64,000 nucleotides of DNA, taken from positions 80,035,305 through 80,099,304 of the forward strand of contig NC_092087.1 in NCBI RefSeq assembly GCF_045679555.1, read 5' to 3'. The DNA comes from Salvelinus alpinus (Eukaryota; Chordata; Actinopteri; Salmoniformes; Salmonidae). This document shows positions 1 through 64,000 of the stretch, piece after piece (the stretch's first letter is position 1; the number at the start of each line of letters is the position of its first letter). The notes below the pieces were generated by a model that saw nothing but the letters and a program-made list of their open reading frames with translations, ran no database searches and was not told the origin of the DNA. The position numbers were made by a program, and so were the translations under genes.

Positions 1-1019
1 GAAATCACGCACAGAACGAGCAGTATGGCTGGTGGCATTGTTATGCTGGAGGGTCATGTCAGGATGAGCCTGCAGGAAGGGTGGCACATGAGGGAGGAGG
101 ATGTCTTCCCTGTAACGCACAGCGTTGAGATTGCCTGCAATGACAACAAGCTCAGTCCGATGATGCTGTGACACACCGCCCCAGACAATTACGGACCATC
201 CACCTCCAAATCGATCCCCCTCCAGAGTACAGGCCTCGGTGTAACGCTCATTCCTTCGATGATAAACACGAATCCGACTATCACCCCTGGAGAGACAAAA
301 CCGCGACTCGTCAGTGAAGAGCACTTTTTGTCAGTCCTGTCTGGTCCAGCAACGGTGGGTTTGTGTCCATAGGCGACGTTGTTGCCGGTGATGTCTGGTG
401 AGAACCTGCCTTACAACAGGCCTACAAGCCCTCAGTCCAGCCTCTCTCAGGCTATTGCAGACAGTCTGAGCACTGATGGAGGGATTGTGCGTTCCTGGTG
501 TAACTCGGGCAGTTGTTGTTGCCATCCTGTACCTGTCCCACAGGTGTGATGTTCGGATGTACCGATCCTGTGCAGGTGTTGTTACACGTGGTCTGCCACT
601 GCGAGGACAATCAGTTGTCCGTCCTGTCTCCCTGTAGCGCTGTCTTAGGCGTCTCACAGTACGGACGTTGCAATTTATTTCCCTGGCCACATCTGCAGTC
701 CTCATGCCTCCTTGCAGCATGTTGAAGGAAAGTTCACGCAGATGAGCAGGGACCCTGGGCATCTTTCTTTTGGGGTTTTTCAGAGTCAGTTGAAAGGTCT
801 CTTTAGTGTCCTAAGTTTTCATAACTGTGACCTTAATTGCCTATCGTTTGTAAGCTGTTAGTGTCTTAACGACTGTTCCACAGGTGCATGCTCATTAGTT
901 GTTTATGGTTCATTGAACAAACATGGGAAACAGTGTTTAAACCCTTTACAATGAAGATCTGTGAAGTTATTTGGATTTTTACGAATTATCTTTGAAAGAC
1001 AGGATTTTTGCTGAGTTTA
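1..1019 (-). mobile_element. Tc1-like element, left part cut by window edge
   Basis: Same element as 59217-60683 but truncated by the window start. The minus strand at 762-331 encodes the N-terminal 143 residues of a Tc1 transposase with the paired helix-turn-helix DNA-binding region, ending at a TGA where the family has tryptophan; the catalytic part continues toward position 1 in the same frame. The right terminal repeat ends in 'gctgagtttata' near 1019. Confidence 0.9.
331..762 (-). pseudogene. Tc1 transposase N-terminal part (copy A)
   Basis: A 143-codon minus-strand frame starts MPRVPAHLRELSF and holds two helix-turn-helix motifs, the second near 'NVRTVRRLRQRYRETGR', which is the transposase DNA-binding (paired-like) region. 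It stops at a TGA; the frame continues past the stop with 'QKVLFTDESRF', the first catalytic aspartate region, so this is one nonsense codon in an otherwise open transposase. Identical to 60423-59992. Confidence 0.85.
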
Positions 1020-1120
1020 TATATATGTGTGTGTGTATATAAACTCAGCAAAAAAATATACGTCCCTTTTTCAGGACCCTGTCTTTCAAAGATAATTCGT
1101 AAAAATCCAAATAACTTCAC
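961..1120. repeat. Long inverted repeat at Tc1 junction (copy A)
   Basis: About 43 bases at 961-1003 are the exact reverse complement of about 1078-1120, and a further stretch, 'tttttgctgagtttatata', is mirrored around a short TG-rich centre at about 1021-1037. The right arm has some 23 extra bases. It looks like the terminal repeat of one Tc1 element abutting, head to head, a ~115 bp non-autonomous relative ending near 1155 with the same 'tttgctgagttta' terminus. Repeated at 60622-60780. Confidence 0.85.
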
Positions 1121-1167
1121 AGTTTCCCATGCTGTTTTTTTTGCTGAGTTTATATCTATACTGTATA

Positions 1168-2783
1168 CAGTTGAAGTCAAAAGTTTACATACACTTAGGT
1201 TGGAGTCATTAAAACTCGTTTTCAACCACTCCATGTCTTGTTAACAAACTATGGTTTTGGCAAGTCGGTTAGGACATCTACTTTGTGCATAACACAAGTC
1301 ATTTTTCAAACAATTGTTTACAGACAGATTATTTCACTTATAATTCACTGTATCACAATTCCAGTCAGAAGTTTACATGCACTAAGTTGACTGTGCCTTT
1401 AAACAGCTTGGAAATTTCCAGAAAATTATGTCATGGCATTGGAAGCTTCTGATAGGCTAATTTACATGATTTGAGTCAATTGGAGGTGTACCTGTGGATG
1501 TATTTCAATGCCTAACTTCAAACTCAGTGCCTCTTTGCTTGACATCATGGAAAGATCAAAATAAATCAGCAAAGACCTCAGAAAAAAGAATTGTAGACCT
1601 CCACAAGTCTGGTTCATCCTTGGGAGCAATTTCCAAACAACTAACGTACCACGTTCATCTGTACAAACGTTAGTACGCAAGTATAAACACCACAGGACCA
1701 CACAGCCGTCATACCGCTCAGGAAGGAGACGCGTTCTGTCTCCTAGAGATTAACGTACTTTGGTGCGAAAAGTGCAAATCAATCCCAAAACAACAGCAAA
1801 CGACCTTGTGAAGATGCTGGAGGAAACAGGTACAAAATTATCTATATCCACACTAAAACGAGTCCTAAATCGACATAACCTGAAAGGCTGCTCAGCAAGG
1901 AAGAAGCCACTGCTCCAAACTGCCATAAAAAAGCCAGACTACGGTTTGCAACTTCACATGGGGACAAAGATCGTACTTTTTGGAGAAATGTCCTCTGGTC
2001 TGATGAAACAAAAATAGAACTGTTTGGCCATAATGACCATTGTTATGTTTGGAGGAAAAAGGGGGAGGCTAGCAAGCCGAAGAACACCATCCCAAACGTG
2101 AAGCACGGGGTGGCAGCATCATGTTGTCGGGGTGCTTTGTTGCAGGAGGGACTGGTACACTTCACAAAATAGATAGCATCATGAGGATGGAAAATTATGT
2201 GGATATATTGAAGCAACATCTCAAGACATCAGTCAGGAAGTTATAGCTTGGTCACAAGTGGGTCTTCCAAATGGACAATGACCCCAAGCATGCTTCCGAA
2301 GTTGTGGCAAAATGGCTTAAGGACAACAAAGTCAAGGTATTGGAGTGGCCATCACAAAGCCCTAACCTCAATCCTATAGAAAATTTGTGGGCAGAACTAA
2401 AAAAGCGTGTGTGAGCAAGGAGGCCTACAAACCTGACTCAGTTACACCAGCTCTGTCAGGAGGAATGGGACAAAATTCACCCAACTTATTGTGGGAAGCT
2501 TGTGGAAGGCTACCCAAACCGTTTGACCCAAGTTAAACAATTTAAAGGCAATGCTACCAAATACTAATTGAGTGTATGTAAACTTCTGACCCACTGGGAA
2601 TGTGATGAAATAAATAAATAATTCTCTCTACTATTATTCTGACATTTCACATTCTTAAAATAAAGTGGTGATCCTAACTGACCTAAGTCAGTTAATTTTT
2701 GCTAGTATTAAATGTCAGGAATTGTGAAAAACTGAGTTTAAATGTATTTGGCTAAGGTGTATGTAAACTTCCGACTTCAACCC
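1168..2783 (+). mobile_element. Tss / Sleeping Beauty-type Tc1 element (copy A)
   Basis: A ~1.6 kb element bounded by the terminal sequence 'cagttgaagtcaaaagttta' at 1168 and its inverted form 'cttccgacttcaac' near 2780, flanked by TA. Inner direct-repeat binding sites of the Sleeping Beauty type lie near 1363-1387 ('agtcagaagtttacatgcac'). Known family: salmonid Tss elements, from which Sleeping Beauty was reconstructed. The transposase frame inside is broken. Confidence 0.95.
1547..2567 (+). pseudogene. Tss transposase pseudogene (copy A)
   Basis: The region from ATG at 1547 to TAA at 2565-2567 spans the whole ~340-codon transposase of the Tss family. A stop follows five codons after the start. 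The longest open piece (1760-2017, 85 codons) covers 'MLEETGTKLSISTLKRVLNRHNLKG' split across the paired domain. 'WSDETKIELFGHNDH' (first catalytic D), 'MDNDPKH' (second D) and '[16 protein letters not shown]'-like sequence are still readable in different frames. Many indels and stops: inactive. Confidence 0.9.
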
Positions 2784-4340
2784 TATATATACACACACTG
2801 TGTTTCTGGGAACGTTTATTTGTAGATTGCAGTGAGGTTCTGAGAACCTTTTACTCTGGTTCCTTGAAAGTTTTATGAACACTCTGAGAATGGAAATTAT
2901 TGGTTATTTGGAGGTTTTTTAATAACTTCCTTACAACTTTTAATAACAAAGCAAAACATTTGTTTACTGCAAGCACAGATAGCAATTCAATTCCTTAGGC
3001 ATTAATCATGAAACACATTTATTTTTTTATTGTGACACGGCATCAGTGAGATTTGACCCTATGATCTTCTGGTTTCTATCCATGGAAGTAGTCCACTGTT
3101 CCACTAGAAGGGAGCTAGCATGCCATAGTTTTTTAGACATACAAAAATGTTCATTTTAGTCTGTTGAAACAGACCCCATTTCAAAGGAAACAAGTTATCA
3201 TTAAGATCAGGTGTGGCCTATTACTGGGCACGGCCAACACATCTGTACACACTTAACAGAGGATAGAGAGAGTTTTGTTGATGCTGAGAACGGAATGTAT
3301 ATGTGTTTTTAAAAAACATTCTTGGAACGTTCTTACGTTTTCTTGTGTTTTTTTATGGAAAGTTTTATCAACGTTCTCTGAACAATTTGAGAATATAATC
3401 ACGAAATAACCATAGGTCAACCACGCTCTCACCAAGCTCTAAGACACATATGGTTGTCTGAAGTTTTTATGTGCTATCTGGGTATAGTGTAGTTTAATCA
3501 GTGTGACTAGAGCCAACGTACCATTAACTCTGACAGGACCATCAAGCAAAGAGAGACAAATACATGCTCAACCCTAAAGGTCAACCCTAAACCCTACCAG
3601 CCGTTTCACCCACCAGACAGACCAGTTCCAAACAAGAACTAAAAATGACCTGTCTCAGTTATGTCTCAGAGTTCCAGAGCTCTGAGTTCTGAGTGGAGTG
3701 TTTTTACTGGGAAGGACATGGTCCGAGTCAACCAATGGCAATAACAAGGCACACACCACCACAACTAGGGGGGCCTCGAGAGAGAAACCATAACACCGGT
3801 CTGTCTGATGTTTATTTCACTATTCTCCACTCTGGTAATTGCTCAGAAGTGATACTTATGGAGAAGTTAGGCCTCAAAACCTGTGTTTGGCCCCATCTGT
3901 GATTAAAAACACACTCATCCGGGAGAATAAAACGTTTTAAAAAAGAATTGCGGCTAAGCTTGTTAGTCTTTACTAATCAACTCCAGACCAGACAAGGGAG
4001 TATGTTCTGGTAATTGAACAGTAGCAAAACAACGTCTGGTGCATTGGACAAATCGGGGAATCTATTTTCGGGGGGATTTGTGCAACATTAAGGAGCTCAA
4101 TGTGTACCTGACTGCAACTTCACTTTACAAGTTCACATATGCCGTTTGTGTCTCCCGGGCGGGCAATGTGAAATTGGTCTGTTGTCTGTCTGTAACTGCC
4201 CTCTATAAAAGTCCATTGGTCAACGTTAACAACGTTAACTCTCACCTCGGCCAATCATAGGTGCATATTAGAGTCCAGAGGAATGCTTAATGTTACAGTT
4301 GTGTCCTGAATAAACTCTATGGTCTGTACATTTGGCCTTA
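2784..4340. other. Non-repeat part of copy A, no gene recognised
   Basis: Only short chance frames (60-73 codons) are present, with no family resemblance or convincing splice-site pairs. The sequence is AT-rich with runs of T. The same stretch is found at 62444-64000. Confidence 0.6.
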
Positions 4341-5487
4341 TAGCAAGACGTTTCAGCTGGAGAGAGACAGGAAAGTGGAGGAGGTTAGAATTTGGAGGAT
4401 GATGCAATCCTGCGAACCAAGGGTGCACATTGCACACACACACACTTACACAATCTTCATGATATATGCCAGACTGTGTAAACCAACCACTGAGCCCCAC
4501 TGAGCCCCAAGGTGTATGTCTGTACACAAAATGACCGTCTGGTCCAGAAAAGAGAACACAACACCATACAGAAAACAGCACTAACCAGCTGTTTACATCA
4601 ATGGGGAGAGACTGAAGGTCGGGACGAGCCAATGGGAGGCTGTCGCTGGACTGGGGCCACTTGCAGTTACGGAGTATAGTAGCTGTGATGGTCTAGCAGT
4701 CGGAGGCAGAGGCCAAGCGAGAGATGAGGAGGGAGGTGGCGGAGGAGAGGGTGTCGGTACCAACTGTGCCCCTGCCAGCCCTGCCAGTGGTGGTTAACCA
4801 ACCCAGGTCACCTACACTTCCTCTGGCCTCTCCTCCTCTCCGCTCCTCCTCTTCCTCTCCTCCAGAGGGAAAACAGTCTAGTCTAAATAAAGGTGTAATT
4901 TTGGGCTCTTACGTTGGGGCTGGAGTGCTAGGCTAGGGGGATAAATATAGCATCCGGCCAGCAGCATCAACCAGGGGAGGGTTGGCTTTCGGCTGCTGAA
5001 ACAGATTAAGAAACATAGCGAACAAAATATGTTTTTTTTTCATTTTTTCATAAGCGGTGTTAAGATGTGTGGCTTGACTCCAGCTGCAGGCTGTAAAATA
5101 CATTCAGATGTGTCAGCCTACGCAAGCTATTATAACTGGGTTCTGTCTTCCGCTGCTCCCTCCATCTCTCCCTCGCCTCACTCCTTCCTCCCTGCTGTCA
5201 CTCTCTGCCTCCCTCTTTCGTTGAGTTTGGACTCCTGCCCTCCCTTTCCCTCTCTCTGCGTGCAGTCGGCAGGTCCCTGAAGATGAGGTAGGGGGGAGTG
5301 TGTGTGCGCGTGTGAGTGTGAGTGAGTGAGGCCTCTGTCCGTCTCAGACTCCAGACCTGTCTCACATGCCACTGTGAGTGTCACGCTCCAAAAGTATTTA
5401 CCACCCTGCTGTCCTGGCACCTGCAATAGAGCTTTGCCTATTCAAAGAGACTGGATTTACCTGTGTGGGCGTGTGAAACTATATAAC
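4341..5487. other. Intergenic DNA, no gene recognised
   Basis: GC-richer, CT-rich sequence. Frames at 4724-4936 (70 codons, Pro/Ser-rich) and 5029-5280 (83 codons) are open but low in complexity and match no family I know. Nothing else supportable. Confidence 0.55.
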
Positions 5488-5655
5488 CACAGGAGGTTGG
5501 TGGCATCTTAATTGGGGAGGACAGGCTCGTGGTAATGGCTGAAGCAGAATAAGTGGAATGGTATCAAGTACATCAAACACATGGTTGATGCCATTCCATT
5601 TGCTCTGTTCCAACCATTATTATGAGCCGTCCTCCCCTCAGCAGCCTTCCAATGT
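5488..5655. mobile_element. Salmonid MITE, ~170 bp hairpin type
   Basis: Palindromic element running from 'cacaggaggttggtggcat' to 'cctcagcagccttccaatg', with a central inverted 'atggtatcaa...ccattccat' arrangement. Other copies lie at 15044-15161 (partial), 18993-19119 plus 19446-19487 (split), and 22274-22411. Confidence 0.8.
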
Positions 5656-5666
5656 ATATAACCATA

Positions 5667-5921
5667 CATACTGAACAAAAATATAAACGCAACAATTTCA
5701 AAGGTTTTACTGAATTACAATTCGTATAAGGAAATCAGTCAATAGAAATGAATGAATTAGGCTCTAATCTATGGATTTCACATGACTGGGAATACAGATA
5801 TGCAGATACTGTGGGATCAGAAAATCTGTCAGTATCTGGTGGGACCACAATTTGCCTCATGCAGCGCGACACATCTCCTTCACATATAGTTGATCAGGCT
5901 GTTGATTGTGGCCTGTGGAAT
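5667..5921 (+). mobile_element. Tc1-family terminal fragment
   Basis: Begins with 'atactgaacaaaaatataaa', the terminus of a common fish Tc1 family, and extends ~255 bp into the subterminal region, where it is cut by the SINE at 5924. The 64-codon frame inside (5748-5942) is not a gene. Confidence 0.75.
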
Positions 5922-5923
5922 TT

Positions 5924-5991
5924 GGGGCGGCAGGTAGCATAGTGGTTAGAGAGTTGGGCCAATAACTGACTTGCCTAGTTAAAGGTAAAAA
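5924..5991 (+). mobile_element. HpaI-type SINE, internally deleted
   Basis: Starts with the tRNA-Lys-derived head 'ggggcggcaggtagcatagt', continues through the A-box region, then jumps directly to the tail 'ttgcctagttaaaggtaaaa'. The middle ~110 bp of the usual element is missing. Confidence 0.85.
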
Positions 5992-5994
5992 TGT

Positions 5995-6158
5995 ACATAC
6001 AGTATCTTCCTCTCCTCGTACCCCTGCACATAGTTAACGCTACTCATTGGCGGTGTTATTTTTCTCTGTATTGTTGGGAAGGTTCCATAAGTAAGCATTT
6101 CACTGTTAGTCTACACCTGTTTTACGAAACGTGACGAATAAAATGTTATTTGATTCAA
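5995..6158 (+). mobile_element. LINE 3' end
   Basis: Contains 'taagcatttcactgttagtc' and 'cacctgttttacgaaacgtg' and ends in 'aatgttatttgattc', the 3' untranslated end shared with the LINE copies at 15872-16646 and 42366-43345. Confidence 0.7.
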
Positions 6159-6246
6159 AATATCCTAGCCTATTCATTGATTCATTGACCCTGCTTTACT
6201 GAAGTTGCGAGACATTACAAGCCAAGAAATTGCGAGATACAGCTTT

Positions 6247-6354
6247 CCCACTGGGCGCAGACATCAATTCAACATCTATTCCACATTGGTTCAACGTAAT
6301 TTCATTGAAATGAAGTGGAAATAACATTGATTCAACCAGTGTGTGCCCAGTGGG
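6247..6354. mobile_element. 108 bp MITE with 'cccactgggc' ends
   Basis: Perfect 10 bp terminal inverted repeat ('cccactgggc' at 6247, 'gcccagtggg' at 6354), with inner arms around 'attcaacat' and 'acattgattcaa' that make the whole element a near-perfect hairpin. A small non-autonomous DNA element frequent in salmonids. Confidence 0.85.
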
Positions 6355-7544
6355 TTTGATTGCCAATAGATAGGCCTAGTGCACGGTTCCGACTGTCTGC
6401 CTGGTGGCCGACCTGCCTATACTGTGACCCTCCCCTCTCTCTCAATCCCTCGCTAGCTCGCTATGAAACACGTGAATGTTTGTGTTCTCGGAAGTACTGC
6501 AACTAATCAGTCTCTTCAGTTCCAAAAATACTGAAGGAGTCAACACTCAGAAATGGGAGTTGACACCCGGAGTCGACACGCAAGGAGTCGAGGAATCAAT
6601 TATTTTGGAGTCGACTCTCCACCACTACATCATCGTCGTTAACAGTTGGGAAAATGGCAAAGAAAGGCAACCGACAGCAGCGAAGTTCTGTATTGTAATA
6701 CTTTGACAAGTTAAATGACAAGCAAATGCAAACTTTGCGAGGTGGAATTGAGGTACAGTAATGGTAGTACAGGTGCAATGCTGAACCAGGGTCGTACCGT
6801 GAGACCCAAACTGTTGCTGGCAGCAGCGCAGCTCCATTGTTAATTCACGTGGAATTGTATACATTTTAATGGAAAACCCCCCAAAAATTGCAGTTTAAAC
6901 TTTAAGAAATGTTTTCCATTTGTCACATTCCTACTATCAGCCTCTTCGCCCATCTGCCTCGACCGAGGCAGGCAAGCCTTTTAGTAAACATTGCTCACTT
7001 CCGTTAACAATGCTGTGGCTTTGGGGAGAAAACTCAAAACAGACCCGGGTCCAACCTAAAATAGCATCGGTATGGAAACCGTCAGGATGGGGATGGTCTT
7101 CCCGTCATAATGCCCAATAACTTTGGAGACTGCTCCACTCGTCCTAATGCGGGCTGGGGCCCCTCCACCCACTCAACCGGGTTTCTCTGATGTAGGCAGG
7201 CTCCACAACGTCACAATACAGTGGTGTGGCGGTGAGACACTCTGTTGACACAGACGACCCGTTGGTTTTATTCAATGAATGGCATCCTAAGAATAGCGTC
7301 GCTGAAAACTGAGGGGGAGGCAAGAATGCGGTGACATTTATTAGTGTGACTCCTCGGTAAAGAATAATGGGATGTTTTTCTGAGAGAAAAAGCTATTAAT
7401 TTTATACTGGTTGCATAATACCCCTTTCCCCTAGTTGAGGCTATAATCTGGAGACCCATTCTATGTGAAGTGTATAGGTTATGGTCCTAGTTAGTCATAC
7501 ACACAAAAAGCTTATTTCCCTCAAAAATAATGTAAAAAAAAACA
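6355..7544. other. Intergenic DNA, no gene recognised
   Basis: Holds an imperfect run of 'ggagtcgac'-like words at 6535-6620 ('ggagtcaacactcag', 'ggagttgacacccgg', 'ggagtcgacacgcaa', 'ggagtcgaggaatca'), a short degenerate tandem motif. No coding exon recognised. Confidence 0.5.
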
Positions 7545-8283
7545 TGTTAGTGAGCATTTCTCCTTTGCCAAGATAATCCATCCACTTGAAAGGTGTGGCA
7601 TATCAAGAAGCTGATTAAACAGCATAATAATTACACAGGTGAACTGTGCTGGGGATAATAACTCTGAAATGTGCAGTTTTGTCACAAAACACAATGCCAC
7701 AGTTTTGAGGGATCGTGCAATTGGCGTGCTGAGTGGAGGAATGTCCACCAGAGCTGTTGCCAGGGAATTGAATGTTAATTTCTCTACCATAAGCCGCCTC
7801 CGTACTTTTAGAGTATTTGGCAGTACGTCCGACAGGCCTCACAACCGCAGACCACTTGTATGGCATCGTGTGGATGAGCGGTCTGCTAATGCAAACGTTG
7901 TGAACAGAGTGCCTCATGGTGGCGGTGGGGTTATGGTATGGGCAGGCATATACTATGGACAACAAACACAATTGCATTTTTTATCGATGGCAGTTTGAAT
8001 GCACAGAGATGGCATGACGAGATCCCGAGTCCCATTGCCGTGCCATTCATCCGCCGCCATCACCTCCTGTTTCAGCATGATAATGCATGGTCCCATGTCG
8101 CAAGGATCTGAACACAATTCCTGGAAGCTGAAAATGTCCCAGTTCTTCCATGGCCTGCATACTCACCAGACATGTCACCCATTGAGCATGTTTGGGATGC
8201 ACTGGATTGACGTGTACGCAGTATGTTCTAGTTCCCGCTATTATCCAGAAACTTAGCATAGCCATTGAAGAAGAGTGGGACAT
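7545..8283 (+). mobile_element. Tc1-like element, internally deleted
   Basis: The plus frame at 7639-7998 begins in the helix-turn-helix region ('GGMSTRAVARELNVNFSTIS') and jumps straight to the catalytic region ('RVPHGGGGVMVWAGI'), so roughly half the transposase, including the first catalytic D, is gone. Decayed remains of the downstream part continue to about 8280 ('hnnawshva'-like, then 'spdmspiehvwd'-like). Not functional. Confidence 0.8.
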
Positions 8284-8463
8284 TTTTTTTTATTTAACCT
8301 TTATTTAACTAGGCAAGTCAGTTAAGAACAAATTCTTATTTACAATGACGGCCTAGGAACAGTGGATTAACTGCCTTGTTCAGGGGCAGAATGACAGATT
8401 TTTACCTTGTCAGCTCAGGGATTCGATCTAGCAACCTTTCAATTACTGGCCCAACTCTCTAAA
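8284..8463 (-). mobile_element. HpaI-type SINE (minus strand)
   Basis: Read on the minus strand it has the tRNA-Lys-related region with B-box-like sequence, the middle segment 'ctgaacaaggcagttaatcc' with 'aggccgtcattgtaaataag', and the tail 'ttgcctagttaaataaaggt'. The outermost ~30 bp of the tRNA head is lost where a tandem repeat begins at 8465. Confidence 0.9.
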
Positions 8464-8464
8464 G

Positions 8465-8578
8465 TTGTGTGATGTTGTGGGTAGGGGTAAAGTTGTGGGT
8501 ATGTTGTGGGTAGGGGTAAAGTTGTGTGATGTTGTGGGTAGGGGTAAAGTTGTGGGTATGTTGTGGGTAGGGGTAAAG
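8465..8578. repeat. 57 bp tandem repeat, two copies
   Basis: A 57 bp unit made of two variants of 'gttgtgggtaggggtaaag' is present twice in perfect tandem. It sits exactly at the junction of a truncated SINE and a LINE 3' end and has the look of a local expansion of the LINE tail. Confidence 0.9.
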
Positions 8579-9175
8579 TGGCAACATGATAGATAATAAG
8601 CAGTAGCAGCAGCATATGTGATGAGTCAAAAGAGTTAGTGCAAAGGAGTGTCAACGCAGATAGTCCAGGTAGCTATTTGGTTAATTATTTAGCAGTCTTA
8701 TGGCTTGGGGGTAGAAGCTGTTCAGGTTCCTGTTGGTTCCAGACTTGGTGCATCGGTACCGCTTTCCATGCGGTAGCAGAGAGAAGAGTCTATGACTTGG
8801 ACAGCTGGAGTCTTTGACTATTTTTAGGGCCTTCCTCTGACAGGAAGGTCCTGGGTGGCAGGGTGCTCGGCACCAGTGCCGTACGCACTACCCTCTATAG
8901 CCCCTTGCGCTCAGATGCCAAGCAATTGCCATACCAAGCGGTAATGCAGCCAGTCAAGATGCTCTCAATGGTGCAGCTGTAGAACTTTTTGAGGATCTGA
9001 CGGCCCATGACAAATCTTTTCAGCCTCCTGACGGGGAAGAGGCATTGTTGTGTGTGGACCATGTTAATTCCTTAGTGATGTGGACTCTCGACCTGTTCCA
9101 CTACAGCCCTGTTGATGTGGATCATTTTTCGGTTTGTGATGTTTCTTAATGTCAAGGATCCCAAATTCCTTCACA
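8579..9175 (-). mobile_element. LINE C-terminal and 3' UTR fragment
   Basis: Minus-strand sequence corresponds to the end of a fish non-LTR reverse transcriptase ORF ('HESILTGCITAWYGN'-type region around 8940-8990, then the 'ELPAIQDLY' region, decayed), followed leftward by 3' UTR. Same family as 42366-43345 and 15872-16646. Frames are broken. Confidence 0.75.
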
Positions 9176-10620
9176 CCCCAAGAGGAGAGGTCAGCGACAA
9201 TAGAAGGGATAGAGAAGATACATGTAAACACTGTGTGGCTTAAGGTGGGGCAAGCTAAAAGCAACAACAGTTAGCCATGATATCACTAATGTACTTATGG
9301 AATATGAGACAAAGGAATATACATTCTGACAAGCTTCAAGAAGAAGAAGAGTTTACCACACACTGTGTGACTCGGTACTTACACTGTAGTGAGAATTTAG
9401 AAATGTGAAGAAAAAAAAGCGTACGTTAATTACTGTATCAAAGCTTTAATTAACACAGCTTCCGCTTGTCAGATACTTTTTAAGAGCCTTTAGTAGGCAA
9501 AAAATAGACAACCATTTTGTTGATGAGTCTTCACCACCTCCATTCTACTGGCTGCCGTACCTCCGCAAGACTGTGGTTTTCTTCAACGGTGTAATCACAA
9601 CATCATTCCTCATCGTCATCACTTCCTGTCTATAGAGGGAGGTGAGACTAGAGAACCCTATCTGTCTGGACTCTGTCTGGGAAACAAACCAAAAAGTGGG
9701 TTCAGCTTTACTTAGCCAATTGTACTATATATGGGGGTTCAAGATATGAGTTATGGTATATTATGTGATTGTAGGGTTGTGACTAGAGAAACCTGATTTG
9801 TCTGGAGTCTGTCTGGGAAAACTAACATAAAAGTAGGTTAAACTTGACCTACTGTAGGCTATCTAGGTGTAAGATATGTTCAGTTGTTCGGTTGAAATGT
9901 CCCACTCTATGCTTAAGGTAATAGTATATAATATCTTAATGTCATGTGACATCAAAATATAAGGTCCTATTAATAATGTAATTCGTTATCTGAGATCTTC
10001 CTTTTCTAAGAAAGTACATTTTTAAGTAAACAATGTAGTTGAAAGTTATTGTTTTGAATTGCGTCAAGCTGATTTGATTTTATCTGACTGAAGAAGGGAA
10101 TCATTTATCTGGTCTGTCGAACTTCCTGGTCCACTCCTGTTGGTTACTTCTCTCCTCTCTCAGTCTGCAGCTGTTTCCAATATGTGCCCCTGCAACCGCC
10201 TGTTGCACAAGAACAGCAGCGAAGCGACATGTAAACACAGCAATTACCCTAGATTAAAGTGGCAAAATAACACCAGAGCCATTTTCTTAAATGTTTTTAA
10301 CCAATATCTTTTCATATAGAACCAACCCAGACTAGCCCAGTCGACCTCTCGTATAGTCATTTTCCTAAACAAAAAAAGAAGGCGCCCTATCTCCTCCACC
10401 CCAAAACAAACCAGCCCACTCACTGGCCTATATAACACATTAAGGTTGTGTAAAATGTCATGTAAATGATGCTAATTAAAAACACAAACAACAATGCACA
10501 TTTAATTCCCCCTATATTCTGACCATCTCGGACTCACTTCCCCTCTCAAATTCATCGTAATAATAAACATGTGACACATATACAGTATGTGCACCCTGTG
10601 GCCTATTGGGGCATTCATGG
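9176..10620. other. Intergenic DNA with a diverged local duplication
   Basis: Two related segments starting at 9641 and 9779 share 'gactagagaa', 'tgtctgga' and 'gtctgtctgggaaa' at a spacing of 138 bp, an old tandem duplication. No gene is recognised. Confidence 0.5.
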
Positions 10621-11064
10621 GCTTTTATTTATGAATTGAACCTTCTTTTACCAGGTAAGTTGATTGAGAACATGTTGTCTTTTATAGCAATGACCTGGGG
10701 AAGAGCAGGGATGCCTGAGCCAAGCTTGAGACGATTAGGTGGCCATGATGGTATGAGGGCCAGATTGGGAATTTAGCCAGGACACCTACTCTTACGATAA
10801 CTGCCACGGGATCTTTAGTGACCACAGAGAGTCTAGACACCCGTTTTAACATCCCATCGAAAAAGATGGCACCCTTTGCAGAGCAATGTCCCCTTCACTG
10901 CCCTGGGATCTCTTTAGACCAGAGGGAAGAGGGCCAGCTCCCTCCTGGACCTCCAACTCCACTTCCAGCAGCATCTGGTCTCCCATCCAGGGGACCGATC
11001 AGGACGGACCCTACTTAGCTTCAGAGGCAAGCTAGCAGTGGGATACAGGGTGGTATGTTGCTGG
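10621..11064 (-). mobile_element. 5S-rRNA-derived SINE (OS-SINE1/SINE3 type)
   Basis: On the minus strand from 11064, the head reads 'cataccaccctg', then 'gaagctaagtagggtc' and 'ctggatgggagacc', which are recognisable segments of vertebrate 5S rRNA including its internal promoter. A long unrelated body follows, ending near 10621 ('ggtaaaagaaggttcaatt'). This matches the salmonid 5S-derived SINE class. It is not a 5S gene: the middle of the 5S sequence is diverged. Confidence 0.85.
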
Positions 11065-11461
11065 GATTTGGGCTGAGAAGTGAAGTGGGGAGTTGTAAAT
11101 CCGACACGACTGTTTTGAAGTGCTTTTGAAGTCTGACCAATTCTTCAACCAATAAGGTTTTAGCTAGCTTGATAAGCTAACGTTGCTAATAATAAAGTTG
11201 GCTAGCTTGCTTAAATTGAAAATATTGTCAAACTAGCTGGCAGTGGTGGATTTAGGTATAGGTAACATGGGAAGACGCCCATGTCACCACAGTGTGGGAC
11301 TGTGGGTCAATTAACCTTGTCGGAGTTGGCGCCCTGATTCTAGTATGTGAGCTATGCAGGCTACTGCCTGGGAAGGTCTCCCACTCAGAAGTACAAGTTG
11401 GGGAGGGGGGCGGGGGTAGGTTGACCTCAGGTCTCCCCACTCGAAGCCCAAGGTAGGGGGA

Positions 11462-11746
11462 GTGGGGGAATCTATCAAATATTTTGGAGCACCTTCTGGC
11501 ACAGGCCAGGATGAGGAGCCATCTACCTCCTCAGCCACACAGGCCTCTTCAGAAATTACTTCGGAGCCTCAGGATGAGGAGCCATCCACCTCCTCAGCCA
11601 CACAGGTGTCTTCACAAATGTTGTCTGAGCCTGAAGATGAGGATGAAGACCCATTTGCTTCCACTTCTTCCCAGCACGATTCTTTAGGTGTGTTTGTGCG
11701 CATGTGTGTGGGTACACGCACATGTGTTTATGTGTGCATCCCTGCA
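11462..11746 (+). pseudogene. Possible transposon-derived acidic exon fragment
   Basis: A plus frame contains two tandem copies of a ~22-residue acidic/Ser-Thr unit (around 'QDEEPSTSSATQASS' and 'QDEEPSTSSATQVSS'), then 'PEDEDEDPFASTSSQHD'. A polypyrimidine AG at about 11917 is followed by 'DFPPNPA'. Such an acidic low-complexity stretch followed by 'P.DP(A/S)'-type sequence resembles the N-terminus of TTF-type zinc finger/hAT proteins, but the resemblance is weak and the frame soon ends. Confidence 0.3.
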
Positions 11747-12549
11747 TAACATAAACAAAATAAATAATTTCCCTTTTGCAAAGTTTTATGCTTCCATATT
11801 GTAGGTAACAATGATGATTTTATTATTACTGGGTGTGTATGTGGGATGTTCCACCACTATAAAACTATAAATGCTGTGAATAAAGTGTGTAAACTAATGC
11901 CCATGTGCTCTCCATTAGATTTCCCACCAAATCCTGCCTTTTTTTGTGGGGGTGGGGCTGAAGTGGGGGTTCGCCCAGGGAGCCATACAAGCTAGAACCA
12001 CCACGGCTAGCTGGGCTTCATTATCTGCATTGGTACGTTTGTAATTGTCAAAAACTGATATGTTCTCATCTTTTGGTTGAAAAGGTGAAAGGTTGTGGTG
12101 AAATGTCACAACTCGGCAATGCGGGTAAAAACATTTTCTCAGAGTTTCCCACTTGTAATTACGACTTGGAGAGTCGTTCAAGTGAAACTTCACAGTCGGA
12201 ACTCCGAACTTCCAATAACTCCGACAGCATGTGAACACCCCATATGTGCTTTCGAATAACGTCTTAAAAAATAACCAACATTATACGTAAAAATTTGAAC
12301 TTGTTTTGACTCTCGAACCCTTCATTTACTTCCTATAGGAAAACTATTTGTTGTGTGTACTTTTTTCTTCGTTAGTGTGCACTTCCTTGGAACCCTTCAG
12401 TTAGCTCTCTATTAACCCAAGGATGAGGAGAGCTTAGGAGAGCTTAGAATTACATATAGAATCATAGGATCTCTATGGAAGAGACTTCCTGAAACTGTCG
12501 TTGTCAGTTACAGAACTCTAGGGATAATTCCCATAATTCCACAGACATC

Positions 12550-13143
12550 CAGTGGTGTAAATTACTTAAGTAATAATACTTTAAGTCGTTTTTTGGGGTA
12601 TCTGTACTTTTTTAAATTTATTTTTTTAAACTTTTACTTCACTACATTCCTAAAGAAAATAATTAACTTTTTACTCCATACATTTATCCTGACACCCAAG
12701 AGTACATTTTGAATGCTTAGCAGGACAGAAAAATGGTCCAATTCATGCACTTATCAAGAGAACATCCCTGGTCATCCCTACTGCCTCTGATCTGCTGGAC
12801 TCACTAAACACAAATGCTTCGTTTGTAAAATGTACAATGATGTCTGAGAGTTGGAGTGTGCTTCTGGCTATTTGTAAATAAAAAAACAAAAAAGAAAATT
12901 GTGCCATTTTGTTTGCATAATATAATCAAATTTGAAATGATTTATACTTTTACTTTTGATTCTTAAGTATATTTTTGCAATTACATTTACTTTCAATACT
13001 TAAGTATATTTAAAACCAAATACTTTTAGACTTTTAGTCAAGTCGTATTTTACCAGATGGCTTTCACTTTTACTTGAGTCATTTTCTATTATGGTATCTT
13101 TACTTTTGCTCAAGTATGAAAATTGGGTACTTTTTCCACCATG
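12550..13143. mobile_element. Non-autonomous hAT-like element
   Basis: Starts 'cagtggtgtaaattactt' and ends 'tactttttccaccatg', imperfect terminal inverted repeats of the CAGTGGTG type used by hAT elements. The interior is AT-rich, with many inverted 'tacttaagta'/'tacttttac' words and no coding capacity. Confidence 0.7.
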
Positions 13144-15043
13144 GCAGACATCAGCATGATGACCACATCCTGTGACTAACAGGAACAGGTAATGCTAGGT
13201 AAATGAAAGGTTTTATGATAAATAGGTCTGGTTTGGTTTGCCAGCACAACCCTTTAACCTTGGCCCTGCCCTGAGCTTACAGTTTTCTCTGTTTCAGCAC
13301 TTAGCTAGTCTAATGTTAGTACTTATGATCTTTACAAATATGAAAGAAAAATGTGGCTTATTTTAGGGCTCGACTCAATGTTATGTATGCTGATGTTGAA
13401 CATTACTGGACTGCAAAAGCAAAACCACTGCATTAAGTAATGGATCAATCGTTATCTTTTCTTTAGAAAACTGTCTTCAAAACAATGAAGATAAAAAAGA
13501 ATACCTCATGGTTGTTGACACAAGTCTTAAAAGTGTGTTCCATTGACAGTCATACTATATCAGCTTGAGGTCTATCAACCCTCAAGAGCATTGCATGTGG
13601 TTGATGTTTCCATGAGGAACTTTAGTTTCTCCTGTAAAACCATTGACACGTTCCTGCTTGCCTTTATCTGCAACTTACTCCGACTATCTCTCTCTTCCAC
13701 TTGTGTAAACCCCTAGAGTTGGAGATCTGTTTAGGAGTGCCATAGAAACCATACAAAAACAAATCAAGTAATTGTTTTTTAGCCCAACGATTTCCTCTGT
13801 AATAGCAGTTATTATAAGAGTGGTTTCATTGAGACATCCAATGTCCTACCTGGGTGAGATATGTCCTGACATGAAAAATCATTAACTTCTTCATCTACAG
13901 GTGCAGCTCACACACACACTCACCTTACCTCTACAGAGGGATAAGGCCTTGAGCCTGCATTTCTCCTGAGAAAATTACAACTTGAGCAACACTTTCAGAC
14001 AGGCAATGGCTTATTTGCTCAACCCTGAACATAGCTACATTAAACACACTGCATCGCCAATGTCCATGAAAACAGTCTGTTTGCAGTGCTTTAACAAGGT
14101 CTGAGTGCCGAGGAACACAAAAATAAAGGATTTCTTGAGCGTCAACACTTCAATAATACCAGAAGCATCACTCTCCACCAGTTCTTATTCTTATAAAGGC
14201 CTCTATAAAAAGGGTTGGGTGGCTTCGTGGAGACAGAAATGTAAATCTGAAAATGAATTGTTAGCTTTTTACGAGACAACTTAGTCTTTTCCAGAGGGAT
14301 ACCACTAGAGCATTAAAAAGGGTTGACTTTTTGAGAGTTTTGGATATGAGGCCGATGTTGCGTAACCCTTGATATTTCTGTCTGTCGACCTAGTTTTCCT
14401 TTCCAGGTTTGGGGGCGGGTAATGGAGGAGGATTTGGGGCAAATTAAAGTACCCATTCGTTCTATAGCAGGACCCGGTTTCCCAAAAGCATCTGAAGGCT
14501 AAGTTCATCGTTAGAACCATCAAAATCGATGAAATTAGACGTAAGATGCTTTTGAGAAACCTGCTCCAGCCCTCTTTGTATAATGATTACCCCTGAAAGA
14601 CATGTTTCCTGAATAGGTGACTTAGTCCACTTGTCATGTGAATAACATTTACAGACTTTGTCTTTAACGAAGGCGACATGTCAGAACACCTGAGAGCCTA
14701 CAGTTATCCAAGATGACACCACGCGTGCATGTATGTATGCAAGAAGACACAATCACATGTACAGTGTGTACAGTTTGCGGTTCCTTTGGATATTGATTTC
14801 AAGAGGCCAACACGTTGAAAAAACAAACACTCTCAAATCCACAGCGGAATCAAAACATATACAGTATCTAAACCACATGCCACTTTCAAACAAAATAGGT
14901 ACAACCCCATAGCATAGAAACAATTGTGGTGTTTCTATGCATTGAGCAATGGCGGTAACCTCCTGACTTTGGGACAATATTAGCATCCAACAAGAGGGGA
15001 GAATGGAGCGTAATAATGGTCAGAACGCAGCGACTGCAATGTC
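13144..15043. other. Intergenic DNA, no gene recognised
   Basis: No exon or strong repeat recognised. A short palindromic pair, 'gcatctgaaggctaagttca' with 'gtaagatgcttttgag', near 14488-14560 suggests a decayed small MITE. Confidence 0.4.
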
Positions 15044-15161
15044 ATCAAACACATGGAAACCATGGAAACCATGTGGTTGATATATTTGTTACCATTCCAC
15101 TTATTCAGCTCGAGTCATTACCACGAGCCCGTTCTCCCCAATTAAGGTGCCACCAATATAA
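15044..15161. mobile_element. Partial salmonid hairpin MITE
   Basis: Contains 'acatggaaaccatggaaac', 'accattccactta' and 'gagcccgttctccccaatta', corresponding to the central and right arms of the element at 5488-5655. Confidence 0.7.
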
Positions 15162-15442
15162 AATCTCAACATGTCGACATCTTAACCCAAGCTAGGAAGA
15201 AGCTGACTAACAAGCTGTTGAATTGACTATACTTGTTTGTTGTTTACTTGGGGTTGACTTGGGGTTTTGAAATCTATGCCCTCCAGCTTGGACACATAAA
15301 CACATGACACACTCTGGTTTTTTGGGTGTCCTGACAGGACTGGGAGGACCAAGATCAGGCACGACATGTCCATGTTGCAGCCAGGCAACAGAGCAGACCC
15401 ACAACTTGGATACATAAATACATACAGTCTCAGGGGGGGTGC

Positions 15443-15531
15443 TTCCCAAATGATGCCCTATTCCCTAAATAGAGCAGTACTTTTCACCAAAAGTAGTGCA
15501 CTATATAGAGAATAGGATGCCATTTAGGAAA
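15443..15531. mobile_element. ~90 bp hairpin MITE
   Basis: 'tcccaaatgatgccctattc' at the left and 'gaataggatgccatttagga' at the right are inverted copies; the middle has 'agtagtgcactatatag'. A related copy is at 23325-23407. Confidence 0.75.
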
Positions 15532-15871
15532 CAAACTGGGTGTCTGTCGTACCAGGACCAGACAAGACATGTCATGCCCTTCAGCCAGGCAGTGCTGCCT
15601 TCCAGGCCCCCCTCTGTGTACAGACGTGTTGACTCACTCTAGCCTAAGGGTCCTCAGCCTGAGCCCCACCACAGCTATGTACTGTCTGACCAGAACCCTG
15701 GAGCAAGGGTGTACACATACGAACATACACAAACAGAGAGACGCAGGCGCGTAGTACACAAGCCCACACACACACACACATGCACCTGCACACAGCCCTG
15801 ATCCACTCACCAGTTGCAGACAACAACACCAGTTGAAAACAACTGCTCTCTCTCTCTCAATCTTTCTCTCA

Positions 15872-16646
15872 GTATGGCAACTGCAAGGCACCCGACCGCA
15901 AGGAACTCCAGAGGGTGGTGCGTACGGTCCAGTACATCACTGGGGCCGAGCTCCCTGCCATCCAGGACCTCTATACCAGGCGGTGTCAGAGGAAGGCCAA
16001 AAAAAGTGTCAAAGACTCCAGCCACCCAAGCCATAGACTGTTCTCTCTGTTACCGGACGGCAAGCGTTACCAGTTCACCAAGTCTGAAACCATCAGGACC
16101 CTGAGCAACTTCTACCCCCAAGCCATAAGACTGCTAAACAAGGCTACTAAATAGCTAATCAAATGGTTACCCAGACCACCTGCATTGACCCTTTTTAACT
16201 AACTCTCTTGCACTGACTCTATGAACACATACTGGACTCACACACTCACACATACTTACACTGACACCCCAACACACACACACCCACACAACATGCACAC
16301 ACATGTATTTTGACGCCACACACACACACTTTCACACTCACCACATACGCTGCTGCTACTGTCTATTATCTATCATGTTGCCTAGTCACTTTACCCCTAC
16401 GTATATGTACATAGCTACCTCAGTTACCTTGTACGCCTGCACATCGACTAGGTACTGGTACTCCCTGTATATAGTCATGTTATTGGTACTCGTTATTCGT
16501 TATTCACTGTGCATTTATACCTCATGTCACTATAATTTTTTTTATATAACTGCATTGTTGGAAAAGGACCCGTTAGTAAGCATTTCACTGTTAGTCTACA
16601 CCTGTTTACCAAGCATGTGACAAATAACATTTGATTTGATTCAGTC
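15872..16646 (+). mobile_element. LINE 3' end with ORF C-terminus
   Basis: The plus frame at 15915-16154 ends the reverse-transcriptase ORF ('ITGAELPAIQDLYTRRC', 'SSHPSHRLFSLLPDGKRY', then 'PQAIRLLNKATK' and stop). It is followed by a ~490 bp 3' UTR with CA-rich sequence and the terminal 'aacatttgatttgatt'. The 5' part is missing, as usual for LINE copies. Confidence 0.8.
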
Positions 16647-16779
16647 ATGATTGAAATGAGACCACCTGTCCTATAATCCTTTGATGCTCGGGTCAGGTTC
16701 ATAGTCACAAAGACACCAACAAAAGTTCAAAGCCTTTTTACAAATCCACCAGGAGATAAGGCTAGACGGGGCGTGTACC

Positions 16780-18397
16780 TACAGTGGCAAGAAAAAGTAT
16801 GTGAACCCTTTGGAATTACCTGGATTTCTCCATAAATTGGTCATAAAATTTGATCTGATCTTCATCTGTCACAACAACAGACAAACAGTCTGCTTAAACT
16901 AATAGCACACAAACAATATGTTTTCATGTCTTTATTGAACACACTGTGTAAACATTTGCAGTGTCGAGTGGAAAAAGTATGTGAACCCTTGGATTTAATA
17001 ACTAGTTCACCCTCCTTTGGCAGCAATAATCTCAACCAAACGTTTTCTGTAGTTGCAGATCAGACCTGCACAATGGTCAGGAGGAATTTTGGACCATTCA
17101 TCTTTACAAAACTTTTTCAGTTCAGCAATATTCTTAGGATGTCTGGTGTGAACCGCTCTCGAGGTCATGCCACAGCATTTTAAATCGGGTTGAGGTCTGT
17201 ACTCTGACTGGGCCACTCCAGGAGGCGTATTTTCTTCTGTTGAAGCCATTCTGTTGTCGATTTACTTCTGTGTTTTGGGTCGTTGTCCTGTTGCGTCACC
17301 CAACTTCTGTTGCAGTTCAATTGGTGGACAGATAGCCTAACATTCTCCTGCAAAATGTCTTGATAAACTTGGAAATTCATTTTTCCGTCGATGATAGCAA
17401 GCTGTCCAGGACGTGAGGCAGCAAAGCAGCCCCAAACCATGATGCTCCCTCCACTATACTTTACAGCTGGGATGAGGTTTTGATGTTGGTGTGCTGTGCC
17501 TTTTTTTCTCCACACATAGTGGTGTGTGTTCCTTCCAAACAACTCAACTGTAGTTTCATCTGTCCACAGAATATTTTGCCAGAAGCGCTGTGGAACATCC
17601 AGGTGCTCTTTTGCGAACTTCAGACGTGCAACAATGTTTTCTTTGGACAGCAGTGGCTTCTTCCCTGGTGTCCTCCCATGAACACCATTCTTGTTTAGTG
17701 TTTTAGGTATCACAGACTCGTCAACAGAGATGTTAGCATGTTCCAGAGATTTCTGTAAGTCTTTAGCTGACACTCTAGGATTCTTCTTAACCTCATTGAG
17801 CATTCTGCGCTGTGCTCTTGCAGTCATCTTTGCAGGATGGACATTCCTAAGGAGAGTAGCAACAGTGCAGAACTTTCTCCATTTACAGACAGTTTGTCTT
17901 ACCGTGGACTGATGAACATCAAGGCTTTGAGAGATACTTTTGTAACTCTTTCCAGCTTTATGGAAGTCAACAATTCTTAATCTTAGGTCTTCTGAGATCT
18001 CTTTTGTTTGAGGCATGGTTCACATCAGGCAATGCTTCTGTGAATAGCAAACTCAAATTTTGTGAGTGATTTTATAGGGCAGGGCAGCTCTAAGCAACAT
18101 TTCCAATCTCGTCTCATTGATTGGACTCCATGTTAGCTGACCCCTGACTCCAATTATCTTTTGGAAAAGTCATTAGCCTAGGGGTTCACATGCTTTTTCA
18201 ACCTACACTGTGAAAGTTTAAATTATGTATTCAATATAGACAAGAAAAATACAATAATTTGTGTGTTATTAGTTTAAGCACACTGTGTTTGTCTATTGTT
18301 GTGACTAAGATGAAGATCAGATAACATTTTATGACTCATTTATGCAGAAATCCAGGTAATTCCAAAGAGTACACATACTTTTTCTTGCCGCTGTATG
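16780..18397 (-). mobile_element. Complete Tc1-like element, transposase frameshifted
   Basis: Terminal inverted repeats 'acagtggcaagaaaaagtat' (left) and 'tactttttcttgccgctgta' (right) bound a 1.6 kb element. A second binding-site-like repeat, 'gtggaaaaagtatgtgaacc', lies ~190 bp in from the left end. The transposase runs leftward and is nearly intact. Confidence 0.93.
17007..18016 (-). pseudogene. Tc1 transposase, open for 278 codons then broken
   Basis: ATG at 18016 opens a frame of 278 codons. It has helix-turn-helix 1 ('[19 protein letters not shown]'), the paired domain's second half, 'NILWTDETTVELFG' (first catalytic Asp) and 'QQDNDPKHRSK' (second Asp). It stops right after 'STDLNPI', just where the third acidic residue (Glu of the DD34E triad) should follow; an extra base plus a substitution turn it into TAA. 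The C-terminal end resumes in another frame ('AVHTRHPKNIAELKKF' to 17007). Inactive, but recently so. Confidence 0.88.
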
Positions 18398-18992
18398 TGG
18401 ATCTAGCCAGGACAATGAACATTGGTCCTCCAGCACTAGACTGAGGCTCCATGCCACACCACTACCAGCCAGGCAGCCTGACAGCAGGAACAGAGCTGTC
18501 TTCCTTCACTCCAAACCAAGTGCCTGCTACCTCTTACACCTCCCACCACCACAGCCTACCACCCGCAGCTCCAGCCCGCTGTTCCTGCCCCATCCGTCTT
18601 CCCCAGCCCCACATCCCTCACCTCAACCCTGCCTTCCCTAGCCCCATGCTCCAGCCCCATCTCCACACCCACGTCCCTAGCCCAAACCCCTCAGTCCAAG
18701 TCTGCCCCACATCCATTGTCAGCCCCCCCCCCCTGTTGCTTCTCTATAAAATATCAATGCAATTTATTGGATGTTTGTATATGATGATCATTCACTGTGG
18801 CTAAACTGTGAATTGTTGATCCACACCAAATGAAAGTTATTGGATATTTCTAGGCTTCTGAAGTTGTCCCAAGTTGTGTGGCCTAATATGTTTGTATAAG
18901 ACTGCCATCTATGGGTCACATAGGGAAATACTGATTATTATTTCATAACTGAAACAATAACAGCAAAGAGAGTCCCTGATAACAGCATACAG
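18398..18992. other. Intergenic DNA, low-complexity C-rich stretch
   Basis: 18451-18720 is C/CCA-rich and gives a proline-rich 117-codon plus frame. Its composition, lack of family match and lack of splice context argue for simple sequence, not a gene. Confidence 0.5.
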
Positions 18993-19487
18993 CAGTGGAG
19001 GCTGCTGAGGGGAGGATGGTTTATAATAATGGATGGAACGGAGTCAGTGGAATGGTATCAACCTCATGGAAACCATGTGTTTGATACCATTCCATTGACG
19101 TCATTCCAGGCATTATTATTGCAAGGACCGACGCCGGGGATGAGAAGCAGGTACAGGGGAGTTAAACATTTAATGAGGAACAGACAGGTAACAGGACAGG
19201 ACCAGCGTCAGCACACGGGTAAACAAGAACATATGACAATCAATGCAGAAGCAAGGAACAGCGGCGAACCAGACAGATATCGGGAAGGTAATGACAGAGG
19301 TGATTGAGTCCAGGTGCGTCCAATAATCGCTGATGCGTGTGACGGGGGAAGGCAGGTGTGAGTAATGTTGATGGCAGGAGTGCGCAATGCTGGGGAGCCT
19401 GGTGCCTTCGAGCTCCAGGAGGGAAGATTGGGAGCAGGCGTGACAATTATGAGTCGTCCTCCCCTCGGCAGCCTCCACTGGCATACA
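18993..19487. mobile_element. Salmonid MITE split by a solo-LTR-like insertion
   Basis: The left part (18993-19119, 'cagtggaggctgctgagggg' through 'cattccaggcattattat') and the right part (19446-19487, 'attatgagtcgtcctcccct' to 'cagcctccactg') together make one hairpin MITE of the 5488-5655 kind. The element at 19120-19445 interrupts it. Confidence 0.85.
19120..19445. mobile_element. 326 bp solo-LTR-like insertion
   Basis: Bounded by TG at 19120 and CA at 19445 and flanked by a 5 bp direct repeat (ATTAT at 19115-19119 and 19446-19450), which is the signature of an LTR insertion. It holds 'gatgagaagcaggtacaggg' and 'gagctccaggagggaaga'. A shorter relative lies at 24922-25119. No internal retroviral genes are present. 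A non-autonomous DNA element is the alternative. Confidence 0.65.
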
Positions 19488-19690
19488 GGTAGTTTAATGC
19501 CTCGCTACTCTTATAGCCTCGCTACTGTATATAGCCTGTCTTTTTACTGTTGTTTTATTTCTTTACTTACCTATTGTTCACCTAATACCTTTTTTGCACT
19601 ATTGGTTAGAGCCTGTAAGTAAGCATTTCACTGTAACGTCTACATTTGTTGTATTCAGCGCACCTGACAAATAAACTTTGATTTGATTAT
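19486..19690 (+). mobile_element. LINE 3' UTR end
   Basis: Ends with 'taagcatttcactgtaacgt', 'gcgcacctgacaaataaact' and 'ttgatttgatt', a LINE 3' terminus of the same broad family as 16646 but with a different subfamily sequence. Confidence 0.7.
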
Positions 19691-20149
19691 ACTGAAAGGT
19701 TGTGAGGTTGATCAGCCCACTGTTATTGTTCAAGATGAATGTTGGGAAAATACTAGTAGACAAGGCAGTGGCTTTGGATGAGAGTGGTATGAGGGAGTTG
19801 GAATTTGGCCCTTCTGTGGTGATGGGGGATGTTCCTCCGTGGTTACTACTGGCTCTTATTGTTGATCTAACCTTGGGGGGATTTTTTAAAAAGATTGGCC
19901 CGATGTCAGTGATATAGATTGGCCCGATGTCTACCAATTACATTACTTTTCTGCATTTTTACCGCATTTCACAGATGGCTTCAAGGACCCAGATAGTGGT
20001 CGCACAGGAGGAGGTGTTTACTTTCATGAATTTGATTTGCAGATACAGTATGTAGAAGACAAACAGATGAACTGTCTGTATACTCTGTTGGAATGTTGGC
20101 GATAGTAGCTGCCCTCCAGTGCAGTGGAGGATGTTCAACCTGTCACAAT

Positions 20150-20692
20150 TGTGCTCAGATTTTTACAACTGCGACCTGGTCAAGATAAAGCATAGCAGTG
20201 CGACAAAAACAACAACACAGAGTTACACATAAACAAACGTACAGTCAATAACACAACAGAGAAGAAAAATAGAAAGATCTATGTACAGTGTGTGCAAATG
20301 TAGAAGGTCAGAGAGGTCGGCAATAAATAGGCCATAGAGGCAAAAATAATTACAATTTTGCATTAATACTGGAGTGATAGATGTGCAGATGATGATGTGC
20401 AAGTAGAGATACTGGGGTGCAAAAGAGCAAGAGGGTAAGTAATAATATGGGGATGAGGTAGTCGGGTGTGCTATTTACAGATTGGCTGTGTGCAGGTATA
20501 ATGATCGGTGAGCTGCTCTGACAGGTGATGCTTAAAGTTAGCGAGGGAGATATAAGACTGCAGCTTCAGAGATTTTTGCAATTCGTTCCAGTCATTGGCA
20601 GCAGAGAACTGGAAGGAAAGGCGGCCAAAAGAAATGTTGGCTTTGGGGATGACCAGTGAAATATACCTGCTGGAGCGTGTGCTATGGGTGGG
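20150..20692. repeat. Interspersed salmonid repeat, class unclear
   Basis: Contains 'caattcgttccagtcattgg', 'gcagagaactggaaggaaag' and 'gaccagtgaaatatacctgc', words I recognise as a high-copy salmonid repeat. I cannot name its class. It is cut by the gap at 20693. Confidence 0.5.
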
Positions 20693-20792
20693 NNNNNNNN
20701 NNNNNNNNNNNNNNNNNNNNNNNNNNNNNNNNNNNNNNNNNNNNNNNNNNNNNNNNNNNNNNNNNNNNNNNNNNNNNNNNNNNNNNNNNNNN
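20693..20792. other. Assembly gap, 100 N
   Basis: Exactly 100 undetermined bases, the conventional size for a gap of unknown length. The left flank is one repeat family and the right flank another (Tss 3' end), so an unknown amount of sequence, including most of a Tss element and possibly CEP20 3' exons, may be missing. Confidence 0.99.
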
Positions 20793-21118
20793 ATTCACCC
20801 AATTTATTATGGGAAGCTTGTGGAAAGCTACCTGGAACGTTTGACCCAAGTTAAACAATTTAAAGGTAATGCTACCAAATACTAATTGAGTGTATGTAAA
20901 CTTCTGACCCACTGGGAATGTGAGGAAATAAATAAAAGCTGAAATAAATCCTTCTCTACTATTATTCTGACATTATACATTCTTAAAATAAAGCGGTGAT
21001 CCTAACTAACTAAGACAGGGAATTTTTTACTAGGATTAAATGTGGGGACGTTGTGAAAAAAACTGAGTTTAAATGTACTTGGGGCAGAGGTGTATGTAAA
21101 CTTCTGACTTAAACTGTA
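20793..21118 (+). mobile_element. Tss element 3' end
   Basis: Begins inside the transposase C-terminus ('IHPIYYGKLVESYLERLTQV', then 'KQFKGNATKY' and stop at ~20885) and ends with the terminal repeat 'cttctgacttaaactgta' at 21118. The rest of the element lies in or beyond the N gap. Confidence 0.9.
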
Positions 21119-21235
21119 TGTCTTTACTAGGTCTAATGGTATGTACAGTTTTCGATCGGGATAGGGATCAAGTGTTTCGGTCTGGAATCAGTTTCCTGTG
21201 GCCTTTTATGAATCATTTCTTGATGATAAACTTAC

Positions 21236-21319
21236 ACAGATCTGGAACTGGGGTCCTCCACCACTTTCAGCTCATTCGCCATGAACTGTCTGTCAAGTGG
21301 TTCTTCGGTTGACCTGATT
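21236..21319 (-). CDS. cep20: CEP20 (FOPNL) exon 3, one base short
   Basis: The acceptor 'tttttcag' at 21320 and donor GTAAGT at 21235-21230 bound an 84 nt exon. It starts ESGQ in phase with exon 2, but the conserved 'EEPLDRQFMANELKVVEDPS' is readable only after shifting one base at 'CAACCGAAGAA' (about 21306-21310). Entry phase 1 and exit phase 2 require 85 nt, so one base is missing. It follows the LisH motif in the protein. Later exons are not found in this window. Confidence 0.85.
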
Positions 21320-21449
21320 CTGAAAAACATTGATTTGATAAGGTCATAAAATCCAAGTTGTAATTGAATAACGGTGAACCTACCAATGGCACTTATATTC
21401 CGTTCTGAAATTGATTGTCATATGGTTGAATTGAATGCATAATATTCAC

Positions 21450-21647
21450 CTGCTGTCAACACAGACGCTGTGTATCGATACTTGTTGAATTCCAGGTACT
21501 CGCGGATGAGCTCGTTGATTAGAAGGTTGTCGTGCGACAGCGCAGGACGCGGCTCGCTCTGATCATCGAGCGCATTGAACACCTCAGCTCTGATCCGAGC
21601 TTTCAGTTGACCCAACACACCTCGAGACTCCAGGCTCTCTCTCAGAG
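21450..21647 (-). CDS. cep20: CEP20 (FOPNL) exon 2, LisH region
   Basis: This 198 nt exon, between acceptor 'tctctcccag' and donor GTGAAT, encodes 'ALRESLESRGVLGQLKARIR' and on through 'NALDDQSEPRP' and 'LINELIREYLEFNKYRYTAS'. That is the LisH dimerisation motif and flanking region of CEP20/FOPNL, a ~170-residue centriolar satellite and basal-body protein related to FOP that is needed for ciliogenesis. Identity to the mammalian protein is obvious over this exon, and the frame is clean. It leaves phase 1. Confidence 0.95.
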
Positions 21648-21893
21648 CTGGGAGAGAAGATAAGTTGTTGAAAATGGTATCATAAAAACCTCTGCAACTT
21701 GTGGGGACATATTGATAACGTACACTTTTAAGGTGTGTTGTTCTGTAGGATAGCAGGCAAACTTTGATAGCTAGCTAACGTTACCTACTGTCGTCTTACA
21801 CTGTGCGTTGCACGAACTAGGAAACAGTTGCAATTCGCTTCCGTTTAATAAATGTAATATAGACTTTAAAGTGAAAGAAAGGACAATGCTTAC

Positions 21894-21921
21894 CGCATTT
21901 CAGTTCCGTTAAGGTCGCCAT
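21894..21921 (-). CDS. cep20: CEP20 (FOPNL) exon 1, start codon
   Basis: The ATG at 21921 begins MATLTELKC, followed by donor GTAAG; the 28 nt join exon 2 in phase to give MATLTELKCALRESLESRG, matching the family N-terminus MAT.(A/T)ELK. The gene runs leftward; the ABCC gene ends ~2.3 kb upstream on the same strand. Confidence 0.92.
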
Positions 21922-22273
21922 TGCAACAGGTATAAACAAATGACGTTCGTATCCCTCACCGAGGTCAAAGGGGAAACTTAGCTGCACAAGTTAACTTTTG
22001 CTCCCACCTAGTGGTCTAAATGGGTTACTTGCCTGGGCATGACCAAATCGTTTTCCATTAGTTCCCACAGCGACAAAGTCAAAATGGTCTGTGTCGTAAA
22101 CATTTATGAAAACAAAAATGAGCTTTTTGTTCTTAATATAAGGTCAGGTATAGGCATAATGTTAGCAGTGTGATTAAGGTTAGGTTTAAAATCATATTTT
22201 AAGTAGAGAGTTTATGACTTTGGCTGTGGTGACTAGTGCCTTTACTGTAAGCAATTATCCCTAATGTCTGCAT
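21922..22273. other. CEP20 upstream region
   Basis: Should hold the CEP20 5' UTR and promoter. No TATA box stands out within 60 bp of the start codon. Confidence 0.4.
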
Positions 22274-22411
22274 GCAGGAGGTTGGTAGCAACTTAATTGG
22301 GGAGGACAGGCTCGTGGTAAAGGCTGGAGTGGAGTTGGAATGATATCAAACACATTCCATTTGCTCTGTTCTGGCCATTGTTATAAGCTGTCCTCCCCTC
22401 AGCAGCCTCCT
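22274..22411. mobile_element. Salmonid hairpin MITE
   Basis: 'gcaggaggttggtagcaact' to 'cagcagcctcctgtggtc', with the same arms as 5488-5655 and an inner deletion around 'gatatcaaacacattccatt'. Confidence 0.8.
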
Positions 22412-23962
22412 GTGGTCTGCACACCCTGTCAATGACAGGCTTTGGAAAATGTGATCCCATTTATATTACAGTCATTACATTACCCAACTGCCTGCAGTCA
22501 TGCTTGACTCATACTTATATAAGGCATAGAGGCATAATTGTATTGTTTCACAGATGAGACTCACAAAAACATTATTTTCAAAACAGTTTTACTATTTCCA
22601 GCATAAACGTCACAGTAAAATGTTCAATCAAAAAATTAACAGATTGAATACAAAAAGTATAAATATAATACAATCTCTTAGAATTTGAAGGCAACTTACA
22701 TGTTCATTATATCACATGATATTTGTAGTTTCTTCTAAGCATATTGTCTAAACCAGTAAGACAAAAATATTAAGATCTTTTGACTTCTTTTGGAAAACTC
22801 CATGTTATAGATATAAACAGGAAGGAATGTCTATTTACAGTCAGTCATAACTGGAACCAGAGGAATAATAACACTAACATTGAATGGTATGTGATGAGAG
22901 TCTGTTACCTCAATATGTCACCCATAGCTTTGAGAATTAGGTGGTCTGTGCGTGCACGTGTGTCACACCCATAGCTTTGAGAATTAGGGTGTGTGTGTTC
23001 ATGCACGCGTGTCTGTGTGTAGGTGGAACGACGAAGTGGAGAAACTTTTTTTTTAACACATTTTGTCCATTGTTTTGAAAAGGCGTTCTCTCATACCTGT
23101 GGACTCCGTCACCACTGTAACAGTTGAACGTCCAGGTTTTTAGGCCTACATACCCGACCATACAGATTCTATTGACCGTTTTGTGTTTACTAAGACTGAA
23201 ATATACAAATACCGCAGAACAGTTGGACGCTAGGCTAGCTAAGCACCTTGGCTCGCTGATGTTTTGTTCTTGACCAGACTCATAAAACACTGAAATGGCT
23301 GGGTAGGAATCAGACTGAGTGCATCTGAAATGGCACCCTATTGCCTATATAGTACAAAACCTAAGAAAGTGCACTATATTCTGTGGAATAAGACTGCATT
23401 TTAGATTGATGACTGTGAAAAGCTTTGTGTTTTCTGGGTTTTACAGGGTCAGCCCTTTAAGGCTAGTGGTCGGTCAGAGAATATTGCTCCACTCTCTAGA
23501 CTTACCCTGTGGTTGGATGGTATGAGAATAGATATGAATTCATTATCAACTTTTTTTCTGTCTGATGACATGATAACACGGGGTCCTGTTGGAGGAAGAA
23601 CCAAATGTCAGTTACCATCACTGATATGAACAAAATAGTCGGATTTGGTTCCTAAGATTCAACTCAACATCAAAGGTACCCAGGTGTTCTTCAAAAAGAT
23701 GCTTCATAAAATGTAGTAGATCTACAAAAATAATTTGGTTCACATTCAGAGACTGAACCAAAGTCCTTTGGATTTTGCACTCAGTCTGACTTTCATCTCC
23801 TTAAGTTTCATTGGCACAGCCTATATACAATATTTAAAATGTTTGCCTAGCAACAACCCATCTGCGTCCAATAATAGCTTCATAAATCACAGTCTTTGAG
23901 ATCGGGGCTTGATGTCTCTTTCCCCTTCCGAGCACCAGTTTGAGTGTGCGTAGGTTCATGTC
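22412..23962. other. Spacer between ABCC and CEP20 with a MITE pair
   Basis: Mostly unremarkable AT-rich sequence. A 22 bp segment around 'cacccatagctttgagaatt' is repeated at 22919 and 22967. A hairpin MITE lies at 23325-23407 ('tgaaatggcaccctattgcc' and an inverted 'gactgcattttaga'). No exon was found. Confidence 0.5.
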
Positions 23963-23968
23963 TTTATT
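23963..23968 (-). promoter_or_regulatory. Candidate poly(A) signal of the ABCC gene
   Basis: AATAAA on the minus strand about 236 nt downstream of the ABCC stop codon. Position and orientation fit the gene's 3' UTR; nothing else supports it. Confidence 0.45.
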
Positions 23969-24203
23969 GTGACCAGAGAGCACATACTGTTCACTAAAAT
24001 CGTCATCAGCTTCGCTTCTTGGGTCATCTTTGGTTTACATCGACTTCAGTTCCGGGTCGTTCTAAAAGCATTGCTCTCAGAGGAAGAGTTTGAACTGCCT
24101 GGATCGTGGAGCTTGGAATGGCCGATTCTACATGTGTTGGTTTGGAAGGCCAGGGCCATCAGAATTTCCCCCTGGCCAGAGCCACCTCGGAGCTGGGTAG
24201 CTT

Positions 24204-24312
24204 TTAGACTAGCCCAGCCTCTCGGCACATACGGTAGAACTGTCCCCTGTTTGAGATGAGGTTGGTTGGGGAGTCCATCTCCGAGATGTGGCCTTTGTCC
24301 ATCACTATCACT
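24204..24312 (-). CDS. abcc6: ABCC exon 31 (C-terminus, stop)
   Basis: Acceptor 'cttccacag' at 24313; in phase with exon 30 it encodes 'RVIVMDKGHISEMDSP' to 'FYRMCREAGLV', then TAA at 24206-24204. Last part of NBD2. Intact. Confidence 0.93.
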
Positions 24313-24478
24313 CTGTGGAAGGAAGAGAGAGAAGTGTCAAATTCTGTGACTGAACCATTGATTTTGAGATGTTGCGACATCATTTGACTGGGGCGCAGTA
24401 GGTGTAGGAAAGGAGTTGATATGCACATCCCAAACTAAGAAAACTGTCGCTGGGCAAAAAGTATAGCAGAGAGCCTTA

Positions 24479-25667
<1,189 letters not shown>

Positions 25668-25866
25668 CTAAGAATGACAAATTAGACCCTTCGTTAGATA
25701 GGATCAAATAGTTTTTACTGGTCAGGTAACATGGCCGGGAAAATACCTCTGGTCCTAAGTATGATACAACTGTAAAAGGAGTATGTTGCTTCAGGACAAA
25801 ACTGAATATCATAAACAAAGCATTATGGGTACTGTAGAAGGCTACCTCATTCTAGATTGTACTGAC

Positions 25867-26015
25867 CTTTTCTCTTTCCTGGATTTTCAGGGTGATGCCT
25901 TTCAGTGCCCAGTCCAGGCCCTTGCGGTACTGTAGTCCATAGTCTTGCGAACTCAATAGTGCCAGTCTCATGGCCAGGCCAGAGGCAGGGAACTGCCCTC
26001 CACGGTCCACCCAGC
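25867..26015 (-). CDS. abcc6: ABCC exon 27 (NBD2 start), frameshifted
   Basis: 149 nt against 147 expected. Its second half encodes 'DYGLQYRKGLDWALKGIT' and 'LKIQEREK' (the A-loop Tyr region of NBD2) cleanly. The first half, 'WTVEGSSLPLAWP', is separated from it by indels near 25955-25945 that create stops. Confidence 0.88.
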
Positions 26016-26114
26016 CTGGTGAGTATAGAGAACAGTTAAGATTAAATGGATCTGTGTCTCTATATCTATGTTCTTTGTCCCTCTATGTCTTTTGATCTAA
26101 ACAGGTTAGTTGCA

Positions 26115-26285
26115 CAACACTTCAGATTACTGTAAACCTTGCTAGATAATGGTTAGTTTGGCAAGACTTCAGATACTGTAAACCTGGCTAAAAGTAACGG
26201 TTAGTTCTTGGCAACACTTCAGTTACTGTAAACCTGGCTAGAAAAGGGTTAGTTTGACAACACTTCAGTTACTGTAAACCTTAAA
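26115..26285. repeat. Short imperfect tandem repeat in intron 26
   Basis: About four copies of 'cacttcag(a)tactgtaaac' followed by 'ctggctagaa' and 'ggttagt', spaced 45-65 bp. Confidence 0.75.
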
Positions 26286-26431
26286 AAGAGAATGAATTGC
26301 AACCACTGAAACAGTAACTGCCTACATAACTTACAATGTTAATGTCACTGCTCATGTCATGCATATTACTTATATAACAGCTCATTTCATTGGGGGGTAT
26401 TAGCTAACAGAGAAGGTATGCAGATGCTTAC

Positions 26432-26532
26432 CTCTTTTGCAGTGTCAGCATACTCCTTCACCTCTCAACAGACACAATGTTGTTCTCTACGTCTGTCCAT
26501 GATCTCACAATCCAGCTCAGAATGCCAGTCAC
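26432..26532 (-). CDS. abcc6: ABCC exon 26, one base deleted, immediate stop
   Basis: 101 nt against 102. 'VTGILSWIVRSWTDVENNIV' then 'SVER' is clean; GAGAGGTGAAGG lacks one G of the expected GAGAGGGTGAAGG, giving TGA at once. After correction it reads 'VKEYADTAKE'. Confidence 0.93.
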
Positions 26533-26805
26533 CTGCACAACACAATTGCGAGGTTCAAATTAAAACAGAGCCCTCGTCGTTTGAGGTAATATGCAGTTAG
26601 GATTGTGCAGCACGTAGTTAGGCTGTTCTTCTGGGGATTTTTTCAGTTTGGTAAACCACACACTTTCTGATGCAATAAAAGGGATTGCCCGTAATGGGTT
26701 TTGTGTGATTGTAGCCGGGTACAAAATATTAAAATTACTATTCTTCTTTGTTGCTAAATGAGTTGTTTACCTATAATGACTACGGTATAGGGTGTAATAT
26801 CTTAC

Positions 26806-26935
26806 CTGGAGGGAGTGTGACACAGCCAAACCAACAATGTCCCAGGGCTCAGGGTGCTCTTTCCCCATCACTGAGAGAATAGCTGCGGCTAAAACCACAC
26901 CGTTACCGACAAACTCAAGATTAACTGCCAACCAC
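26806..26935 (-). CDS. abcc6: ABCC exon 25 (TMD2)
   Basis: 130 nt (family 127, same phase). 'WLAVNLEFVGNGVVLAAAIL' to 'GLAVSHSLQ', a TMD2 membrane segment. The middle ('KEHPEPWD') looks like a short out-of-frame stretch restored after about eight codons, but the frame stays open throughout. Confidence 0.9.
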
Positions 26936-27535
26936 CTGCGGATATCAGGAGATGAAAGCCTGATTAGATGTGGAGAAAGTTTTGGCCTCCATCACTCATC
27001 ATGGAGGTGTTTTGATTGTGTCAAATCACCAGTTGGCAACCCATCCCTTACGGGATTAATTGAACACATAAACAAACATTACAATGATTCACAGTGATAA
27101 TTCTTCAGGTGTTCTGCACAGTACGCACCGCATAAAGAATGAAAAAAAAATCAATACAGTAATAGAGATAAGGTTATCCAAGCAATAATAATAACCCTAG
27201 AGTAGTGAAGAAAGAAATGCAGATAAATAAATACAGAAACATTTCACGGAAGGCATTTAAAACCAGTCTGTCACAAAGAGAAGATTGAAGTGTGAGAGAT
27301 ATAGGCCTACACACAATCAATATGCATACGTGCACTTTGCTATAGGCCTTTGTCTAGAGCTTGAGATACTTTGTATAATTTATTTATAGGTCACCCTTTT
27401 TTCTTTTATTCCAGGCTTTATTTTTGAAAAAATCTGAAAACAGAACCATCTACACCAGTCACCACATCAACCGGATATTTTATTTTACCAGAGCATGTAC
27501 TGCAAGGTGAATTTGTTGTTTCTATCAAACCTAAC

Positions 27536-27745
27536 CTGGTGGCCACAAAGCGGGGGAAGTAGGAGGTCTGGTTGAAGTCGACCCTCTTGTTAGCCTGCAC
27601 AATGAAGCGGTGCTGTTCTCCGAGAGGCCCGTATGACACTGGCTCCCTGCACCGTCTCGTTGGAGTGGGTGTGGGAGTGGGCGAAAGCGGCTCCACCGAC
27701 TCCAGCCTCCGCAGCTCGAGCAGGATGTGGCCACGGTCAGCAGCT
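27536..27745 (-). CDS. abcc6: ABCC exon 24 (TMD2), frameshifted
   Basis: The 3' part is clean: 'GEQHRFIVQANKRVDFNQTS' to 'YFPRFVATR', donor GTTAGG at 27535. Upstream, 'VATSC', 'LRRLESV' and 'NETVQGASVIRA' are readable only in shifting frames. The acceptor at 27746 ('ttgcaag') is uncertain. Confidence 0.82.
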
Positions 27746-28017
27746 CTTGCAACGACAAGGGAAAGATCAAACATGACGTTTTAATGAACCGAAAGTACCA
27801 AGAGGTGGTGTATGTGTGTGGAAGTGGGTTTTCCACTCCAGCATTTCTAGTGGATTTACAGTATGTAGCCGTGCCATTACTTAGCACTACTATGTTAGCA
27901 TGTGGGATAAATCACCACGCAAAACCAACAACTTGCAAAATCTGCTATTTTGGTTTTCAAGAGTCTAAAACTATTATTCTTCCACAAAACGGCGTCTCAG
28001 TCGGTTAAGAAACATAC

Positions 28018-28334
28018 CTGAACGAAGGCGTAGAGAATGGCGAGGGGCAGGATGGACGACCGCCGCACAAAGGTGTAGCCAGCATGACGATGATACAGAC
28101 TTCCATCAGCTTGAAGAGGGTAGCCCAGCATCATCTTGAGGCCGTCGGGGATGATGCAGTCGATAGCGTCGATCTCCTTGGCAAAACGGTCTAGGAGGTT
28201 CCCACTGGGGGTGGTCTCAAAGAAAGACATGGGGGAGTGGGAGAACGTTCTTCAGGAGGTCCATGTGGAGGTGCCGGGACGGGATGCTGCCTCCGACCGG
28301 AAATGGCCACCGCGGTGCCGAAGAATGACGATTC
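28018..28334 (-). CDS. abcc6: ABCC exon 23 (TMD2), several indels
   Basis: 317 nt (family 311). Contains 'MSFFETTPSGNLLDRFAKEI' and 'DAIDCIIPDGLKMMLGY' in one frame and 'LPLAILYAFVQ' at the end. Extra bases near 28287 (GTC to GGTC), 28232 (C run) and 28122 (ACCC), with matching losses, put the flanking parts out of frame. Confidence 0.88.
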
Positions 28335-28671
28335 CTGAAATATAAAATAAACTGCTATCAGGATACCTGCTGTTTGGCAACTGTGGTTTATATCAGATAC
28401 TGAAACTCTCAATCTCTCAGAAGGACTCTTGGAGGACTAGTACAATGGAGGGTTATAACAGATCCAAATAAACAAACATTAGTGGGATTAAAGATGGAAT
28501 CCGCATTCGGGGAAACAGCGCCTCTGTCTGCCCCAGCACCTTTTGTTGTTATTGTTTTTGTTTTATGAACGGAACAGAGTTGAGGTGTGTCAAGCACATG
28601 GTAAAACAAAATGCAGTACATATTCTGCTGTTCAGTCAGATATTGCATGCAATAATGTCTGAGGGGAAAAA

Positions 28672-29768
28672 ATTTAAGGATTCTAGCTAAACTTGTAGCA
28701 TATGCTGTTTCAGCATCAAGGATTCTAGCTAAACTGTAGTCTATGCTGTTTCACCATCAAGGATTCTAGCTAAACTATAGTCAATGCTGTTTCACCATTA
28801 AGGATTCTAGCTAAACTGTAGTATATATTAGCCATCAAGGATTTAGCTAAAATATCACTGTCTGTTTCACCATCAAGGATTCTAGCTAAACTGTAGTCTT
28901 TGCTGTTTCACCATTTAAGGATTCTAGCTAAACTGTAGTCTATGCTGTTTTCACCATTAAGGATTCTAGCTAAACTAGTCTATGCTGTTTCACCATTAAG
29001 GATTCTAGCTAAACTAGTCTATGCTGTTTCACCATCAAGGATTCTAGCTAAACTGTAGTCAATGCTGTTTCACCATTAAGGATTCTAGCTAAACTGTAGT
29101 CTATGCTGTTTCACCATCAAGGATTCTAGCTAAACTATAGTCAATGCTGTTTCACCATTAAGGATTCTAGCTAAACTGTCAGTCTATGCTGTTTCACCAT
29201 CAAGGATTCTAGCTAAACTGTAGTCTATGCTGTTTCACCATCAAGGATTCTAGCTAAACTGTAGTCTTTGCTGTTTCACCATTTAAGGATTCTAGCTAAA
29301 CTGTAGTCTATGCTGTTTTCACCATTAAGGATTCTAGCTAAACTAGTCTATGCTGTCTCACCATCAAGGATTCTAGCTAAACTGTAGTCTATGCTGTTTC
29401 ACCATTAAGGATTCTAGCTAAACTGTAGTCAATGCTGTTTTCACCATTAAGGATTCTAGCTAAACTAGTCTATGCTGTTTCACCATCAAGGATTCTAGCT
29501 AAACTGTAGTCTATGCTGTTTCACCATTAATGATTCTAGCTAAACTGTAGTCTATGCTGTTTCACCAGTCAAGGATTCTCGCTGAACTGTAGTCAATGCT
29601 GTTTCACCATTAAGGATTCTGGCTCAACTCTCGTCTATGCTGTTTCACCAGTCAAGGATTGTGGCTGAACTGTAGTCTATGCTGTTTCACCATCAAGGAT
29701 TCTAGCTAAACTGTAGTCTATGCAGTTTCACCATTAAGGATTCTAGCTAAACTGTAGTCTATGCTGTT
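28672..29768 (-). repeat. 41 bp minisatellite, ~27 units, intron 22
   Basis: Units of about 41 bp built on 'aaggattctagctaaactgt' plus 'agtctatgctgtttcaccat' repeat for 1.1 kb with small length variants. A variant block ('gtagtctttgctgtttcacc' then 'atttaagg') occurs at 28893 and again 368 bp later at 29261, so part of the array grew by copying about nine units. The array ends ~80 bp from exon 22. Confidence 0.95.
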
Positions 29769-29846
29769 TCTTTTCATCCAAGTCGAAAAGGACCTACTTT
29801 TATCTTTGGTCTCTTTTCCCAGTAAAATGCCACATTCACCACTGAC

Positions 29847-30054
29847 CTTGTGCGAAGCCCAGAGCCCCGTAGACGGCCAGCTTCATGTCCGTGTCGACCT
29901 GGGTGCCGTTGACGATGGGTTCGTCGGCCCACAGGCTCAGCCAGTAGTTGTAGGCCAGCGAGGCCCCCTGCTGGAAGGCGTACAGGAAGACGATGGGGAT
30001 GATGAAGGCCATGCCGATGGTCTTGAAGTACTCCATGTACATCTCCAGCCTCAC
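29847..30054 (-). CDS. abcc6: ABCC exon 22 (TMD2 start)
   Basis: 208 nt, clean. 'VRLEMYMEYFKTIGMAFIIP' opens TMD2, followed by 'NYWLSLWADEPIVNGTQ' with a glycosylation sequon, to 'LAVYGALGFAQ'. Acceptor 'taccacag', donor GTCAGT. Confidence 0.95.
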
Positions 30055-30276
30055 CTGTGGTAAAAAAGACAGGCAATCAGACTTGCTAGAAATTGACAAA
30101 CACCTGTTAATATGTGAAAGGTGAGAAAGAAGCTCCGTTTGTTTTAAAGAAACAATGTACTGGAGCTAAGCTCAATGGGTACAACCTGTATGGCTATGGA
30201 GACTTTATCATTTAGTTTGAACCATTTTTAACCATAAGAGGTGCAGTCAAAAATCAGCTCTTCTTCTTGACTTCAC

Positions 30277-30394
30277 CCTCCCAGTGCGTGCCTTGTCAAC
30301 CTCCATCAGCTTTCCCAAGTCCTCAGGAACCTGCTCCTCTTCTATCTCAGACATGGGCTCCATACCCTGCAGGTTAGTACTGTTGGTGTCTCCC
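30277..30394 (-). CDS. abcc6: ABCC exon 21 (linker)
   Basis: 118 nt, clean. Encodes the acidic inter-domain linker 'GMEPMSEIEEEQVPEDLGKL', then 'MEVDKARTGR', with donor GTGAAG. Phase 2 to 0. Confidence 0.9.
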
Positions 30395-30556
30395 CTAGAG
30401 AACATATAGGGGTTTCAGTTAGGTTTTTATTTTTAAGATGCTTGGCATGCTCAATGTGACGTTTTCTCCAATAGACGTTTATTATACCATTGAATCAATT
30501 AGAACCATGATGTTATCAGGAAAATATTATGTAATGTGCGCTGGAGATTCACTTAC

Positions 30557-30638
30557 CCAATGAGCTGCTCTTGGGATAGATCTCTTGAGAATGGCATGAA
30601 GTCTGTAACACTGAGCGGTGAGCTGGCCCTCCTGGCAC
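30557..30638 (-). CDS. abcc6: ABCC exon 20 (linker)
   Basis: 82 nt, clean. 'ARRASSPLSVTDFMPFSRDL' then 'SQEQLIG', a Ser/Arg-rich regulatory linker of the kind that is phosphorylated in ABCC proteins. Acceptor 'gctgcag', donor GTAAGT. Confidence 0.88.
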
Positions 30639-30757
30639 CTGCAGCAATGGTACAAAATGTTCATTTACATGATGAATAGCTTGTTGGTGAGAAGCAAATG
30701 TTTGTTCATCAATGGCGATAATGACTTCTCCCAAATTTCATTACAATGAGGTCCTAC

Positions 30758-30954
30758 CTCTCTGTGCGGCGGTCTCTGTGACACTCTCTTTACGGTCGTT
30801 GCTGGCGAAGGTATGGATGAAGTCTGCAAAGGCCCCGTGGCGGCTCAGCAACTCCTGGTAGGAGCCACTCTCTGTGATCTCCCCTGTCCACCAGGACCAG
30901 GATGAGGTCCGCCTGGGGCAGGAAGCTGATCCCATGGGTTACTAGAACACAAGT
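30758..30954 (-). CDS. abcc6: ABCC exon 19 (NBD1 end), acceptor lost, frameshift
   Basis: Expected start 'T(R)[18 protein letters not shown]' is preceded by 'taccata', lacking the AG an acceptor needs; one deleted G would explain it. Two bases are missing at GGGGAGATCAC near 30877, shifting '[20 protein letters not shown]' out of frame. Donor GTAGGA. Confidence 0.85.
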
Positions 30955-31169
30955 TATGGTAGCATAAACCACAGGAGCAGGATTAATCAAAATAGACGAT
31001 CAGCGGAACTAGCCTAATACAAATGGTGGATTTGATTTGAAGAATCTGCAAAATCATGCTTTTCCATCTCAAAACCACACAAGGAACAGTCGGTTACGTG
31101 TAAGCTTCTAAATAATTTGTCAGGGTGCACTCATTGTTAATAGAGATCATATTTTGGTAATAGTTTTAC

Positions 31170-31340
<171 letters not shown>

Positions 31341-31438
31341 TCAGGGAGAACAATCAAGAAGAAGACATGACTCAGAATTTTCAGAACATTCTAAAAGACC
31401 ATGAAATGAGGTGGAATTCTAGAAGATTATTTTCACAC

Positions 31439-31613
31439 CTTCTTCCCAATCTCTGTGGAGTCTCCAGCAGGCAGGATCTCCAGGTCAGGCAGCAGAGCAC
31501 AGGCGTCCAACACCCGCTGGTACCAGGTCTTCTGCTTCTCACGACCAAACATAACATTGTCCTGGACCGTGTAGGTGGATCCAGGCCTGCTGAGGGACAT
31601 AGGCCACTGAGCC
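31439..31613 (-). CDS. abcc6: ABCC exon 17 (NBD1 Q-loop), frameshift
   Basis: 175 nt against 177. '[12 protein letters not shown]' (Q-loop) is clean. An indel at GGATCCACCTACACG (about 31570) shifts the frame; '[20 protein letters not shown]' and '[18 protein letters not shown]' are readable beyond it. Confidence 0.92.
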
Positions 31614-31770
31614 CTGGAGACAGAAAAATAAATAGAGGAACATTAGCATTGAAGAAGAAGAACATTGAGTGTAAACCAGACCCTCACAGACAGATTGTAA
31701 CACTGAAACTGAAAACCTTAGATTCAATATATTCAACTTCTATTCTCCTATTTTAAGATAACTTTTTAAC

Positions 31771-31896
31771 CTTAATTGAGACACTGCCGCTCCTCTTCTC
31801 TGTCTCTCCAAGCATGGCAGACAGCAGGAGAAACTCCCGCTACCCACATGGCCCACCACCGCCACCAGTGAACCCTGGGGTACACGCACATTAATC
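31771..31896 (-). CDS. abcc6: ABCC exon 16 (NBD1 Walker A), Lys codon destroyed
   Basis: 126 nt against 127. 'INVRVPQGSLVAVVGHVGSG' is clean up to Walker A, but GGGAGTTTCTCC replaces the expected GGG AAG TC. TCC at about 31824, losing the ATP-binding Lys and the frame. The rest ('SAMLGETEKRSGSVSIK') is readable when shifted. Donor GTTAAA is weak. Confidence 0.92.
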
Positions 31897-31975
31897 CTGT
31901 AAACAGAGGAGTGGAGTTGAGTTTCTTAACTTAACCTTCAGAACGTGTGAAAATGGGAATACTGTTATGATTTAC

Positions 31976-32050
31976 CTTTTAAGGCACGGAGGACCTTCTG
32001 TTTCTAGTCCAACTGACAAGTCCCATTGTCTATCAACACACCTTCCCCAT
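31976..32050 (-). CDS. abcc6: ABCC exon 15 (NBD1 start), frameshift
   Basis: 75 nt, wrong modulo 3 for phases 1 to 2. 'DGEGVLIDNGT' is clean; TTGTCAGTTGG and AACAGAAGGTCC carry extra bases, giving TAG at about 32005. Corrected, it reads 'FSWTRN' and 'GPPCLK', the A-loop region. Confidence 0.87.
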
Positions 32051-32684
32051 CTGAGAAGAAAATAGAAAAACAGAGGGAGAGAGAAAGAGAGGAGGAAGGA
32101 ACCATTGAAAAAAGACACTAATATTTCCTCTCTGCATACAGGCATAACAGTTTATGCACCCGTTTATGCACCCAACAACTACCCAACGTTAAAAATATAA
32201 TGTCCTTTTAAGTGACATGTCAAATTGCAGAGTCTACATAATTACAAGAGGTCTAAAATTACAGTGTGTTCTTTTTACGAGCTGTCTTAAGGAAGTGTTG
32301 ACGGATTACAGGCGAAGAAAACTGCTTTTATTCTGGAATCATACGTCTGACTGTCTAGAAGTAATTTACATTCAACCACTGGATGGCAACATCCTATCAT
32401 TACTCAGTCTCCCCAGTCGACCTCGATCACAGGAAGTGACAACATAACATTACCATTAAGGGTTCTGGATAGAATGCCATGGATGTAAACAACAAATCTT
32501 CGGAGGCTTGTTTTTATTGGTTACGACAGGCAGAGGCAGACCACAGTTCCCACTGGGTAAGAGTTGCTATGAGTGTTTTTGTTGATTAATTGCTATAGGC
32601 TGATACAAAGCCCTTTGCTCCACTTGGAACTAAAAGTTATAGGTCAAGTATGTCAACATACATGGCACCAGTAGGTGTTCTTAC

Positions 32685-32772
32685 CAGTACTCAAAGGGGC
32701 CTTGGCTACATTGTCGTCTTTCAGCTCCTCAGAACACAGGTATTTCCCTAAGCGCTTCAGCGAGACAATGGC
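32685..32772 (-). CDS. abcc6: ABCC exon 14
   Basis: 88 nt, standard length, clean: 'AIVSLKRLGKYLCSEELKDD' then 'NVAKAPLST'. Joins TMD1 to NBD1. Acceptor 'aattttag', donor GTAAGA. Confidence 0.93.
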
Positions 32773-32862
32773 CTAAAATTCAAAGAATTTTTTTTTTTAG
32801 AACAGCAGCACAAAGCATTATACATTGGTTTGGTCTGTTGAATACTGGACATTGTATTTCAC

Positions 32863-33009
32863 CTGCATGGTAGTGCTCATGGCAAAGGGTAGCTGGCTCA
32901 GTGGGGTCTTCAGAATGTTGATGAGAGCCATGGAGACAAAGACCTTCTGGGCATCTAGGACGTTCTTGTCATCAATCAGCACATAGACACCAAACATGGA
33001 AAAGGCAAT
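32863..33009 (-). CDS. abcc6: ABCC exon 13 (TMD1)
   Basis: 147 nt, standard length, clean: 'IAFSMFGVYVLIDDKNVLDA', 'FVSMALINILKTPLSQLPFA', to 'MSTTMQ'. Acceptor after a run of C, donor GTGAAA. Confidence 0.95.
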
Positions 33010-33310
33010 CTGGGGGGGGAAACAAATAAGCATGATTGAGAACAGTGACCTGAAGCTGTAACTGTAACCATCACACACAGAACTCAGTGATGATACATTT
33101 CTACTGTGAGGCTTGAAGCTATGGATAGAAAAGAGTAGACCTGTATAGCCGAGCGAACACTGCAGCACGGGTATTAATTACCATGTCGTTTCCAATCAAT
33201 TTTCGGTGTTCTGGCTTGTTAGGATGTTCAACAGAGGGTTATATTTATACAGATTTTGAATTTTACTTATTTTTCCCCCTATTTACTTATTTAATTAAAT
33301 GTTTTGAGAG

Positions 33311-33404
<94 letters not shown>

Positions 33405-33419
33405 TGTGTGTGTGTGTAT
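33311..33419. repeat. (GT)n microsatellite, ~105 bp, intron 12
   Basis: Almost uninterrupted GT dinucleotides (one GGT break at ~33397) followed by TATATATA. Minus-strand reading is CA in the direction of ABCC transcription. Confidence 0.98.
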
Positions 33420-33844
33420 ATATATAAATATGTAAGTATGTATCTGTTTAAGGCATTCCAAGTGGATGGGGTTGGGGGGCAAGATATGCTTCAATTTTTA
33501 TATATTGTTTTACTATCCTTAAAATGTGCATATTGCATAAGATACCTTAGATAACTTTGGTGGTTCCATCCAGAATCCCTTCCCTAGTTGTAACTTTATT
33601 ATGTTGGCCCTGGATAGAGCTCTACTGAGGTTCATTTGAACATGGTAGCATTTTGCTCTGGTCTAGGAGAGGTAGATGCAGCCTTCCAACAGGGGGAAGG
33701 CCAGCATAGGGGTCCAAGGTTTTCTCCTGGGTATTTTGTTGTTTTAGCTGTTTTTAATTTTCTTTATATTTAATTACTCTGACCTTTCAGAACACTGGCC
33801 ATGTGATTGTACTAACATTCATTTCTGATTACTGATTTCACATA

Positions 33845-36180
33845 CTCTAGGCTCCACATGCTTTATCAGCTGGAACGTGAAAGGAATTAACCAGGTGGTC
33901 AAGCGTGGAGTGTATGCTAATCTTATGTCCTAAGTCTGGACATTGTTTTCCTCCAAGAGACCCATCTACGGTCCAGCGACCTTGATAAACTAAAGAGAGG
34001 ATAGGTAGACCAAATATTTCACTCAAGTTGGTGCAAAGGCCAGAGGGGCAGCCATCCTTCTCAGAAAAGGCACCCCGTTTGTCTCCTCCAAAGTAATTTC
34101 AGATACTAATGGAAGATATATTATAGTAATGGGGAAGTGGCTCACACACAGGTTATTCTGGGTAACCTTTATGGTCCTAATTGGGATGACGCTAGCATCT
34201 TTCTCTGACCTTAACTTTTATCGCAACACTTCCTGACCTTAACACTCATCATTTGATATTGGGCGGAGTTCAATTGTGTAATGCATCCAAGTCTTCAGAT
34301 CCAGACCGAAGCCCAACAATGTAATTTCAAAATCAGATGCAGTAATCAACTCATTCTAGAATCCTATCATTTGTCTGATCCATGGAGGAGGAGCAATCCC
34401 ACTGCTAAACAGTACTTTCTCCAGTCCACAGTACTCCTTTTTTTCTACAGTCCACATACTCTAGGACTTTTCGGCTTCTTCCTGCTGGACAATAGAATTC
34501 TTCATTTTGTAACTAATAGCCAAAATCGCAGCATCGTTATCTCAGACCATAGCCCTGTCCTATCTCAGACCGTAGCCCTGTCCAGCTAGATATCCGCTTT
34601 CCGGACAGTACTGTGTCACAAAGCGCATGGAGACTTAACCCACTACTACTATCTTTTAGTGCCTTTAAGAAATACACATCAACTCACATTGATGTCTTTT
34701 TAGAGATCAACTGCACCCCTGATGTGTCTCACTCTACTGTGTGGGAGTCGTTAAAAGCAAATCTTAGAAGCCAAATGATTTCATACACAGTGTATGACAA
34801 CAAACAGCGCACCAAATGCTTATCGGAGCTATCTCAAACTGATTCTAGATGTGGACAACAGATGCCTCTTCTCCGACTCCTGAACTCTACTAAAGAGAGA
34901 CTGCTACACCAATCGAAAATCTGACAATCTTTCCATCAAACAAATCACTTTAGTAGCCTTAAACAAGCAAGCGGCTTCTCTCCATTAACATCTAATCATT
35001 TCTTCCCAACGTCACAGATTGACACGGCATTCCAGTTCTGGCATAGGAACGGTCTGGTGTTTTTTGTGACCCATTTGTTGATAACACCTTTGTCTCATTC
35101 GAATACTCTGAGTGTTGATCATCATTTTCCCAATACCCACTTTTTTAGATATCTGCAAGTTTTGCCCAAAAACATTTCCCTTAATTTCCACTCGAGCCCA
35201 CTAAGTGTCCAGTCGACAGGTGCTTAGATCTTAACCCGTATCTGAAGGGCAAAATCTCCAGGATCATACGACATAATACAGAACATAAATCCTCCTTCCT
35301 TGGCAAATACAAAATCTGCATGGACGCAAGACATAGGCTGGCGAGCTTCCTGATGATATATGGCAACAAAGTATTGAGCGTATCCACACATCATCATTTT
35401 GCATAAGGCATGGGCTTATTCAGTTAAAAGTTTTGCTCATTCTCCATTACCCAATTGACAGATTGGCAAAAATATACCCAAATGTTGACCCCAAGTGTTT
35501 GAGATGCCACCAGAGTCCAGCGACTGTGGGACACCTGTTTTGGTCATGCCAATCTTTGAGTGGCCTCTGGGACCCCATTTTTGAGGCATTCTCACATATG
35601 TGTAATACAACTGTTTACACATATGTACGCCACATTTTTGGGGGGCAGTGACCCCCAACCCGGTCACTGACATTTTTGGGTGCTTCCCCTAGACCAGAAT
35701 GCTACCACGCATAGCTGCTAGCTCGCCGCCTTGTCCTCTTTCACTGGAAGTCTGCAAAGCCGCCCTCCTTTATGCAGTGGGTTAAGGAGGTGATGTCATC
35801 TCTGCCTCTGGAGAAGGTTAGGTACACTGTGCATGGGTTCCAACAAAGTTCGACTTAGCCTGGTCCCCATTAATACAATACGTGGAGAGCCTGTCTTTTA
35901 CTTAGTGTAACTTGCGTATTTTGGTAAGCAGCCATGCTGTTCTAGTGCCCATTCTGCAAAAAATAAAATAAAAGGTGAACTTTTTCCCCTATTGTTTTTG
36001 TTTCTATTACTGTTTGTTTCTGTTTGTTTCTTTCCTATTGAATTTACTTTTATAGATGCCTTGGTGGGTGGGTGGGTGGGTGGGTGGTGGAGGGTGGTTT
36101 GGAGGGATGGATGGGAGAATGAGGGTTGGGGTTGTACTGTTTTTGTTGTTACATCTGAAAATATAAAGTTAAAAAAAAAG
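33845..36180 (+). mobile_element. L1-type LINE, decayed, antisense in intron 12
   Basis: Plus-strand pieces follow L1 ORF2 order: endonuclease start ('ISWNVKGINQVVKRGV' near 33868), 'QETHLRSSDLDKLK' near 33955, 'RGAAILLRKGTPFVSS' near 34046, 'DYFLLDNRIL'-like and 'IVISDHSPVLS' near 34480-34560, then C-terminal remains ('DPKCLRCHQSPATVGHLFWS' at ~35480, 'MQWVKEVMSSLPLEKVRYTV' at ~35774). Most of the reverse transcriptase is missing and all frames are broken. Confidence 0.8.
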
Positions 36181-36246
36181 TGAGCAATTAACTGTACTTG
36201 AAAGACCAAATAAATATTACTACTAGTTATATTGTATTGCACATAC

Positions 36247-36445
36247 CAGGAAAGTGGATGAGTTGAAGGAGGCGATGGAGATGGAGTAGAGGATTGGGAC
36301 TTCTCAGGGCCTTCAGTTCTTTCTCCCTGTATCCAGGACCTGCTCAGAAAGGCCTTCTCCCATGCATGAGACTTTAGAATCTTGATCCCGTTCAGATCGA
36401 TTCCATAGGCTTGATTCGCCCATCCATAAACTTCATCTGTACCTC
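36247..36445 (-). CDS. abcc6: ABCC exon 12 (TMD1), multiple indels
   Basis: 199 nt against 204. 'VQMKFMDGRIK' and 'NGIKILKSHAWEKAF' are recognisable; losses near 36398, 36354 and 36310-36295 shift the frame repeatedly and give TGA in ATCTGAACG. The end reads 'SISIASFNSSTFL' when shifted. Donor GTATGT. Confidence 0.88.
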
Positions 36446-36595
36446 CTAGGGAGAAGCATTCAAAGACGTGGTTAAATAGATAGTCGGCCCTTCTAAAAGA
36501 GGGAAGAGGACAGCAACACCACAAGAGAACAGCACGATAGAAAACCTATAGAAGTGTTGGTCCCCAGCATACCTGTCTGTCTTCTTCATCTCAAG

Positions 36596-36715
36596 ATGGC
36601 GCTGCAGTGGATAGTAGCCGTCTTACAGGCTCCTGACCAATTCTGCTATTTTGTGTGTTTTTTTGTTTGACGAAGCATGTGCCAAATAAAATGTGATTTA
36701 ATTGGATTTTATAGA
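36596..36715 (+). repeat. Interspersed repeat fragment, intron 11
   Basis: 'caagatggcgctgcagtgga' to 'caaataaaatgtgatttaat', a fragment with a LINE-like 3' end ('gtgccaaataaaatgtgatt'). Confidence 0.5.
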
Positions 36716-37236
36716 CATAGTTGTCAGTTACAGCTGCAAATACTTGTCAAGTAACAGCTAATGTTGAGCACTCTACAGAAGTATGTACTTGTTTAATTTA
36801 ATTCGAATTGTACTCTGTTACAGTATTGAACACAGTTCTTAACACTTAGCAGTTTTACGACGAGGAAACAACAAAGCGGCCAGGAAAGCGGTCAGTGACA
36901 TTCTACGACTGTAAGTTAGATTAAAACAGGCATTATTGACAAAACTGTCTGTTGTTTTTCCAAAAAACAAATGAAAAATATAGCCTTTTATAGCCCCTTT
37001 TCTGTGGTTGTTTTTCATAAGCATAACATGGTGGAGACATCCATCCAACCCGCACTCCCACACAGCTCTGCTTCGGCTATGTAAACCAGCTGTGGCATCC
37101 CTGACCAAACATGCAAAATCACATTCTGTTTCGGCTACTGCCTCGGGTCAAAGTAGCTGGAAAGGCTGTCTGGTCCCAGATATTTTTGCACTGAGGTCAA
37201 AGTGCATATGAATCTCCTCTTAGGACATGTCCGTAC

Positions 37237-37329
37237 CTGCAGTTTGCTCCTTTTCTTGGCGATGAATCCGTTGAGTGGGAAGATGAGGATGACGGTGGCA
37301 ATTCCGGCTAGCGCAGATGGGCCTAGGTG
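37237..37329 (-). CDS. abcc6: ABCC exon 11 (TMD1)
   Basis: 93 nt, standard length, clean: 'HLGPSALAGIATVILIFPLN' then 'GFIAKKRSKLQ', a TMD1 helix and intracellular coupling loop. Donor GTACGG. Confidence 0.94.
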
Positions 37330-37456
37330 CTGTAAAATGGCATCGTTTTACACAAGTCATCAAAAGCAATGTTTGTTATAAATGAGTACCAAAGAAAACA
37401 TATGTCCGTCATCAATGAGTACCAACAAAAACAGAAGTGACAGTGCCATACCATAC

Positions 37457-37618
37457 CTGCCAGAGGAAGAAGAGGCAGAGGGCGATCTCGATAGGAGCCA
37501 GCCACACTGCGTTGAAGTAAACCACAAAGTCCATGAGCTTCTGAGTGTCGGCTGATACCAGGTTGACGATCTCCCCCACTGTGCACGTCCTCCTGGATGC
37601 ACTGTTGATCACCAAAGA
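37457..37618 (-). CDS. abcc6: ABCC exon 10 (TMD1)
   Basis: 162 nt, standard length, clean: 'SLVINSASRRTCTVGEIVNL' (conserved coupling helix), 'VSADTQKLMDFVVYFNAVWL', then 'APIEIALCLFFLWQ'. Donor GTATGG. Confidence 0.95.
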
Positions 37619-37907
37619 CTAGAGGAAAAACAGAACAACCAAGTTAAACCTCCAGTAAAATGAGTACTATGTAACACTTGGTTTCAAGGTTTTTTAACAT
37701 TCATAACTTCTTTTTCCAACTTAAATAAACCCTAACTTGACAATTAACATATTTATTTTTCAATGTTTTTTTCTTGTTCCTTGGGAAAATAATATGTTAA
37801 TTGTCGAGGTATAGTTTATTTAATTTGAAATTCACTGCCATTAAGAGCCAATGTTTACAACGTGACGCCCAGTCACCCACTGTCTACTGGTTGGCACGAC
37901 GACGTAC

Positions 37908-38084
37908 CTTTCTGTAGACCAGTCCCATCACGGCTGTCTTCACTCTCATGCCCACGGTGAAGCAGGTGTACATGTACTGATGGTTGAACAGGGACTGGAG
38001 ACAGGACAACAGGAACATCAGGGTAGCGTAGAAGTAACCCTTCCACAGAGGGGCGTCTTCTTCGTTCATGAGCCCAGAAGAAGA
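37908..38084 (-). CDS. abcc6: ABCC exon 9 (TMD1), one base deleted
   Basis: 177 nt against 178. 'LWKGYFYATLMFLLSCLQSL', 'FNHQYMYTCFTVGMRVKTAV' and 'MGLVYRK' are clean. The start lacks one base at CTGGGCTCATGAAC (expected GGC TTC ATG), so entry from exon 8 gives TGA. Confidence 0.93.
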
Positions 38085-38967
38085 CTGTTGGAGAGGGGAT
38101 AAGGGTGAAAGAGAGAACATGGGAATATCATACAGTACTTCCTGTGGATACGTTCTGCTTCATGTTTCTGGAGACTTTTCAGCATACTCAACTCAACAGT
38201 CTTATTCACACTATAAAACATAAGCCTATACACTGAACATGGACACTGTGCCACTGCCAATGCAGTGCATTTAATGGAGTCATAAGCACAGACAAGTTAC
38301 TGTTCTCTGTCAGCTTTGTGTACCCCTGTCATGTTCCTTCACTTTCACTGCTTTGCCATGCAGCCCTATGCGGACTATGATCATTAGTGTGGCCGCAGGG
38401 CCTGCTGGTCGACACAAAGCCGTCTCTAGTTGCACAGGACAGCGTGCTCCTCTTGTGGCTGGGCTGGCCTCAACACTTGGCTAAGTGGCTCTCTTATTGT
38501 GGTCCACCAGAGCAACCTCAGCCTTTCTGCCGTTTGCAGCCTTCTTCACTCTCTCTTTCCTTCCTTTCTTTATTTCTTTCCTCCCTTAAGCTAAGCTAAT
38601 GTCCTTGACTCTCCATGTTGGGGCAGAAGACTGTGGTCTCTGACTCCTTTCTCTTAGCTGTAATTAACACTTCCACCAAGCCATGGTTGTTCAACAACAA
38701 CAACAAGGTTCCTGTCTAGACTGGCATTGGGTGCCAGAGATGGGGTAAAGCATGGCAGGTCCAGTATTAAGGTTGCCAAATTGACATTTTAGTATGTATA
38801 TCAATGTCAAGGGCATTGGAAATAGACGTGGAATCTGTCTGACTTGCAAGGGATTATTGTGTCAAGTGCTGCCAGTTTACGATGGCTTTGTTTACGATGT
38901 GATGCCATGGATTTTTGGAGACTAGTCTCCTGTGTAGAATTAACGTCAAACCCTTAGCCATTTTTAC

Positions 38968-39175
38968 CTGAGCACCTGAGGGATGGCAAACATAAAGAAG
39001 TCGTGGAAGATGATGCACATCGTCCCAGTAAGGAAGTAAGGTCCGAAGTTCCGGGCCAGTGTTCTCAGCAGACAGAAGCCGGAGCTCTGCTGCCTTCTGC
39101 AGCTTCCTGAGTATCTGGGCCTGGTCGGGCAGTCTGGTGCCCAGCGCCACGCCTGCCGCCATGGTCTTCTCCTGC
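38968..39175 (-). CDS. abcc6: ABCC exon 8 (L0 end, TMD1 start), one extra base
   Basis: 208 nt where the phases need 207. 'QEKTMAAGVALGTRLPDQAQ' then 'ILRKLQK' is followed by one extra base at AAGGCAGCAGAGC (about 39097); 'SSGFCLLRTLARNFGPYFLT' and 'IIFHDFFMFAIPQVL' continue in the next frame. Donor GTAAAA. Confidence 0.92.
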
Positions 39176-39689
39176 CTGGAAAAACAAACAGACAGAGAGG
39201 ACATCTGGGTTTGATGGCCCTACATGTTGCCTGTTTTTTTTTAAATATGAAACAAAGGGATGAAAAAAACAGTCTTGGTTGTTCATTTGACACATCTCCG
39301 ATGCAAAAATGTGAAGAGAAGACTTTTCAGCAGCCATAAAAGGCATTATCCTGCTCACACGTGAGTAGAGGAGGACGCTTAACGCAAGGTTTTGGAATTT
39401 AACAATGGGATCTTCAAAGCTAGTGTCTCGACGTTACAGTATGCTGTCCTTAGGGGACTTCTTTTGACCTATTTTCGGACTTAAGTGTCACATAGCGAGA
39501 CAGCTTGTTTTTCCGATTACAACTACACAAGCTCCTCAAGGGACTTCGATCATCTAGAGTTCTAGGCAGACACTATTGTGAAGTTTAACCACAATGTCAA
39601 TGTCATAAAATTAAGCTTATTGATTCCTGAGTCTCTGAAGCTACAGAATTCAGTTTGGCGAGAGTATGCATATTGTAATTGGTTCTTAC

Positions 39690-39825
39690 TGTTGCAGTTT
39701 GGCGCATTCTGTTGTCCACTCCTCCTCCAGATCAGAGATGATCTTGTCCGATGTGTCTTTCTTCCCTCAGGTTCCACAGGTTCCTCCAGCTTCCAGAGGG
39801 GTCCGGATAACCTTTAACCACCAGC
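39690..39825 (-). CDS. abcc6: ABCC exon 7 (L0 linker), multiple indels
   Basis: 136 nt against 132. 'GLVVKGY' opens it (lasso/L0 region). Extra bases at TATCCGG, GGAGGAACC and GAAGAAAGACAC (39805-39765) shift the frame; the rest reads 'TSDKIISDLEEEW' and 'ECAKLQQ'. Donor GTAAGA. A MITE begins ~18 bp upstream of its acceptor. Confidence 0.88.
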
Positions 39826-39842
39826 CTGAGGGGAACAGCGAT

Positions 39843-39955
39843 GATACACTGAGTGTGCAGAATATCAAGAACACCTTCCTAATATTGACTTGCACCTGGT
39901 CAGTCTATGTCATGGAAAGAGCAGGTGTTCTTCAGGTTTTGTACACTCAGTGTAT
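39843..39955. mobile_element. ~113 bp MITE next to the exon 7 acceptor
   Basis: Ends 'atacactgagtgtgcagaat' and 'gttttgtacactcagtgtat' form terminal inverted repeats; the interior contains 'gaacaccttcctaatattga'. A longer relative is at 43665-43997. Only ~17 bp separate it from the exon 7 splice acceptor. Confidence 0.85.
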
Positions 39956-40056
39956 AAGTTATACACAAACACCCACGTACATTATAAGATTTACAGTATA
40001 AAAGATTTTTCAAACAAGTCAACATGTTGTTTGAGAGTTTCATTAAACCATCTTAC

Positions 40057-40121
40057 CCAGTAAACCACCAGAAGAGCATCTTTATCGACAGGAAAGAGGC
40101 ATCCTTGACTGGACATGGGTT
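40057..40121 (-). CDS. abcc6: ABCC exon 6 (L0/lasso)
   Basis: 65 nt (family 62, same phase), clean: 'NPCPVKDASFLSIKMLFWWF' then 'TG', the amphipathic lasso motif ahead of TMD1. It has one codon more than relatives before LFWW. Donor GTAAGA. Confidence 0.92.
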
Positions 40122-41299
40122 CTGAAACAGATTAGAGGGTGAATGCCACTGACTTTGACCACCATGTAAATCTCAATGTTTAAAGGCTTTGGTAAAACAT
40201 AGGATTCCTCTGTGGCTGACTTTAATGGTTCTATGATGTACTTGTGGAGTCTATTTACTGGATGCTAATGAGTTTAAACAGCATGATGCAGTAAGGTGGT
40301 CCTCAGTGGAAACTGCATGTGTAAATAGCTGGAGACTGTGTACAGGAGTAAAGCGCGTAAACAGTTAGAGTCAGTGTTGGAGCTAGGGTTGGGAGGAGAA
40401 TTTGAGGTCCATGCTGGGTGGTAACAGTGTCGTCACTGTGGCACCATGCTGAACACACACACCTACACACTAGCAATTTGTGCTCATGCTCGATCTTTGG
40501 CAACCTCTCTTCCCTTTACCGCCCCCTCACCGGAGGTCTTACTCTGTCTCTCCATCTCTCTCACTCTTCCTCTCCGTCCCTTCGCTTTCTCTGTTGTTGT
40601 GACTGACTATGAGAATCTCTGACCCAGATGTGGGGGAGAGCAGAGAACACACTAGGGTGTGGCTCTTGCACCAGTCTGTGGCTTCCAGTCCTCTGAACCT
40701 CACTACCGCTGGCCGACCAGGACAGATGCTGAGAGACATTTTCGGAGTTTTTTGGGACAGTTTGTTTTCTTGTTTTTCTCTCAAGATACAGTATCATGTC
40801 ATGTCATGGACTATATAGGCTTCACTGTAGCTACCACTACCAAAGTCAGGTTGATTAGAACAGGAGTTGTTATAGTCGCTATGGTTGTTTGGTTGGAACA
40901 TGATGATGAAGTCTTTTTTGATTGGACCGACCGTGAGAGAGTATGATTCCGTAAACCGCATAAATACAGAACTGCGTTGGTGTAGTAGTGGTGTAGCGAT
41001 CGTAGCTAGTGGTTCATGTGGTGTGTGAGTCGTGTGTATGGAATGGACAGAGTAGACAACACACATTCATTCATTAATTCACACTGTCCTCATAGGAAGG
41101 TGGGCAGAGAGAGGAAGTGAATCACTTGAGCTTCCACCAAAAGGGAAACTCAGTGAGTGTGTTGACAACGAAAGTCGAAAACCACAAGATGGCTTCTATT
41201 CTCGATCCCAGTCTCTGCCCAAGCATTCTCTCATGTTTTGGAAGGAGAGAGCATTTTGACGGAAGTGAAATATAGCCCACGTTCTGATCTAATGCCTAC

Positions 41300-41422
41300 C
41301 TTGACGAGGACGGTTTTCCCCTCTGGAGGCTGGTCAGCGAAACAACACAGGAAGAGCTGGGCCAGTTGGAGTGAGAAGTAGGAGAAAAACGCTGTGTATC
41401 TCACAATATCGGTGGTGATACC
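41300..41422 (-). CDS. abcc6: ABCC exon 5 (TMD0)
   Basis: 123 nt, clean: 'GITTDIVRYTAFFSYFSLQL', 'AQLFLCCFADQPPEGKTVLV', then 'K'. Last TMD0 helix and the start of L0. Acceptor 'tttaacag', donor GTAGGC. Confidence 0.93.
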
Positions 41423-41451
41423 CTGTTAAAAAAGAAGAACAGTGAATATTA

Positions 41452-41489
41452 CATGATTTGCCTAAGTAAATAAAGGTTAAATAAATACA
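41452..41489 (+). mobile_element. HpaI SINE tail remnant
   Basis: 'tgatttgcctaagtaaataa' followed by 'aggttaaataaat', the 3' tail of the SINE only. Confidence 0.6.
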
Positions 41490-42221
41490 ATTGCCAACAT
41501 TATTGTTGTCATTGCATTTCCCATGCAACATATAGCTGTGTAACCATTTGTGGGTTACTGAGACATGCATCTCTTGAGTTTTAAGACATAGGGAAATGGG
41601 TTGGTTACACGCAGCATTGGAACTGTGGCATCAAGGAAATCACGTTTCAATGTAAATGCTCTGTCACAACTAGTAAACAATGTATCATTAATTGCGATAC
41701 TTTTTATTTCATCAGTATGGGTTTGCATCTGAGTTTGCTCAAAATGCAAGCTTCTCTTCCCAGATAAAGATTTCAAGATTTCCCATACTTGAACTCAACA
41801 TAGGACGGGATATGGTTATATGCCACGATCACAGAGAGACTCAATAAAGCTTATCTTTGAACCGTAAAGCCAAATCGTGGTGAAAAGCCAAAGTCTTTAA
41901 TACGTGGCTTTATATAAATGAAGCAACAGTAAAAAGCTCCCTGCAGTCACGCTACGACCCGTATCTGTAAATAGAGAGATTGTGGGGGAAGCAGACACAA
42001 ACCAGACAGACCCTCCCTCCCTCTTTCTCAATGGAAGACAGCCAAAACAGGGATATTAACCACGTATTATGTGAAATGTGGTTTTCGCATGTTATTCTTA
42101 ACTTATAAGAGACCAGCAGGCCTGTTTTTGATGGCCCATGTGTCAACCTAATGTGTACCCACGTCCCTTTGTGTGAAAGTTAGAGCCATGGTAAACGGCA
42201 GTTGGAGTGATTTTGACATTT

Positions 42222-42363
42222 TAGTCATTTGGCAGACGCTCATTATCCAGCCCTTACAGGAGCAGTTAGGGTTAAGTGCCTTGCTCAAGGGCAAAAGATT
42301 TCTCATCTAGTTGGCTCAGGGATTTGACACGCTTCTTAACCGCTAGGCTATCTGCCGCACCAG
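42222..42363 (-). mobile_element. tRNA-derived SINE (minus)
   Basis: On the minus strand, 'ggtgcggcagatagcctagc' with 'ggttaagaag' forms the tRNA-like head, then 'gagccaactagatgag' and 'cttgagcaaggcacttaacc'. The tail is lost or different from HpaI elements. Confidence 0.75.
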
Positions 42364-42365
42364 GT

Positions 42366-43345
42366 GACGTCTTATGATCAAATCAAATTGTAATCTGTCA
42401 GATGTTTCATAAACAACAGGTGTAGATTTACAGTGAAATGCTTATGAGCAATGATGGCTTGGCTATGTACAGTACAGGGGATTCCAGTACCTAGTCGATG
42501 TATGAGGAAACTGAGGTAGATATATGTACATATAGGTCAGGGGTAAAGTGACTAGGCAACAAGATAGATACACTGCTGCTAATGTCTATTACTGTATGTG
42601 ATAAGTATGTGTGCGGCGAATGTGTGCTTGTGTGTGCGTGCATGTGTTGGAGTGTCAGTGTAAGTATGTGTGAGTGTGTGGGTAGAGTCCAGTGTGTGTG
42701 CATAGAGTCAAAAATAGTGCAAAAAGGGTCGATGCAGAGTGTGCCGGTTAGCTATTTGGTTAACTATTTAGCACTCTTATGACTTGGGGGTAGCAGCGGT
42801 TCAGGAACCTTTTGGTCCCAGACTAAGCACTCCTGTACCGTTTGCCATGCGGTAGCAGAGAGAACAGTCTATGACTTGGTTGGCTGGAGTTTTTGACAAT
42901 TTTTAGGCCCTTCCTCTGGCCCCACCAGTTATAGAGGTCCTGGATGGCAGGGAGTTCAACCCCAGTGATGTACTGGGCCATACGCACGACCCTCTGTAGC
43001 GTCTTGCGGTCAGATGCCGAGCAGTTGCCACACCAAGCAGTGATGCAGCCAGTCAAGATGCTCTCAATGGTGCAGCTGTAGAACTTTTTGACGATCTGAC
43101 GACCCATGACAAATCTTTTCAGCCTCCTGGCGGGGGAGAGGCATTGTCGGGCCTTTCTTCACGACTGTGTTGGTGTGTTTGGACCATGATAGGTCCTTAG
43201 TGATGTGGACACCGAGGATCTTGAAGCTCTCGACCCGCTCCACTACAGCCCATGTGAATAGGGGAATATTCGTCCCTCCGTTTCCTGTAGTTGTTGATGA
43301 TAACCTCACACTCTGTTGCGCCCAGAGTGCAGATGGGGAGAACAA
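42366..43345 (-). mobile_element. LINE C-terminal half, minus strand, intron 4
   Basis: From 43345 leftward: 'VERVESFKILGVHITKDLSW' (RT C-terminal), 'CTIESILTGCITAWCGNCSA', 'ASDRKTLQRVVRMAQYITGV', 'QPSHRLFSLLPHGKRYRS', then 3' UTR to 'atcaaatcaaat' near 42380. Frames are shifted between 43107 and 43064. Same family as 15872-16646. Confidence 0.85.
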
Positions 43346-43664
43346 ACTAGATCCGGCCGCATAGTGAAAACATGGTCAGGATGGTATGGGGCTAAGGAGT
43401 GGGTGGTAATATAGGCCTGTAAACATAGGTCAGCTGGTCTGACCAACGAGCCCGAGGGAATTGGGTCTGCATAACCAAAGCCAAACATGAGCTCTGTACA
43501 CTCAGTCCTTTTACCGTTGCAGTGAAATGTCTCATGTTGAGATACTTCCAATGTCGTTGCTAGTCTACCAGAAGAGCTGTCTCCAAGTTCTTCTTCTGAG
43601 TTTGTCCAAATGATCAGTGCTGGTGGCCACGTTGTGTGCACGTTTGAAAATGTGTCCGTCTATA

Positions 43665-43997
43665 CACTAGTATACAAAACATGCTCTTTCCGTGACAGAC
43701 TGACCAGGTCAATCCAGGTGAAAGCTATGGTTCCTTATTGATGTCACCTGTTAAATCCAATCAGAGTTTTTCTCGCTCAACAGTTTCTAGTCTGTTTCAA
43801 GAATGGTCCACCACCCAAAGGACATCCAGCCAACTTGACACAACTGTGGGAAGCATTGGAGACAACATGGGCCAGCATCCCAGTGGACCGTCTTCCAACA
43901 CCTTGTGCCGATGTATTGAGGCTGTTCTGAGGGAAGAAGGGGGTGCAACTCAATATTAGGAAGGTGTTCTTAATGTTTTGTTCTCCCGGTGTATGTG
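43665..43997. mobile_element. 333 bp MITE, relative of 39843-39955
   Basis: Ends 'tacactagtatacaaaacat' and 'taatgttttgttctcccggt' with 'gtat', inner 'gaaggtgttcttaatg', and 'caagaatggtccaccaccca' in the middle. The 73-codon frame inside is not a gene. Confidence 0.75.
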
Positions 43998-44926
43998 ACT
44001 GTGTTGAGAGGATAATACAAAATACTGTATTTCCCAGTAGGTTGGTCCCAGTAGGTGTTTGCTGGCTGCTCCTGCCTATAAAGTGGTGCTGACGTGCCTC
44101 TTGGTCTGACCCTGGGCTGCCATGTTGGGTTGTCTCAGCATCACTATCGGTTTTACCTCAGAGCTGTCATTACCGCTGGCCTAAACACCACGTGTGGTAA
44201 TGTCATACTGGAGGCGATAAGGATGTGATATGGATGCGTGTGTTTCTAAAAATGCGAATGCTGTTACCGTTGTGACAAATACGAGGACAATGATTGCAGT
44301 GTCTGTAAGGAAGAGACACCGGATGAGAGGAGGGGAGTCTAGCAATCTACAGAGGCTTTAGGGAGACAAGGGAGACGAGAGTTTTGGCGGTGTCTGTCAT
44401 CCGCCATACCAACACTGCAGGGTTTCCTCTGTCGACTTTGGGGAGGCAATGCATTTAAACCCAAGTCATGCTAAGTCTAGACTAGAAAACCCTTGGCTCA
44501 TTTTGTGGAGTTACGAATAAAGCTTAGCAGGCACAACAGCATCTCTATATCAAGCAATGCGCTCTCTAGTCTCTAAGTCTAGACTATGGGTAGACAACCC
44601 TAGACCCTTAGACGTCTAACGCTTCAGGCAAACTGGTTCTGCGGGGTCACTGAGTGCAAACCTAAGCAGACATAACAGTCAGGATGTAGGCGTAGCATAT
44701 TCATCCAAGTAAATTGTTTCCTACGTTCCAAAATTACTGTGTGTCATGACTGTTTTGACAGTAGTCTCTATTAACCTTCATTCACATAGCGTGTGAGAAT
44801 AATCTTGACTACTTGTAACATCAGTCATGCAGACACTGAGTATGTTAGTGCCTGTGTCATCACACCTGCTACTTCTCCCATAGACACATGGAGAACAAAG
44901 TCATGCTTCTACTGACCAAGGCGTAC

Positions 44927-45064
44927 CTCGTACATAACCAGCTGGATCTTTGCCCGTAGGGGCACCAGGGAACACACCACCGCCAGGACCCAGAACAGGA
45001 AGAGGAAGACGGAGGAACGACAGCCTCGTATCCTCTCCAACTGGATGATGCATATGGCCAGGAC
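44927..45064 (-). CDS. abcc6: ABCC exon 4 (TMD0)
   Basis: 138 nt, standard length, clean: 'VLAICIIQLERIRGCRSSVF', 'LFLFWVLAVVCSLVPLRAKI', then 'QLVMYE'. TMD0 helices. Acceptor 'tcccctcag', donor GTACGC. Confidence 0.95.
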
Positions 45065-45592
45065 CTGAGGGGAGAGTGAGAGAGTGAGTGAGAGACTGGG
45101 AGAGAGAGTGCGACAGTGAGTGACAGTGAGATCAGTATGACTCTACAACGGACAGTGAAAGTCAAGTGAGTGTTTTGAAAGGAGAGACCCCCGACTGAGG
45201 ACTGGCAAACGAGTCTACTTTGAAACTCAACAACTATTACTTTGAAGATGAAAATGAATCCCTCAATTAATCCTCTGTATCTCGAATTCACTGTCATTCC
45301 CAGTAGTCTCTCTGGGGCTGAGAAGAATCCATGGCTAAATAGAAAATATTTGTACGGATTGGATTTGGCTTTTGTTGGTTTTGGAGAAAGGTTAGATTGG
45401 GATTTCCCTGACCACAGACGCAGCTGTTATCCTGCTGACTTCCTTCAATAAAACAACAGATGTACAGTACTATGCCCTCCACCCCTGCTTCCTTCCATCC
45501 CTCCGTCCATGCATTGCTTTTTGCCTTAATTGCACTATATTCATTTTCTTTTATTCAAAAATGTCTCTGAACTCTTCTATTTTGTTTGAATA

Positions 45593-45665
45593 CAGGCTGT
45601 CATTGTAAATAAAATAACATGCTTAACTGACTTGCCTGGTTAAGTAAAGGTTTCGTAAAATAAGT
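45593..45665 (+). mobile_element. HpaI SINE tail remnant
   Basis: 'aggctgtcattgtaaataaa', 'cttaactgacttgcctggtt', 'aagtaaaggt': the 3' half of the SINE only. Confidence 0.75.
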
Positions 45666-45922
45666 AGATAAAACAGGACTGATTCCATGTTTTGGGGCAC
45701 CAGTGTAACCATCCGAAAAAATCCCTTGTCTTTCCACGGACTGTGTTTTGGCTGTAATTATCTCTGACTGTCTGTAGTTTGGTCGAGTTGAGAAGTCATC
45801 TGGCCTCGCCAGCTCATCACTAAAAGGAGAGTGTGGTTATAGAGTTGCATAATAGATACCATACTGGTTCCATCAGATCTTAAAAACGGTCCTGTTTTTA
45901 AGCAACCAGCCATCATTATTTA

Positions 45923-46335
45923 ACGTTTGATAGATCAACAACACCATAGAAACACTATATGTATGCTATAGAGTGGAGATAAATATGGTGATTGTTGGGT
46001 TAATTTTCAGTTTCTACGCCTATTGTCTGACTAGCCACATTGCAGGCAAAGAAACGGCCTCCAGCTTCATAATTACCAGTATAAACTCTTGATAGATCAA
46101 CGACGCCATAGAAACTAGCCTGGTCCCAGATAGTTTTGTGCTACCTTGACAACTCCTAAAGGTTATAGTGTGGCAAGACAGTACAAACTGATCTGGGACC
46201 AGGCTAGGTAGTTAAACACTGTATAGAAAAAGATCTATGCTGTGTGGTTGGATGTCAGGTTGATTTCCCGGTTTCTATGCTGCTTGGACTGTTGCCTAAC
46301 TAACCACATTGCAAGCAAGAAATGGCCATTCCCTT
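45923..46335. repeat. Diverged local duplication, second copy split by a MITE
   Basis: 'tgatagatcaac.ac.ccata' with 'gaaac' occurs at 45928 and 46091; 'agccacattgcaggcaaaga' (46034) has its partner 'aaccacattgcaagcaagaa' (46302). The second copy is interrupted by the element at 46116-46206. Confidence 0.75.
46116..46206. mobile_element. 91 bp hairpin MITE
   Basis: Terminal inverted repeats 'agcctggtcccagat' and 'atctgggaccaggct', ~15 bp and perfect, around a short middle. The whole element can fold back. Confidence 0.85.
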
Positions 46336-47147
46336 CTGAGAGGAACCCATTTCCTTGAATGGGAAGTCAGTGGGTGGAACTAAGTCCATTACTAAAACCT
46401 AACTCAATTCCCTACCTAGTAATTATACTGGAAGTCTGGGGAATTGGGGTGGAAAAATAACTCTGCGTCATGGTGTCGCTGATTACAGCATATGGCGTGC
46501 CTTGCAAGCAGCTCTCATGGTAGGAAGGGAGAGTAACCATGAACACGAACCGGGGTGAGTCTGGTGGAATTTTTTTTTCTCCCATACATTGACTGTATAT
46601 GGGTCGATGAGGACGAGAAACAAGCAAAATAACGTAGTTTCTTTTGGACACAGTGTTCCTTAGCTTTACGTATGGGAAACCAAGAGGGTGGTGGCTGTCA
46701 CTATGGTTCTGTGTCCAGAAATCTATTGGCCTTGGCTTCTTATTTATATAGCAACCAACCAATCAACTGTAAATTATCATGGCTGGGTAACTGTAGCAAG
46801 GTCTTGGATTTCAAAACCGGGTCCCTGACGTGATATAAAAGTGACCTTTTTAAAAATGGATGCCTTGTGTACCTGGTACAAGAGATGCATTCAGTATTTC
46901 TTCACCCAAACAGTTGCTGATATTGACCTAAGAGTCTGAGGTGACCACAGGTGGGCCAGACTGTCTGATTTGGAGGGACTGAGTCTGTGCAGCACTTGTG
47001 TTCGGCCTCTGAGGGAGAGGGGAGTTATGGGTAGGAGGGTCATGGCTCTGTGAGTCAGCTACAGGAGGCACACTGCCCTACATCCGGCCTCCTCCGCTCC
47101 TCCCTCTATTCCAACCCCTTGCACCTCTGTCTTAAATCTGACGTTAT

Positions 47148-47165
47148 ACCCCCCCCCCCCCCCCT
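47148..47165. repeat. Poly-C tract
   Basis: A run of C at 47149-47164, within intron 3; homopolymers of this length are prone to miscounting. Confidence 0.9.
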
Positions 47166-47754
47166 CACACAGTAGTAAACAGGACTTTATTCTCTGTCTA
47201 GCTGGACCTCCCATAGTGCACTGCACTGCTCTCCACCGACGTTCTTCTCAGCCTGATCCCAGGACTGTAAATCAGTGGGGAGGATGATTTGAGAGTAGAG
47301 TACAGTATGTCTTTGTAATCATTGTAAAAGTTGTCACACAGTGTTTATGGACAGAGGTCATGGAGTGCTTTACTTAGCCCCTGCCCTCTCTAAGAGTAAA
47401 TCAGGAGTAAACGACTCAAGCTGCTGCTATACACATGCACCCGCAGGATCTGCTGTCAGGGAAGCCTCTTCTGTTCACCGATTGCTCTCTCCATCTACTA
47501 TGTCTCAGTATCGCCTCTTGACTTCTCTTCCTTGACAGCAGATCCTGGGGGTGCATTAAAAATATATATAATGTATTTCACCTGCTTAAATAAAGGTAGG
47601 GGGGAAAAGCACTCCCCAGGATCTACTGTCAGGGAAGAGAAGTGGACCAGCAGATACTGAGACCCTGAAACAGTAGATAGAGAGAGAGAGCAATCGTGAA
47701 AGAAGAAAGAAAGAAGCTGAGACAAAGACATTTGCTGATGGTTACAGTACTTAC

Positions 47755-47882
47755 CACAGTCAAGCTGCGATTGTGATGGGACTGAGGAGGAAGACCATGT
47801 GGTTTTGGATCTCATGACTCCTCTCCAGAAGAATGTAGAAGAACTCCACGAAGCCAAATGAGGCCAGGAGGAACCCCAGCAC
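47755..47882 (-). CDS. abcc6: ABCC exon 3 (TMD0), frameshift and stop
   Basis: 128 nt where relatives have 126. 'VLGFLLASFGFVEFFYILLE', 'RSHEIQNHMVFLLSPI' is clean; then CACAATCGCAGCTTGACTG reads into TGA, while the expected '(I)RSLTV' is readable one base over. Donor GTAAGT. Confidence 0.9.
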
Positions 47883-48739
47883 CTGGAAGATGGACAGACA
47901 CAGGGAGGGAAGCAGAGTGAGGTCTACAGTACTGTCATTGTAATTGATTCAAACGTTTTGATTACTGGGGAAACCAGAAACATGCATCTTTAGCACCTAA
48001 ATGACAATCTGGACTCTCAAGAGACTCTGGACCTTCTGGATACGTCATATTGTTCAAGCCGCATGTCTCCATATTGTTAGGTATTCTAGATACTTTATAA
48101 CAGACCTGAAGTACAACCACATGAAACATAACAGTGGAAAGTGAGATGGGACCAAGACATTTAAATGTACATGCATACCCTCTTGGAGTGCCACCATGTA
48201 TGCCATCCTATAAACTCTTGCGTTCGTCCTGTAAACTCTCCATGCTTTCTCGGATTACTCTCTAAACCTTCAAGGCTTTTCCCCGCTGATATCCCTTCCT
48301 CTTTGCTCGCTAAGGCATGAACTTGTCCCCGGGCAGCCCTGTATAAACACTCACCATGTGGTGCTTGGTTTTCAAAGTACTTCACACATATTATTTCATG
48401 GCAGATATGGTCGGTGCACTCGAACACTTGCGGTTTGGTTTAAGGCTGGTCTTAAGGCTCAGGACTGGTTGGTGCAGGCTGGTTGTACTTTTCGGGTTGA
48501 AGCGTTGCACCGAATAACACTACAGGAGCATCCGGACAGTGTGTGGTTACTGGGTATCTATTTTTCTTTCCATGACTTTACTTTTTGTACCCTGCATCTG
48601 CAGGTCGCTGGATGTGCTTATGAACTCAGGCTGGTTTGGCTCATAGAGATAGAATGGCTTAGAATGGACAATTCAAGTCACTGTTCTGTGATCATTGGAC
48701 CGACCGTTGACCATATTGGGATTCTATGGGTTGGCTCAC

Positions 48740-48920
48740 CGTCTTGGCGGTGCAGAGATGTGGAGATTCGGATGCGTCCACAGTCATGGCAGTAGAGTTT
48801 GAGGGCGTGGGAGGGCGCCAACAGCCAAGTAGGTAGGTGCCACGGGAACCAGACCAGCACCGTGTTCTGGAAGCACTCTGTCAGGTCCGGTTTGTCTGTG
48901 TACCATGTTCGATTCCAGTC
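48740..48920 (-). CDS. abcc6: ABCC exon 2 (TMD0), net +4 bases
   Basis: 181 nt against 177. 'DWNRTWYTDKPDLTECFQNT', 'VLVWFP', then extra G and CT around TGGCACCTACCTACTTGG (48843-48824) that cancel in frame. 'LLAPSHALKLYCHDCGRIRI' continues, then an extra T near 48757 shifts the end, which should read 'STLCTAKT'. Donor GTGAGC. Confidence 0.91.
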
Positions 48921-49918
48921 CTGGAAGAGACAAAGATAGAGCCCGTTAATATGCAGTTTAAAATTAGGATGGGAGAGAGTGGAGGAGTAGGTTTCTGCAC
49001 CATTCTCTGCACTGAGAAGAAATCATTTCTTTTTTGACTCAATACAGATTTACATTTATGAAATGGTGTATTGTTCATTGTGCTCATGAGTTCATTTTAG
49101 GTACAGAATTTCTCTCAAATTGGCTGTGTTCAAATAAATACAACTCAACCAAGCTTTGCCTGCTGTACTGTCAACTCGAGGGCAACGTCAGATTTGATAT
49201 ATCAGTCTAACAGTTTACTCCTGTCAGGGTATTAGCCTAGTGACAGATTATTGAGGGCAAGGGATCTGTCAAATGAACTGCTTGATGCTGTGCTGAGTCC
49301 AGTCCAGAGAAACTGGACGCTGGCCTACAGTATAATGTCCCGGTCTGTGTATCTAGGCAATGGAGAGTGAAACCACAGCAAGTCAACATAATCTGTGTGC
49401 GTTGGTTGGAGCTTGGGAGTTTTTTGTCTTTTTTTCTACAGAGCTGAGTCAGTCCTGGAATATTTTAACCCACGGCTCCAGCACGTTTAAAAACTTTCCC
49501 CTTTGGAAGGGCGAAGTCAGTCAAAATATTACAGTACATGATGAGCGATACAAACACACTTAGACGACAGTGGGATGTATTCTGTTTGTGCCGACCGAAG
49601 TGGGTACTGTTGGCCGAAGTTGCCAAATCCACATTGCGAGATTGCATCATGCAAGCCTGCAGCCTCCGCCGACGGTGGGCTGAAAAGGAAGGAAGTCTGA
49701 CTGTAAAAGCACCAAAATATCTCTTAGCCTCTAAGTGCTCTGTTGTACTCTCACCTCTCCCTGTTTATCACCTCTAAGCCCTCTAACGAGGGGCTGGGTG
49801 CCTGGCTGCAGTCTGCAGTCTGGAGGAGCTAGAGGTGCCTGCAGAGTCGCGAGAGGAAGTGGGTTTAACTACTACGGTCGGCTGGACTTGTTGAGCGGCG
49901 GCAATGCAGCATTGTGAA

Positions 49919-50008
<90 letters not shown>
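49919..50008. repeat. (CA)n microsatellite, ~90 bp
   Basis: Uninterrupted CA repeat of about 44 units. Frames reading through it are meaningless. Confidence 0.99.
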
Positions 50009-52488
50009 CAGCTTGTAGCAGCGGGGCAAGGCAGACTCCCAAGGGCACTGAGGGAGAGTCGACCACAATTCATAACAGCTGCATGTTGGGTCATTACGTA
50101 ACAGCAACACCAAATGTGTTACTATACTGTAACAAATGTGTTATTCATTTCAGTTCTCTTTTATCTCTGCCCACAAGAGGCGATTCTGCTCCTACTACAT
50201 AAAATACTCCAGATCCTGTGTGAGGAAATTCATCCACCTACTGACTATTTTCTCCGTGTAACAGGTATTCTTCTGAAGTGCTAGATGGCTATTGACTCAA
50301 TGAGTGGGAGTCTTTTTCACAGTCTCCCCTTGGCTCCTGTTGTCAATTTAGGCCTGCGAACAAACACTTTCCCAACTTTTATATAAGAACCGTAAGTTGT
50401 CAAACAAACTCAAAAGCTTTTTCTTGGTCACCTTGCTCAGCGTTTTCTGAATTGGCTACAGCTTCTTCCAGGCCTTGGTTTGGATGGAAATGCCAGGTCT
50501 GCTATTTTTACCTATCAAACGTAGTGATGTGAACTGAGGGAGAGAGAGCCTGCATGGACTGTGTTGTGCACCTTTCAGTTATCTGAGAGAAATGATACAT
50601 TCTGATTCCTTTTTGATGGCATTCAATTCTTCACTGTAATACTTTCACGTCACTGCAAGCATAAATGTGTCCAAAGATCTCACCCATTTGGCATATGGAG
50701 TGTAGGTGTTAGCTAAGTTGGACCTGTTCATTGTCATTTAGAGAATGTTGTAATTGTCTCGACAGGACTGTTCATCACTGCCTTTGTCACGTCTCCCAAA
50801 TTGGCAGAGCAGTTTCGATTTAAAATAATATTTTCAAAACATGTCGAATTGCAGGGTTTCAGTACAATCCCTCCAGTTTGCAGAGTAGGTGTTGTCTGTA
50901 CCACACCTCTCTTGCCGAATGCAGGATTCTCTACGTCAAATTGTCATTATCCACAACGCAAGATAATAACATTTGATTGATAGGGGATGAAATAATTATC
51001 TTTTCACCTTTCAGCTGTTTGACTAGAACTGTTACCAAAGTAAGATTTATGGTTTTGATGTAGCCGCACTACTCTGAAGGGTTAGGGCCCCGGGCCCAGG
51101 GACATACGTTGCCATACAATTACTACATATCTGTTATGTGTTCTTTTATATGTTTCATCACCTGTAAATGTTTCATTTGAATGTTCCAGAGTTCTCCCAT
51201 TCACAACATTCTGTTGTATGTCTTGTCCCACGTTGGAAACTTTGTTAAAGAGGCTGCTGGCACAAGATTAGGTCGGCCACCTTTGTATACAGTTAGATTG
51301 GTGAGCTCTGAAGGTACATCGACTGATAATGGCCATGTTTTTTCTGGCTTTGTTGGCAATATAACGGTTATGCCATGTTACTTGGTAGCAGATTGTTCTA
51401 GAAGTAGCAGACTGTTCTATGGATGAAATCTCAATTAGTGTTTGCATGTCTATTCCTGAATGAAACTGATATGTGAATATCAGGTGTGTGAAAGAGAGAG
51501 GGGGAATAGAGAGAATGACACAGGGAGAGAGCGAGAGAGGCACAGAGAAAGAGAGCGAGTGATGACAGGCGATTGACTGATACCTTTCTTCCCGGATCAA
51601 TGACATTCTCACATTTTCTAATAAAAGTGCACTTACATCAACGATAGTTCACATGTGTGTCTGAATAAGGCTGGCATGTGAGTAGCAGGTCTGAGTGATA
51701 GAGAAAGAGGTGGGGGGTAGAGAGAGGGAGGACAGGGGGATTGACTAATGGCTTTCTAGCTGGATCAGGGCCATTCTCACATTTTTTGAATCAAGATACA
51801 GAATGTGGAGCTTTGCTCCTATGCGTACAATTAGGGATTACCGGCAGCTGTCCACATACTGATTGATTCACATGCATTGCTGAACTTGATATTCCCAGAT
51901 ATCCTGACATTACCTACGGTAGCATCACATAGGATGCTTACGCTCTTTGAGACTTCAATTCTCGTGCTCAGCGTGGTGCCATCATTCTACTTAGATTAGA
52001 ATGCATGTCCAATACATTGCTTTCTTCATTAAGTGGAATGCTAGTGTGGATATTGGAACCTCGTAGCCTAAGGTCTCTCTTGGCGAGGATTATTCCTGTC
52101 TGCCTATGTGCCCTAAGTGCACTTTCATAGGTGCCTATGGCTCTAATGTAATTTGAGAAAGGTCAATGCATACTGTGCAACTGTACCTTCCTTGTACCGC
52201 AGAGAAGTCGACCTGGAAAGTCTTCAGTAACCTAACTTTGAATGTAAACTTTCGGAAACGTATGCCTGAACTCTGAACTTACTCTAGGTTTAAATGTGTC
52301 AACGTGTGCATGCTGGGACAGTTTGAACTGAACTCTTTCTGGACAATAAAGTCAACCACCAATGAGCACCTTATAGAAAATTGGCAGAAGTTAGTAAAAA
52401 AGACAATCCTACACAGTACACACTACTCTGCCAAGATGCATTTATCCCTGCAGAACAATACATAGTCCTGCCACAATAATTGCATGAT

Positions 52489-53455
52489 ACACTATATATA
52501 CAAAAGTATGTGGACCGCTTCAAATTAGTGGATTTGGCTATTTCAGCCACACCCGTTGCTGACAGGTGTATAAAATCAAGCACACAGCCATGCAATCTCC
52601 ATAGACAAACATTGGCAGTAGAATGGCCTTACTGAAGAGCTCAGTGACTGTCCCATGTGGCACCATCCAACAAGTCAGTTCATAACATTTCTGCCCTGCT
52701 AGAGCTGCCAACTGTAAGTGCTGTTATTGTGAAGTGGAAACGTCTAGGAACAACAACGGCTCATCAGCCGTGAAGTGGTAGGCCACACGAGCTCACAGAA
52801 CAGGACCGCTGAGTGCTGCAGCATGTAGAGCATAAAAATCCTCTGTCCTCGGTTGCAACACTCACTACCGAGTTCCAAACTGCCTCTGGAAGCAACGTCA
52901 ACTGTTCGTCGGGAGCTTCGTGAAATGGGTTTCCATGGCCGAGCAGCCGCACACAACCCTAAGATCACCATGCGCAATGCCAAGCGTCGGCTGGAGTGGT
53001 GGAAAGTAAGCCAACATTGGACTCTGGAGCAGTGGAAACGCATTCTCTTGAGTGATGAATCACGCTTCACCATCTGGCAGTGTAACGGACGAATCTGGGT
53101 TTGGCAGATGCCAGGAGAACGCTACCTGCCCCACTGCATAGTACCAACTGTACATTTTGGTGGAGGAGGAATAATGGTCTGGAGCTGATTTTCATGGTTC
53201 TGGCTAAGGCCCCTTAGTTCCAGTGAAGGGAAATCTTAACGCTACGGCATACAATGACATTCTATACATTCATTACTCTTCTGGGAATGCTTTCCACTAG
53301 ATGTTGGAACATTGCTGCGGGGACTTGCTTCCATTCAACCACAAGAGCATTAGTAAGCACTGATGTTGGGCGATTATGCCTGGCTCACAGTCGGCGTTCC
53401 AATTCATCCCAAAGGTGTTGGATGGTGTGGAAATGCTTATGTTTCTAGCTCCAAC
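52489..53455 (+). mobile_element. Tc1-like element, 3' end missing
   Basis: Left end 'tacactatatatacaaaagt' and the following 'ggctatttcagccacacccg' belong to a widespread fish Tc1 family. The plus frame at 52853-53188 has '[14 protein letters not shown]'-like DNA-binding sequence, '[14 protein letters not shown]' (first catalytic Asp) and '[11 protein letters not shown]', then stops. Sequence after 53455 belongs to other DNA, so the second Asp, the Glu and the right terminal repeat are absent. Confidence 0.85.
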
Positions 53456-53609
53456 AGTACAGTAATACCTAACAGCACAAAACAATACACACAAATCGCA
53501 AAAATAACGAGCAATGTCAGAGTCCGAAATGGTGTGTAGAGACCGTATGGACAGTAGATGAACAGAAAAGGTGTGTACAGCAGTAGTTATATAGGATTCA
53601 ATGACTATA

Positions 53610-54135
53610 TACATATGGCAGCACTATGTACATAGAGCAACTGTCTCTAAGGTACAAAGTAGAGTACCGGGTGTGAGCCGGCTAGTTGTGACTATTTAAC
53701 AGTCTTATGGCCTGGAGATAGAAGCTGTTTTTCAGTCTCTTGGTCCCAGCTTTAATGTACCTGTACTGACCTCGCCTTCTAGATGGTAGCGGGGTGAACA
53801 GGACGTGGCTCGGATGGCTGAGGTCCTAGATGATCTTCTTGGCCTTCTTGTGACACAGAGGGCTGTAGATGTCCTGGAGGGCAGGTAGTGTGCCCCGGTG
53901 ATGCGTTGGGCTGACCGCACCACCCTCTGGAGAGCCATACAGTTGCGGACGGAGCAATTGCCGTACCATGCGGTGATACAGCCCGACAGGAGGCTCTCAA
54001 TGGTACATCTGTAGAATTTCTTCAGCCTCCTGAGGTTGTTGCGCTTTCTTCACCACACTGTCTGTGTGTATGGACCATTTCAAGTTGTCAGTGATTTGCA
54101 CACCAAGGAACTTGAAGTTTTAGATCATACCCCAA
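53610..54135 (-). mobile_element. LINE C-terminal fragment, other subfamily
   Basis: Minus-strand pieces such as 'IESLLSGCITAWYG'-like sequence near 53985, 'LQRVVRSAQRITGAHYLPSR' at 53930 and 'AIRATSCSPRYHLEG' near 53790 match the tail of the same kind of reverse transcriptase as 42366-43345, but are diverged from it. Confidence 0.7.
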
Positions 54136-55288
54136 AGATCATACTCCCAAGACATGCTATCCACCTGTATCCAAATACCTGACCCGAGCGGGTCCGGATC
54201 CAGAATTCTAAATAATGTCACGGGTCTGGGTCGGCTCTGATATGATTGTCACGGGTTTCGGGTAGGTGTATGAGAGAGAGTGAGAGAGAGAGAGAGGAGC
54301 GGGTAGCCTGTTGTTGTTGGCCAGTCATAAGTCAGCAAAGCGGCAATAGGCCACAGTAATAGAGCCTCTGTGTGTGGCAAAAGTTAGGAGATATCTAATC
54401 AATGGAAGATGGAATTAAAATGATGGAATTAAAAGTTAAAGGAGAAGGATATGCTACAACGACCAAGAGCCAACATGTAGACTTCTGCTTAGTATTGTGA
54501 ATGGAGTTGTGTTATTTGTAACTGTAGAATGAGAAAGCACATGCACTGCAGCCTCAATTAGCCTAGCTAGCTAAAGTTAGTTAGCTTTAATAGCTTCTCC
54601 CGGTTTGATGCAGTCAAGACAGGTACTACGTCATCATGTTTGATGATAAATAGCTATGGCAGCTATTAGTCTACTATAGTGCGACTCGGCTTGTTGGTTG
54701 GTTGTTGTCACTCGTCTCTCACTCCCTGCACCCTGTGTCACTCGCTCACAGTAAGGCCCCTCCCCTGCCTAGTAGAGTGGCACCTCTCTCTCCCTCCTCT
54801 CGCACTTTATCAGCTCTGGTTAATAAAGTAGCTTAACAAAGGACTTTTCTGCTGCTCCCATCACTCGGATCGGACCTGTTCAGGATTATACCAGGTCTAT
54901 ACGTAAAGGGTCTAGTTATCCTCGGGTCACTTCGGAACGGATCTGTATTTATGCATATCGGATATGGGTGGGAAATCCCCAGGTCCATTTTGGAATGAGT
55001 CCAATGTTTTGGACCTGTGAAGACCTCTATTGCTAACCTCTCACCATTACCAATAACAGGGAAGGTTAGCATTTTTGGGGGGGTATGATATGTATGCCTC
55101 TGTAACTTTCTCACTCATCATTATTCATGATTCATTCAGGATTATCCGTAATCATGGTAGCATCCACATTTTCCATTGTTATTTACTGTGAAAGTCCAAA
55201 CCGGGAGTCCAAATGACACAATACATTATTTACCATTGATATCTATTGGTCACAAAATAATCTGAAACACAACCAAAACAAACTGCAA

Positions 55289-55852
55289 ATGCATCCTACA
55301 AGTTTGGCTGCATCATGTTATGGGTATGCTTGTCATCGGCAAGGACTAGGGAGTTTTTTTAGGATAAAAATAAATGGAATAAAGCTAAGCACAGGAAACA
55401 TCCTAGAGGAAAACCTGGTTCAGTCTGCTTCCCAACAGACACTGGGAGACAACGGCACCTTTCAACAGGACAATAACCTAAAACACAAGGCCAAATCTAC
55501 ACTGGAGTTGCCTACCAAGATGACATTGAATTTTCCTTAGTGGCCTAGTTACAATTTTGACTTAAATCGGGTTGAAAATCTATGGCAGACTTGAAAATGG
55601 CTTTTTAGCAATGATCAACAACCTACTTGACAGAGCTTGAAGACTTATGCAAAAAGACTCACTGCCAAAGGTTTTATTTGTCATAAATTCTAACATTGAC
55701 TAAAAATGTTTCTTCCACTTCCACATTTCATAGTATTTTGTGTAGATCGTTGACCAAAAATGACAATTAAATCCATTTTAATCCCACTTTGTAACATATA
55801 AAAAATGTAAAGTCAAGGGGTGTAAATACTTTCTGAAGGCACTGTATTCTAA
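55289..55852 (+). mobile_element. Tc1-like 3' fragment
   Basis: 'AASCYGYACHRQGLG', 'NGTFQQDNNLKHKAKSTLEL' (second catalytic Asp), 'LNRVENLWQT'-like sequence, and the right terminal repeat 'gtgtaaatactttctgaagg' with 'cactgta' at 55852. The 5' half is absent and frames are broken. Confidence 0.8.
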
Positions 55853-55929
55853 ATAGATTTCAAACAGTTGACTACCGGTACTTGCTCAAACAAGTGAACT
55901 TTTGAACATGAGGTCCATCATGCACTCAC

Positions 55930-55971
55930 CCATAGAGGATCCAGGCCACTGAGTTCACAAAAGGCATCCAT
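55930..55971 (-). CDS. abcc6: ABCC exon 1, start codon
   Basis: ATG at 55971 gives MDAFCELSGLDPLW, then donor GTGAGT. The next exon opens DWNRTW, reproducing the family's '(C/S)..DPLWDWN.TW' junction and phase 0. A second ATG four bases further in is out of frame. TMD0 N-terminus, extracellular in the family. Confidence 0.93.
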
Positions 55972-56408
55972 CAACTCCCCTTCTCCTTCCTCCTCACTTC
56001 TCTCTGGAGTACAATATCCCTTCTCAGGATGGGCACAGGTACTGTATGAGTGAGAGAGGGTCTGTGTGCAAGACTCCTCTTTCTGAAGTAAAATATCTCT
56101 GCTCTCAGGTGTAGGCTAATCACTCAGTGTATGTCAGTGTGAGACTTCTCCTCAATGAAGGCACATTGTGTGTGTGTCTGTGTTATGGTACACTGTTTGT
56201 GTCTGTGTGTTAAGGTACACTGTGTGTGTCTGTGTTAGTATAATACTTATGTTAGTGAAGACACTCAAGTGTTCTAGTGTTCAAGTCAAGTGTTCCTCTC
56301 TCTCTCTCTGACACCTTGTGCTCTCTCTGTGCTCCTCCAGCAGTTCTGAGTCCCTCTCTGTGTCTCCGCTGTTTATGAGTGTGTCTCCCTGTTAGGTGGG
56401 TGGAAGTA
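55972..56408. other. 5' flank of the ABCC gene
   Basis: A 5' UTR and promoter are expected here. The sequence is CT/GT-rich with a 'tgtgtctgtgtta' word repeated around 56170-56245 ('ggtacactgtgtgtgtctg'). No clear TATA box. Confidence 0.45.
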
Positions 56409-56525
56409 TTTCTCTCTCTCTCTCTCTCTCTCGCTCTCGCTCTCTCTCTCGCTCGCTCTCTCTCTCTCTCTCGCTCTCTCTCTCTCTCTCGCTCTCACTC
56501 TTTCTCTCTCTCTCTGTCTCTCTAT
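56409..56525. repeat. (CT)n-rich tract upstream of ABCC exon 1
   Basis: ~115 bp of CT dinucleotides with interspersed CG. On the transcribed strand it is GA-rich, about 440 bp upstream of the start codon. Confidence 0.97.
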
Positions 56526-56925
56526 CCCCTCTTTTTCTCCGACGTCTGCTGGATCTTGATCAAAACACCACAACTTGCTACTCCCCCTTGATAGGATGGC
56601 AGTTTGTTCCACACCCAGAATCACTCCTCTCCTCCCTCTCTCCCTTCTCCCTTTCTCCCCTCGACACCCGTCCTCTCCCTGTAGTAAAGTACCAGCTTTA
56701 TCTCCCTCTGTGACCACGAGGAGTTTTGTTTTTGCATTGACACAGTTAAGTAGGTGCGATTTTCAGAGTTCAAAGTTCATTCCTGGCCCCTTGCTTGTCC
56801 TAATAACCTAGATATGTATGTCCAGCTGTGTGACATTTATGTAAACAAAGGACCATGGGAATGCCATGAATTTCTTACCAGCATTTAGGTGAGAAACACT
56901 GAGCAAGAGCGGAACACACACACAT

Positions 56926-56926
56926 A

Positions 56927-56993
<67 letters not shown>

Positions 56994-57035
56994 TATATAT
57001 ATCTATATCTATGTATACACACACACACACAGTAA
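56926..57035. repeat. (TA)n and (CA)n tracts
   Basis: ~50 bp of TA repeat (56931-56980) followed by CA runs and 'tatatatatctatatctatg'. Confidence 0.97.
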
Positions 57036-57065
57036 TGATTTATTTGAGTGTAGTTTATTTGAGTG

Positions 57066-57104
57066 TAGCTAGAGTGGCATAGCCGTGCTATGCCACTCTA
57101 GCTA
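57066..57104. repeat. Perfect 18 bp palindrome, 3 nt loop
   Basis: 'tagctagagtggcatagc' is followed after CGT by its exact reverse complement. It sits between simple repeats and is preceded by two copies of 'tttatttgagtgtag'. Confidence 0.97.
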
Positions 57105-57279
57105 ACCACACACACACACACAGGCAACAGTAGTCTATCAGTGCCCCAGCCAGCACCATGGAGTTGACACAGAGAGAGGGTGTCATTTCTGAGATATATA
57201 GCCGTCCATGATGTTGTGTGGAATGCAGCAACTTACTGATTCGTTTTTTGGGGTGTGAATTCTGAGAGGAGATTATGGA

Positions 57280-57520
57280 GAGTGTGTGTGTAAGGAGTTG
57301 GAGGGTGTGTATGAGGAACTTTTCTGAGTGTATATGCGTGTGTGCTTGTTCATGCATGCGTCTCTGTGTGTGTGTGTGTGTGTGAGTGTGTGTGAGTGCA
57401 TGTGCGTCTTTGTGTATGTGCGTGTGTGCTTGCTCATGCATGCGTCTGTGTGTGTGCACATGCTTCTGTGTGTGCACTCGCTTGTGTGTGTGTGCGTGCG
57501 TGCATGTGTGTGTGTGTGGG
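57280..57520. repeat. GT-rich degenerate repeat
   Basis: A ~95 bp unit containing 'gtgtgcttg.tcatgcatgc' 'gtct' occurs at about 57338 and 57425 within GT-rich sequence. The 177-codon minus frame across it (His/Thr-rich) is simple-sequence translation. Confidence 0.85.
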
Positions 57521-58214
57521 GCAGTAATTGTGTGAGGAGAGTGCCAGATGTGAGGATGAGTAACCCTGCAGCACTTCACTTTCCTCCGAACCTCAGCCAA
57601 ACCTTCAAAAAAACTCACCACAAACTCTGACCCCCACAGACATCCATCCCCATCTGAACCTCATGGAATATTCTGCTAAAACCCAATAAAAACAGTGTCT
57701 GTGTCTCTTTAAGGGTCTTTGTAGTCTGCTTATAGGTACGGTAGTCTAACATCAGACACACTAACTGATGACCATCACCCTGGTGAAGACCCAAGGGAAA
57801 GTTCAGATGGTGCACATGGGGAAAGTATGACAGTGTCTGGTAATACCGACACCACAGTAGAGAAACATGGAAAGAAGGGGGAGGGATGGAGGGAGGGAGG
57901 GATGGCATGGTAGAAGCAACCCACCATGCCCTCTGCTGTGTCTAGCCACGTCCAAAGAGCGTGAAAGAAAATATTACTCTATTTTTCTTCAACGTGAATC
58001 ATCATCGTCATAAACATATCAGTTCTCCTCAAGGTCACTTGTCTGTCCATGGTGTGAAACCTGGGGGGTAACACAACCCGGTAGTCTCTCCCTTGGAGTC
58101 TGTGTAGAATCCAATTCAATATCCAATTCAATTCAATTCAATTAGATATATCCTATTAAATGTAACTTTAGGTGTTAAGACGTCTTCTGGCCTATAGAAT
58201 AAAAAAAATATATA

Positions 58215-58374
58215 CTAAATGTATTGAGTGATACCGACATAATGCTCATATTCTTCATTGGCCCCCTTTTCAGTGTCTTCCTTAACAAAGGTCAAAGATG
58301 TGTCATAGTCGTCGTGCTTGAGATCCCTGCTCTCGTGTGTGACTCGTTCCACTCTGGGTTGCTCTGTAACACCG
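58215..58374 (-). CDS. Candidate last exon of an unidentified upstream gene
   Basis: A good acceptor ('gttgccttatcag') at 58375 precedes an open 160 nt stretch ending in TAG at 58217-58215. It would encode a hydrophilic, acidic tail of ~52 residues including 'VERVTHESRDLKHDDYDTSL' and 'KGANEEYEHYVG'. Composition is unlike the surrounding simple sequence. I do not recognise the family, no upstream exon was found to the right, and a chance open frame cannot be ruled out. Confidence 0.35.
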
Positions 58375-58750
58375 CTGATAAGGCAACAGGGTGATAGTGA
58401 CAGGGGGAGGGGTTTAGAGGAGAGCGATATCTCCCTGACCACCAGCACCACTACGGTAAATGTGAGAAGTTTTAGCTTTTATCATGAAAGGCCACCTTCC
58501 TAATTACTGGGTCATCCATGTTTTGGTGTGTGTGGGTAACGTAGTCTATGGTCACGGATGCTATGTGCTGTCTGTTGTCACATACAGGTGAAGTAATAGG
58601 ATGTAGCACTACAATTCTCTAAAACATGACAAAGTAGTTAGATGCATCCAAATGACTCTATGGAATGAGGATGTTGTATATACTGTATAGACAGGACAGT
58701 ATGTCTATGTATTGTGCATTTATAGTACATACCGCTATATATATACTGTG
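58375..58750. other. Intergenic DNA, no gene recognised
   Basis: AT-rich, with repeated 'tatagacaggacagtatgtc'-like words near 58685-58705. Nothing supportable. Confidence 0.4.
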
Positions 58751-59134
58751 TATATATAGTACCAGTCAAAAGTTTGGACACACCTACTCTTTCCAGGGTT
58801 TTTCCTTATTTTTACTACATTGTAGAATAATAGTGAAGACATCACAACTATGAAATAACACATATGGAATCATGTAGTAACCAAAAAACTTTTAAACAAA
58901 TCAAAACATATTTTATATTTGAGATTCTTCAAAGTAGCCACCCTTTGCCTTGATGACAGCTCAGACATGATTCCACGTATTTATTTTTTTGAACATTTAT
59001 TTAACTAGGCGAGTCCATATGTGTTATTTCATAGTCTTGATGTATTCACTATTAATCTACAATGTATAAAATAGTAAAAATATAGAATAACCCTTGAATG
59101 AGTAGGTGTGTCATAACATTTGACTGGTACTGTA
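58751..59134. mobile_element. Tc1-derived MITE with SINE tail inside
   Basis: Terminal inverted repeats 'agtaccagtcaaaagtttgg' with 'acacacctactc' (left) and 'gagtaggtgtgtca' with 'tttgactggtact' (right) bound a ~385 bp internally deleted element. Inside, at about 58981-59016, lies a minus-strand HpaI SINE tail ('catttatttaactaggcgag'). Confidence 0.85.
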
Positions 59135-59216
59135 CCTGGTAAAATAATGATTAATAAACAACTCTATGGGGGGGCCTATAAAATATTAGACTTTTGAATG
59201 GTACTGTGTGTGTGTA

Positions 59217-60683
59217 TATAAACTCGGCAAAAAAGAAATGTCCTCTCACTGTCAACTGTGTTTATTTTCAGCAACTTAACATGTGTAAATATTTGTATGA
59301 ACATAACAAGATTCAACAACTGAGACATAAACTGAACAATGACTAACAGAAATTGAATAATGTGTCCCTGAACAAAGGGGGGGGTCAAAATCAAAAGTAA
59401 CAGTCAGTATCTGGTGTGGCCACCAGCTGTGTTAAGTACTGCAGTGCATCTCCTCCTCATGGACTGTACCAGATTTGCCAGTTCTTGCTGTGAGATGTTA
59501 CCCCAGTCTTCCACCAAGGCACCTGCAAGTTCCCGAACATTTCTGGGGGGAATGACCCTAGCCCTCACCCTCCGATCCAACAGGTCCCAGACGTGCTCAA
59601 TGGGATTGAGATCCAGGCTCTTCGCTGGCCATGGCAGAACACTGACATTCCTGTCTTGCAGGAAATCACGCACAGAACGAGCAGTATGGCTGGTGGCATT
59701 GTTATGCTGGAGGGTCATGTCAGGATGAGCCTGCAGGAAGGGTGGCACATGAGGGAGGAGGATGTCTTCCCTGTAACGCACAGCGTTGAGATTGCCTGCA
59801 ATGACAACAAGCTCAGTCCGATGATGCTGTGACACACCGCCCCAGACAATTACGGACCATCCACCTCCAAATCGATCCCCCTCCAGAGTACAGGCCTCGG
59901 TGTAACGCTCATTCCTTCGATGATAAACACGAATCCGACTATCACCCCTGGAGAGACAAAACCGCGACTCGTCAGTGAAGAGCACTTTTTGTCAGTCCTG
60001 TCTGGTCCAGCAACGGTGGGTTTGTGTCCATAGGCGACGTTGTTGCCGGTGATGTCTGGTGAGAACCTGCCTTACAACAGGCCTACAAGCCCTCAGTCCA
60101 GCCTCTCTCAGGCTATTGCAGACAGTCTGAGCACTGATGGAGGGATTGTGCGTTCCTGGTGTAACTCGGGCAGTTGTTGTTGCCATCCTGTACCTGTCCC
60201 ACAGGTGTGATGTTCGGATGTACCGATCCTGTGCAGGTGTTGTTACACGTGGTCTGCCACTGCGAGGACAATCAGTTGTCCGTCCTGTCTCCCTGTAGCG
60301 CTGTCTTAGGCGTCTCACAGTACGGACGTTGCAATTTATTTCCCTGGCCACATCTGCAGTCCTCATGCCTCCTTGCAGCATGTTGAAGGAAAGTTCACGC
60401 AGATGAGCAGGGACCCTGGGCATCTTTCTTTTGGGGTTTTTCAGAGTCAGTTGAAAGGTCTCTTTAGTGTCCTAAGTTTTCATAACTGTGACCTTAATTG
60501 CCTATCGTTTGTAAGCTGTTAGTGTCTTAACGACTGTTCCACAGGTGCATGCTCATTAGTTGTTTATGGTTCATTGAACAAACATGGGAAACAGTGTTTA
60601 AACCCTTTACAATGAAGATCTGTGAAGTTATTTGGATTTTTACGAATTATCTTTGAAAGACAGGATTTTTGCTGAGTTTATAT
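59217..60683 (-). mobile_element. Complete Tc1-like element with near-intact transposase
   Basis: Left end 'tataaactcggcaaaaaaga' and right end 'tttttgctgagtttata' are terminal inverted repeats around a 1.46 kb element whose transposase runs leftward from 60423 to 59404. Its right part (59662 on) is duplicated at the window start. Confidence 0.93.
59404..60423 (-). pseudogene. Tc1 transposase, full length with one stop and D-to-N change
   Basis: One frame runs from ATG at 60423 to the stop at 59404, 340 codons, the family's full length, broken only by TGA at 59994-59992 where 'R(R/Q)DWQKVLFTDES' calls for TGG. It has two helix-turn-helix units at residues ~10-110, 'FTDESRF' (first Asp), and 'LQHNNATSHTARSVRDFL', where the family has H-D-N, so the second catalytic Asp is Asn. 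'SLDLNPIEHVWDLLDRRVRA' supplies the Glu. Inactive by two independent lesions, otherwise well preserved. Confidence 0.93.
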
Positions 60684-60780
60684 ATATGTGTGTGTGTATA
60701 TAAACTCAGCAAAAAATATACGTCCCTTTTTCAGGACCCTGTCTTTCAAAGATAATTCGTAAAAATCCAAATAACTTCAC
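60622..60780. repeat. Long inverted repeat at Tc1 junction (copy B)
   Basis: Copy B of the structure at 961-1120, with one A fewer in the homopolymer near 60715. Confidence 0.85.
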
Positions 60781-60827
60781 AGTTTCCCATGCTGTTTTTT
60801 TTGCTGAGTTTATATCTATACTGTATA

Positions 60828-62443
60828 CAGTTGAAGTCAAAAGTTTACATACACTTAGGTTGGAGTCATTAAAACTCGTTTTCAACCACTCCATGTCTTG
60901 TTAACAAACTATGGTTTTGGCAAGTCGGTTAGGACATCTACTTTGTGCATAACACAAGTCATTTTTCAAACAATTGTTTACAGACAGATTATTTCACTTA
61001 TAATTCACTGTATCACAATTCCAGTCAGAAGTTTACATGCACTAAGTTGACTGTGCCTTTAAACAGCTTGGAAATTTCCAGAAAATTATGTCATGGCATT
61101 GGAAGCTTCTGATAGGCTAATTTACATGATTTGAGTCAATTGGAGGTGTACCTGTGGATGTATTTCAATGCCTAACTTCAAACTCAGTGCCTCTTTGCTT
61201 GACATCATGGAAAGATCAAAATAAATCAGCAAAGACCTCAGAAAAAAGAATTGTAGACCTCCACAAGTCTGGTTCATCCTTGGGAGCAATTTCCAAACAA
61301 CTAACGTACCACGTTCATCTGTACAAACGTTAGTACGCAAGTATAAACACCACAGGACCACACAGCCGTCATACCGCTCAGGAAGGAGACGCGTTCTGTC
61401 TCCTAGAGATTAACGTACTTTGGTGCGAAAAGTGCAAATCAATCCCAAAACAACAGCAAACGACCTTGTGAAGATGCTGGAGGAAACAGGTACAAAATTA
61501 TCTATATCCACACTAAAACGAGTCCTAAATCGACATAACCTGAAAGGCTGCTCAGCAAGGAAGAAGCCACTGCTCCAAACTGCCATAAAAAAGCCAGACT
61601 ACGGTTTGCAACTTCACATGGGGACAAAGATCGTACTTTTTGGAGAAATGTCCTCTGGTCTGATGAAACAAAAATAGAACTGTTTGGCCATAATGACCAT
61701 TGTTATGTTTGGAGGAAAAAGGGGGAGGCTAGCAAGCCGAAGAACACCATCCCAAACGTGAAGCACGGGGTGGCAGCATCATGTTGTCGGGGTGCTTTGT
61801 TGCAGGAGGGACTGGTACACTTCACAAAATAGATAGCATCATGAGGATGGAAAATTATGTGGATATATTGAAGCAACATCTCAAGACATCAGTCAGGAAG
61901 TTATAGCTTGGTCACAAGTGGGTCTTCCAAATGGACAATGACCCCAAGCATGCTTCCGAAGTTGTGGCAAAATGGCTTAAGGACAACAAAGTCAAGGTAT
62001 TGGAGTGGCCATCACAAAGCCCTAACCTCAATCCTATAGAAAATTTGTGGGCAGAACTAAAAAAGCGTGTGTGAGCAAGGAGGCCTACAAACCTGACTCA
62101 GTTACACCAGCTCTGTCAGGAGGAATGGGACAAAATTCACCCAACTTATTGTGGGAAGCTTGTGGAAGGCTACCCAAACCGTTTGACCCAAGTTAAACAA
62201 TTTAAAGGCAATGCTACCAAATACTAATTGAGTGTATGTAAACTTCTGACCCACTGGGAATGTGATGAAATAAATAAATAATTCTCTCTACTATTATTCT
62301 GACATTTCACATTCTTAAAATAAAGTGGTGATCCTAACTGACCTAAGTCAGTTAATTTTTGCTAGTATTAAATGTCAGGAATTGTGAAAAACTGAGTTTA
62401 AATGTATTTGGCTAAGGTGTATGTAAACTTCCGACTTCAACCC
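60828..62443 (+). mobile_element. Tss / Sleeping Beauty-type element (copy B)
   Basis: Same element as 1168-2783, with no difference noticed, including both terminal repeats. Confidence 0.95.
61207..62227 (+). pseudogene. Tss transposase pseudogene (copy B)
   Basis: Same broken frame as 1547-2567, with the same early stop and indels, showing the duplication is younger than the element's decay. Confidence 0.9.
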
Positions 62444-64000
62444 TATATATACACACACTGTGTTTCTGGGAACGTTTATTTGTAGATTGCAGTGAGGTTC
62501 TGAGAACCTTTTACTCTGGTTCCTTGAAAGTTTTATGAACACTCTGAGAATGGAAATTATTGGTTATTTGGAGGTTTTTTAATAACTTCCTTACAACTTT
62601 TAATAACAAAGCAAAACATTTGTTTACTGCAAGCACAGATAGCAATTCAATTCCTTAGGCATTAATCATGAAACACATTTATTTTTTTATTGTGACACGG
62701 CATCAGTGAGATTTGACCCTATGATCTTCTGGTTTCTATCCATGGAAGTAGTCCACTGTTCCACTAGAAGGGAGCTAGCATGCCATAGTTTTTTAGACAT
62801 ACAAAAATGTTCATTTTAGTCTGTTGAAACAGACCCCATTTCAAAGGAAACAAGTTATCATTAAGATCAGGTGTGGCCTATTACTGGGCACGGCCAACAC
62901 ATCTGTACACACTTAACAGAGGATAGAGAGAGTTTTGTTGATGCTGAGAACGGAATGTATATGTGTTTTTAAAAAACATTCTTGGAACGTTCTTACGTTT
63001 TCTTGTGTTTTTTTATGGAAAGTTTTATCAACGTTCTCTGAACAATTTGAGAATATAATCACGAAATAACCATAGGTCAACCACGCTCTCACCAAGCTCT
63101 AAGACACATATGGTTGTCTGAAGTTTTTATGTGCTATCTGGGTATAGTGTAGTTTAATCAGTGTGACTAGAGCCAACGTACCATTAACTCTGACAGGACC
63201 ATCAAGCAAAGAGAGACAAATACATGCTCAACCCTAAAGGTCAACCCTAAACCCTACCAGCCGTTTCACCCACCAGACAGACCAGTTCCAAACAAGAACT
63301 AAAAATGACCTGTCTCAGTTATGTCTCAGAGTTCCAGAGCTCTGAGTTCTGAGTGGAGTGTTTTTACTGGGAAGGACATGGTCCGAGTCAACCAATGGCA
63401 ATAACAAGGCACACACCACCACAACTAGGGGGGCCTCGAGAGAGAAACCATAACACCGGTCTGTCTGATGTTTATTTCACTATTCTCCACTCTGGTAATT
63501 GCTCAGAAGTGATACTTATGGAGAAGTTAGGCCTCAAAACCTGTGTTTGGCCCCATCTGTGATTAAAAACACACTCATCCGGGAGAATAAAACGTTTTAA
63601 AAAAGAATTGCGGCTAAGCTTGTTAGTCTTTACTAATCAACTCCAGACCAGACAAGGGAGTATGTTCTGGTAATTGAACAGTAGCAAAACAACGTCTGGT
63701 GCATTGGACAAATCGGGGAATCTATTTTCGGGGGGATTTGTGCAACATTAAGGAGCTCAATGTGTACCTGACTGCAACTTCACTTTACAAGTTCACATAT
63801 GCCGTTTGTGTCTCCCGGGCGGGCAATGTGAAATTGGTCTGTTGTCTGTCTGTAACTGCCCTCTATAAAAGTCCATTGGTCAACGTTAACAACGTTAACT
63901 CTCACCTCGGCCAATCATAGGTGCATATTAGAGTCCAGAGGAATGCTTAATGTTACAGTTGTGTCCTGAATAAACTCTATGGTCTGTACATTTGGCCTTA
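62444..64000. other. Non-repeat part of copy B, no gene recognised
   Basis: Same as 2784-4340. Nothing coding recognised. Confidence 0.6.

Follow-up and report, generated by a model that had tools for sequence, protein, structure and literature searches.

Homotype false duplications at contig boundaries, as the sections of PMC8081667 devoted to them describe, place a locus at the end of one contig and again at the start of the next. The contig ends dovetail, the copies stand in tandem with a gap between them, consensus quality differs between the copies, and the duplicated stretch, in the same sections, is often about as long as a read. In heterotype (haplotype) false duplications a gap likewise lies between the copies and divergent blocks stand beside near-identical ones, according to the portions of PMC8081667 and PMC9516828 that treat this type; gaps between copies are used there as one mark of false duplication (PMC9516828). 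The artefact proposed here is of an already published kind. It resembles the homotype case in all the respects listed above but, at 59.5 kb, exceeds a typical read length. In addition, its divergence may be partly allelic, and we judged the resemblance from sequence. With the heterotype case, as those portions of PMC8081667 and PMC9516828 present it, the locus shares the gap and the alternation of blocks, but haplotypes alone leave its richness in short indels and its one-sided frame breaks unexplained.

The window, that is, the whole stretch of 64,000 nucleotides analyzed here, is G000:C2:80035305-80099304 from an assembly of 2.37 Gb in 928 contigs. The first-pass annotation had noted a near-identical direct repeat of 4.34 kb at the two window ends, with a homopolymer A as the sole difference and the same transposase remnant in each copy. 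The repeat is real. By BLASTN, 1-4340 and 59662-64000 are 99.977% identical with 0 mismatches and one gap, which is one extra A in copy A, in the A run that starts at 1050 (60711 in copy B). The remnants at 331-810 and 59992-60471, both on the minus strand, translate identically and are Tc1-type.

1-4340, plus strand: copy A of the reported repeat, within U1, otherwise identical to copy B
59662-64000, plus strand: copy B of the reported repeat, within U2, one homopolymer A fewer than copy A
331-810, minus strand: Tc1-type transposase fragment in copy A, with the same translation as 59992-60471 (minus strand)

The coordinates of this repeat are correct but clipped by the window, and the guess that it extends farther was right. 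We added 100 kb on each side and compared the resulting 264 kb with itself. With the alignment so extended beyond both window edges, the repeat grew to 59.5 kb (window -38780..20692, U1, 59,473 nt, against window 20793..80351, U2, 59,559 nt), and both copies were found to abut a gap of 100 N that goes unmentioned in the first-pass annotation. The 59.66-kb spacing of the end copies is approximately one unit plus these 100 N. Chance or ordinary transposon similarity was considered and ruled out, as the transposon explains about 1 kb at 93-95% and the repeat spans 59.5 kb; among the best 40 of 15,869 candidates, other genomic copies of the Tc1-type transposon match a 2-kb query only over roughly its first 1 kb, at 93-95%.

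20693-20792, no strand: scaffold gap of exactly 100 N, the sole N run within the 264 kb, parting the two copies
1-20692, plus strand: end of the left contig (X), forming the last part of U1, which starts outside the window at -38780 (self-comparison)
20793-64000, plus strand: start of the right contig (Y), forming the first part of U2, whose end lies beyond the window at 80351 (self-comparison)

U1 stops exactly at the gap and U2 begins exactly at it, so copies A and B sit on different contigs with the gap between them. The two units align in a single HSP (1-59473 on 1-59559, plus strand, 98.76%), and neither contig end overhangs; the end of X dovetails in full, and in the same orientation, with the start of Y. 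The U1-U2 junction coincides with the gap, no assembled sequence runs across it, and the outer flanks of the repeat are unique within the 264 kb compared. The presence of copies at opposite window ends also raised the idea that the contigs were misordered and that Y belongs to the left of X. We rejected it, as the two contig ends dovetail as placed.

Two readings had been offered at first pass: either the unit was tandemly duplicated, or the assembly placed a single locus twice. The end-to-end repeat running from the gap and the uneven, largely error-like difference profile strongly favour the second and disfavour the first. We conclude that one locus has very probably been written twice: the overlapping contigs X and Y were set side by side with a gap and left unmerged, giving a false duplication, and we infer that the locus is single-copy in the animal. 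The artefact is favoured because the alignment runs end to end without overhang and both copies border the sole gap of the 264 kb, because the differences are very uneven and the indels short, because U2 exons are broken where U1 is in frame, and because a probe from the unit has two full-length places only (among the best 40 of 2,176 candidates). A real, recent tandem duplication of the 59.5-kb unit would also give two units in the same orientation that are 98.76% alike. It would have to combine a second ABCC1-like copy turned pseudogene, a core homogenised by gene conversion and a contig break falling exactly at the junction, and we consider it very improbable. It requires contigs that end exactly at both unit edges, and copies distinct enough to be assembled apart should have been joined by reads from the junction.

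The profile of differences along the unit bears on both readings. In a global alignment, U2 carries 413 mismatches, 165 insertions and 72 deletions relative to U1, and 207 of the 237 indels are of 1-2 bases. Divergence along the unit is not even: 15,641 nt without any difference between U1 and U2 (60711-76351; on the U1 side, window 1051-16691) stand beside blocks at 11-13 mismatches per kb.

20793-51000, plus strand: difference-rich start of contig Y, with 337 mismatches, 156 insertions and 67 deletions relative to U1
60711-64000, plus strand: in-window part of the difference-free stretch (global alignment of U1 and U2)

Within the difference-rich start of Y, the part at 40793-51000 holds 71 insertions and 2 deletions in Y. 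The insertion excess is weak at 20793-40793 (85 insertions, 65 deletions), where two 2-kb bins lean clearly to deletions, with 1 insertion to 11 deletions and 6 to 15. The following part, 51000-75000, has 8 mismatches and 7 indels, and the last, 75000-80352, has 68 mismatches (34 transitions, 34 transversions) and 7 indels. An evenly ageing duplication is unlike this profile, whereas overlapping contig ends of uneven consensus quality fit it. Gene conversion could in principle cause uneven divergence along a unit. To account for this one, however, a tandem duplication needs 15,641 identical bases on a unit that also holds 30 kb at 11 mismatches per kb. Neutral indels of animal genomes lean to deletions, and against this the duplication also needs 10 kb in which insertions outnumber deletions 71 to 2.

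Consensus error may not be the whole cause of the differences. Transitions exceed transversions in 20793-51000 (218 to 119), so some of the differences there are probably real variants; this excess and the non-uniform insertion bias are points against the reading that we prefer. A sub-case that overlaps with the artefact is one in which the contig ends represent the two parental haplotypes over part of their length (a heterotype false duplication) and little consensus error is involved. The transition excess and the near-identical blocks beside divergent ones both speak for it. It is nonetheless the less likely form of the artefact, though a possible one, given 223 indels against 337 mismatches in 20793-51000, the indels being mostly of 1-2 bases, the block where insertions number 71 and deletions 2, and the loss of frame that conserved genes show in one copy. 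From the one-sided frame breaks and the excess of short indels, consensus error would be needed beside haplotypes. A mixed haplotype and contig-boundary case is plausible, and is made likelier by the length of the overlap, 59.5 kb against the read-length boundary duplications that are typical.

The frame breaks were seen in the genes of the unit. The first-pass annotation had placed an ABCC gene and the start of CEP20 inside it, and exon matches agree. The CEP20 query was the human sequence, and the exon ranges are numbered on human CEP20 and MRP1.

21451-21648, minus strand: CEP20 exon, presumed human residues 10-75, with no difference between the copies
21212-21344, minus strand: stretch holding the next CEP20 exon; U1 is in frame here and U2 is frame-broken
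24207-48920, minus strand: ABCC1-like (MRP1-type) gene, U2 copy, with exon matches from presumed human residue 17 (at 48920) to the C-terminus (at 24207)

Among solved structures, the best match of the minus-strand ABCC gene is MRP1/ABCC1. In a PDB search with 2001-10000 of L015, from the left copy, one frame of three led to MRP1, and the other two gave no PDB match at the strict cut-off of 1e-60. Several ABCC1-like exons at 24207-48920 are frame-broken and are in frame in U1. Fifteen of the 22 CEP20 and ABCC1 exon stretches in U2, some of which overlap one another, have at least one indel relative to U1 inside them or no more than 3 bases away, and seven have none. Where frames were read in both copies, which covers only part of the ABCC1-like exons, U1 is intact and U2 is broken in the second CEP20 stretch, in an NBD1 exon and in a TMD2 exon. 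A 107-residue stretch of U1 aligns to MRP1 unbroken with 125 bits; the matching part of U2 reaches 34 bits, in one frame and against another MRP1 chain. When an N-terminal MRP1 query was used, the U1 match was longer or scored higher than its U2 counterpart in 7 of 11 cases; three pairs are equal over the same residues, and one differs only by running through an intron. As judged from these frame-breaking U2 indels and in-frame U1 exons, consensus quality is unequal between the copies. Breakage confined to the second copy, among the exons read in both, would also be expected of a decaying tandem copy, the reading that we regard as very improbable. A further CEP20 match is weak (E 0.005, 48% over 27 residues) and lies at window -40859..-40779, in the unique flank left of U1 only; X therefore continues CEP20, and Y starts inside it, a further point for the unmerged overlap.

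Under the preferred explanation, an unmerged contig overlap, X (ending at 20692) and Y (starting at 20793) would carry one shared 59.5-kb stretch with the CEP20 exons, the ABCC1-like gene and the sequence beyond. The scaffolder would have ordered and oriented both contigs correctly and left the overlap unmerged, writing a 100-N gap where a negative gap of approximately 59.5 kb belonged. Poor consensus at the start of Y, together with some real allelic differences, is the probable cause of the failure to merge. The true order would be left flank, one unit, right flank, and the sequence would shrink by about 59.5 kb if the overlap were merged. As it stands, an annotation of C2 could show an additional ABCC1-like gene, seemingly broken, and a truncated CEP20, and these might pass for a species-specific duplication and pseudogene. 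Were the tandem duplication true, it would be a fresh transporter duplication. The very young unit would comprise the ABCC1-like gene together with the front part of CEP20; the second transporter copy would have decayed already, and gene conversion would have homogenised a 15.6-kb core.

The distribution of the unit across the assembly was examined with one 2-kb probe (window 24000-26000). Among the best 40 of 2,176 candidates, it has full-length matches at two places only, both on C2 (100% and 98%); the other matches listed are at most about 206 nt long and include four places on C1. Neither a third copy nor an unplaced haplotig was found with this probe among those candidates.

A second Tc1-like element lies near the end of the left contig.

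16777-18398, minus strand: Tc1/Sleeping-Beauty-like element with terminal inverted repeats and a transposase ORF at 17180-18019 (minus strand)

The element contains 57 of the 75 differences to the right of U1 15300, and mismatches within it amount to 3.27%. The differences cluster as if reads from other copies of the element had entered the consensus, which also speaks for the artefact. In the left contig, 17180-18019 (minus strand) is an open stretch of 279 aa for a Sleeping-Beauty/Tc1-type transposase; its counterpart in the right contig departs from it at 26 of 280 positions and contains 2 stops, a count that may include the terminal one. A Pfam search of 4341-19340 on two of the six frames gave one transposase domain, below the curated cut-off.

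Other repeats were seen in the right contig. Long TG and CA dinucleotide arrays at 33312-33417 and 49920-50007 match each other in opposite orientation, and a 41-bp minisatellite of about 27 units (28676-29770) lies between ABCC1-like exon matches. The minisatellite region (window 28001-30400) gave no match at 1e-5 to the four loci on C1. These loci (L031-L034, within G000:C1:13998805-14451039) lie within about 450 kb in alternating orientation, and each is 87% like one ABCC NBD2 exon of the window. They may be genuine clustered genes or a further duplication made by the assembly. Compared as 3.2-kb loci, L031 matches L033 at 98.6%, and L032 matches L034 at 94.7-97.9% over long pieces.
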